From Sinotaia quadrata (lineage: Eukaryota > Mollusca > Gastropoda > Architaenioglossa > Viviparidae), in NCBI GenBank assembly GCA_028829895.1, contig CM054180.1:119396473-119460472 (forward strand): 64,000 bases of DNA, in the 5' to 3' direction. The translations under genes and the position numbers were made by a program. Position 1 is the first letter of the stretch. Each line of letters starts with the position of its first letter. Under the pieces are notes generated by a model. That model made no database searches. It was given only the letters and a program-made list of their open reading frames with translations, and had not been told where the DNA came from. Shown in pieces: positions 1 through 64,000 of the stretch.

Positions 1-19
1 TTCCAATCTAAGACTATTT

Positions 20-310
20 ATTAATACTTCCGTAAGATGTCGTGAATACTTAAAGTATCTAGAAAACGAAAGGGAGATAAATCATTCTAAAATATGTGCC
101 AAAACCTCAGAAATTGAAAGATCGCAGTTAGAATGGGACAGACTAGAAAAAGTGGAATGAGAAGAATTGGATAACAGACCGGGAAAGCTAAGGTCTATAA
201 AGAAAAATAACCTTGGCATGGAAAGATTAGAAAAGGATAGAGTGAAGGAAGAAGAGATGGAGGATTTTGATTTAAGCTGGTTATGGATGGAAGTTGATAG
301 TCATGGTTGA
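20..310 (+). pseudogene. Possible decayed coding segment at the start of each unit
   Basis: Plus-strand reading gives a highly charged frame (REYLKYLENEREINHSK, then SEIERSQLEWDRLEKVE). It is interrupted by one TGA at about 158-160 and continues (EELDNRPGKLRSIKKNN) to a TGA near 308. The internal TGA is present in the copies inspected, so it predates amplification. The composition looks like coding sequence, perhaps a retroelement gag, but no family is recognised. This is inference. Confidence 0.25.
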
Positions 311-350
311 AAAACTGATAAATTAGCCAGTTACAGTCCCCAAACTTAAC

Positions 351-788
351 ATGGAATATAAAGGCAGAAATAAGGCTGTTAAGAAAGTTGAGAAAGGCAT
401 AAAAACAGTTACTTTAAAAATCAGTGACGCTGTGACAGTTCAAAGCACTGAGGTAGTTAGCAAAGAGAGTGCCGGTACGGAGACTGATATAATATCGGTA
501 AAAAGTAATGATGCGGTTAGTACTCAACCGGAAGACACGCATAACACAGCCAGTACTCAACAGATTAGTGTAGAAGCATTCTTTGTGACAAACACTGACA
601 GCCACTCCATCATATGTAAAATTGTGTCAACGTATATTGCAGTAGTACGGTGGATCATGACGTGTCGTTTTCACCATCACGCAAGTGAATGCATCATTTG
701 CAGTGAATATAGGACAACGAATAAATATTCAGTTTCTGAATTATTAATATTTGTCAATGATGACATATCAGTAAACTTCAGTCTTTAA
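351..788 (+). other. Antisense 145-codon open frame of the repeat unit (doubtful coding)
   Basis: A frame starting MEYKGRNKAVKK recurs at the same place in every unit, on the strand opposite the A/B exons and inside an intron of that gene. Length-intact copies lie at 351-788, 3162-3599, 6003-6440, 8802-9239, 11639-12076, 14429-14866, 17219-17656, 20009-20446, 22799-23236, 31255-31692, 36916-37353, 39748-40185 and 42580-43017. It is broken in units 10 (TAA at 25811), 11 (1-bp deletion), 13 (ATG lost), 17 and 19 (TAA after the ISV segment) and 18 (shifted start). No domain, signal peptide or membrane segment is recognised. Six broken copies of 19 argue against selection; it may be a passenger frame or a decayed mobile-element segment. 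Confidence 0.25.
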
Positions 789-1654
789 CATGTCCAGAAT
801 ATATTACACAATCATAACGCATACACGATAGAAATGGTGTGTGTCAGAGTCAATAATATTTTCGTGAAAATAATATCTTCAGTAAAACTTTACGAAAGTA
901 ATCAATAGTACTTTACCAATGATATCACATTGAATAGTTCTTAAATAAGGATATCAAAGTCAAAAATACTTTATAAAGAATATTAAAGTCAATAATAGTA
1001 CTGTGCGGAAAATATCCAAGTTAATATTGCCTTACGGAAAATATAAAGTTAATAGTAGTGTGCGGAAAATATCAATGTTAATAATATTGTACGGAAAATA
1101 TCATGTTAATAGTAGTGTACTGAAAATATCAATGATAACTGTAGCTATATAAAAGATCAATGTTAATAGTAGTGTATAGGGTTTTGCTTTTTACTTATTT
1201 TGAAATGTAAGATAAGGGATTTGGGTGCTGATTTTTATAATCATTCCATGTCCTAAGGCACATCTACCAGCATGACATTCCTCTTGGCAGCACATTGAAT
1301 CTAAAATCCTGATTATGACAGTGACTACAGTGTGGTTTGGACTTAATCAGACCTTTAATCCCAAATCGGTGTATGACAAGTGGCAGCACACAAAACTGTA
1401 GTATGTTGAAGGAAATGCACTAGTATTTACATATAGAAAGAACAACCTCTATTCTAAACACCCGAGTGACATCAATTTAATTAGACTTTCAAATAATATT
1501 TCAGCCTTGTTAACTAAGCTGGAGGTTATTGTTTTAAGTGATATTAGACGACAGCATTAAGATACATCTAATCAGACACAGTGAAACGAGCGCAAAGACC
1601 GACAACGCACACATTAACATGCTAAAAATTAATTAACGAGCAATAAACACTTAC

Positions 1655-1704
1655 ACCTCTGCAGCTGATTCTTCGACCTCTTCTGTGGTCGCTGCCACAC
1701 CCTC
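1655..1704 (-). CDS. Exon B, unit 1
   Basis: The acceptor is TTAACAAG and the donor is GTAAGT at 1649-1654. The frame reads EGVAATTEEVEESAAE plus a split GT. The Ser codon is TCA. A CTTAAC branch-point-like site lies in the upstream intron near 1725. The next exon downstream in the transcript lies left of the window. Confidence 0.65.
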
Positions 1705-1867
1705 CTTGTTAATACAATGCGTTAAGATGAAAAGTATTCGAAGTATAAAATTTGCAAATAGTCAACTTTGATATTTAAAACAATAAAATTTACTCATTTT
1801 AACATTGAACTATTGTGATAATGTCTTCTTCGTTGAGGTGGAGATTTAACTTGTCATTTATGAAATG

Positions 1868-1941
<74 letters not shown>

Positions 1942-2558
1942 TTGACATGGACATATGGATGATGTATGGATGTATAATATATAATGATGGAAAGAACGAT
2001 AGAATGATAGATACATAGATTCATGGCTGGATGGATTAATGACTGGTGAATGATTGGGAGGATGGAAAAAGATTGATATATACATATATACAGGATAGGT
2101 TCGTTTTGTGACAAATTCTGTTGTGCTTTTAGAAGCGTGTAAAATGTAGATAGGTAGGAGGATGGCTGGATTTGTGACTTGAAAGATCGAACTTTTGTCT
2201 GATTAATATTTTCTGTTTCCATAAGAAATGTACTTTGGGAAGATATACAAATATTTAATGTTAAAATATATGCTAACGTTAACTTTACTCAGTCTATCTA
2301 TCTATCTGTCTGTCTGTCTATATAATGTATATGTATCTGTAGATTCACATATTTGTATGTAACATATGTAACAACCAACTATAAGAGATTTTAGAAAAAA
2401 GTAAAAGTATGTTAGTGACTAATAGGAGCAGATATTTAATACAACTATGGTTATGTATATTCTTTAAACAGATATTTAATACAAATATATAAGTTATGTA
2501 TATTCTTTACACAGTGACTTATGTTGTATGACGTTTCTCTTCACCAATATTTACTCAC

Positions 2559-2610
2559 CTCTTCTTCTGGTTTCTCTTCGGGTTCAGCCTCCTCTTCTTC
2601 TATATTTTGT
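2559..2610 (-). CDS. Exon A, unit 1
   Basis: 52 nt: one base completing the Val codon, then QNIEEEEAEPEEKPEEE, with donor GTGAGT at 2553-2558. The acceptor AAAAG is purine-rich and weak. Confidence 0.62.
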
Positions 2611-4465
2611 CTTTTCCGTGTGATACATAAAGAATGTAATCATTCAACACGTTTTTGTCAATAAACGGACTGGTTGCGTATATTGCACTTAGAATAAAAT
2701 CATTATGCTTAAAGTCTTTTATATATTGTCACACATGTTTGAATAGTTGTCAAGTAGCATTCAAATGTTTTCATTATATATTTATTATTAATATGATTAA
2801 AGTGTATTATTTTCCAATCTAAGACTATTTATTAATACTTCCGTAAGAGGTCGTGAATACTGAAAGTATCTAGAAAACGAAAGGGAGATAAATCATTCTA
2901 AAATATGTGCCAAAACCTCAGAAATTGAAAGATCGCAGTTAGAATGGGACAGACTAGAAAAAGTGGAATGAGAAGAGTTGGATAACAGACCGGGAAAGCT
3001 AAGGTCTATAAAGAAAAATAACCTTGGCATGGAAAGATTAGAAAAGGATAGAGTGAAGGAAGAAGAGATGGAGGATTTTGATTTAAGCTGGTTATGGATG
3101 GAAGTTGATAGTCATGGTTGAAAAACTGATAAATTAGCCAGTTACAGTCCCCAAACTTAACATGGAATATAAAGGCAGAAATAAGGCTGTTAAGAAAGTT
3201 GAGAAAGGCATAAAAACAGTTACTTTAAAAATCAGTGACGCTGTGACAGTTCAAAGCACTGAGGTAGTTAGCAAAGAGAGTGCCGGTACGGAGACTGATA
3301 TAATATCGGTAAAAAGTAATGATGCGGTTAGTACTCAACCGGAAGACACGCATAACACAGCCAGTACTCAACAGATTAGTGTACAAGCATTCATTGTGAC
3401 AAACACTGACAGCCACTCCAACATATGTAAAATTGTGTCATCGTATATTGCAGTAGTAAGGTGGATCATGACGTGTCGTTTTCACCATCACGCTAGTGAA
3501 TGCATCATTTGCAGTGAATATAGGACAACGAATAAATATTCAGTTTCTGAATTATTAATATTTGTCAATGATGACATATCAGTAAACTTCAGTCTTTAAC
3601 CTGTCCAGAATATATTACACACTCATAACGCATACACGATAGAAATGGTGTGTGTAAGAGTCAATAATATTTTCGTGAAGAATATATCTTCAGTAAAACT
3701 TTACGAAAGTAATCAATAGTTCTTTACCAATGATATCACATTCAATAGTTCTTAAATAAGGATATCAAAGTCAACAATACTTTATAAAGAATATTAAAGT
3801 CAATAATAGTACTGTACGGAAAATATCCAAGTTAATATTGCCTTACGGAAAATATAAAGTTAATAGTATTGTGCGGAAAATATCAATGTAAATAATATTG
3901 TACGGAAAATATCATGTTAATAGTAGTGTACTGAAAATATCAATGATAACTGTAGCTATAGTAAAGATCAATGTTAATAGTAGTGTATAGGGTTTTGCTT
4001 TTTACTTATTCTGAAATGTAAGATAAGGGATTTGGGTGCTGATTTTAATAATCATTCCATGTCCTAAGGCACATCTACCAGCATGACATTCCTCGTGGCA
4101 GCACATTGAATCTAAAATCCTGATTATGACAGTGACTACAGTGTGGTTTGGACTTAATCAGACCTTTAATCCCAAATCGGTGTATGACAAGTGGCAGCAC
4201 ACAAAACTCTAGCATGTTGAAGGAAATGCACTAGTATTTGCTTACAGAAAGAACAACCTCTATTCTAAACACCCGAGTGACATCAATTTAATTAGACTTT
4301 CAAATAATATTTCAGCCTTTTCAACTAAGCTGGAGGATATTGTTTTAAGTGATATTAGACGACAGCATTAAGATACATCTAATCAGACACAGAGAAACGA
4401 GCGCAAAGACGGACAACGCACACATTAACATGCTAAAAATTAATTAACGAGCAATAAACACTTAC

Positions 4466-4515
4466 ACCTCTGCAGCCGATTCTTCGACCTCTTCTGTGGT
4501 CGCTGCCACACCCTC
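4466..4515 (-). CDS. Exon B, unit 2
   Basis: Same peptide as unit 1 with a synonymous TCG for TCA. Intron side of the acceptor reads ATGAACAAG instead of ATTAACAAG. Confidence 0.65.
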
Positions 4516-4680
4516 CTTGTTCATACAATGCGTTAAGATGAAAAGTATTCGAAGTATAATATTTGCAAATAGTCAACTTTGATATTTAAAACAATAAAAT
4601 TTACTCATTTTAACATTGAACTATTGTGATAATGTCTTCTTCGTTGAGGTGAAGATTTAACTTGTCATTTATGAAATGCG

Positions 4681-4766
<86 letters not shown>

Positions 4767-5399
4767 GAGAGAGAGTGAGAGAGAGATGGATTGACATGGA
4801 CATATGGATGATGTATGGATGTATAATATATAATGATGGAAAGACAGATAGAATGATAGATACATAGATTCATGGCTGGATGGATTAATGACTGGTGAAT
4901 GATTGGGAGGATGGAAAAAGATTGATATATACAGGATAGGTTCGTTTTGTGACAAATTCTGTTGTGCTTTTAGAAGCGTGTAAAATGTAGATAGGTAGGA
5001 GGATGGCTGGATTTGTGACTTGAAAGATCGAACTTTTGTCTGATTAATATTTTCTGTTTCCATAAGAAATGTACTTTGGGAAGATATACAAATATTTAAT
5101 GTTAAAATATATGCTAACGTTAACTTTACTCAGTCTATCTATCTATCTGTCTGTCTGTCTATATAATGAATATGTATCTGTAGATTCACATATTTGTATG
5201 TAACATATGTAACAACCAACTATAAGAGATTTTAGAAAAAAGTAAAAGTATGTTAGTGACTAATAGGAGCAGATATTTAATACAACTATGGTTATGTATA
5301 TTCTTTAAACAGATATTTAATACAAATATATAAGTTATGTATATTCTTTACACAGTGACTTATGTTGTATGACGTTTCTCTTCAGCACTATTTACTCAC

Positions 5400-5451
5400 C
5401 TCTTCTTCTGGTTTCTCTTCGGGTTCAGCCTCCTCTTCTTCTATATTTTGT
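5400..5451 (-). CDS. Exon A, unit 2
   Basis: Same 17 full codons as exon A of unit 1; donor GTGAGT. Confidence 0.62.
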
Positions 5452-7306
5452 CTTTTCCGTGTGATACATAAAGAATGTAATCATTCAACACGTTTTTGTC
5501 AATGAACGGACTGGTTGCGTATATTGCACTTAGTATAAAATCATTATGCTTAAAGTCTTTTATATATTGTCACACATGTTTGAATAGTTGTCAAGTAGCA
5601 TTCAAATGTTTTCATTATATATTTATTATTAATATGATTAAAGTGTATTATTTTCCAATCTAAGACTATTTATTAATACTTCCGTAAGAGGTCGTGAATA
5701 CTTAAAGTATCTAGAAAACGAAAGGGAGATAAATCATTCTAAAATATGTGCCAAAACCTCAGAAATTGAAAGATCGCAGTTAGAATGGGACAGACTAGAA
5801 AAAGTGGAATGAGAAGAGTTGGATAACAGACCGGGAAAGCTAAGGTCTATAAAGAAAAATAACCTTGGCATGGAAAGATTAGAAAAGGATAGAGTGAAGG
5901 AAGAAGAGATGGAGGATTTTGATTTAAGCTGGTTATGGATGGAAGTTGATAGTCATGGTTGAAAAACTGATAAATTAGCCAGTTACAGTCCCCAAACTTA
6001 ACATGGAATATAAAGGCAGAAATAAGGCTGTTAAGAAAGTTGAGAAAGGCATAAAAACAGTTACTTTAAAAATCAGTGACGCTGTGACAGTTCAAAGCAC
6101 TGAGGTAGTTAGCAAAGAGAGTGCCGGTACGGAGACTGATATAATATCGGTAAAAAGTAATGATGCGGTTAGTACTCAACCGGAAGACACGCATAACACA
6201 GCCAGTACTCAACAGATTAGTGTACAAGCATTCATTGTGACAAACACTGACAGCCACTCCAACATATGTAAAATTGTGTCATCGTATATTGCAGTAGTAC
6301 GGTGGATCATGACGTGTCGTTTTCACCATCACGCAAGTGAATGCATCATTTGCAGTGAATATAGGACAACGAATAAATATTCAGTTTCTGAATTATTAAT
6401 ATTTGTCAATGATGACATATCAGTAAACTTCAGTCTTTAACCTGTCCAGAATATATTACACACTCATAACGCATACACGATAGAAATGGTGTGTGTCAGA
6501 GTCAATAATATTTTCGTGAAGAATATATCTTCAGTAAAACTTTACGAAAGTAATCAATAGTACTTTACCAATGATATCACATTCAATTGTTCTTAAATAA
6601 GGATATCAAAGTCAACAATACTTTATAAAGAATATTAAAGTCAATAATAGTACTGTACGGAAAATATCCAAGTTAATATTGCCGTACGGAAAATATAAAG
6701 TTAATAGTATTGTGCGGAAAATATCAATGTAAATAATATTGTACGGAAAATATCATGTTAATAGTAGTGTACTGAAAATATCAATGATAACTGTAGCTAT
6801 AGTAAAGATCAATGTTAATAGTAGTGTATAGGGTTTTGCTTTTTACTTATTCTGAAATGTAAGATAAGGGATTTGGGTGCTGATTTTAATAATCATTCCA
6901 TGTCCTAAGGCACATCTACCAGCATGACATTCCTCGTGGCAGCACATTGAATCTAAAATCCTGATTATGACAGTGACTACAGTGTGGTTTGGACTTAATC
7001 AGACCTTTAATCCCAAATCGGTGTATGACAAGTGGCAGCACACAAAACTCTAGCATGTTGAAGGAAATGCACTAGTATTTGCTTACAGAAAGAACAACCT
7101 CTATTCTAAACACCCGAGTGACATCAATTTAATTAGACTTTCAAATAATATTTCAGCCTTTTCAACTAAGCTGGAGGATATTGTTTTAAGTGATATTAGA
7201 CGACAGCATTAAGATACATCTAATCAGACACAGTGAAACGAGCGCAAAGACCGACAACGCACACATTAACATGCTAAATATTAATTAACGAGCAATAAAC
7301 ACTTAC

Positions 7307-7356
7307 ACCTCTGCAGCCGATTCTTCGACCTCTTCTGTGGTCGCTGCCACACCCTC
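7307..7356 (-). CDS. Exon B, unit 3
   Basis: Matches unit 2 (TCG variant); phase 0 in, two bases (GT) out before GTAAGT. Confidence 0.65.
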
Positions 7357-7521
7357 CTTGTTCATACAATGCGTTAAGATGAAAAGTATTCGAAGTATAA
7401 TATTTGCAAATAGTCAACTTTGATATTTAAAACAATAAAATTTACTCATTTTAACATTGAACTATTGTGATAATGTCTTCTTCGTTGAGGTGAAGATTTA
7501 ACTTGTCATTTATGAAATGCG

Positions 7522-7555
<34 letters not shown>

Positions 7556-8196
7556 GAGAGTGAGAGAGAGAGTGAGAGAGAGATGGATTGACATGGACAT
7601 ATGGATGATGTATGGATGTATAATATATAATGATGGAAAGACAGATAGAATGATAGATACATAGATTCATGGCTGGATGGATTAATGACTGGTGAATGAT
7701 TGGGAGGATGGAAAAAGATTGATATATACAGGATAGGTTCGTTTTGTGACAAATTCTGTTGTGCTTTTAGAAGCGTGTAAAATGTACATAGGTAGGAGGA
7801 TGGCTGGATTTGTGACTTGAAAGATCGAACTTTTGTCTGATTAATATTTTCTGTTTCCATAAGAAATGTACTTTGGGAAGATATACAAATATTTAATGTT
7901 AAAATATATGCTAACGTTAACTTTACTCAGTCTATCTATCTATCTGTCTGTCTGTCTATATAATGTATATGTATCTGTAGATTCACATATTTGTATGTAA
8001 CATATGTAACAACCAACTATAAGAGATTTTAGAAAAAAGTAAAAGTATGTTAGTGACTAATAGGAGCAGATATTTAATACAACTATGGTTATGTATATTC
8101 TTTAAACAGATATTTAATACAAATATATAAGTTATGTATATTCTTTACACAGTGACTTATGTTGTATGACGTTTCTCTTCAGCACTATTTACTCAC

Positions 8197-8248
8197 CTCT
8201 TCTTCTGGTTTCTCTTCGGGTTCAGCCTCCTCTTCTTCTATATTTTGT
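8197..8248 (-). CDS. Exon A, unit 3
   Basis: Consensus exon A; donor GTGAGT at 8191-8196. Confidence 0.62.
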
Positions 8249-10105
8249 CTTTTCCGTGTGATACATAAAGAATGTAATCATTCAACACGTTTTTGTCAAT
8301 GAACGGACTGGTTGCGTATATTGCACTTAGTATAAAATCATTATGCTTAAAGTCTTTTATATATTGTCACACATGTTTGAATAGTTGTCAAGTAGCATTC
8401 AAATGTTTTCATTATATATTTATTATTAATATGATTAAAGTGTATTATTTTCCAATCTAAGACTATTTATTAATACTTCCGTAAGAGGTCGTGAATACTT
8501 AAAGTATCTAGAAAACGAAAGGGAGATAAATCATTCTAAAATATGTGCCAAAACCTCAGAAATTGAAAGATCGCAGTTAGAATGGGACAGACTAGAAAAA
8601 GTGGAATGAGAAGAGTTGGATAACAGACCGGGAAAGCTAAGGTCTATAAAGAAAAATAACCTTGGCATGGAAAGATTAGAAAAGGATAGAGTGAAGGAAG
8701 AAGAGATGGAGGATTTTGATTTAAGCTGGTTATGGATGGAAGTTGATAGTCATGGTTGAAAAACTGATAAATTAGCCAGTTACAGTCCCCAAACTTAACA
8801 CATGGAATATAAAGGCAGAAATAAGGCTGTTAAGAAAGTTGAGAAAGGCATAAAAACAGTTACTTTAAAAATCAGTGACGCTGTGACAGTTCAAAGCACT
8901 GAGGTAGTTAGCAAAGAGAGTGCCGGTACGGAGACTGATATAATATCGGTAAAAAGTAATGATGCGGTTAGTACTCAACCGGAAAACACGCATAACACAG
9001 CCAGTACTCAACAGATTAGTGTACAAGCATTCATTGTGACAAACACTGACAGCCACTCCAACATATGTAAAATTGTGTCATCGTATATTGCAGTAGTAAG
9101 GTGGATCATGACGTGTCGTTTTCACCATCACGCTAGTGAATGCATCATTAGCAGTGAATATAGGACAACGAATAAATATTCAGTTTCTGAATTATTAATA
9201 TTTGTCAATGATGACATATCAGTAAACTTCAGTCTTTAACCTGTCCAGAATATATTACACACTCATAACGCATACACGATAGAAATGGTGTGTGTCAGAG
9301 TCAATAATATTTTCGTGAAGAATATATCTTCAGTAAAACTTTACGAAAGTAATCAATAGTACTTTACCAATGATATCACATTCAATAGTTCTTAAATAAG
9401 GATATCAAAGTCAACAATACTTTATAAAGAATATTAAAGTCAATAATAGTACTGTACGGAAAATATCCAAGTTAATATTGCCTTACGGAAAATATAAAGT
9501 TAATAGTATTGTGCGGAAAATATCAATGTAAATAATATTGTACGGAAAATATCATGTTAATAGTAGTGTACTGAAAATATCAATGATAACTGTAGCTATA
9601 GTAAAGATCAATGTTAATAGTAGTGTATAGGGTTTTGCTTTTTACTTATTCTGAAATGTAAGATAAGGGATTTGGGTGCTAATTTTAATAATCATTCCAT
9701 GTCCTAAGGCACATCTACCAGCATGACATTCCTCGTGGCAGCACATTGAATCTAAAATCCTGATTATGACAGTGACTACAGTGTGGTTTGGACTTAATCA
9801 GACCTTTAATCCCAAATCGGTGTATGACAAGTGGCAGCACACAAAACTCTAGCATGTTGAAGGAAATGCACTAGTATTTGCTTTCAGAAAGAACAACCTC
9901 TATTCTAAACACCCGAGTGACATCAATTTAATTAGACTTTCAAATAATATTTCAGCCTTTTCAACTAAGCTGGAGGATATTGTTTTAAGTGATATTAGAC
10001 GACAGCATTAAGATACATCTAATCAGACACAGAGAAACGAGCGCAAAGACGGACAACGCACACATTAACATGCTAAATATTAATTAACGAGCAATAAACA
10101 CTTAC

Positions 10106-10155
10106 ACCTCTGCAGCCGATTCTTCGACCTCTTCTGTGGTCGCTGCCACACCCTC
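10106..10155 (-). CDS. Exon B, unit 4
   Basis: TCG variant as in units 2 and 3; peptide unchanged. Confidence 0.65.
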
Positions 10156-10320
10156 CTTGTTCATACAATGCGTTAAGATGAAAAGTATTCGAAGTATAAT
10201 ATTTGCAAATAGTCAACTTTGATATTTAAAACAATAAAATTTACTCATTTTAACATTGAACTATTGTGATAATGTCTTCTTCGTTGAGGTGAAGATTTAA
10301 CTTGTCATTTATGAAATGCG

Positions 10321-10402
<82 letters not shown>

Positions 10403-11035
10403 GAGAGAGAGTGAGAGAGAGATGGATTGACATGGACATATGGATGATGTATGGATGTATAATATATAATGATGGAAAGACAGATAGAATGATAGATACA
10501 TAGATTCATGGCTGGATGGATTAATGACTGGTGAATGATTGGGAGGATGGAAAAAGATTGATATATACAGGATAGGTTCGTTTTGTGACAAATTCTGTTG
10601 TGCTTTTAGAAGCGTGTAAAATGTAGATAGGTAGGAGGATGGCTGGATTTGTGACTTGAAAGATCGAACTTTTGTCTGATTAATATTTTCTGTTTCCATA
10701 AGAAATGTACTTTGGGAAGATATACAAATATTTAATGTTAAAATATATGCTAACGTTAACTTTACTCAGTCTATCTATCTATGTGTCTGTCTGTCTATAT
10801 AATGTATATGTATCTGTAGATTCACATATTTGTATGTAACATATGTAACAACCAACTATAAGAGATTTTAGAAAAAAGTAAAAGTATGTTAGTGACTAAT
10901 AGGAGCAGATATTTAATACAACTATGGTTATGTATATTCTTTAAACAGATATTTAATACAAATATATAAGTTATGTATATTCTTTACACAGTGACTTATG
11001 TTGTATGACGTTTCTCTTCAGCACTATTTACTCAC

Positions 11036-11087
11036 CTCTTCTTCTGGTTTCTCTTCGGGTTCAGCCTCCTCTTCTTCTATATTTTGT
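11036..11087 (-). CDS. Exon A, unit 4
   Basis: Consensus exon A; donor GTGAGT. Confidence 0.62.
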
Positions 11088-12942
11088 CTTTTCCGTGTGA
11101 TACATAAAGAATGTAATCATTCAACACGTTTTTGTCAATGAACGGACTGGTTGCGTATATTGCACTTAGTATAAAATCATTATGCTTAAAGTCTTTTATA
11201 TATTGTCACACATGTTTGAATAGTTGTCAAGTAGCATTCAAATGTTTTCATTATATATTTATTATTAATATGATTAAAGTGTATTATTTTCCAATCTAAG
11301 ACTATTTATTAATACTTCCGTAAGAGGTCGTGAATACTTAAAGTATCTAGAAAACGAAAGGGAGATAAATCATTCTAAAATATGTGCCAAAACCTCAGAA
11401 ATTGAAAGATCGCAGTTAGAATGGGACAGACTAGAAAAAGTGGAATGAGAAGAGTTGGATAACAGACCGGGAAAGCTAAGGTCTATAAAGAAAAATAACC
11501 TTGGCATGGAAAGATTAGAAAAGGATAGAGTGAAGGAAGAAGAGATGGAGGATTTTGATTTAAGCTGGTTATGGATGGAAGTTGATAGTCATGGTTGAAA
11601 AACTGATAAATTAGCCAGTTACAGTCCCCAAACTTAACATGGAATATAAAGGCAGAAATAAGGCTGTTAAGAAAGTTGAGAAAGGCATAAAAACAGTTAC
11701 TTTAAAAATCAGTGACGCTGTGACAGTTCAAAGCACTGAGGTAGTTAGCAAAGAGAGTGCCGGTACGGAGACTGATATAATATCGGTAAAAAGTAATGAT
11801 GCGGTTAGTACTCAACCGGAAGACACGCATAACACAGCCAGTACTCAACAGATTAGTGTACAAGCATTCATTGTGACAAACACTGACAGCCACTCCAACA
11901 TATGTAAAATTGTGTCATCGTATATTGCAGTAGTACGGTGGATCATGACGTGTCGTTTTCACCATCACGCAAGTGAATGCATCATTTGCAGTGAATATAG
12001 GACAACGAATAAATATTCAGTTTTTGAATTATTAATATTTGTCAATGATGACATATCAGTAAACTTCAGTCTTTAACCTGTCCAGAATATATTACACACT
12101 CATAACGCATACACGATAGAAATGGTGTGTGTCAGAGTCAATAATATTTTCGTGAAGAATATATCTTCAGTAAAACTTTACGAAAGTAATCAATAGTACT
12201 TTACCAATGATATCACATTCAATAGTTCTTAAATAAGGATATCAAAGTCAACAATACTTTATAAAGAATATTAAAGTCAATAATAGTACTGTACGGAAAA
12301 TATCCAAGTTAATATTGCCTTACGGAAAATATAAAGTTAATAGTATTGTGCGGAAAATATCAATGTAAATAATATTGTACGGAAAATATCATGTTAATAG
12401 TAGTGTACTGAAAATATCAATGATAACTGTAGCTATAGTAAAGATCAATGTTAATAGTAGTGTATAGGGTTTTGCTTTTTACTTATTCTGAAATGTAAGA
12501 TAAGGGATTTGGGTGCTGATTTTAATAATCATTCCATGTCCTAAGGCACATCTACCAGCATGACATTCCTCGTGGCAGCACATTGAATCTAAAATCCTGA
12601 TTATGACAGTGACTACAGTGTGGTTTGGACTTAATCAGACCTTTAATCCCAAATCGGTGTATGACAAGTGGCAGCACACAAAACTCTAGCATGTTGAAGG
12701 AAATGCACTAGTATTTGCTTACAGAAAGAACAACCTCTATTCTAAACACCCGAGTGACATCAATTTAATTAGACTTTCAAATAATATTTCAGCCTTTTCA
12801 ACTAAGCTGGAGGATATTGTTTTAAGTGATATTAGACGACAGCATTAAGATACATCTAATCAGACACAGAGAAACGAGCGCAAAGAAGGACAATGCACAC
12901 ATTAACATGCTAAATATTAATTAACGAGCAATAAACACTTAC

Positions 12943-12992
12943 ACCTCTGCAGCTGATTCTTCGACCTCTTCTGTGGTCGCTGCCACACCCTC
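12943..12992 (-). CDS. Exon B, unit 5
   Basis: Peptide EGVAATTEEVEESAAE with Ser codon TCA; acceptor ATTAACAAG. Confidence 0.65.
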
Positions 12993-13825
12993 CTTGTTAA
13001 TACAATGCGTTAAGATGAAAAGTATTCGAAGTATAATATTTGCAAATAGTCAACTTTGATATTTAAAACAATAAAAATTTACTCATTTTAACATTGAACT
13101 ATTGTGATAATGTCTTCTTCGTTGAGGTGAAGATTTAACTTGTCATTTATGAAATGCGCAGAGAGAGAGAGAGAGAGACAGAGTGAGAGAGTGAGAGAGA
13201 GAGTGAGAGAGAGATGGATTGACATGGACATATGGATGATGTATGGATGTATAATATATAATGATGGAAAGACAGATAGAATGATAGATACATAGATTCA
13301 TGGCTGGATGGATTAATGACTGGTGAATGATTGGGAGGATGGAAAAAGATTGATATATACAGGATAGTTTCGTTTTGTGACAAATTCTGTTGTGCTTTTA
13401 GAAGCGTGTAAAATGTAGATAGGTAGGAGGATGGCTGGATTTGTGACTTGAAAGATCGAACTTTTGTCTGATTAATATTTTCTGTTTCCATAAGAAATGT
13501 ACTTTGGGAAGATATACAAATATTTAATGTTAAAATATATGCTAACGTTAACTTTACTCAGTCTATCTATCTATCTGTCTGTCTGTCTTTATAATGTATA
13601 TGTATCTGTAGATTCACATATTTGTATGTAACATATGTAACAACCAACTATAAGAGATTTTAGAAAAAAGTAAAATTATGTTAGTGACTAATAGGAGCAG
13701 ATATTTAATACAACTATGGTTATGTATATTCTTTAAACAGATATTTAATACAAATATAAGTTATGTATATTCTTTACACAGTGACTTATGTTGTATGACG
13801 TTTCTCTTCAGCACTATTTACTCAC

Positions 13826-13877
13826 CTCTTCTTCTGGTTTCTCTTCGGGTTCAGCCTCCTCTTCTTCTATATTTTGT
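13826..13877 (-). CDS. Exon A, unit 5
   Basis: Consensus exon A. A private G replaces T (GTGGGATAC) in the intron just upstream of the acceptor. Confidence 0.62.
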
Positions 13878-15732
13878 CTTTTCCGTGGGATACATAAAGA
13901 ATGTAATCATTCAACACGTTTTTGTCAATGAACGGACTGGTTGCGTATATTGCACTTAGTATAAAATCATTATGCTTAAAGTCTTTTATATATTGTCACA
14001 CATGTTTGAATAGTTGTCAAGTAGCATTCAAATGTTTTCATTATATATTTATTATTAATATGTTTAAAGTGTATTATTTTCCAATCTAAGACTATTTATT
14101 AATACTTCCGTAAGAGGTCGTGAATACTTAAAGTATCTAGAAAACGAAAGGGAGATAAATCATTCTAAAATATGTGCCAAAACCTCAGAAATTGAAAGAT
14201 CGCAGTTAGAATGGGACAGACTAGAAAAAGTGGAATGAGAAGAGTTGGATAACAGACCGGGAAAGCTAAGGTCTATAAAGAAAAATATCCTTGGCATGGA
14301 AAGATTAGAAAAGGATAGAGTGAAGGAAGAAGAGATGGAGGATTTTGATTTAAGCTGGTTATGGATGGAAGTTGATAGTCATGGTTGAAAAACTGATAAA
14401 TTAGCCAGTTACAGTCCCCAAACTTAACATGGAATATAAAGGCAGAAATAAGGCTGTTAAGAAAGTTGAGAAAGGCATAAAAACAGTTACTTTAAAAATC
14501 AGTGACGCTGTGACAGTTCAAAGCACTGAGGTAGTTAGCAAAGAGAGTGCCGGTACGGAGACTGATATAATATCGGTAAAAAGTAATGATGCGGTTAGTA
14601 CTCAACCGGAAGACACGCATAACACAGCCAGTACTCAACAGATTAGTGTACAAGCATTCATTGTGACAAACACTGACAGCCACTCCAACATATGTAAAAT
14701 TGTGTCATCGTATATTGCAGTAGTACGGTGGATCATGACGTGTCGTTTTCACCATCACGCAAGTGAATGCATCATTTGCAGTGAATATAGGACAACGAAT
14801 AAATATTCAGTTTCTGAATTATTAATATTTGTCAATGATGACATATCAGTAAACTTCAGTCTTTAACCTGTCCAGAATATATTACACACTCATAACGCAT
14901 ACACGATAGAAATGGTGTGTGTCAGAGTCAATAATATTTTCGTGAAGAATATATCTTCAGTAAAACTTTACGAAAGTAATCAATAGTACTTTACCAATGA
15001 TATCACATTCCATAGTTCTTAAATAAGGATATCAAAGTCAACAATACTTTATAAAGAATATTAAAGTCAATAATAGTACTGTACGGAAAATATCCAAGTT
15101 AATATTGCCTTACGGAAAATATAAAATTAATAGTATTGTGCGGAAAATATCAATGTAAATAATATTGTACGGAAAATATCATGTTAATAGTAGTGTACTG
15201 AAAATATCAATGATAACTGTAGCTATAGTAAAGATCAATGTTAATAGTAGTGTATAGGGTTTTGCTTTTTACTTATTCTGAAATGTAAGATAAGGGATTT
15301 GGGTGCTGATTTTAATAATCATTCCATGTCCTAAGGCACATCTACCAGCATGACATTCCTCGTGGCAGCACATTGAATCTAAAATCCTGATTATGAAAGT
15401 GACTACAGTGTGGTTTGGACTTAATCAGACCTTTAATCCCAAATCGGTGTATGACAAGTGGCAGCACACAAAACTCTAGCATGTTGAAGGAAATGCACTA
15501 GTATTTGCTTACAGAAAGAACAACCTCTATTCTAAACACCCGAGTGACATCAATTTAATTAGACTTTCAAATAATATTTCAGCCTTTTCAACTAAGCTGG
15601 AGGATATTGTTTTAAGTGATATTAGACGACAGCATTAAGATACATCTAATCAGACACAGAGAAACGAGCGCAAAGACGGACAACGCACACATTAACATGC
15701 TAAATATTAATTAACGAGCAATAAACACTTAC

Positions 15733-15782
15733 ACCTCTGCAGCTGATTCTTCGACCTCTTCTGTGGTCGCTGCCACACCCTC
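15733..15782 (-). CDS. Exon B, unit 6
   Basis: Identical to exon B of unit 5. Confidence 0.65.
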
Positions 15783-16615
15783 CTTGTTAATACAATGCGT
15801 TAAGATGAAAAGTATTCGAAGTATAATATTTGCAAATAGTCAACTTTGATATTTAAAACAATAAAAATTTACTCATTTTAACATTGAACTATTGTGATAA
15901 TGTCTTCTTCGTTGAGGTGAAGATTTAACTTGTCATTTATGAAATGCGCAGAGAGAGAGAGAGAGAGACAGAGTGAGAGAGTGAGAAAGAGAGTGAGAGA
16001 GAGATGGATTGACATGGACATATGGATGATGTATGGATGTATAATATATAATGATGGAAAGACAGATAGAATGATAGATACATAGATTCATGGCTGGATG
16101 GATTAATGACTGGTGAATGATTGGGAGGATGGAAAAAGATTGATATATACAGGATAGTTTCGTTTTGTGACAAATTCTGTTGTGCTTTTAGAAGCGTGTA
16201 AAATGTAGATAGGTAGGAGGATGGCTGGATTTGTGACTTGAAAGATCGAACTTTTGTCTGATTAATATTTTCTGTTTCCATAAGAAATGTACTTTGGGAA
16301 GATATACAAATATTTAATGTTAAAATATATGCTAACGTTAACTTTACTCAGTCTATCTATCTATCTGTCTGTCTGTCTTTATAATGTATATGTATCTGTA
16401 GATTCACATATTTGTATGTAACATATGTAACAACCAACTATAAGAGATTTTAGAAAAAAGTAAAATTATGTTAGTGACTAATAGGAGCAGATATTTAATA
16501 CAACTATGGTTATGTATATTCATTAAACAGATATTTAATACAAATATAAGTTATGTATATTCTTTACACAGTGACTTATGTTGTATGACGTTTCTCTTCA
16601 GCACTATTTACTCAC

Positions 16616-16667
16616 CTCTTCTTCTGGTTTCTCTTCGGGTTCAGCCTCCTCTTCTTCTATATTTTGT
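16616..16667 (-). CDS. Exon A, unit 6
   Basis: Consensus exon A; donor GTGAGT. Confidence 0.62.
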
Positions 16668-18522
16668 CTTTTCCGTGTGATACATAAAGAATGTAATCAT
16701 TCAACACGTTTTTGTCAATGAACGGACTGGTTGCGTATATTGCACTTAGTATAAAATCATTATGCTTAAAGTCTTTTATATAATGTCACACATGTTTGAA
16801 TAGTTGTCAAGTAGCATTCAAATGTTTTCATTATATATTTATTATTAATATGATTAAAGTGTATTATTTTCCAATCTAAGACTATTTATTAATACTTCCG
16901 TAAGAGGTCGTGAATACTTAAAGTATCTAGAAAACGAAAGGGAGATAAATCATTCTAAAATATGTGCCAAAACCTCAGAAATAGAAAGATCGCAGTTAGA
17001 ATGGGACAGACTAGAAAAAGTGGAATGAGAAGAGTTGGATAACAGACCGGGAAAGCTAAGGTCTATAAAGAAAAATATCCTTGGCATGGAAAGATTAGAA
17101 AAGGATAGAGTGAAGGAAGAAGAGATGGAGGATTTTGATTTAAGCTGGTTATGGATGGAAGTTGATAGTCATGGTTGAAAAACTGATAAATTAGCCAGTT
17201 ACAGTCCCCAAACTTAACATGGAATATAAAGGCAGAAATAAGGCTGTTAAGAAAGTTGAGAAAGGCATAAAAACAGTTACTTTAAAAATCAGTGACGCTG
17301 TGACAGTTCAAAGCACTGAGGTAGTTAGCAAAGAGAGTGCCGGTACGGAGACTGATATAATATCGGTAAAAAGTAATGATGCGGTTAGTACTCAACCGGA
17401 AGACACGCATAACACAGCCAGTACTCAACAGATTAGTGTACAAGCATTCATTGTGACAAACACTGACAGCCACTCCAACATATGTAAAATTGTGTCATCG
17501 TATATTGCAGTAGTACGGTGGATCATGACGTGTCGTTTTCACCATCACGCAAGTGAATGCATCATTTGCAGTGAATATAGGACAACGAATAAATATTCAG
17601 TTTCTGAATTATTAATATTTGTCAATGATGACATATCAGTAAACTTCAGTCTTTAACCTGTCCAGAATATATTACACACTCATAACGCATACACGATAGA
17701 AATGGTGTGTGTCAGAGTCAATAATATTTTCGTGAAGAATATATCTTCAGTAAAACTTTACGAAAGTAATCAATAGTACTTTACCAATGATATCACATTC
17801 CATAGTTCTTAAATAAGGATATCAAAGTCAACAATACTTTATAAAGAATATTAAAGTCAATAATAGTACTGTACGGAAAATATCCAAGTTAATATTGCCT
17901 TACGGAAAATATAAAATTAATAGTATTGTGCGGAAAATATCAATGTAAATAATATTGTACGGAAAATATCATGTTAATAGTAGTGTACTGAAAATATCAA
18001 TGATAACTGTAGCTATAGTAAAGATCAATGTTAATAGTAGTGTATAGGGTTTTGCTTTTTACTTATTCTGAAATGTAAGATAAGGGATTTGGGTGCTGAT
18101 TTTAATAATCATTCCATGTCCTAAGGCACATCTACCAGCATGACATTCCTCGTGGCAGCACATTGAATCTAAAATCCTGATTATGAAAGTGACTACAGTG
18201 TGGTTTGGACTTAATCAGACCTTTAATCCCAAATCGGTGTATGACAAGTGGCAGCACACAAAACTCTAGCATGTTGAAGGAAATGCACTAGTATTTGCTT
18301 ACAGAAAGAACAACCTCTATTCTAAACACCCGAGTGACATCAATTTAATTAGACTTTCAAATAATATTTCAGCCTTTTCAACTAAGCTGGAGGATATTGT
18401 TTTAAGTGATATTAGACGACAGCATTAAGATACATCTAATCAGACACAGAGAAACGAGCGCAAAGACGGACAACGCACACATTAACATGCTAAATATTAA
18501 TTAACGAGCAATAAACACTTAC

Positions 18523-18572
18523 ACCTCTGCAGCTGATTCTTCGACCTCTTCTGTGGTCGCTGCCACACCCTC
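18523..18572 (-). CDS. Exon B, unit 7
   Basis: Identical to exon B of unit 5. Confidence 0.65.
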
Positions 18573-19405
18573 CTTGTTAATACAATGCGTTAAGATGAAA
18601 AGTATTCGAAGTATAATATTTGCAAATAGTCAACTTTGATATTTAAAACAATAAAAATTTACTCATTTTAACATTGAACTATTGTGATAATGTCTTCTTC
18701 GTTGAGGTGAAGATTTAACTTGTCATTTATGAAATGCGCAGAGAGAGAGAGAGAGAGACAGAGTGAGAGAGTGAGAAAGAGAGTGAGAGAGAGATGGATT
18801 GACATGGACATATGGATGATGTATGGATGTATAATATATAATGATGGAAAGACAGATAGAATGATAGATACATAGATTCATGGCTGGATGGATTAATGAC
18901 TGGTGAATGATTGGGAGGATGGAAAAAGATTGATATATACAGGATAGTTTCGTTTTGTGACAAATTCTGTTGTGCTTTTAGAAGCGTGTAAAATGTAGAT
19001 AGGTAGGAGGATGGCTGGATTTGTGACTTGAAAGATCGAACTTTTGTCTGATTAATATTTTCTGTTTCCATAAGAAATGTACTTTGGGAAGATATACAAA
19101 TATTTAATGTTAAAATATATGCTAACGTTAACTTTACTCAGTCTATCTATCTATCTGTCTGTCTGTCTTTATAATGTATATGTATCTGTAGATTCACATA
19201 TTTGTATGTAACATATGTAACAACCAACTATAAGAGATTTTAGAAAAAAGTAAAATTATGTTAGTGACTAATAGGAGCAGATATTTAATACAACTATGGT
19301 TATGTATATTCATTAAACAGATATTTAATACAAATATAAGTTATGTATATTCTTTACACAGTGACTTATGTTGTATGACGTTTCTCTTCAGCACTATTTA
19401 CTCAC

Positions 19406-19457
19406 CTCTTCTTCTGGTTTCTCTTCGGGTTCAGCCTCCTCTTCTTCTATATTTTGT
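19406..19457 (-). CDS. Exon A, unit 7
   Basis: Consensus exon A; donor GTGAGT. Confidence 0.62.
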
Positions 19458-21312
19458 CTTTTCCGTGTGATACATAAAGAATGTAATCATTCAACACGTT
19501 TTTGTCAATGAACGGACTGGTTGCGTATATTGCACTTAGTATAAAATCATTATGCTTAAAGTCTTTTATATAATGTCACACATGTTTGAATAGTTGTCAA
19601 GTAGCATTCAAATGTTTTCATTATATATTTATTATTAATATGATTAAAGTGTATTATTTTCCAATCTAAGACTATTTATTAATACTTCCGTAAGAGGTCG
19701 TGAATACTTAAAGTATCTAGAAAACGAAAGGGAGATAAATCATTCTAAAATATGTGCCAAAACCTCAGAAATAGAAAGATCGCAGTTAGAATGGGACAGA
19801 CTAGAAAAAGTGGAATGAGAAGAGTTGGATAACAGACCGGGAAAGCTAAGGTCTATAAAGAAAAATATCCTTGGCATGGAAAGATTAGAAAAGGATAGAG
19901 TGAAGGAAGAAGAGATGGAGGATTTTGATTTAAGCTGGTTATGGATGGAAGTTGATAGTCATGGTTGAAAAACTGATAAATTAGCCAGTTACAGTCCCCA
20001 AACTTAACATGGAATATAAAGGCAGAAATAAGGCTGTTAAGAAAGTTGAGAAAGGCATAAAAACAGTTACTTTAAAAATCAGTGACGCTGTGACAGTTCA
20101 AAGCACTGAGGTAGTTAGCAAAGAGAGTGCCGGTACGGAGACTGATATAATATCGGTAAAAAGTAATGATGCGGTTAGTACTCAACCGGAAGACACGCAT
20201 AACACAGCCAGTACTCAACAGATTAGTGTACAAGCATTCATTGTGACAAACACTGACAGCCACTCCAACATATGTAAAATTGTGTCATCGTATATTGCAG
20301 TAGTACGGTGGATCATGACGTGTCGTTTTCACCATCACGCAAGTGAATGCATCATTTGCAGTGAATATAGGACAACGAATAAATATTCAGTTTCTGAATT
20401 ATTAATATTTGTCAATGATGACATATCAGTAAACTTCAGTCTTTAACCTGTCCAGAATATATTACACACTCATAACGCATACACGATAGAAATGGTGTGT
20501 GTCAGAGTCAATAATATTTTCGTGAAGAATATATCTTCAGTAAAACTTTACGAAAGTAATCAATAGTACTTTACCAATGATATCACATTCCATAGTTCTT
20601 AAATAAGGATATCAAAGTCAACAATACTTTATAAAGAATATTAAAGTCAATAATAGTACTGTACGGAAAATATCCAAGTTAATATTGCCTTACGGAAAAT
20701 ATAAAATTAATAGTATTGTGCGGAAAATATCAATGTAAATAATATTGTACGGAAAATATCATGTTAATAGTAGTGTACTGAAAATATCAATGATAACTGT
20801 AGCTATAGTAAAGATCAATGTTAATAGTAGTGTATAGGGTTTTGCTTTTTACTTATTCTGAAATGTAAGATAAGGGATTTGGGTGCTGATTTTAATAATC
20901 ATTCCATGTCCTAAGGCACATCTACCAGCATGACATTCCTCGTGGCAGCACATTGAATCTAAAATCCTGATTATGAAAGTGACTACAGTGTGGTTTGGAC
21001 TTAATCAGACCTTTAATCCCAAATCGGTGTATGACAAGTGGCAGCACACAAAACTCTAGCATGTTGAAGGAAATGCACTAGTATTTGCTTACAGAAAGAA
21101 CAACCTCTATTCTAAACACCCGAGTGACATCAATTTAATTAGACTTTCAAATAATATTTCAGCCTTTTCAACTAAGCTGGAGGATATTGTTTTAAGTGAT
21201 ATTAGACGACAGCATTAAGATACATCTAATCAGACACAGAGAAACGAGCGCAAAGACGGACAACGCACACATTAACATGCTAAATATTAATTAACGAGCA
21301 ATAAACACTTAC

Positions 21313-21362
21313 ACCTCTGCAGCTGATTCTTCGACCTCTTCTGTGGTCGCTGCCACACCCTC
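21313..21362 (-). CDS. Exon B, unit 8
   Basis: Identical to exon B of unit 5. Confidence 0.65.
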
Positions 21363-22195
21363 CTTGTTAATACAATGCGTTAAGATGAAAAGTATTCGAA
21401 GTATAATATTTGCAAATAGTCAACTTTGATATTTAAAACAATAAAAATTTACTCATTTTAACATTGAACTATTGTGATAATGTCTTCTTCGTTGAGGTGA
21501 AGATTTAACTTGTCATTTATGAAATGCGCAGAGAGAGAGAGAGAGAGACAGAGTGAGAGAGTGAGAAAGAGAGTGAGAGAGAGATGGATTGACATGGACA
21601 TATGGATGATGTATGGATGTATAATATATAATGATGGAAAGACAGATAGAATGATAGATACATAGATTCATGGCTGGATGGATTAATGACTGGTGAATGA
21701 TTGGGAGGATGGAAAATGATTGATATATACAGGATAGTTTCGTTTTGTGACAAATTCTGTTGTGCTTTTAGAAGCGTGTAAAATGTAGATAGGTAGGAGG
21801 ATGGCTGGATTTGTGACTTGAAAGATCGAACTTTTGTCTGATTAATATTTTCTGTTTCCATAAGAAATGTACTTTGGGAAGATATACAAATATTTAATGT
21901 TAAAATATATGCTAACGTTAACTTTACTCAGTCTATCTATCTATCTGTCTGTCTGTCTTTATAATGTATATGTATCTGTAGATTCACATATTTGTATGTA
22001 ACATATGTAACAACCAACTATAAGAGATTTTAGAAAAAAGTAAAATTATGTTAGTGACTAATAGGAGCAGATATTTAATACAACTATGGTTATGTATATT
22101 CATTAAACAGATATTTAATACAAATATAAGTTATGTATATTCTTTACACAGTGACTTATGTTGTATGACGTTTCTCTTCAGCACTATTTACTCAC

Positions 22196-22247
22196 CTCTT
22201 CTTCTGGTTTCTCTTCGGGTTCAGCCTCCTCTTCTTCTATATTTTGT
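22196..22247 (-). CDS. Exon A, unit 8
   Basis: Consensus exon A; donor GTGAGT. Confidence 0.62.
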
Positions 22248-24102
22248 CTTTTCCGTGTGATACATAAAGAATGTAATCATTCAACACGTTTTTGTCAATG
22301 AACGGACTGGTTGCGTATATTGCACTTAGTATAAAATCATTATGCTTAAAGTCTTTTATATAATGTCACACATGTTTGAATAGTTGTCAAGTAGCATTCA
22401 AATGTTTTCATTATATATTTATTATTAATATGATTAAAGTGTATTATTTTCCAATCTAAGACTATTTATTAATACTTCCGTAAGAGGTCGTGAATACTTA
22501 AAGTATCTAGAAAACGAAAGGGAGATAAATCATTCTAAAATATGTGCCAAAACCTCAGAAATAGAAAGATCGCAGTTAGAATGGGACAGACTAGAAAAAG
22601 TGGAATGAGAAGAGTTGGATAACAGACCGGGAAAGCTAAGGTCTATAAAGAAAAATATCCTTGGCATGGAAAGATTAGAAAAGGATAGAGTGAAGGAAGA
22701 AGAGATGGAGGATTTTGATTTAAGCTGGTTATGGATGGAAGTTGATAGTCATGGTTGAAAAACTGATAAATTAGCCAGTTACAGTCCCCAAACTTAACAT
22801 GGAATATAAAGGCAGAAATAAGGCTGTTAAGAAAGTTGAGAAAGGCATAAAAACAGTTACTTTAAAAATCAGTGACGCTGTGACAGTTCAAAGCACTGAG
22901 GTAGTTAGCAAAGAGAGTGCCGGTACGGAGACTGATATAATATCGGTAAAAAGTAATGATGCGGTTAGTACTCAACCGGAAGACACGCATAACACAGCCA
23001 GTACTCAACAGATTAGTGTACAAGCATTCATTGTGACAAACACTGACAGCCACTCCAACATATGTAAAATTGTGTCATCGTATATTGCAGTAGTACGGTG
23101 GATCATGACGTGTCGTTTTCACCATCACGCAAGTGAATGCATCATTTGCAGTGAATATAGGACAACGAATAAATATTCAGTTTCTGAATTATTAATATTT
23201 GTCAATGATGACATATCAGTAAACTTCAGTCTTTAACCTGTCCAGAATATATTACACACTCATAACGCATACACGATAGAAATGGTGTGTGTCAGAGTCA
23301 ATAATATTTTCGTGAAGAATATATCTTCAGTAAAACTTTACGAAAGTAATCAATAGTACTTTACCAATGATATCACATTCCATAGTTCTTAAATAAGGAT
23401 ATCAAAGTCAACAATACTTTATAAAGAATATTAAAGTCAATAATAGTACTGTACGGAAAATATCCAAGTTAATATTGCCTTACGGAAAATATAAAATTAA
23501 TAGTATTGTGCGGAAAATATCAATGTAAATAATATTGTACGGAAAATATCATGTTAATAGTAGTGTACTGAAAATATCAATGATAACTGTAGCTATAGTA
23601 AAGATCAATGTTAATAGTAGTGTATAGGGTTTTGCTTTTTACTTATTCTGAAATGTAAGATAAGGGATTTGGGTGCTGATTTTAATAATCATTCCATGTC
23701 CTAAGGCACATCTACCAGCATGACATTCCTCGTGGCAGCACATTGAATCTAAAATCCTGATTATGACAGTGACTACAGTGTGGTTTGGACTTAATCAGAC
23801 CTTTAATCCCAAATCGGTGTATGACAAGTGGCAGCACACAAAACTCTAGCATGTTGAAGGAAATGCACTAGTATTTGCTTACAGAAAGAACAACCTCTAT
23901 TCTAAACACCCGAGTGACATCAATTTAATTAGACTTTCAAATAATATTTCAGCCTTTTCAACTAAGCTGGAGGATATTGTTTTAAGTGATATTAGACGAC
24001 AGCATTAAGATACATCTAATCAGACACAGAGAAACGAGCGCAAAGACGGACAACGCACACATTAACATGCTAAATATTAATTAACGAGCAATAAACACTT
24101 AC

Positions 24103-24152
24103 ACCTCTGCAGCTGATTCTTCGACCTCTTCTGTGGTCGCTGCCACACCCTC
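24103..24152 (-). CDS. Exon B, unit 9
   Basis: Identical to exon B of unit 5. Confidence 0.65.
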
Positions 24153-24985
24153 CTTGTTAATACAATGCGTTAAGATGAAAAGTATTCGAAGTATAATATT
24201 TGCAAATAGTCAACTTTGATATTTAAAACAATAAAAATTTACTCATTTTAACATTGAACTATTGTGATAATGTCTTCTTCGTTGAGGTGAAGATTTAACT
24301 TGTCATTTATGAAATGCGCAGAGAGAGAGAGAGAGAGACAGAGTGAGAGAGTGAGAGAGAGAGTGAGAGAGAGATGGATTGACATGGACATATGGATGAT
24401 GTATGGATGTATAATATATAATGATGGAAAGACAGATAGAATGATAGATACATAGATTCATGGCTGGATGGATTAATGACTGGTGAATGATTGGGAGGAT
24501 GGAAAAAGATTGATATATACAGGATAGTTTCGTTTTGTGACAAATTCTGTTGTGCTTTTAGAAGCGTGTAAAATGTAGATAGGTAGGAGGATGGCTGGAT
24601 TTGTGACTTGAAAGATCGAACTTTTGTCTGATTAATATTTTCTGTTTCCATAAGAAATGTACTTTGGGAAGATATACAAATATTTAATGTTAAAATATAT
24701 GCTAACGTTAACTTTACTCAGTCTATCTATCTATCTGTCTGTCTGTCTTTATAATGTATATGTATCTGTAGATTCACATATTTGTATGTAACATATGTAA
24801 CAACCAACTATAAGAGATTTTAGAAAAAAGTAAAATTATGTTAGTGACTAATAGGAGCAGATATTTAATACAACTATGGTTATGTATATTCTTTAAACAG
24901 ATATTTAATACAAATATAAGTTATGTATATTCTTTACACAGTGACTTATGTTGTATGACGTTTCTCTTCAGCACTATTTACTCAC

Positions 24986-25037
24986 CTCTTCTTCTGGTTT
25001 CTCTTCGGGTTCAGCCTCCTCTTCTTCTATATTTTGT
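24986..25037 (-). CDS. Exon A, unit 9
   Basis: Consensus exon A; donor GTGAGT. Confidence 0.62.
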
Positions 25038-26892
25038 CTTTTCCGTGTGATACATAAAGAATGTAATCATTCAACACGTTTTTGTCAATGAACGGACTGG
25101 TTGCGTATATTGCACTTAGTATAAAATCATTATGCTTAAAGTCTTTTATATATTGTCACACATGTTTGAATAGTTGTCAAGTAGCATTCAAATGTTTTCA
25201 TTATATATTTATTATTAATATGATTAAAGTGTATTATTTTCCAATCTAAGACTATTTATTAATACTTCCGTAAGAGGTCGTGAATACTTAAAGTATCTAG
25301 AAAACGAAAGGGAGATAAATCATTCTAAAATATGTGCCAAAACCTCAGAAATTGAAAGATCGCAGTTAGAATGGGACAGACTAGAAAAAGTGGAATGAGA
25401 AGAGTTGGATAACAGACCGGGAAAGCTAAGGTCTATAAAGAAAAATATCCTTGGCATGGAAAGATTAGAAAAGGATAGAGTGAAGGAAGAAGAGATGGAG
25501 GATTTTGATTTAAGCTGGTTATGGATGGAAGTTGATAGTCATGGTTGAAAAACTGATAAATTAGCCAGTTACAGTCCCCAAACTTAACATGGAATATAAA
25601 GGCAGAAATAAGGCTGTTAAGAAAGTTGAGAAAGGCATAAAAACAGTTACTTTAAAAATCAGTGACGCTGTGACAGTTCAAAGCACTGAGGTAGTTAGCA
25701 AAGAGAGTGCCGGTACGGAGACTGATATAATATCGGTAAAAAGTAATGATGCGGTTAGTACTCAACCGGAAGACACGCATAACACAGCCAGTACTCAACA
25801 GATTAGTGTATAAGCATTCATTGTGACAAACACTGACAGCCACTCCAACATATGTAAAATTGTGTCATCGTATATTGCAGTAGTACGGTGGATCATGACG
25901 TGTCGTTTTCACCATCACGCAAGTGAATGCATCATTTGCAGTGAATATAGGACAACGAATAAATATTCAGTTTCTGAATTATTAATATTTGTCAATGATG
26001 ACATATCAGTAAACTTCAGTCTTTAACCTGTCCAGAATATATTACACACTCATAACGCATACACGATAGAAATGGTGTGTGTCAGAGTCAATAATATTTT
26101 CGTGAAGAATATATCTTCAGTAAAACTTTACGAAAGTAATCAATAGTACTTTACCAATGATATCACATTCCATAGTTCTTAAATAAGGATATCAAAGTCA
26201 ACAATACTTTATAAAGAATATTAAAGTCAATAATAGTACTGTACGGAAAATATCCAAGTTAATATTGCCTTACGGAAAATATAAAATTAATAGTATTGTG
26301 CGGAAAATATCAATGTAAATAATATTGTACGGAAAATATCATGTTAATAGTAGTGTACTGAAAATATCAATGATAACTGTAGCTATAGTAAAGATCAATG
26401 TTAATAGTAGTGTATAGGGTTTTGCTTTTTACTTATTCTGAAATGTAAGATAAGGGATTTGGGTGCTGATTTTAATAATCATTCCATGTCCTAAGGCACA
26501 TCTACCAGCATGACATTCCTCGTGGCAGCACATTGAATCTAAAATCCTGATTATGAAAGTGACTACAGTGTGGTTTGGACTTAATCAGACCTTTAATCCC
26601 AAATCGGTGTATGACAAGTGGCAGCACACAAAACTCTAGCATGTTGAAGGAAATGCACTAGTATTTGCTTACAGAAAGAACAACCTCTATTCTAAACACC
26701 CGAGTGACATCAATTTAATTAGACTTTCAAATAATATTTCAGCCTTTTCAACTAAGCTGGAGGATATTGTTTTAAGTGATATTAGACGACAGCATTAAGA
26801 TACATCTAATCAGACACAGAGAAACGAGCGCAAAGACGGACAACGCACACATTAACATGCTAAATATTAATTAACGAGCAATAAACACTTAC

Positions 26893-26942
26893 ACCTCTGC
26901 AGCTGATTCTTCGACCTCTTCTGTGGTCGCTGCCACACCCTC
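26893..26942 (-). CDS. Exon B, unit 10
   Basis: Identical to exon B of unit 5. Confidence 0.65.
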
Positions 26943-27106
26943 CTTGTTAATACAATGCGTTAAGATGAAAAGTATTCGAAGTATAATATTTGCAAACAGT
27001 CCACTTTGATATTTAAAACAATAAAATTTACTCATTTTAACATTGAACTATTGTGATAATGTCTTCTTCGTTGAGGTGAAGATTTAACATGTCATTTAGG
27101 AAATGC

Positions 27107-27198
<92 letters not shown>

Positions 27199-27825
27199 AG
27201 AGAGAGAGAGAGAGATGGATTGACATTGACATATGGATGATGTATGGATGTATAATACATAATGATGGAAAGACAGATAGAATGATAGATACATAGATTC
27301 ATGGCTGGATGGATTAATGACTGGTGAATGATTGGGAGGATGGAAAAAGATTGATATATACAGGATAGGTTCGTTTTGTGACAAATTCGGTTGTGCTTTT
27401 ATAAGCGTGTAAAATGTAGATAGGTAGGAGGATGGCAGGATTTGTGACTTGAAAGATCGAACTTTTGTCTGATTAATATTTTCTGTTTCCATAAGAAATG
27501 TACTTTGGGAAGATATACAAATATTTAATGTTAAATATATGCTAACGTTAACTTTACTCAGTCTATCTATCTATCTGTCTGTCTGTCTATATAATGTATA
27601 TGTATCTGTAGATTCACATATTTGTATGTAACATATTTAACAACCAACTATAAGAGATTTTAGAAAAAAGTAAAAGTATGTTAGTGACTAATAGGAGCAG
27701 ATATTTAATACAACTATGGTTATGTATATTCTTTAAACAGATATTTAATACAAATATAAGTTATGTATATTCTTTACACAGTGACTTATGTTGTATGACG
27801 TTTCTCTTCAGCACTATTTACTCAC

Positions 27826-27877
27826 CTCTTCTTCTGGTTTCTCTTCGGGTTCAGCCTCCTCTTCTTCTATATTTTGT
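27826..27877 (-). CDS. Exon A, unit 10
   Basis: Consensus exon A; donor GTGAGT. Confidence 0.62.
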
Positions 27878-29731
27878 CTTTTCCGTGTGATACATAAAGA
27901 ATGTAATCATTCAACACGTTTTTGTCAATAAACGGTCTGGTTGCGTATATTGCACTTAGTATAAAATCATTATGCTTAAAGTCTTTTATATATTGTCACA
28001 CATGTTTGAATAGTTGTCAAGTAGCATTCACATGTTTTCATTATATATTTATTATTAATATGATTAAAGTGTATTATTTTCCAATCTAGGACTATTTATT
28101 AATGCTTCCGTAAGAGGTCGTGAATACTTAAAGTATCTAGAAAACGAAAGGGAGATAAATCATTCTAAAATATGTGCCCAAACCTCAGAAATTGAAAGAT
28201 CGCAGTTAGAATGGGACAGACTAGAAAAAGTGGAATGAGAAGAGTTGGATAACAGACCGGGAAAGCTAAGGTCTATAAAGAAAAATAACCTTGGCATGGA
28301 AAGATTAGAAAAGGATAGAGAGAAGGAAGAAGAGATGGAGGATTTTGATTTAAGCTGGTTATGGATGGAAGTTGATAGTCATGGTTGAAAAACTGATAAA
28401 TTAGCCAGTTACAGTCCCCAAACTTAACATGGAATATAAAGGCAGAAATAAGGCTGTTAAGAAAGTTGAGAAAGGCATAAAACAGTTACTTTAAAAATCA
28501 GTGACGCTGTGACAGTTCAAAGCACTGAGGTAGTTAGCAAAGAGAGAGCCGGTACGGAGACTGATATAATATCGTTAAAAAGTAATGATGCGGTTAGTAC
28601 TCAACCGGAAGACACGCATAACACAGCCAGTACTAAACAGATTAGTGTACAAGCATTCATTGTGACAAACACTGACAGCCACTCCAACATATGTAAAATT
28701 GAGTCATCGTATATTGCAGTAGTACGGTGGATCATGACGTGTCGTTTTCACCATCACGCAAGTGAATGCATCATTTGCAGTGAATATAGGACAACGAATA
28801 AATATTCAGTTTCTGAATTATTAATATTTGTCAATGATGACATATCAGTAAACTTCAGTCTTTAACCTGTCCAGAATATATTACACACTCATAACGCATA
28901 CACGATAGAAATGGTGTGTGTCAGAGTCAATAATATTTTCGTGAAGAATATATCTTCAGTAAAACTTTACGAAAGTAATCAATAGTACTTTACCAATGAT
29001 AACACATTCAATAGTTCTTAAATAAGGATATCAAAGTCAACAATACTTTATAAAGAATATTAAAGTCAATAATAGTACTGTACGGAAAATATCCAAGTTA
29101 ATATTGCCTTACGGAAAATATAAAGTTAATAGTATTGTGCGGAAAATATCAATGTAAATAATATTGTACGGAAAATATCATGTTAATAGTAGTGTACTGA
29201 AAATATCAATGATAACTGTAGCTATAGAAAAGATCAATGTTAATAGTAGTGTATAGGGTTTTGCTTTTTACTTATTCTGAAATGTAAGATAAGGGATTTG
29301 GGTGCTGATTTTAATAATCATTCCATGTCCTAAGGCACATCTACCAGCATGACATTCCTCGTGGCAGCACATTGAATCTAAAATCCTGATTATGACAGTG
29401 ACTACAGTGTGGTTTGGACTTAATCAGTCCTTTAATCCCAAATCGGTGTATGACAAGTGGCAGCACACAAAACTCTAGCATGTTGAAGGAAATGCACTAG
29501 TATTTGCTAACAGAAAGAACAACCTCTATTCTAAACACCAGAGTGACATCAATTTAATTAGACTTTCAAATAATATTTCAGCCTTTTCAACTAAGCTGGA
29601 GGATATTGTTTTAAGTGGTATTAGACGACAGCATTAAGATACATCTAATCAGACACAGAGAAACGAGCGCAAAGACGGACAACGCACACATTAACATGCT
29701 AAATATTAATTAACGAGCAATAAACACTTAC

Positions 29732-29781
29732 ACCTCTGCAGCTGATTCTTCGACCTCTTCTGTGGTCGCTGCCACACCCTC
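29732..29781 (-). CDS. Exon B, unit 11
   Basis: Consensus peptide; Ser codon TCA. Confidence 0.65.
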
Positions 29782-29945
29782 CTTGTTAATACAATGCGTT
29801 AAGATGAAAAGTATTCGAAGTATAATATTTGCAAATAGTCCACTTTGATATTTAAAACAATAAAATTTACTCATTTTAACATTGAACTATTGTGATAATG
29901 TCTTCTTCGTTGAGGTGAAGATTTAACATGTCATTTAGGAAATGC

Positions 29946-30004
<59 letters not shown>

Positions 30005-30651
30005 GAGAGTGAGAGAGTGAGAGAGAGAGTGAGAGAGAGATGGATTGACATGGACATATGGATGATGTATGGATGTATAATATATAATGATGGAAAGACA
30101 GATAGAATGATAGATACATAGATTCATGGCTGGATGGATTAATGACTGGTGAATGATTGGGAGGATGGAAAAAGATTGATATATACAGGATAGGTTCGTT
30201 TTGTGACAAATTCTGTTGTGCTTTTAGAAGCGTGTAAAATGTAGATAGGTAGGAGGATGGCTGGATTTGTGAATTGAAAGATCGAACTTTTGTCTGATTA
30301 ATATTTTCTGTTTCCATAAGAAATGTACTTTGGGAAGATATACAAATATTTAATGTTAAAATATATGTTAACGTTAACTTTACTCAGTCTATCTATCTAT
30401 CTGTCTGTCTGTCTATATAATGTATATGTATCTGTAGATTCACATATTTGTATGTAACATATGTAACATCCAACTATAAGAGATTTTAGAAAAAAGTAAA
30501 AGTATGTTAGTGACTAATAGGAGCAGATATTTAATACAACTATGGTTATGTATATTCTTTAAACAGATATTTAATACAAATATAAGTTATGTATATTCTT
30601 TACACAGTGACTTATGTTGTATGACGTTTCTCTTCAGCACTATTTACTCAC

Positions 30652-30703
30652 CTCTTCTTCTGGTTTCTCTTCGGGTTCAGCCTCCTCCTCTTCTATATTT
30701 TGT
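30652..30703 (-). CDS. Exon A, unit 11
   Basis: 52 nt with one synonymous change in the Glu run (GAG for GAA); donor GTGAGT. Confidence 0.62.
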
Positions 30704-32558
30704 CTTTTCCGTGTGATACATAAAGAATGTAATCATTCAACACGTTTTTGTCAATAAACGGTCTGGTTGCGTATATTGCACGTAGTATAAAATCATTATG
30801 CTTAAAGTCTTTTATATATTGTCACACATGTTTGAATAGTTGTCAAGTAGCATTCAAATGTTTTCATTATATATTTATTATTAATATGATTAAAGTGTAT
30901 TATTTTCCAATCTAGGACTATTTATTAATACTTCCGTAAGAGGTCGTGAATACTTAAAGTATCTAGAAAACGAAAGGGAGATAAATCATTCTAAAATATG
31001 TGCCAAAACCTCAGAAATTGAAAGATCGCAGTTAGAATGGGACAGACTAGAAAAAGTGGAATGAGAAGAGTTGGATAACAGACCGGGAAAGCTAAGGTCT
31101 ATAAAGAAAAATAACCTTGGCATGGAAAGATTAGAAAAGGATAGAGTGAAGGAAGAAGAGATGGAGGATTTTGATTTAAGCTGGTTATGGATGGAAGTTG
31201 ATAGTCCTGGTTGAAAAACTGATAAATTAGCCAGTTACAGTCCCCAAACTTAACATGGAATATAAAGGCAGAAATAAGGCTGTTAAGAAAGTTGAGAAAG
31301 GCATAAAAACAGTTACTTTAAAAATCAGTGACGCTGTGACAGTTCAAAGCACTGAGGTAGTTAGCAAAGAGAGAGCCGGTACGGAGACTGATATAATATC
31401 GTTAAAAAGTAATGATGCGGTTAGTACTCAACCGGAAGACACGCATAACACAGCCAGTACTAAACAGATTAGTGTACAAGCATTCATTGTGACAAACACT
31501 GACAGCCACTCCAACATATGTAAAATTGAGTCATCGTATATTGCAGTAGTACGGTGGATCATGACGTGTCGTTTTCACCATCACGCAAGTGAATGCATCA
31601 TTTGCAGTGAATATAGGACAACGAATAAATATTCAGTTTCTGAATTATTAATATTTGTCAATGATGACATATCAGTAAACTTCAGTCTTTAACCTGTCCA
31701 GAATATATTACACACTCATAACGCATACACGATAGAAATGGTGTGTGTCAGAGTCAATAATATTTTCGTGAAGAATATATCTTCAGTAAAACTTTACGAA
31801 AGTAATCAATAGTACTTTACCAATGATAACACATTCAATAGTTCTTAAATAAGGATATCAAAGTCAACAATACTTTATAAAGAATATTAAAGTCAATAAT
31901 AGTACTGTACGGAAAATATCCAAGTTAATATTGCCTTACGGAAAATATAAAGTTAATAGTATTGTGCGGAAAATATCAATGTAAATAATATTGTACGGAA
32001 AATATCATGTTAATAGTAGTGTACTGAAAATATCAATGATAACTGTAGCTATAGTAAAGATCAATGTTAATAGTAGTGTATAGGGTTTTGCTTTTTACTT
32101 TTTCTGAAATGTAAGATAAGGGATTTGGGTGCTGATTTTAATAATCATTCCATGTCCTAAGGCACATCTACCAGCATGACATTCCTCGTGGCAGCACATT
32201 GAATCTAAAATCCTGATTATGACAGTGACTACAGTGTGGTTTGGACTTAATCAGACCTTTAATCCCAAATCGGTGTATGACAAGTGGCAGCACACAAAAC
32301 TCTAGCATGTTGAAGGAAATGCACTAGTATTTGCTAACAGAAAGAACAACCTCTATTCTAAACACCAGAGTGACATCAATTTAATTAGACTTTCAAATAA
32401 TATTTCAGCCTTTTCAACTAAGCTGGAGGATATTGTTTTAAGTGGTATTAGACGACAGCATTAAGATACATCTAATCAGACACAGTGAAACGAGCGCAAA
32501 GAAGGACAATGCACACATTAACATGCTAAATATTAATTAACGAGCAATAAACACTTAC

Positions 32559-32608
32559 ACCTCTGCAGCTGATTCTTCGACCTCTTCTGTGGTCGCTGCC
32601 ACACCCTC
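32559..32608 (-). CDS. Exon B, unit 12
   Basis: Consensus peptide; Ser codon TCA. Confidence 0.65.
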
Positions 32609-33487
32609 CTTGTTAATACAATGCGTTAAGATGAAAAGTATTCGAAGTATAATATTTGCAAATAGTCAACTTTGATATTTAAAACAATAAAATTTACTCA
32701 TTTTAACATTGAACTATCGTGATAATGTCTCCTTCGTTGAGGTGAAGATTTAACTTGTCATTTATGAAATGCGCAGAGAGAGAGAGAGAGAGTGAGAGAG
32801 TGAGAGAGAGAGTGAGAGAGAGAGTGAGAGAGAGATGGATTGACATGGACATATGGATGATGTATGGATGTATAATATATAATGATGGAAAGACAGATAG
32901 AATGATAGATACATAGATTCATGGCTGGATGGATTAATGACTGGTGAATGATTGGGAGGATGGAAAAAGATTGATATATACAGGATAGGTTCGTTTTGTG
33001 ACAAATTCTGTTGTGCTTTTAGAAGCGTGTAAAATGTAGATAGGTAGGAGGATGGCTGGATTTGTGACTTGAAAGATCGAACTTTTGTCTGATTAATATT
33101 TTCTGTTTCCATAAGAAATGTACTTTGGGAAGATATACAAATATTTAATGTTAAAATATATGCTAACGTTAACTTTACTCAGTCTATCTATCTATCTGTC
33201 TGTCTGTCTATATAATGTATATGTATCTGTAGATTCACATATTTGTATGTAACATATGTAACAACCAACTATAAGAGATTTTAGAAAAAAGTAAAAGTAT
33301 GTTAGTGACTAATAGGAGCAGATATTTAATACAACTATGGTTATGTATATTCTTTAAACAGATATTTAATACAAATATAAGTTATGTATATTCTTTAAAC
33401 AGATATTTAATACAAATATAAGTTATGTATATTCTTTACACAGTGACTTATGTTGTATGACGTTTCTCTTCAGCACTATTTACTCAC

Positions 33488-33536
33488 CTCTTCTGGTTTC
33501 TCTTCGGGTTCAGCCTCCTCTTCTTCTATATTTTGT
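33488..33536 (-). CDS. Exon A, unit 12 (one Glu codon deleted)
   Basis: 49 nt: one GAA codon is missing from the terminal Glu run, so the frame is kept and the repeat becomes 33 residues. Donor GTGAGT. Confidence 0.62.
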
Positions 33537-35387
33537 CTTTTCCGTGTGATACATAAAGAATGTAATCATTCAACACGTTTTTGTCAATAAACGGACTGGT
33601 TGCGTATATTGCACTTAGTATAAAATCATTATGCTTAAAGTCTTTTATATATTGTCACACATGTTTGAATAGTTGTCAAGTAGCATTCAAATGTTTTCAT
33701 TATATATTTATTATTAATATGATTAAAGTGTATTATTTTCCAATCTAAGACTATTTATTAATACTTCCGTAAGAGGTCGTGAATACTTAAAGTATCAAGA
33801 AAACGAAAGGGAGATAAATCATTCTAAAATAGGTGCCAAAACCTCAGAAATTGAAAGATCGCAGTTAGAATGGGACAGACTAGAAAAAGTGGAATGAGAA
33901 GAGTTGGATAACAGACCGGAAAGCTAAGGTCTATAAAGAAAAATAACCTTGGCATGGAAAGATTAGAAAAGGATAGAGTGAAGGAAGAAGAGATGGAGGA
34001 TTTTGATTTAAGCTGGTTATGGATGGATGTTGATAGTCATGGTTGAAAAACTGATAAATTAGCCAGTTACAGTCCCCAAAATTAAGGAATATAAAGGCAG
34101 AAATAAGGCTGTTAAGAAAGTTGAGAAAGGCATAAAAACAGTTACTTTAAAAATCAGTGACGCTGTGACAGTTCAAAGCACTGAGGTAGTTAGAAAAGAG
34201 AGAGCCGGTACGGAGACTGATATAATATCGGTAAAAAGTAATGATGCGGTTAGTACTCAACCGGAAGACACGCATAACACAGCCAGTACTCAACAGATTA
34301 GTGTACAAGGATTCATTGTGACAAACACTGACAGCCACTCCAACATATGTAAAATTGTGTCATCGTATATTGCAGTAGTACGGTGGATCATGACGTGTCG
34401 TTTTCACCATCACGCAAGTGAATGCATCATTTGCAGTGAATATAGGACAACGAATAAATATTCAGTTTCTGAATTATTAATATTTGTCAATGATGACATA
34501 TCAGTAAACTTCAGTCTTTAACCTGTCCAGAATATATTACACACTCATAACGCATACACGATAGAAATGGTGTGTGTCAGAGTCAATAATATTTTCGTGA
34601 AGAATATATCTTCAGTAAAACTTTACGAAAGTAATCAATAGTACTTTATCAATGATATCACATTTAATAGTTCTTAAATAAGGATATCAAAGTCAACAAT
34701 ACTTTATAAAGAATATTAAAGTCAATAATAGTACTGTACGGAAAATATCCAAGTTATAATTGCCTTACGGAAAATATAAAGTTAATAGTATTGTGCGGAA
34801 AATATCAATGTAAATAATATTGTACGGAAAATATCATGTTAATAGTAGTGTACTGAAAATATCAATGATAACTGTAGCTATAGTAAAGATCAATGTTAAT
34901 AGTAGTGTATAGGGTTTTGCTTTTTACTTATTCTGAAATGTAAGATAAGGGATTTGGGTGCAGATTTTAATAATCATTCCATGTCCAAAGGCACATCTAC
35001 CAGCATGACATTCCTCGTGGCAGCACATTGAATCTAAAATCCTGATTATGACAGTGACTACAGTGTGGATTGGACTTAATCAGACCTTTAATCCCAAATC
35101 GGTGTATGACAAGTGGCAGCACACAAAACTCTAGCATGTTGAAGGAAATGCACTAGTATTTGCTTACAGAAAGAACAACCTCTATTCTAAACACCCGAGT
35201 GACATCAATTTAATAAGACTTTCAAATAATATTTCAGACTTTTCAACTAAGCTGGAGGATATTGTTTTAAGTGATATTAGACGACAGCATTAAGATACAT
35301 CTAATCAGACACAGAGAAACGAGCGCAAAGACGGACAACGCACACATTAACATGCTAAATATTAATTAACGAGAAATAAACACTTAC

Positions 35388-35437
35388 ACCTCTGCAGCTG
35401 ATTCTTCGACCTCTTCTGTGGTCGCTGCCACACCCTC
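35388..35437 (-). CDS. Exon B, unit 13
   Basis: Consensus peptide. GAGAAATAAACACTTAC beside the donor has a private C-to-A change in the intron. Confidence 0.65.
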
Positions 35438-36316
35438 CTTGTTAATACAATGCGTTAAGATGAAAAGTATTCGAAGTATAATATTTGCAAATAGTCAACT
35501 TTGATATTTAAAACAATAAAATTTACTCATTTTAACATTGAACTATCGTGATAATGTCTCCTTCGTTGAGGTGAAGATTTAACTTGTCATTTATGAAATG
35601 CGCAGAGAGAGAGAGAGAGAGTGAGAGAGTGAGAGAGAGAGTGAGAGAGAGAGTGAGAGAGAGATGGATTGACATGGACATATGGATGATGTATGGATGT
35701 ATAATATATAATGATGGAAAGACAGATAGAATGATAGATACATAGATTCATGGCTGGATGGATTAATGACTGGTGAATGATTGGGAGGATGGAAAAAGAT
35801 TGATATATACAGGATAGGTTCGTTTTGTGACAAATTCTGTTGTGCTTTTAGAAGCGTGTAAAATGTAGATAGGTAGGAGGATGGCTGGATTTGTGACTTG
35901 AAAGATCGAACTTTTGTCTGATTAATATTTTCTGTTTCCATAAGAAATGTACTTTGGGAAGATATACAAATATTTAATGTTAAAATATATGCTAACGTTA
36001 ACTTTACTCAGTCTATCTATCTATCTGTCTGTCTGTCTATATAATGTATATGTATCTGTAGATTCACATATTTGTATGTAACATATGTAACAACCAACTA
36101 TAAGAGATTTTAGAAAAAAGTAAAAGTATGTTAGTGACTAATAGGAGCAGATATTTAATACAACTATGGTTATGTATATTCTTTAAACAGATATTTAATA
36201 CAAATATAAGTTATGTATATTCTTTAAACAGATATTTAATACAAATATAAGTTATGTATATTCTTTACACAGTGACTTATGTTGTATGACGTTTCTCTTC
36301 AGCACTATTTACTCAC

Positions 36317-36365
36317 CTCTTCTGGTTTCTCTTCGGGTTCAGCCTCCTCTTCTTCTATATTTTGT
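36317..36365 (-). CDS. Exon A, unit 13 (one Glu codon deleted)
   Basis: 49-nt version as in unit 12; donor GTGAGT. Confidence 0.62.
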
Positions 36366-38219
36366 CTTTTCCGTGTGATACATAAAGAATGTAATCATTC
36401 AACACGTTTTTGTCAATAAACGGACTGGTTGCGTATATTGCACTTAGTATAAAATCATTATGCTTAAAGTCTTTTATATATTGTCACACATGTTTGAATA
36501 GTTGTCAAGTAGCATTCAAATGTTTTCATTATATATTTATTATTAATATGATTAAAGTGTATTATTTTCCAATCTAAGACTATTTATTAATACTTCCGTA
36601 AGAGGTCGTGAATACTTAAAGTATCAAGAAAACGAAAGGGAGATAAATCATTCTAAAATAGGTGCCAAAACCTCAGAAATTGAAAGATCGCAGTTAGAAT
36701 GGGACAGACTAGAAAAAGTGGAATGAGAAGAGTTGGATAACAGACCGGAAAGCTAAGGTCTATAAAGAAAAATAACCTTGGCATGGAAAGATTAGAAAAG
36801 GATAGAGTGAAGGAAGAAGAGATGGAGGATTTTGATTTAAGCTGGTTATGGATGGATGTTGATAGTCATAGGTGAAAAACTGATAAATTAGCCAGTTACA
36901 GTCCCCAAAATTAACATGGAATATAAAGGCAGAAATAAGGCTGTTAAGAAAGTTGAGAAAGGCATAAAAACAGTTACTTTAAAAATCAGTGACGCTGTGA
37001 CATATCAAAGCACTGAGGTAGTTAGAAAAGAGAGAGCCGGTACGGAGACTGATATAATATCGGTAAAAAGTAATGATGCGGTTAGTACTCAACCGGAAGA
37101 CACGCATAACACAGCCAGTACTCAACAGATTAGTGTACAAGGATTCATTGTGACAAACACTGACAGCCACTCCAACATATGTAAAATTGTGTCATCGTAT
37201 ATTGCAGTAGTACGGTGGATCATGACGTGTCGTTTTCACCATCACGCAAGTGAATGCATCATTTGCAGTGAATATAGGACAACGAATAAATATTCAGTTT
37301 CTGAATTATTAATATTTGTCAATGATGACATATCAGTAAACTTCAGTCTTTAACCTGTCCAGAATATATTACACACTCATAACGCATACACGATAGAAAT
37401 GGTGTGTGTCAGAGTCAATAATATTTTCGTGAAGAATATATCTTCAGTAAAACTTTACGAAAGTAATCAATAGTACTTTATCAATGATATCACATTTAAT
37501 AGTTCTTAAATAAGGATATCAAAGTCAACAATACTTTATAAAGAATATTAAAGTCAATAATAGTACTGTACGGAAAATATCCAAGTTATAATTGCCTTAC
37601 GGAAAATATAAAGTTAATAGTATTGTGCGGAAAATATCAATGTAAATAATATTGTACGGAAAATATCATGTTAATAGTAGTGTACTGAAAATATCAATGA
37701 TAACTGTAGCTATAGTAAAGATCAATGTTAATAGTAGTGTATAGGGTTTTGCTTTTTACTTATTCTGAAATGTAAGATAAGGGATTTGGGTGCAGATTTT
37801 AATAATCATTCCATGTCCAAAGGCACATCTACCAGCATGACATTCCTCGTGGCAGCACATTGAATCTAAAATCCTGATTATGACAGTGACTACAGTGTGG
37901 ATTGGACTTAATCAGACCTTTAATCCCAAATCGGTGTATGACAAGTGGCAGCACACAAAACTCTAGCATGTTGAAGGAAATGCACTAGTATTTGCTTACA
38001 GAAAGAACAACCTCTATTCTAAACACCCGAGTGACATCAATTTAATAAGACTTTCAAATAATATTTCAGACTTTTCAACTAAGCTGGAGGATATTGTTTT
38101 AAGTGATATTAGACGACAGCATTAAGATACATCTAATCAGACACAGAGAAACGAGCGCAAAGACGGACAACGCACACATTAACATGCTAAATATTAATTA
38201 ACGAGCAATAAACACTTAC

Positions 38220-38269
38220 ACCTCTGCAGCTGATTCTTCGACCTCTTCTGTGGTCGCTGCCACACCCTC
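38220..38269 (-). CDS. Exon B, unit 14
   Basis: Consensus peptide; Ser codon TCA. Confidence 0.65.
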
Positions 38270-39148
38270 CTTGTTAATACAATGCGTTAAGATGAAAAGT
38301 ATTCGAAGTATAATATTTGCAAATAGTCAACTTTGATATTTAAAACAATAAAATTTACTCATTTTAACATTGAACTATCGTGATAATGTCTCCTTCGTTG
38401 AGGTGAAGATTTAACTTGTCATTTATGAAATGCGCAGAGAGAGAGAGAGAGAGTGAGAGAGTGAGAGAGAGAGTGAGAGAGAGAGTGAGAGAGAGATGGA
38501 TTGACATGGACATATGGATGATGTATGGATGTATAATATATAATGATGGAAAGACAGATAGAATGATAGATACATAGATTCATGGCTGGATGGATTAATG
38601 ACTGGTGAATGATTGGGAGGATGGAAAAAGATTGATATATACAGGATAGGTTCGTTTTGTGACAAATTCTGTTGTGGTTTTAGAAGCGTGTAAAATGTAG
38701 ATAGGTAGGAGGATGGCTGGATTTGTGACTTGAAAGATCGAACTTTTGTCTGATTAATATTTTCTGTTTCCATAAGAAATGTACTTTGGGAAGATATACA
38801 AATATTTAATGTTAAAATATATGCTAACGTTAACTTTACTCAGTCTATCTATCTATCTGTCTGTCTGTCTATATAATGTATATGTATCTGTAGATTCACA
38901 TATTTGTATGTAACATATGTAACAACCAACTATAAGAGATTTTAGAAAAAAGTAAAAGTATGTTAGTGACTAATAGGAGCAGATATTTAATACAACTATG
39001 GTTATGTATATTCTTTAAACAGATATTTAATACAAATATAAGTTATGTATATTCTTTAAACAGATATTTAATACAAATATAAGTTATGTATATTCTTTAC
39101 ACAGTGACTTATGTTGTATGACGTTTCTCTTCAGCACTATTTACTCAC

Positions 39149-39197
39149 CTCTTCTGGTTTCTCTTCGGGTTCAGCCTCCTCTTCTTCTATATTTTGT
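39149..39197 (-). CDS. Exon A, unit 14 (one Glu codon deleted)
   Basis: 49-nt version; donor GTGAGT. Confidence 0.62.
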
Positions 39198-41051
39198 CTT
39201 TTCCGTGTGATACATAAAGAATGTAATCATTCAACACGTTTTTGTCAATAAACGGACTGGTTGCGTATATTGCACTTAGTATAAAATCATTATGCTTAAA
39301 GTCTTTTATATATTGTCACACATGTTTGAATAGTTGTCAAGTAGCATTCAAATGTTTTCATTATATATTTATTATTAATATGATTAAAGTGTATTATTTT
39401 CCAATCTAAGACTATTTATTAATACTTCCGTAAGAGGTCGTGAATACTTAAAGTATCAAGAAAACGAAAGGGAGATAAATCATTCTAAAATAGGTGCCAA
39501 AACCTCAGAAATTGAAAGATCGCAGTTAGAATGGGACAGACTAGAAAAAGTGGAATGAGAAGAGTTGGATAACAGACCGGAAAGCTAAGGTCTATAAAGA
39601 AAAATAACCTTGGCATGGAAAGATTAGAAAAGGATAGAGTGAAGGAAGAAGAGATGGAGGATTTTGATTTAAGCTGGTTATGGATGGATGTTGATAGTCA
39701 TGGTTGAAAAACTGATAAATTAGCCAGTTACAGTCCCCAAAATTAACATGGAATATAAAGGCAGAAATAAGGCTGTTAAGAAAGTTGAGAAAGGCATAAA
39801 AACAGTTACTTTAAAAATCAGTGACGCTGTGACAGTTCAAAGCACTGAGGTAGTTAGAAAAGAGAGAGCCGGTACGGAGACTGATATAATATCGGTAAAA
39901 AGTAATGATGCGGTTAGTACTCAACCGGAAGACACGCATAACACAGCCAGTACTCAACAGATTAGTGTACAAGGATTCATTGTGACAAACACTGACAGCC
40001 ACTCCAACATATGTAAAATTGTGTCATCGTATATTGCAGTAGTACGGTGGATCATGACGTGTCGTTTTCACCATCACGCAAGTGAATGCATCATTTGCAG
40101 TGAATATAGGACAACGAATAAATATTCAGTTTCTGAATTATTAATATTTGTCAATGATGACATATCAGTAAACTTCAGTCTTTAACCTGTCCAGAATATA
40201 TTACACACTCATAACGCATACACGATAGAAATGGTGTGTGTCAGAGTCAATAATATTTTCGTGAAGAATATATCTTCAGTAAAACTTTACGAAAGTAATC
40301 AATAGTACTTTATCAATGATATCACATTTAATAGTTCTTAAATAAGGATATCAAAGTCAACAATACTTTATAAAGAATATTAAAGTCAATAATAGTACTG
40401 TACGGAAAATATCCAAGTTATAATTGCCTTACGGAAAATATAAAGTTAATAGTATTGTGCGGAAAATATCAATGTAAATAATATTGTACGGAAAATATCA
40501 TGTTAATAGTAGTGTACTGAAAATATCAATGATAACTGTAGCTATAGTAAAGATCAATGTTAATAGTAGTGTATAGGGTTTTGCTTTTTACTTATTCTGA
40601 AATGTAAGATAAGGGATTTGGGTGCAGATTTTAATAATCATTCCATGTCCAAAGGCACATCTACCAGCATGACATTCCTCGTGGCAGCACATTGAATCTA
40701 AAATCCTGATTATGACAGTGACTACAGTGTGGATTGGACTTAATCAGACCTTTAATCCCAAATCGGTGTATGACAAGTGGCAGCACACAAAACTCTAGCA
40801 TGTTGAAGGAAATGCACTAGTATTTGCTTACAGAAAGAACAACCTCTATTCTAAACACCCGAGTGACATCAATTTAATAAGACTTTCAAATAATATTTCA
40901 GACTTTTCAACTAAGCTGGAGGATATTGTTTTAAGTGATATTAGACGACAGCATTAAGATACATCTAATCAGACACAGAGAAACGAGCGCAAAGACGGAC
41001 AACGCACACATTAACATGCTAAAAATTAATTAACGAGCAATAAACACTTAC

Positions 41052-41101
41052 ACCTCTGCAGCTGATTCTTCGACCTCTTCTGTGGTCGCTGCCACACCCT
41101 C
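41052..41101 (-). CDS. Exon B, unit 15
   Basis: Consensus peptide; Ser codon TCA. Confidence 0.65.
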
Positions 41102-41980
41102 CTTGTTAATACAATGCGTTAAGATGAAAAGTATTCGAAGTATAATATTTGCAAATAGTCAACTTTGATATTTAAAACAATAAAATTTACTCATTTTAAC
41201 ATTGAACTATCGTGATAATGTCTCCTTCGTTGAGGTGAAGATTTAACTTGTCATTTATGAAATGCGCAGAGAGAGAGAGAGAGAGTGAGAGAGTGAGAGA
41301 GAGAGTGAGAGAGAGAGTGAGAGAGAGATGGATTGACATGGACATATGGATGATGTATGGATGTATAATATATAATGATGGAAAGACAGATAGAATGATA
41401 GATACATAGATTCATGGCTGGATGGATTAATGACTGGTGAATGATTGGGAGGATGGAAAAAGATTGATATATACAGGATAGGTTCGTTTTGTGACAAATT
41501 CTGTTGTGGTTTTAGAAGCGTGTAAAATGTAGATAGGTAGGAGGATGGCTGGATTTGTGACTTGAAAGATCGAACTTTTGTCTGATTAATATTTTCTGTT
41601 TCCATAAGAAATGTACTTTGGGAAGATATACAAATATTTAATGTTAAAATATATGCTAACGTTAACTTTACTCAGTCTATCTATCTATCTGTCTGTCTGT
41701 CTATATAATGTATATGTATCTGTAGATTCACATATTTGTATGTAACATATGTAACAACCAACTATAAGAGATTTTAGAAAAAAGTAAAAGTATGTTAGTG
41801 ACTAATAGGAGCAGATATTTAATACAACTATGGTTATGTATATTCTTTAAACAGATATTTAATACAAATATAAGTTATGTATATTCTTTAAACAGATATT
41901 TAATACAAATATAAGTTATGTATATTCTTTACACAGTGACTTATGTTGTATGACGTTTCTCTTCAGCACTATTTACTCAC

Positions 41981-42029
41981 CTCTTCTGGTTTCTCTTCGG
42001 GTTCAGCCTCCTCTTCTTCTATATTTTGT
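41981..42029 (-). CDS. Exon A, unit 15 (one Glu codon deleted)
   Basis: 49-nt version; donor GTGAGT. Confidence 0.62.
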
Positions 42030-43883
42030 CTTTTCCGTGTGATACATAAAGAATGTAATCATTCAACACGTTTTTGTCAATAAACGGACTGGTTGCGTAT
42101 ATTGCACTTAGTATAAAATCATTATGCTTAAAGTCTTTTATATATTGTCACACATGTTTGAATAGTTGTCAAGTAGCCTTCAAATGTTTTCATTATATAT
42201 TTATTATTAATATGATTAAAGTGTATTATTTTCCAATCTAAGACTATTTATTAATACTTCCGTAAGAGGTCGTGAATACTTAAAGTATCAAGAAAACGAA
42301 AGGGAGATAAATCATTCTAAAATAGGTGCCAAAACCTCAGAAATTGAAAGATCGCAGTTAGAATGGGACAGACTAGAAAAAGTGGAATGAGAAGAGTTGG
42401 ATAACAGACCGGAAAGCTAAGGTCTATAAAGAAAAATAACCTTGGCATGGAAAGATTAGAAAAGGATAGAGTGAAGGAAGAAGAGATGGAGGATTTTGAT
42501 TTAAGCTGGTTATGGATGGATGTTGATAGTCATGGTTGAAAAACTGATAAATTAGCCAGTTACAGTCCCCAAACTTAACATGGAATATAAAGGCAGAAAT
42601 AAGGCTGTTAAGAAAGTTGAGAAAGGCATAAAAACAGTTACTTTAAAAATCAGTGACGCTGTGACAGTTCAAAGCACTGAGGTAGTTAGAAAAGAGAGAG
42701 CCGGTACGGAGACTGATATAATATCGGTAAAAAGTAATGATGCGGTTAGTACTCAACCGGAAGACACGCATAACACAGCCAGTACTCAACAGATTAGTGT
42801 ACAAGGATTCATTGTGACAAACACTGACAGCCACTCCAACATATGTAAAATTGTGTCATCGTGTATTACAGTATTACGGTGGATCATGACGTGTCGTTTT
42901 CACCATCACGCAAATGAATGCATCATTTGCAGTGAATATAGGACAACGAATAAATATTCAGTTTCTGAATTATTAATATTTGTCAATGATGACATATCAG
43001 TAAACTTCAGTCTTTAACCTGTCCAGAATATATTACACACTCATAACGCATACACGATAGAAATGGTGTGTGTCAGAGTCAATAATATTTTCGTGAAGAA
43101 TATATCTTCAGTAAAACTTTACGAAAGTAATCAATAGTACTTTACCAATGATATCACATTCAATAGTTCTTAAATAAGGATATCAAAGTCAACAATACTT
43201 TATAAAGAATATTAAAGTCAATAATAGTACTGTACGGAAAATATCCAAGTTATAATTGCCTTACGGAAAATATAAAGTTAATAGTATTGTGCGGAAAATA
43301 TCAATGTAAATAATATTGTACGGAAAATATCATGTTAATAGTAGTGTACTGAAAATATCAATGATAACTGTAGCTATAGTAAAGATCAATGTTAATAGTA
43401 GTGTATAGGGTTTTGCTTTTTACTTATTCTGAAATGTAAGATAAGGGATTTGGGTGCAGATTTTAATAATCATTCCATGTCCAAAGGCACATCTACCAGC
43501 ATGACATTCCTCGTGGCAGCACATTGAATCTAAAATCCTGATTATGACAGTGACTACAGTGTGGATTGGACTTAATCAGACCTTTAATCCCAAATCGGTG
43601 TATGACAAGTGGCAGCACACAAAACTCTAGCATGTTGAAGGAAATGCACTAGTATTTGCTTACAGAAAGAACAACCTCTATTCTAAACACCCGAGTGACA
43701 TCAATTTAATAAGACTTTCAAATAATATTTCAGACTTTTCAACTAAGCTGGAGGATATTGTTTTAAGTGATATTAGACGACAGCATTAAGATACATCTAA
43801 TCAGACACAGAGAAACGAGCGCAAAGACGGACAACGCACACATTAACATGCTAAATATTAATTAACGAGCAATAAACACTTAC

Positions 43884-43933
43884 ACCTCTGCAGCTGATTC
43901 TTCGACCTCTTCTGTGGTCGCTGCCACACCCTC
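43884..43933 (-). CDS. Exon B, unit 16
   Basis: Consensus peptide; Ser codon TCA. Confidence 0.65.
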
Positions 43934-44771
43934 CTTGTTAATACAATGCGTTAAGATGAAAAGTATTCGAAGTATAATATTTGCAAATAGTCAACTTTGA
44001 TATTTAAAACAATAAAATTTACTCATTTTAACATTGAACTATCGTGATAATGTCTTCTTCGTTGAGGTGAAGATTTAACTTGTCATTTATGAAATGCGCA
44101 GAGAGAGAGAGAGAGAGTGAGAGAGTGAGAGAGAGAGTGAGAGAGAGAGTGAGAGAGAGATTGATTGACATGGACATATGGATGATGTATGGATGTAAAA
44201 TATATAATGATGGAAAGACAGATAGAATGATAGATACATAGATTCATGGCTGGATGGATTAATGACTGGTGAATGATTGGGAGGATGGAAAAAGATTGAT
44301 ATATACAGGATAGGTTCGTCTTGTGACAAATTCTGTTGTGCTTTTAGAAGCGTGTAAAATGTAGATAGGTAGGAGGATGGCTGGATTTGTGACTTGAAAG
44401 ATCGAACTTTTGTCTGATTAATATTTTCTGTTTCCATAAGAAATGTACTTTGGGAAGATATACAAATATTTAATGTTAAAATATATGCTAACGTTAACTT
44501 TACTCAGTCTATCTATCTATCTGTCTGTCTGTCTACATAATGTATATGTATCTGTAGATTCACATATTTGTATGTAACATATGTAACAACCAACTATAAG
44601 AGATTTTAGAAAAAAGTAAAAGTTTGTTAGTGACTAATAGGAGCAGATATTTAATACAACTATGGTTATGTATATTCTTTAAACAGATATTTAATACAAA
44701 TATAAGTTATGTATATTCTTTACACAGTGACTTATGTTGTATGACGTTTCTCTTCAGCACTATTTACTTAC

Positions 44772-44823
44772 CTCTTCTTCTGGTTTCTCTTCGGGTTCAG
44801 CCTCCTCTTCTTCTATATTTTGT
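44772..44823 (-). CDS. Exon A, unit 16
   Basis: 52-nt version. The donor is GTAAGT instead of GTGAGT, as in unit 18. Confidence 0.62.
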
Positions 44824-46613
44824 CTTTTCCGTGTGATACATAAAGAATGTAATCATTCAACACGTTTTTGTCAATAAACGGACTGGTTGCGTATATTGCA
44901 CTTAGTATAAAATCATTATGCTTAAAGTCTTTTATATATTGTCACACATGTTTGAATAGTTGTCAAGTAGCATTCAAATGTTTTCATTATATATTTATTA
45001 TTAATATGATTAAAGTGTATTATTTTCCAATCTAAGACTATTTATTAATACTTCCGTAAGAGGTCGTGAATACCTAAAGTATCTAGAAAACGAAAGGGAG
45101 ATAAATCATTCTAAAATATGTGCCAAAACCTCAGAAATTGAAAGATCGCAGTTAGAATGGGACAGACTACAAAAAGTGGAATGAGAAGAGTTGGATAACA
45201 GACCGGGAAAGCTAAGGTCTATAAAGAAAAATATCCTTGGCATGGAAAGATTAGAAAAGGATAGAGTGAAGGAAGAAGAGATGGAGGATTTTGATTTAAG
45301 CTTGTTATGGATGGAAGTTGATAGTCATGGTTGAAAAACTGATAAATTAGCCAGTTACAGTCCCCAAACTTAACATGGAATATAAAGGCAGAAATAAGGC
45401 TGTTAAGAAAGTTGAGAAAGGCATAAAAACAGTTACTTTAAAAATCAGTGACGCTGTGACAGTTCAAAGCACTGAGGTAGTTAGCAAAGAGAGAGCCGGT
45501 AGGGAGATTGATATAATATCGGTATAAAGTAATGATGCGGTTAGTACTCAACCGGAAGACACGCATAACACAGCCAGTACTCAACAGATTAGTGTACAAG
45601 CATTCATTGTGACAAACACTGACAGCCACTCCAACATATGTAAAATTGTGTCATCGTATATTGCAGTAGTAAGATGGATCATGACGTGTCGTTTTCACCA
45701 TCACGCAAGTGAATGCATCATTTGCAGTGAATATAGGACAACGAATAAATATTCAGTTTCTGAATTATTAATATTTGTCAATGATGACATATCAGTAAAC
45801 TTCAGTCTTTAACCTGTCCAGAATATATTACACACTCATAACGCATACACGATAGAAATGGTGTGTGTCAGAGTCAATAATATTTTCGTGAAGAATATAT
45901 CTTCAGTAAAACTTTACGAAAGTAATCAATAGTACTTTACCAATGATATCACATTCAATAGTTCTTAAATAAGGATATCAAAGTCAACAATACTTTATAA
46001 AGAATATTAAAGTCAATAAAAGTACTGTACGGAAAATATCCAAGTTAATATTGCCTTACGGAAAATATAAAGTTAATAGTATTGTGCGGAAAATATCAAT
46101 GTAAATAATATTGTACGGAAAATATCATGTTAATAGTAGTGTACTGAAAATATCAATGATAACTGTAGCTATAGTAAAGATCAATGTTAATAGTAGTGTA
46201 TAGGGTTTTGCTTTTTACTTATTCTGAAATGTAAGATAAGGGATTTGGGTGCTGATTTTAATAATCTTTCCATGTCCTAAGGCACATCTATTCCTCGTGG
46301 CAGCACATTGAATCTAAAATCCTGATTATGACAGTGACTACAGTGTGGTTTGGACTTAATCAGACCTTTAATCCCAAATCGGTGTATGACAAGTGGCAGC
46401 ACACAAAACTCTAGCATGTTGAAGGAAATGCACTAGTATTTGCTTACAGAAAGAACAACCTCTATTCTAAACACCCGAGTGACATCAATTTAATTAGACT
46501 TTCAAATAATATTTCAGCCTTTTCAACTAAGCTGGAGGATATTGTTTTAAGTGAAGACGGACAACGCACACATTAACATGCTAAAAATTAATTAAAGAGC
46601 AATAAACACTTAC

Positions 46614-46663
46614 ACCTCTACAGCTGCTTCTTCGACCTCTTCTGTGGTCGCTGTCACACCCTC
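46614..46663 (-). CDS. Exon B, unit 17 (variant)
   Basis: Reads EGVTATTEEVEEAAVE: three replacements relative to units 1-16, with frame and splice sites kept. Confidence 0.64.
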
Positions 46664-46827
46664 CTTGTTAATACAATGCGTTAAGATGAAAAGTATTCGA
46701 AGTATAATATTTGCAAATAGTCAACTTTGATATTTAAAACAATAAAATTTATTCATTTTAACATTGAACTATTGTGATAATGTCTTCTTCGTTGAGGAGA
46801 AGATTTAACTTGTCATTTATGAAATGC

Positions 46828-46910
<83 letters not shown>

Positions 46911-47526
46911 GAGTGATGGATTGACATGGACATATGGATGATGTATGGATGTATAATATATAATGATGGAAAGACAGATAGAATGATAGATACATAGATT
47001 CATGGCTTATGGATTAATGACTGGTGAATGATTGGGAGGATGGAAAAAGATTGATATATACAGGATAGGTTCGTTTTGTGACAAATTCTGTTGTGCTTTT
47101 AGAAGCGTGTAAAATGTAGATAGGTAGGAAGATGGCTGGATTTGTGACTTGAAAGATCGAACTTTTGTCTGATTAATATTTTCTGTTTCCATAAGAAATG
47201 TACTTTGGGAAGATATACAAATATTTAATGTTAAAATATATGCTAACGTTAACTTTACTCAGTCTATCTATCTATCTGTCTGTCTGTCTATATAATGTAT
47301 ATGTATCTGTAGATTCACATATTTGTATGTAACATATTTAACAACCAACTATAAGAGATTTTAGAAAAAAGTAAAAGTATGTTAGTGACTAATAGGAGCA
47401 GATATTTAATACAACTATGGTTATGTATATTCTTTAAACAGATATTTAATACAAATATAAGTTATGTATATTCTTTACACAGTGACTTATGTTGTATGAC
47501 GTTTCTCTTCAGCACTATTTACTCAC

Positions 47527-47578
47527 CTCTTCTTCTGGTTTCTCTTCGGGTTCAGCCTCCTCTTCTTCTATATTTTGT
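47527..47578 (-). CDS. Exon A, unit 17
   Basis: Consensus exon A; donor GTGAGT. Confidence 0.62.
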
Positions 47579-49356
47579 CTTTTCCGTGTGATACATAAAG
47601 AATGTAATCATTCAACACGTTTTTGTCAATAAACGGACTTGTTGCGTATATTGCACTTAGTATAGAATCATTATGCTTAAAGTCTTTTATATATTGTCAC
47701 ACATGTTTGAATAGTTGTCAAGTAGCATTCAAATGTTTTTATTATATATTTATTATTAATATGATTAAAGTGTATTATTTTCCAATCTAAAACAATTTAT
47801 CAGTACTTCCGTACGAGGTCGTGAATACTTAAAGTATCTAGAAAACGAAAGGGAGATAAATCATTCTAAAATATGTGCCAAAACCTCAGAAATTGAAAGA
47901 TCGCAGATAGAATGGGACAGACTAGAAAAAGTGGAATGAGAAGAGTTGGATAACAGACCGGGAAAGCTAAGGTTTATAAAGAAAAATAACCTTGGCATGG
48001 AAAGATTAGAAAAGGATAGAGTGAAGGAAGAAGAGATGGAGGATTTTGATTTAAGCTGTTTATGGATGGAAGTTGATAGTCATGGTTGAAAAACTGATAA
48101 ATTAGCCAGTTACATTCCCCAAACTAAACATGGAAAGAAATGCAGAAATAAGGCTGTTAAGAAAGTTGAGAAAGGCATAAAAACAGTTACTTTAAAAATC
48201 AGTGACGCTGTGACAGTTCAAAGCACTGAGGTAGTTAGGAAAGAGAGAGCCGGTACGGAGACTGATATAATATCGGTAAAAAGTAATGATGCGGTTAGTA
48301 CTCAACCGGAAGACACGCATAACACAGCCAGTACTCAAGAGATTAGTTTACAAGCATTCATTGTGACAAACACTGACAGCCACTCTAACATATGTAAAAT
48401 TGTGTCATCGTATATTTCAGTAGTACGGTGGATCATGACGTGTCGTTTTCACCATCACGCAAGTGAATGCATCATTTGCAGTGAATATAGGACAACGAAT
48501 AAATATTCAGTTTCTGAATTATTAATATTTGTCAATCATGACATATCAGTAAACTTAAGTCTTTAACCTGTCCAGAATATATTTCACACTCATAACGCAT
48601 ACACGATAGAAATGGTGTGTGTCAGAGTCAATAATATAAATAACTTCAGTAAAACTTTACGAAAGTAATCAATAGTACTTTACCAATGATATCACATTCA
48701 ATAGTTCTTAAATAAGGATATCAAAGTCAAAAATACTTTATAAAGAATATTAAAGTTAATAATAGTACTGTACGGAAAATATCCAAGTTAATATTGCCTT
48801 ACGGAAAATATAAAGTTAATAGTATTGTGCGGAAAATATCAATGTAAATAATATTGTACGGAAAATATCATGTTAATAGTAGTGTACTGAAAATATCAAT
48901 GATAACTGTAGCTATAGTAAAGATCAATGTTAATAGTAGTGTATAGGGTTTTGCTTTTTACTTATTCTGAAATGTAAGATAAGGGATTTGGGTGCTGATT
49001 TTAATAATCATTCCATGTCCTAAGGCACATCTATTCCTCGTGGCAGCACATTGAATCTAAAATCCTGATTATGACAGTGACTACAGTGTGGTTTGGACTT
49101 AATCAGACCTTTAATCCCAAATCGGTGTATGACAAGTGGCAGCACACAAAACTCTAGCATGTTGAAGGAAATGCACTAGTATTTGCTTACAGAAAGAACA
49201 ACCTCTATTCTAAACACCCGAGTGACATCAATTTAATTAGACTTTCAAATAATATTTCAGCCTTTTCAACTGAGCTGGAGGATATTGTTTTAAGTGAAGA
49301 CGGACAACGCACACATTAACATGCTAAAAATTAATTAAAGAGCAATAAACACTTAC

Positions 49357-49406
49357 ACCTCTACAGCTGCTTCTTCGACCTCTTCTGTGGTCGCTGTCAC
49401 ACCCTC
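49357..49406 (-). CDS. Exon B, unit 18 (variant)
   Basis: Same variant peptide as unit 17. Confidence 0.64.
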
Positions 49407-49570
49407 CTTGTTAATTCAATGCGTTAAGATGAAAAGTATTCGAAGTATAATATTTGCAAATAGTCAACTTTGATATTTAAAACAATAAAATTTACTCATT
49501 TTAACATTGAACTATTGTGATAATGTCTTCTTCGTTGAGGAGAAGATTTAACTTGTCATTTATGAAATGC

Positions 49571-49649
<79 letters not shown>

Positions 49650-50262
49650 GATGGATTGACATGGACATATGGATGATGTATGGATGTATAATATATAATG
49701 ATGGAAAGACAGATAGAATGATAGATACATAGATTCATGGCTGGATGGATTAATGACTGGTGAATGATTGGGAGGATGGAAAAAGATTGATATATACAGG
49801 ATAGGTTCGTTTTGTGACAAATTCTGTTGTGCTTTTAGAAGCGTGTAAAATGTAGATAGGTAGGAGGATGGCTGGATTTGTGACTTGAAAGATCGAACTT
49901 TTGTCTGATTAATATTTTCTGTTTCCATAAGAAATGTACTTTGGGAAGATATACAAATATTTAATGTTAAAATATATGCTAACGTTAACTTTACTCAGTC
50001 TATCTATCTATCTGTCTGTCTTTCTTTCTAATGTATATGTATCTGTAGATTCACATATTTGTATGTAACATATGTAACAACCAACTATAAGAGATTTTAG
50101 AAAAAAGTAAAGTTATGTTAGTGACTAATAGGAGCAGATATTTAATACAACTATGGTTATGTATATTCTTTAAACAGATATTTAATACAAATATAAGTTA
50201 TGTATATTCTTTAAACAGTGACTTATGTTGTATGACTTTTCTCTTCAGCACTATTTACTTAC

Positions 50263-50314
50263 CTCTTCTTCTGGTTTCTCTTCGGGTTCAGCCTCCTCTT
50301 CTTCTATATTTTGT
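50263..50314 (-). CDS. Exon A, unit 18
   Basis: 52-nt consensus peptide; donor GTAAGT. This is the most 5' tandem exon A in the transcript. Confidence 0.62.
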
Positions 50315-52079
50315 CTTTTCCGTGTGATACATAAAGAATGTAATCATTCAACACGTTTTTGTCAATAAACGGACTGGTTGCGTATATTGCACTTAGTATA
50401 AAATCATTATGCTTAAAGTCTTTTATATATTGTCACACATGTTTGAATAGTTGTCAAGTAGCATTCAAATGTTTTCATTATATATTTATTATTAATATGA
50501 TTAAAGTGTATTATTTTCCAATCTAAGACTATTTATTAATACTTCCGTAAGAGGTCGTGAATACTTAAAGTATCTAGAAAACGAAAGGGAGATAAATCAT
50601 TCTAAAATATGTGCCCAAACCTCAGAAATTGAAAGATCGCAGTTAGAATGGGACAGACTAGAAAAAGTGGAATGAGAAGAGTTGGATAACAGACCGGGAA
50701 AGCTAAGGTCTATAAAGAAAAAAAACCTTGGCATGGAAAGATTCGAAAAGGATAGAGTGAAGGAAGAAGAAATGGAGGATTTTGATTTAAGCTGGTTATG
50801 GATGGAAGTTGATAGTCATGGTTGAAAAACTGATAAATTAGCCAGTTACAGTCCCCAAACTTAACATGGAATATAAAGGCAGAAATAAGGCTGTTAAGAA
50901 AGTTGAGAAAGGCATAAAAACAGTTACTTTAAAAATCAGTGACGCTGTGACAGTTCAAAGCACTGAGGTAGTTAGCAAAGAGAGAGCCGGTACGGAGACT
51001 GATATAATATCGGTATAAAGTAATGATGCGGTTAGTACTCAACCGGAAGACACGCATAACACAGCCAGTACTCAACAGATTAGTGTACAAGCATTCATTG
51101 TGACAAACACTGACAGCCACTCCAACATATGTAAAATTGTGTCATCGTATATTGCAGTAGTACGGTGGATCATGACGTGTCGTTTTCACCATCACGCAAG
51201 TGAATGCATCATTTGCAGTGAATATAGGACAACGAATAAATATTCAGTTTCTGAATTATTAATATTTGTCAATGATGACATATCAGTAAACTTCAGTCTT
51301 TAACCTGTCCAGAATATATTACACACTCATAACGCATACACGATAGAAATGGTGTGTGTCAGAGTCAATAATATTTTCGTGAAGAATATATCTTCAGTAA
51401 AACTTTACGAAAGTAATCAATAGTACTTTACCAATGATATCACATTCAATAGTTCTTAAATAAGGATATCAAAGTCAACAATACTTTATAAAGAATATTA
51501 AAGTCAATAATAGTACTGTACGGAAAATATCCAAATTAATATTGCCTTACGGAAAATATAAAGTTAATAGTGTTATGCGGAAAATATCAATGTAAATAAT
51601 ATTGTACGGAAAATATCATGTTAATAGTAGTGTACTGAAAATATCAATGATAACTGTAGCTATAGTAAAGATCAATGTTAATAGTAGTGTATAGGGTTTT
51701 GCTTTTTACTTATTCTGAAATGTAAGATAAGGGATTTGGGTGCAGATTTTAATAATCATTCCATGTCCTAAGGCACATCTACCAGCATGACATTCCTCGT
51801 GGCAGCACATTGAATCTAAAATCTTGATTATGACAGTGACTACAGTGTGGCTTGTTCTTAATCAGTCCTTTAATCACAAATCGGTGTATGACAAGAAACT
51901 ATGGCATAATGTATCATTCCGATTCTTTAAAAATTGATAAAAATTTCTTTGTATGAAATTATTATTAATTGTTCATTCTTGTATATCTCTTATTGAAACA
52001 TAAAATTCTATTGTTTTTACTTTAACGCAACTTGTAGTTATAATCTCATGATTACGTCATGCTCTCTGTCCGTCTCTAC

Positions 52080-52230
52080 ATCTATATATGTACCGACTGT
52101 ACAAAATCCTTTTATCTGTTTTGTAAGTGAGTGGGGCGGGAGGCGGGAGTCGAATTGACGTGGGCGCACTCGTCTATCAGCGTAACAGTTGCAGATATGC
52201 ATACGTAACCAGTGGTCCATCCTCTGCATT
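52080..52230 (-). mobile_element. Possible tRNA-derived SINE
   Basis: On the minus strand TGGACCACTGG (52209-52219) resembles an A box, and AATTCGACTCC (52146-52156) resembles a B box with 9 of 11 consensus positions. Their spacing fits a tRNA-like head. The ends are not defined and no poly-A or tail repeat is clear. Confidence 0.35.
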
Positions 52231-52363
52231 AGCACTTGTAGATTTTTTAATGATAACTAAATGCTGATATTGATATGATTCATTAATAAAAAGTCTCCCT
52301 GGAGTATGGCGGCGAGTGTAATGACGGTAGTATTAGTTATTGGTACGACACGTAAACTTGTCG

Positions 52364-52623
52364 AGCAACTCTCAATCATTTCTGCTATGGTGTGGTAGAG
52401 GTCTCATTGATACGTCGTTATTACGGACAACAACTCTCAATCTTTTCTGCTATGGTGTGGTAGAGGTCTCATTGATACGTCGTTATTACGGACATCAACT
52501 CTCAAACATTTCTGCTATGGTATAGTAGAGGTCTCATTAATACGTCGTTATTACGGACAACAACTCTCAAACATTGCTGTATATGGTGTGGTAGAGGTCT
52601 CATTGATACGTCTCATTACGGAC
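52364..52623. repeat. 65-bp minisatellite, 4 copies
   Basis: Four adjacent copies of 65 bp start at 52364, 52429, 52494 and 52559 and share CAACTCTCAA, GGTAGAGGTCTCATT and ACGGAC. The third and fourth are the most diverged. Confidence 0.93.
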
Positions 52624-53147
52624 AATAATGCACGAACTAAATATAAATAACTAGTCTCCAGAAATTATCTTTCATACTTTGGAAAGGAAAAAATAATTCC
52701 AAACATCTCCGGTATAGTCAGTCGGGCGTCGGATCACGACTCTTGGTTTGTATCACAAACCGTAAATAGTTCACTGAGCTCTTCATTAAATATTTGGAAC
52801 TTTATAGTACTTTTTTAAAAAACCAACACTTACAGAGAACGGTTTTAGTTTGTCTATTCACCGTACGTTAAAGTGGCAGCACACAAAATTCTAGCATGTT
52901 GAAGGAAATGCACTAGTATTTGCTTACAGAAAGAACAACCTCTATTCTAAACACCCGAGTAACATTAATTTAATTAGACTTTCAAATAATATTTCAGCCT
53001 TGTCAACTAAGCTGGAGGTTATTGTTTTAAGTGATATTAGACGACAGCATTAAGATAAATCTAATCAGACACAGTAAAACGAGAGCAAAGACCGACAACG
53101 CACACATTAACATGCTAAAAATTAATTAACGAGCAATAAACACTTAC

Positions 53148-53197
53148 ACCTCTGCAGCTGCTGTTTCGACGTCTTCTGTGGTCGCTGTCACACCCTC
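53148..53197 (-). CDS. Exon B, unit 19 (most diverged tandem copy)
   Basis: Reads EGVTATTEDVETAAAE plus GT. It shares Thr at position 4 and Ala at position 13 with units 17 and 18 and adds E9D and E12T. Frame, length and splice sites are conserved despite the replacements. Confidence 0.65.
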
Positions 53198-53361
53198 CTT
53201 GTTAATACAAAGCGTTAAAATGAAAATTATTCGAAATTTGATATTTGCAAGTAGTCAATTTTGATATTTAAAACAATAAAATTTACTCATTTTAACATTG
53301 AACTATTGTGATAATGTCTTCTTCGTTGAAGTGAAGATTTAACTTGTCATTTATGAAATGC

Positions 53362-53434
<73 letters not shown>

Positions 53435-53798
53435 TGGATAGACATGGATATATGGATGATGTATGGATGTATAATATAATGATGGATAGACAGACAGAAT
53501 GATAGGTACATAGATTCATGGCTGGATGGATTGATGACTGGTGAAAGATTGGGTGGATGGAAAAAGATTGATATATACAACGATATACAGGATAGGTTCG
53601 TTTTGTGACAAATTCTGTTGTGCTTTTAGAAGCGTGTAAAATGTAGATAGGTAGGAGGATGGCTGGATTTGTGACTAGAAAGATCGAACTAATTTATATT
53701 TGTCTGATTAATATTTTCTGTTTCCATAAGAAAAGTACTTTGGGAAGATATACAAATATTTAATGTTAAAATATTTGCTAACGTTAACTTTACTCAGT

Positions 53799-54111
53799 TA
53801 ATAGAACATCACCATCCTAGTTAATATATGAAACAGACTACAAAATAAAAATAAATATTTGTAGTAAGAAAATAAAGCGTACAATTGTTCTTTATTATAA
53901 GTTCTATAAAATGAATGAACATTACATGGATATAAAAACGCGTTATTATAGAAAATACACTTTGTAATTTTATGTATACTTCGAGGTATTTGGCTTGAGT
54001 TAGACTATTAACAGGACAGCTTATAAATTATCCCCACAGTTTGAAATGCAATTTGAACTCCTGTATTTAAGAAATAGTTTTCATCTAATTCATATTTGCT
54101 TGATGACTCAC
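53799..54111. other. Intron flanking the array, no feature
   Basis: AT-rich single-copy sequence begins where similarity to the unit stops. It is an intron of the A/B gene in the model. Nothing else is seen. Confidence 0.5.
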
Positions 54112-54175
54112 CTCTATGGCTTCTCTATCATTGTCATCGTTCTCCGGGACTGTTTCTTCATCTGGCAAATTTGGC
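54112..54175 (-). CDS. Single-copy exon of type A (54.1 kb)
   Basis: 64 nt between acceptor GAAATTAG and donor GTGAGT. After one base completing a Val codon (GT+G) it reads PNLPDEETVPENDDNDREAI plus E. Same phases as tandem exon A, Asn again at the second full codon, and a much better acceptor. Acidic but with Asp and Asn rather than a Glu run. Confidence 0.66.
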
Positions 54176-54289
54176 CTAATTTCAATCAAGGATAATTAAA
54201 AATTCATTAAGTATTATCACTGAGAAACATTAAAACTTCGGTGTAATAAACATGGGGATAGAATGATAAAGAAAATAAAGTAAGGAATG

Positions 54290-54294
54290 AATGA

Positions 54295-54370
<76 letters not shown>

Positions 54371-54460
54371 ACGAGAGAAAGAAAGAATTAAAGAAAGATG
54401 GAAAAGGGAAAGAAAGAAAAAGAAAAGCGGGAAAAGTTGAAAGAATTCAAGAAAGAAGGA

Positions 54461-54524
<64 letters not shown>

Positions 54525-54527
54525 AGA
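54290..54527. repeat. (GAAA)n microsatellite, two blocks
   Basis: GAAA runs at about 54293-54372 and 54459-54526 are separated by degenerate purine-rich sequence. They lie in an intron of the A/B gene, where the transcript would read TTTC. Confidence 0.97.
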
Positions 54528-54728
54528 TCAGTAATATTTCTATCTATCCATGTTTGGTATTATTCTAGAATTATTGCTATACTGTGATGTTGTATTCTAA
54601 TTTTCCCCGCTTTATTTTGTGTTTATGTTTGTATCTATATATCGCTTCCTGTGATTTGTTTACTATCTAGAATTATAGTCAGTAGCTTTCTAGAAATTGA
54701 ATTGTAAGAATATCATGGAAATACTTAC

Positions 54729-54778
54729 ACATTTTCATGTGTTTCATCTTCACCTTCTGTGGGTGCTGGATTATCTGT
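54729..54778 (-). CDS. Single-copy exon of type B (54.7 kb)
   Basis: 50 nt, exactly the tandem exon B length. Acceptor TTAACAAG, the same octamer as the tandem B exons; donor GTAAGT. Reads TDNPAPTEGEDETHEN plus GT. Phase 0 in and two bases out. Confidence 0.68.
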
Positions 54779-55052
54779 CTTGTTAACGGAAGAAGAGACT
54801 TTAGAATAGACATATTTACACAGATAATTTAGGAAATATTAATTTATTCCAAACAACAAGATAATGTGAAAGACAGAACTCATGAGTTTGTATTAACATA
54901 AATGTCGTTTGCTTAATTAGCGTTTACAAAGTTTTATAAATAAAACACATCTGGTATTGGGGTAGCAACTATTTACAATTTACAAATATAAATGAAGTTA
55001 TTTGCTACACGTATATAGTTTTCATATAGACATGCAATTGGAGTTAGCTAAG

Positions 55053-55931
55053 TGTCACGGTCAAAGGGGAGTAAATCATATTTTTCTTTAATTTATTTTG
55101 TTACCTCCCTTTACTGGTTGCTTGATATGACAGCTGATTTTTATTGTCGTCTGCTGCGAAAATGCAGAGTGATACATGCATTGTTTGTGAGTTTGCATGT
55201 GTGCATGCTTAATTTGTGCTTTTAGCACTTTAATTTTATTTATTTGATTAATTATTCATGTTAGGTGATAGTTAATTACGTTAGCAATAGATAGATAATA
55301 TATTCAGTCTAAATAGATTTTAATTAAAAATTTCAGGTAGGGATAACATTTTGATTATTAGAAGTGAATGCATCTAGTAGTGCCTGTACCAACATTGGTA
55401 GTGAAAGTTAAGATTCTTGTGTAAGTTTCTCTTGAGACCTAGGTTTACATAAAAGATTTTTTGTAGCCGGGTTGGATTAAGTGTAGTGTGCGCAGAATGC
55501 CAGTGAGAGCAGCAGAGAGTACAAAGGGTTTTCTTGACACCACAAGTTCTGGCGTGCCCTTTTTGCTAAAATTATCATGAGTTAGCAAATAGAGCACTGG
55601 AGTGCTCACCCCTTGTTGGCCGAGACTTTATATATTTGAAGCATCTTCCATGGTACAGGACCGGCTGGCATCTACCTAGCCATACATCTGGCACCCTCAC
55701 CAAATTGACTGCAGATACCACAGCCAACTTTCACATTTTACCTCGCATCTCAGAATAAAGTTACCCCCATCCCCACAAAGAACATTCGTGGTGTCTGAGT
55801 GCGAGAGTTGGTTATTTTCATCTTGCCTCTCGGTGTGTCGTCGGTATCGCGGCTGATCTGACACTCCCCCCCCCCTCCCTACCCATCGAGGAGGAGAGAG
55901 GAGTCAGCTCTTCTACCATCACCCCGCGACA
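55053..55931 (+). mobile_element. Solo LTR of an LTR retrotransposon (879 bp)
   Basis: The element begins TGTCACGG and ends CCGCGACA (7 of 8 positions match as an inverted pair, TG...CA). It is flanked by a perfect 5-bp direct repeat CTAAG (55048-55052 and 55932-55936), as expected for a target-site duplication. A TATA-like TTTATATA at 55627-55634 and AATAAA at 55754-55759 fit an LTR promoter and polyadenylation signal on the plus strand. No internal region is present, so this is a solo LTR from LTR-LTR recombination. It sits inside an intron, antisense to the A/B gene. Confidence 0.82.
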
Positions 55932-56024
55932 CTAAGTAACCATTTACATTTTACGTATCGAATGCGAACTTCACAATACAGTATCACAGCCACCGAAAGA
56001 TGTCATATTAATTATTGAACTCAC

Positions 56025-56088
56025 CATCTCGGCTTTTTCCGTTTCATCCGCAAGCAATTCTTGTTCATCATCTTCCGGTGGATTAATC
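56025..56088 (-). CDS. Single-copy exon of type A (56.0 kb)
   Basis: 64 nt between acceptor TGGACAG and donor GTGAGT. The first base completes AT+G (Met) from the previous exon, then INPPEDDEQELLADETEKAE plus M. Asn again at the second full codon. Confidence 0.68.
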
Positions 56089-56460
56089 CTGTCCATTTTA
56101 CAGACAAAGCGAACGGGATTAACCTCAGTATATGCATTTGTCATTATTTTTTTATATAGAACACAGGCAAATGAATAAAAGAAAGAGAGAAATAACTTGA
56201 TGTCTTAGCTTTGGTTCTTTATATTTCTAGTCCGTAGTTCATTTTCTGATAGCATTTCCTTTTTCATTATATCAGTTTAAAAGATAGTATTTATGTTAAT
56301 ATAGGAGCAAAGAGAAGAAACCTTCAACTTAAAACAGTGTCCTGTCATTATTAATACAATTAGTAATGTTTATTTTTAATTGGATTTGCTACCAAGCAAC
56401 TTTCTTAAAAATGAAGAAGTTTCATTACAAGAAGCCTCTTTAAGCAATGTCACACATACA
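56089..56460. other. Intron, no feature
   Basis: AT-rich sequence between the 56.0-kb exon and the CA repeat. No exon, RNA gene or mobile element is recognised. Confidence 0.4.
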
Positions 56461-56465
56461 TAATC

Positions 56466-56677
56466 ACGCGCGCGCACACACACACGCACACACGCACATA
56501 CACATACACACAAAATAACACACAAACACACACACACACAAACACACACACAAACACATACACACACAAACACACACACACACCTACACACTTACACACA
56601 CACAAACACACACACACGCACATACACATACACATACACACACAAACACACACACACAACACACACACACACACACG
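56466..56677. repeat. (CA)n microsatellite, imperfect
   Basis: About 210 bp of CACA with ACAT, ACAA and CGCG interruptions. It accounts for the long Cys-Val frames on the minus strand here. Confidence 0.97.
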
Positions 56678-56795
56678 TGGGTACGCAGACATCAAGAGAC
56701 AGATACATGCAAGTGGCCAAATCTCAATTGAGCCACTGAAATGGTGTCTTGCAATATAAACAGTGACCTTCCTTTGACTGTACACGACTCAGTGG

Positions 56796-56900
56796 CTATG
56801 ACCACAACTAGAGGCAATGACCACAACTAGTAGCAATGACCACAACTAGAGGCAATGACCACAACTAGTAGCAATGACCACAACTAGTAGCAATGAGATA
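56796..56900. repeat. 19-bp minisatellite, 5-6 copies
   Basis: Copies of CAATGACCACAACTAGAGG, alternating with a TAG ending, start at 56796, 56815, 56834, 56853 and 56872, then decay. Confidence 0.93.
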
Positions 56901-56924
56901 ACACCTTGTGAGGCAACTAACTAA

Positions 56925-57150
56925 ACACACTATATACAACACAGTAGATTATTATACACTAACTATTCTGTACACACGGCATATATAACTCAATAGATTA
57001 TTATACATTAATTATGCACACAGTATACACAACTCAGTTGTTTATTATACACTAACTATACACACTATATACACAACTCAGAAGATTATTATGCACCAAC
57101 TATACCCACTGTGTACACAACTCAGTAGATTATTAGGATATTAGGCACAC
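56925..57150. repeat. Degenerate minisatellite of about 40-60 bp
   Basis: Four to five imperfect copies built on ACAACTCAGTAGATTATTAT and ACACTAACTATACACAC follow the 19-bp repeat directly. Confidence 0.8.
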
Positions 57151-57519
57151 CGTATATTCATAACGTGATATAGATAACCACAAACAATGAAGACAGTGAG
57201 AATCGAAGGGTGGCAACTCATCAATACAGATGTTTCGGGTATCATACAGATCCTTACTTTCGAGGACAAATGGCATCCATTTATATCGCAGAGGTCAATA
57301 ACGATTACATTAAACCCCAATTACATCAAAACAATTCTAACTGGATCACACATCATAACACACAATCAGAACTAAAATCGAAATAAACATTTGTACAAAA
57401 GTATATTCATAAGATGGTTATATTCATGCACAGATAAAGTAATTAAGAATGTGCAAGGTACTCTGAAGAGAGTATTGTATTACTAAATGATAAGACAGAA
57501 CAAGGCGTATAGACAAAAG
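57151..57519. other. No assignable feature
   Basis: AT-rich intronic sequence of the A/B gene. A 62-codon plus-strand frame at 57187-57375 has no recognisable motif and is probably chance. Confidence 0.4.
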
Positions 57520-57777
57520 AAAAATAAGTGTATACAACAGAGAGATTCTCATGACAGTGTTACGTTACGATTTTGAACATGATATTAAAACAAGCGTATA
57601 CAACAGAGAGATTTTCACGAAAGTGTTACTATTTTGTACATGATATTAAAACAAGCGTATACAACAGAGAGATTTTCACGAAATGTTACTATTTTGTACA
57701 TGATATTAAAACAAGCATATACAACAGAGAGATTTTCATGAAAGTGTTACTATTTTGTACATGATATTAAAACTAGC
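57520..57777. repeat. 61-bp minisatellite, about 4 copies
   Basis: Copies beginning ACATGATATTAAAACAAGC start at 57577, 57638 and 57698, with a partial copy at 57759 and a diverged one before 57577. The second is 60 bp through one lost G. Confidence 0.93.
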
Positions 57778-57961
57778 GGAAGCACCACAATAACATTAAA
57801 TAAATACAGACATTAAGAGATATATTCACATTTCAAGTACGGTTTGTAAGCCAAACAAAAATTATTTTAACATGAAATTTTATAAATTAAATATAATCAA
57901 TGTTCCATTATCTCCAAACTTCTACAGGGTAAATCATTTCCTCACATCTTTTATATATATA

Positions 57962-57963
<2 letters not shown>

Positions 57964-58030
<67 letters not shown>
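57964..58030. repeat. (GT)n microsatellite
   Basis: Almost uninterrupted GT run of about 67 bp. Confidence 0.97.
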
Positions 58031-58032
<2 letters not shown>

Positions 58033-58152
58033 TTCATTTCTGTCAGTGACATCATAATTTGGTTTCCGAAGTTACTCACTTCAAGACAAGGGCCCCCAAA
58101 ACACAGACAATACCTTAGACGACAAAATAAAGTGTAAGAATAATATACTTAC

Positions 58153-58205
58153 ATTTCTGAAATTCTCTCGGGTTCCGGAATGCTTGCCGAGTCTGTATCA
58201 TTCGC
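58153..58205 (-). CDS. Single-copy exon of type B (58.15 kb)
   Basis: 53 nt, one codon longer than tandem exon B. Acceptor AAAAAG, donor GTAAGT at 58147-58152. Reads ANDTDSASIPEPERISE plus AT. Phase 0 in and two bases out, as in the other B exons. Confidence 0.64.
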
Positions 58206-58319
58206 CTTTTTAAAAACAAATTGAGGTTACGATAGGATGATATTAAAACACCAAAGAAGTTAGTACAAAAATAAAATCTTTTAGAATATATATGTTATAA
58301 GTTGCAGACACAAACAAAT

Positions 58320-58383
<64 letters not shown>

Positions 58384-58395
58384 ACACATACACAA

Positions 58396-58435
<40 letters not shown>
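58320..58435. repeat. (CA)n microsatellite
   Basis: A pure CA run to about 58378, then CA with ATA and AAA interruptions. Confidence 0.97.
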
Positions 58436-58439
<4 letters not shown>

Positions 58440-58683
58440 TACACACACATGCAGTCAGTTACGCACCTTCAGATTAAGGCTGATAGGTAGAGGTTAGGTT
58501 GTTAAATGAAAAGGTGAAGGGACGAGAAATTTCAATAAGCAAAGTCGAATATTAGATAGATAGAGAGAACAGGTCATAGACAAATACTCAGTATGACGTC
58601 AGACAATCTGCTAAGTATATACAGGCTAATATTTATAACATTTGTCTCCTATGCAAACACCGCATCCGGAATAGGATGAATAC

Positions 58684-58712
58684 ATGAATGAATGAATGAA
58701 TGAATGAATGAA
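58684..58712. repeat. (GAAT)n microsatellite
   Basis: About seven copies of GAAT/TGAA. Confidence 0.95.
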
Positions 58713-58889
58713 AGCACATCATGACTATAAAAGTACGTACATTTGCACTTAAATAAGTACGTATATATAATTTATAAGACTGTTGATAGCGTAGGACTTT
58801 TTAAATGAGAAGAACGATGGAAGAGAGGTTAACATCACAAGCCAAAAACAAATATTTTTCAAGTTCGGCTACAAATGTTTAGCACTCAC

Positions 58890-58947
58890 CCGTTCAGGTT
58901 CACTTTCATTTTCAAGAACGGCCAGTGCCTCCTCGGACATATTAAGC
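58890..58947 (-). CDS. Single-copy exon of type A (58.9 kb)
   Basis: 58 nt between acceptor ATACAACAG and donor GTGAGT. After one base, reads LNMSEEALAVLENESEPER. Asn at the second full codon as in all A exons. It needs an upstream exon ending with two coding bases, which I could not locate. Confidence 0.64.
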
Positions 58948-59404
58948 CTGTTGTATTGTGCATGAAATATTTAATTTCAATTACATATTACACCTGTTTC
59001 TTTTGACAGATAAAAGTGATCGGTTTATATTCATATTACAAGACGTCAAAAAAATGTTTAAAGCAGATGTTAATTTACTATCACAATCTTGGTTTACCTC
59101 GAAAGAAACTTATACTAATATTTGTGTTTATTATAATTTAATTATTTGTTATTACCTTTATAAAAAAATTAATAATGTAAGTTTAAATTACTGGGTTAGT
59201 TTTCGTTAATTCTTGAAGGGAAATTCTAAATGATATTTATATTTAGACGAGATAGAAAATGTGTCAGTCTATTTGTCTGTGTTAATGGATATGAGGATTT
59301 AATTTATTTCTATCTCCATGCAATAGCTACATTGTCCCTTAATTTAGAAAAGAGCATTGTAGTATTGTTTTATAACTAAACTTAGGTTTGTTTTCTTTAG
59401 CTGT

Positions 59405-59865
59405 GCGATAGCAGTGAGTGATGGAATGAGCAATGAGAATAAGCGATAGTAGTGAGCGATGAGAATGAGTGATGGGAATTAGCGATAAGAATGAACGATG
59501 GGCGTGAGCGATGAGAATGAGTGATGGGAATTAGCGATAAGAATGAGCGATGGTAGTGAGCGATGAAAATGATTGATGAGATTTAGCGATGGTAGTGAGC
59601 GATGAGAATGATTGATAGGAATTAGCCATGGTAGTGAGCGATGAGAATGATTGATGGGAATTATTGATAGGAATGAGCGATGGTAGTGAGCGATGGCAGT
59701 GAGCGTTGAGAATGAGTGATGGGAATTAGCGATAGGAATGAGCGATGGCAGTGAGCAATGAGAATGAATGATGGGAATTAGCGATAGGAATGAGCGATGA
59801 GAATGAGTGATGGGAATTAGCAATAAGAATGAGCGATGGTAGTGAGCGATAGGGGCGAGGGATGG
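59405..59865. repeat. Degenerate minisatellite on a 12-bp theme
   Basis: About 460 bp of variants of GAGCGATGRKARTGA and GATGGGAATTAGCGATA. Because the step is a multiple of three, it gives a 146-codon minus-strand frame of His-Ser-Arg-Leu-Pro-Ile repeats (59479-59919), which is a repeat artefact rather than a gene. Confidence 0.9.
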
Positions 59866-59919
59866 TCTTGGTACTATTAGGTCCAGTTCACGTGCTTTAA
59901 GCATTCTTACTTTGTGCAA

Positions 59920-61380
59920 TTGAAATTATATATGGTGTGACGCAGCAGAGTTATCTGTCCCTATTTTCAATTAAATATTATATTACTTGTTTACTGTCAG
60001 CGTGACATGACTTTCTGTGTCTGTGCGTTGTAAGTACCAGATTTAAAATAACAACTCCCTTTAAGAATCTGCTAGAAGTTGCTGATGTATTCTAACGAGT
60101 CTTATGTGGATGAGTAGTTTTTATTATCAATTGGCTACGATTTACAATGGGCTGAGATAAAAATAACTTACCGGCTGAAATAATGCTATTTTCTATTCAC
60201 TTTGAATTTGGTGTGACTGAAGTCTGGTTATGAAAGACGGCCATTAGATTAATGATGAGTTAAGTGATTGATTAAAAGAGAATGGACTTAGAAATATTTT
60301 GTGCACTTTGCTGTTGATATATTATACTTGCGTTTTATGTAGAGATGTATTATGTGAGAAGACTGTTACTCCTGCAATTGTGAATTATGATGCATGTTTG
60401 TAGTATGTTAAATACAGGACATTGTTTATAGTGAACATGTTCATAAATTATTGTTGTATTTATTATGTTGTAAGCATGTATCGGGCAAATAAATATTGTT
60501 GCCGAAACTGTAAGTTGAGACTTGAATGTAAGAAAGAATGAAGTTAGAGACGATAAACTGGAAAACTTAGCATTTGTTCCTTGATTATATTTTACAAGGA
60601 AGAAGCAGTTTTTCGAGAATTTCCAGGATTAATGGAATTTCAGGGGTTTTCTTCTTGGTTTGTGGTTTATTGATTTACAAACCATTACGATCGTGGTAGA
60701 TTCTCTACCCCAGTATGTAAGTGACCCTGTTATTTACATACGATAATAATTTGACTGCTAAATCACGTGATAGGATATAAGACTGTATACGAATTGAAAT
60801 TATCTGAAGGATATTTCATGGAAATATTGATATCAAATAATCTTTCAATTGTATTTGTTATATATATATATAATTGATGATTTAATATATTCATTAACAT
60901 TCTTACACTTATTGATAACCTTATGTTGGAGAAATGGTGAGTGGATGGGGGGTCACTAAATATAGATTAAAGACGGATTTATCTTCTCCTTTCACAAGAA
61001 TTTTTCCACCTATTGTGTGACAGTAAATGTTTGTCTTTAATCTTGTGGAAGAGAGAAAAAGTTTACAGAACCCACATATCTGCCAAGTGAGGGAAACGAT
61101 ATGATCTTTTGGATAATTATTAATAATTTAATATTTTTCTCACTTATAATTAGTTTTGAAGGATTATTATTATTATTATTAATAATAATAACACATGGCC
61201 GTGTACATGTGGAACATCAGACACTGGGGAGGGGAGGGGCATGACTCAATATCCAGTCTGATGTGACAGAGGCAAAGCTGGAAGTATACTTTTTCATAAT
61301 TATTGGCTACACAGTGCTGTCTGGCAATTCATGACCCGTGAGTAAGTATTTTTTAAAGTCAGAAATGCATTTTGTTTCAT
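59920..61380. other. No assignable gene
   Basis: AT-rich sequence. A short (TA)n lies near 60862, and a palindromic TTATTATTATTATTAATAATAATAATAA-like stretch, which can fold on itself, lies at about 61158-61190. No exon consistent with the A/B phase rule was found. Confidence 0.4.
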
Positions 61381-61387
61381 TTTGCTG

Positions 61388-61390
<3 letters not shown>

Positions 61391-61466
<76 letters not shown>
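61391..61466. repeat. (GA)n microsatellite outside the array
   Basis: A pure GA run of about 75 bp. Its flanks do not match the 2.8-kb unit, so it is independent of the array. Confidence 0.97.
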
Positions 61467-61689
61467 AAACATAAATGTCTATGTGACGTTTTGAGTAAGT
61501 CAAATTTGTGCCACAAGCTTTACTTTTTCTCTCCTCACTGCTCGCATTGCTTTACTACAATACATTTACGTAGCAGGCCATCAGCCCTATGTTGTGTTAA
61601 AATTATTCAGATTTATTTAAGAACTACCATTACTTTTTTTTTTACAGCATCCCGTTTAGAATAAGATAAGGACATATTTATACTTATAC

Positions 61690-62103
61690 GGTCGGATTCT
61701 GATCCCGTAGTGCGACAGTAAATTCGCACAAACTCGTGTTTCCTGTTTTATCAGTAAAAACGTCACGAGTTGCTTTTATCACGCTCCATAACTGTTGAGC
61801 ATCAGAGTTTGAGCGTTCCGGAGTTAAAATAACGTCATCGAAAGTTTCAACATCTGTTAGACCTGGGTGTGGTGCAGATTCGGCATCGGGTACTTGGGGT
61901 AGCATCGTCCTCTATTACAATAGTAGCAACCCTGTTATCCGGGTGTTCTTTATACGCTTTCATCAGATTAGCATGAAATATTTTCGCTTTAGATACGATC
62001 TGAATTCAGACATTGCACCCACTCATTTTCTCGACAATCTCAAAGGGTCTTTGCCATGATAATTCTAATTTGTTTTGGTGTAGTGGTAATTTCAGTAACA
62101 CCT
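61690..62103 (-). pseudogene. Degraded Ty3/gypsy pol fragment with Gmr1-like domain order
   Basis: Reading leftwards, the first part (about 62103-61911) contains LHQNKLELSWQRPFEIVEK, an in-frame TGA, then AKIFHANLMKAYKEH. This is the pattern of a gypsy integrase C-terminus (WxGPFEVxEK, then KxFHANxLKxY). After a frameshift near 61908 a second part (61905-61684) contains LWSVIKATRDVFTDKTGNTS, matching the DVFxDxPGxTxL segment that lies just before reverse transcriptase. The fragment stops before RT. Integrase upstream of RT is the order of Gmr1-like elements, not of standard gypsy. At least one stop and one frameshift make it a dead relic. Confidence 0.7.
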
Positions 62104-63154
62104 GTATACCGAAGTACTGAAGTATAGTGGTGTGTGGTGTTGTTCGTGCGTGCGTGTGCGGTTGTGTGTGTGTCTGTGTTATTTTAGTTTAGTGCAAAAA
62201 GTAAGCTACTTTCTCTGAACGCTCGCAGTCTCAATGAACAAGAGATATACGACCATACAATACATGCTTTGCACACACATTCAATACTTAATTATAATAT
62301 TCTCATGTCAAAAGCTGAATATTATTAGTTGAATTCCACACTGCACTTGTAACATTTAACTAAATAATTAGCTGTAATAATTGTTTTTAAAATCTATATT
62401 GTTTCTTTACTATTTTTGTTCATTTGCATTTAAAATGTATTTAAAATTCCGAGTGCAGTTTCTTATGATAACAGACAATTTAAATAATATTTATTTGATG
62501 ATTTGTAATTTTTCAAGCTATTCCCTATTTTGTGCTAGTTGTACGCATTTTCAGGTGAGTCAGGAATTGCTAGCCAGGCCATTTGAAAAACATCACTGTG
62601 ACACGTATAATACGATCTTATAAATGTCAGTATATCATAGATAATTCGGCAATTGTTTACTTCTGAAATCCTACTATATTGTCTATGCAGATCTTAACGG
62701 TAATAATAGCTGAAACCGGAATTGCATAAACATTTGTTACAACACACGACAACACATATTTAGCAACATATCTGCATCATTGGTCTAGGTGCCCGTTATC
62801 CATAGTGCAATCACAAATTCCAAGCAAGTATTTGTAAATGAAGACCACCCACCCACACCGAAACTACAGATACAGTGCTTTTACTAAAACAAATATAGAT
62901 AACGCTGATATACATGACAAAGCTTGAAAAAAATAAACAAATAAATTCAATAGTGTATGTAAATACAGATTCACGCAGGCACGTATACACAAAACACACT
63001 AGTTTTAAATATTTACGCTGTCATTTTTAAGATATTATTGTCAATGGCCTTAGTAATAATATTATATATATATATATAAACCAGTCGCAAATTACATGAC
63101 TTAGATTAACACCTAGAAACCCGCACTAAAAATATCTTACAAAACAAAATTCAC
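62104..63154. other. No assignable gene
   Basis: AT-rich sequence with a GT-rich stretch near 62130-62180 and a (TA)n at about 63062-63079. The 80-codon plus frame at 62381-62623 and the 62-codon minus frame at 62811-62999 are hydrophobic or AT-driven, without recognisable motifs. Confidence 0.4.
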
Positions 63155-63466
63155 CTTTTTTCTGAAGGGAGACTTGCTAACCCTTCCCAATGAAGAAGCC
63201 TCAGCCAGAGAATGGTGACATGAATGAGATGAAGGTGTGTTCCTGAGGGAAAGCAACTCTACATTACCAAATGTCTTTGCTGACGCTTCACTTTGTTGGC
63301 AATGTGATGCAATGGTGACGTACGAACACAAATTACGTAGATTTAATCCGTCATTAAATCTAAATCTGTAGTCGCTCTCTAAGTTTCGGAAATCAACCTG
63401 AAGGAACTCATTGATCACTGTTACTTTCTTAATAATGGGGTTGGGGCGGTAAACCAAAAAAATTTC
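63155..63466 (-). CDS. Possible 312-nt upstream exon, unknown product
   Basis: An open frame of exactly 104 codons runs between a good acceptor (TTCTTATTAATAG) and a plausible donor (AAAAAAG|GTGAAT), in phase 0 at both ends; a TAG precedes it in frame at the acceptor. It begins EIFLVYRPNPIIKKVTV and contains VDFRNLESDYRFRFND, then a Ser/His/Ala-rich tail ending SLGRVSKSPFRKK. The VT...F(R/K)...YRF pattern faintly recalls a DIX domain, but too weakly to call. Its phase-0 exit fits a following B-type exon, so it may be a 5' exon of the A/B gene; this is inference. Confidence 0.4.
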
Positions 63467-64000
63467 CTATTAATAAGAAAAGATCATTAATCTAATAATA
63501 TACTACACACACCAAAATATAAAAAAGAGTACTATTATTTCAACGAGACCAACAGAACTCATCAGATCACCTCTAGTGTATGAGAAGATGAATTATTAGC
63601 AGCCGAAACGAGACATCAAAGTCGCAGAAAGCTAAATTATTATTCTAACGTTTCCTGCCAATGATCAGATTTCATGCGGCCTTCAATCAAGCAGAAACGT
63701 ATTCATTCCTACTTTGGAAAGATGTCGGGAAATACGCGTATTTATATTTGACTGAGGACTTTTACTCTGATGTTCGCAATGAGATATTTCACAATAAGGA
63801 AAGAAAAGTAAAGAAATTTAAATTTGAGTGGCAGCTTTTCTCATGCGTTGTGGAAATCCTCCCAAATCTTTATAAAAAAACATTGATAAATGTTTGCTTG
63901 TTATGGGGTGGTAGAGGTAATGGGTGATATTGCGTGTTGAGCAAGCGACGGTACAAACGAATTAACCATTCGTGCCATATATGGTCAAAAAAGTAGAACT
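63467..64000. other. Right edge, no confident gene
   Basis: An 88-codon plus-strand frame (63661-63927, starting MIRFHAAFNQAETYS) has mixed, protein-like composition but no recognisable motif or clear splice sites. It could be a partial exon or chance. Confidence 0.25.

Follow-up and report, generated by a model that had tools for sequence, protein, structure and literature searches.

A 2.8-kb tandem array in the Sinotaia quadrata genome as a probable amplification of a two-exon coding cassette

Satellite-looking arrays of the type described here are easily masked, yet each of their units can alter a protein. The window analysed, a stretch of 64,000 nucleotides from contig CM054180.1 of Sinotaia quadrata, holds such an array and raises the question of whether its units are non-coding repeats or parts of a gene. 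We conclude, with a probability of about 0.83, that the array arose when a likely two-exon cassette (predicted exons B of 50 nt and A of 52 nt) in a likely minus-strand coding gene was amplified in tandem. This reading is the best of those considered, mainly because five acidic exons upstream of the array alternate in the phases that B and A need. In-frame tandem exon amplification had been proposed in a preliminary description of the locus; the support that it now receives comes mainly from these phase-matching upstream exons, which that description did not include.

Array layout and exon-like segments

The array (Table 1) is composed of 2.8-kb units placed head to tail over 52 kb, with full unit lengths of 2736–2841 bp. 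Pairwise identity of 18 units, introns included and gaps left out, is 97.3–99.96%, while the 5'-most unit is partial and 91.6% identical in a 931-column alignment. Searching the whole window on both strands, with up to 14 mismatches allowed, we found 18 A and 19 B segments. All of them lie on the minus strand, between 53197 and 1655, and their number is exactly that given in the preliminary description; its coordinates for A donors and B acceptors (2559/1704 and 5400/4515) are also correct. Base 1 of the window is about 200 nt short of the next expected A, and because the array runs off the window start, both counts are lower limits.

The lengths first assigned to the two segments apply to all 19 B copies (50 nt) and to 14 of the 18 A copies (52 nt), but the remaining four, A4 to A7, are 49 nt long through an in-frame loss of 3 nt. 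The two exons add up to a multiple of three in either case (52 + 50 = 102 nt, and 49 + 50 = 99 nt in four units), and among the splice choices found, the 102-nt combination is the only one that keeps a Glu frame in both A and B. All 37 segments are open. Joined together, the array part would encode 625 residues (last codon incomplete) without a stop, with 288 Glu and a net charge of -271, in line with the earlier estimate of about 625 Glu-rich codons from a 102-nt pair that keeps the frame, and the 721 joined residues contain no stop. Since skipping A alone or B alone was computed to give an early stop, the two are predicted to be used in pairs. The sole indel within the exons is 3 nt long, and 18 of 23 gap events in the unit (a 24th, at the window edge, is left out) are not multiples of three.

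Table 1. Positions of the array, the predicted exons and associated features within the window
Feature	Positions	Strand	Source	Remarks
Tandem array, 2.74–2.84-kb units	1..53798	-		5' edge = 53798; continues past window start
Exon a1, 58 nt	58890..58947	-	splice/ORF scan	LNMSEEALAVLENESEPER; its ATG possibly also the start
Exon b1, 53 nt	58153..58205	-	splice/ORF scan	ANDTDSASIPEPERISE
Exon a2, 64 nt	56025..56088	-	splice/ORF scan	INPPEDDEQELLADETEKAEM
Exon b2, 50 nt	54729..54778	-		TDNPAPTEGEDETHEN; DNA similar to B
Exon a3, 64 nt	54112..54175	-	splice/ORF scan	PNLPDEETVPENDDNDREAIE
Exon B1	53148..53197	-		first copy, diverged
Insertion, 975 bp	51896..52870	.		B1–A1 intron of 5'-most partial unit; no match elsewhere in window
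Exon A1	50263..50314	-		
Exon B2	49357..49406	-		
Exon A2	47527..47578	-		
Exon B3	46614..46663	-		
Exon A3	44772..44823	-		
Exon B4	43884..43933	-		
Exon A4	41981..42029	-		49 nt
Exon B5	41052..41101	-		
Exon A5	39149..39197	-		49 nt
Exon B6	38220..38269	-		
Exon A6	36317..36365	-		49 nt
Exon B7	35388..35437	-		
Exon A7	33488..33536	-		49 nt
Exon B8	32559..32608	-		
Exon A8	30652..30703	-		
Exon B9	29732..29781	-		
Exon A9	27826..27877	-		
Exon B10	26893..26942	-		
Exon A10	24986..25037	-		
Tetranucleotide microsatellite	24720..24750	.		at unit junction; one unit shown
Exon B11	24103..24152	-		
Exon A11	22196..22247	-		
Exon B12	21313..21362	-		
Exon A12	19406..19457	-		
Exon B13	18523..18572	-		
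Exon A13	16616..16667	-		
Exon B14	15733..15782	-		
Exon A14	13826..13877	-		
Exon B15	12943..12992	-		
Exon A15	11036..11087	-		
Exon B16	10106..10155	-		
Exon A16	8197..8248	-		
Exon B17	7307..7356	-		
Exon A17	5400..5451	-		
Exon B18	4466..4515	-		
Exon A18	2559..2610	-		
Exon B19	1655..1704	-		

The splice signals noted earlier are present throughout, with GT donors and AG acceptors retained in 37 of 37 copies. The donor sequence is GTGAGT in a1–a3 and in 16 of the 18 A copies (GTAAGT in the other two), and GTAAGT in b1, b2 and all 19 B copies. Scored with generic matrices, the acceptors of the copies assessed reach -1.4 for A18 (34th percentile of minus-strand AGs) and 0.9 for B19 (53rd percentile). 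Those of unit U10 have the same scores, B1 reaches 2.2, and the five upstream exons, at 3.3 to 5.5, have stronger acceptors than those scored in the array. This difference would be consistent with a real gene formed by the upstream exons and an array consisting mostly of intronic satellite, in which copies with weak acceptors are rarely or never spliced in, and the absence of a constraint signal from the array exons (see below) points the same way. We consider this explanation unlikely, as frame, donor and acceptor are all kept in every one of the 37 copies, the single exon indel preserves the frame, and the phases of B1 and A1 are those required by the upstream chain. If the array is instead an amplified coding cassette, purine-rich exon sequence and the strong donors of A would offset the weak acceptors.

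Upstream exons and their phases

Five short acidic exon-like segments were found on the minus strand upstream of the array, at 54.1–58.9 kb. They belong to the same two phase classes as A and B: type a has 1 nt in and 0 out, and type b has 0 in and 2 out. The exon order a1-b1-a2-b2-a3-B1-A1-B2 and onwards is without a phase clash. The interval 1655..53197 that had been given as the extent of the feature is indeed spanned by the A and B copies, but the array passes the window start, and the putative gene does not start at 53197, with five older exons sitting upstream of that position.

A scan of 53800–64000 for short acidic exons of the two phase classes, with relaxed cut-offs of which those for acidity and length were chosen after the first exons had been seen, returned five donors on the minus strand versus none on the plus strand. 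Of 200 second-order Markov sequences, 3 contained at least one such exon and none reached five; with stricter splice cut-offs four were observed versus none in 60 first-order simulations. In array unit U10 the scan yielded just A and B on the minus strand and nothing on the plus strand, and the full plus strand of the window has 10 passing donors, the rows printed being (GA)n frames. When acidic exons of all phases were sought in 53799–64000 with relaxed settings, the minus strand gave seven donors, comprising the five of the chain and two alternatives (one in a1, the other after a2), and the plus strand gave two at a D/E of 0.28 and four at 0.25. A relaxed exon search in 58890–64000 returned, for the minus strand, pieces of a1, two 26-nt rows (62048–62023 and 61549–61524) and four non-acidic rows running from an ATG to a donor, and for the plus strand ten rows.

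These results count against the alternative that the array is a non-coding satellite with coincidental open frames in A and B. Exon variation similar to that of the remaining unit and the lack of detected homologues would agree with it, but five upstream exons in alternating and compatible phases, with the opposite strand there giving none and no simulated sequence reaching five, make it highly improbable.

Sequence similarity connects part of the chain to the array, as the DNA of b2 resembles that of B2, a similarity reached in 0 of 2000 shuffles, and that of B1 (p 0.005). Five of ten DNA comparisons were not above shuffles, and neither was protein similarity among the a exons or among the b exons. 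Asn is residue 2 in every a-type exon (4 of 4 types).

Variation among units and database searches

Variability in the predicted exons is close to that of the remaining unit, with 5 of 102 exon columns variable in comparison with 201 of 2895 in the unit, and a count by eye over all copies gave about 6 replacement to 2 silent substitutions, which is near neutral. Selective constraint on the array exons was sought among the copies with little power, and no signal was found. Because constraint is absent and the acceptors scored are weak, the array alone proves little. The open frames and near identity on which the preliminary description was built are likewise weak evidence by themselves, with exons free of detectable constraint and the acceptors scored near or below the median AG.

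The minor base falls in one run of neighbouring units at 48 of 66 informative sites, while 1000 shuffled unit orders gave 3.3 such sites on average and never more than 21. Mean identity is lowest in the end units U18 and U1, and U11, U12 and U13 are only 1–2 substitutions apart over 2790 bp. Such close copies could indicate that the copy number is partly an artefact of assembly, with units duplicated or collapsed. We find this improbable, given that each of the 18 units has a sequence of its own, 130 of 153 pairs are at least 20 bases apart, microsatellite lengths vary between units, and the partial first unit is distinct. With respect to the origin of the proposed cassette, the last b/a pair of an older mini-exon chain may have been duplicated through breakpoints in introns, the unit junction lying next to a tetranucleotide microsatellite, and this pair would then have been multiplied and homogenised by local unequal crossing-over.

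No protein relatives were found for the 334-residue version of the product (E up to 0.001 among the 7987 candidates with the most shared words) or for residues 1–130 of the 721-residue version (E up to 1 among 1766 candidates). As evidence of novelty this is weak, since the database may lack relatives from this organism's lineage. A 198-residue part matched no Pfam family at E up to 1, with the gene ends lying outside the window, and no match was found among PDB sequences or in Rfam at gathering scores. Among the literature matches listed, none reports this locus, and a report may have been missed. A plus-strand gene within the units was also considered and rejected; among the 17 copies containing the anchor of its 145-aa frame, the frame is intact in 13 and cut short in four. 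Eight translated pieces of the window gave no Pfam match above the cut-off.

Predicted product and comparison with known systems

Each 2.8-kb copy would add 34 residues in frame to the predicted Glu-rich acidic chain, and since the frame survives whatever the number of whole pairs, the length of the tract would track copy number and pair skipping. The product may be a long disordered polyanion serving as a spacer or a multivalent acidic binding surface. More tentatively, at somewhat short of even odds, we suggest that at least 42 successive mini-exons of the gene, 37 of which copy just two and are spliced as strict pairs, encode a giant Glu-rich polyanion, so that copy number and pair skipping would determine its length and more than 50 kb of mostly intronic repeat would serve as a dial for the length of a single disordered domain. 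If expressed, the locus would provide a test bed for how dozens of nearly identical mini-exons with weak acceptors can be joined by the spliceosome without any being skipped, and for whether domain length differs between individuals.

Many tandem copies of an exon pair in one likely gene might also recall Dscam, in which mutually exclusive or alternative cassettes contribute one copy per transcript. Such choice involves diversified single exons of one phase class; here, the unit is made of two exons that differ in phase, and near-identical copies would gain little diversity, leaving this explanation highly improbable. What we found are near-identical consecutive units, each with two predicted exons in tandem that sum to a multiple of three, as in a cassette array. 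Growth of a protein through duplicated short exons of fixed phase is familiar from nebulin, titin PEVK and tropoelastin, the last with two exon types in alternation. The copies in those genes are mostly old and diverged, in contrast to the 18 units of 97–99.96% identity here.

Two-exon cassette arrays that match or exceed this one in size are known from human LPA KIV-2 and from NBPF/Olduvai, so the earlier view that the array is unusual at its scale holds only partly. In LPA KIV-2, a kilobase tandem unit comprises two introns and two short exons (about 160 and 182 bp), and a single gene contains from 1 to about 40 copies of it (PMC11462820). The array resembles it in having a kilobase tandem unit with two short, here predicted, exons, but differs in that KIV-2 encodes a kringle domain in a 5.6-kb unit, whereas the exons of 52 and 50 nt predicted here encode an acidic low-complexity chain. 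For NBPF/Olduvai (DUF1220), tandem two-exon units of about 1.6 kb are reported to be expanded within genes, with a first exon that is most often 52 nt long and carries a strong purine-rich splicing enhancer (PMC9313022, PMC9584774). Tandem doublets and a 52-nt exon, here predicted, are shared with our array. The triplet higher-order pattern of NBPF/Olduvai is not apparent here by inspection, and the 198-residue part has no Pfam match to a kringle or Olduvai domain. The exons of NBPF/Olduvai take up about 16% of the unit (4% + 12%; PMC9584774), in comparison with about 3.6% for A and B. If expressed, the locus would thus represent an extreme case of LPA/NBPF-type cassette growth, with only that small share of each unit coding, in an unrelated disordered protein.

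Predicted array exons and what they show

A search of both strands of the window recovered 18 copies of A and 19 of B, the two short exons predicted in each tandem unit, exclusively on the minus strand and in the numbers given by the preliminary description. These counts are lower limits, since base 1 of the window still lies inside the array, about 200 nt short of the next expected A. The lengths of 52 nt for A and 50 nt for B also held, except that A measures 49 nt in four copies. B starts at phase 0 and passes on 2 nt, and A takes in 1 nt and ends at 0. Joining the 37 segments yields 625 residues without a stop (288 Glu; last codon incomplete), in agreement with the roughly 625 in-frame, Glu-rich codons described earlier. 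Because so few changes occurred among copies, this stop-free array has little power, and its variation carries no signal of constraint (variable columns 5/102 in exons versus 201/2895 over the unit). The approximately six replacement and two silent changes, counted by eye in all A and B copies including B1, the first B exon, appear near expectation without selection. Donors are strong to fair (A 12.4 bits, B 6.4 bits) and acceptors weak (A -1.4, 34th percentile of the strand's AGs; B 0.9, 53rd), as scored in copies A18 and B19, with the same values in U10, one of the 18 aligned units U1-U18.

A predicted upstream chain of alternating exons

We scanned the region upstream of the array for internal exons bounded by splice sites, and found five short acidic predicted exons on the array's strand (see table). 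Each matches either A (a-type) or B (b-type) in phase and the two types alternate strictly, and therefore the chain a1-b1-a2-b2-a3-B1-A1-B2... stays open over 721 residues without a stop. On sequence evidence, this chain decides in favor of reading the array as a likely in-frame tandem amplification of a two-exon cassette, the central claim of the preliminary description.

Coordinates of features in and beside the array
Feature	Position	Strand	Source or location
a1	58947-58890	minus	splice-site exon scan
b1	58205-58153	minus	splice-site exon scan
a2	56088-56025	minus	splice-site exon scan
b2	54778-54729	minus	splice-site exon scan
a3	54175-54112	minus	splice-site exon scan
Insertion, 975 bp	51896-52870		partial 5'-most copy
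Minisatellite, 65 bp, four copies	52366-52625		within the insertion
Broken frames	22438-23236	plus	B-A intron; same place in other units
Short broken frames	61684-62188	minus	
Dense di- and tetranucleotide microsatellites	53364-61465		
Repeat array, periods 39 to 91 bp	59.4-59.9 kb		

The same scan found no exons on the plus strand upstream of the array, and in U10, used as a control, it returned A and B alone on the minus strand and none on the plus strand. Second-order Markov sequences gave at least one exon in 3/200 and five in 0/200, and stricter splice cut-offs left four exons versus none in 60 first-order simulations, counts that are somewhat flattering since the acidity cut-off was chosen after the exons were first seen and the main scan and simulations were limited to the two phase classes. 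Strand asymmetry and phase order depend less on that choice. Ignoring composition under stricter splice cut-offs kept four chain exons out of five on the minus strand, together with two further donors, and returned nothing on the plus strand. When every phase was allowed at relaxed cut-offs, two plus-strand donors passed at a D/E of 0.28 and four at 0.25, and seven passed on the minus strand. Over the whole window, 10 plus-strand donors pass the scan, those printed being (GA)n microsatellite frames.

At the nucleotide level, the likeness of b2 to B2 exceeds all 2000 shuffles, followed by b2/B1 (p 0.005), a1/a3 (0.0075), a1/A1 (0.04) and a1/a2 (0.041), all uncorrected; the remaining five of 10 comparisons lacked significance, as did all 10 at the protein level (lowest p 0.0995). 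The donor GTGAGT is found in a1-a3 and 16/18 A, and GTAAGT in b1, b2 and 19/19 B. The acceptor TTAACAAG is common to b2 and 16/19 B, with TGAACAAG in the other three B and a different one in b1. Residue 2 is Asn in all four a-type exons. We take the chain as a probable old two-exon repeat with its last pair recently amplified, b1 being placed among the b exons by phase class.

Growth of the array and neighboring features

Units span 2736-2841 bp from A to A and are 97.3-99.96% identical pairwise (18 units, gaps left out). Of 66 informative sites, 48 have the minor base confined to a single unbroken run of neighboring units (mean 3.3, maximum 21 such sites in 1000 shuffles of unit order), a pattern that is the signature of local unequal exchange. 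Mean identity is lowest in the end units U18 (97.85%) and U1 (97.90%), and the most diverged copy of all is the partial first unit. Its likeness to a full unit begins at 53798, within the intron preceding B1; identity is 91.6% across 931 alignment columns, and the flank beyond has no match to the array unit. A tetranucleotide microsatellite adjoins the junction between successive units in the one unit inspected, and microsatellite length varies from unit to unit. Of 23 distinct gap events within units (a 24th, the window edge, was left out), 18 are not multiples of 3, and the sole exonic event is 3 nt.

The plus-strand frames in the B-A intron, which look like an old mobile-element piece, include one of 145 aa; among the 17 copies holding its anchor, 13 preserve this frame unbroken. 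Their top Pfam match was PHF5 at 20.8 bits, under the 26.7 cut-off. The minus-strand short broken frames presumably resemble a retroelement integrase end, with no Pfam match above cut-off.

Proposed working and comparison with known systems

The B+A pair would form a symmetric cassette. Deleting A or B alone from the joined chain leads to a stop soon after, so splicing should take or skip whole pairs, and predicted protein length would track their number. GAA/GAG-rich exon sequence is a known splicing enhancer and could here compensate for the weak acceptors. With a computed net charge of -271, the array product may be a disordered polyanion, perhaps acting as a spacer or in ion or protein binding.

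No protein relatives were found for a 334-residue version or residues 1-130 of the 721-residue version, nor any Pfam family at E up to 1 for a 198-residue part; PDB sequences, and Rfam at gathering scores, gave no match. In design, the array resembles two published systems without belonging to either family. The LPA KIV-2 VNTR has two exons per 5.6-kb unit in 1 to about 40 copies (PMC11462820), and NBPF/Olduvai doublets have two exons per ~1.6 kb, the first often 52 nt and reported to carry a purine-rich splicing enhancer (PMC9313022, PMC9584774). The earlier reading of in-frame amplification is supported, and the novelty of this mode of growth, earlier called unusual, is moderated by these two-exon tandem arrays.
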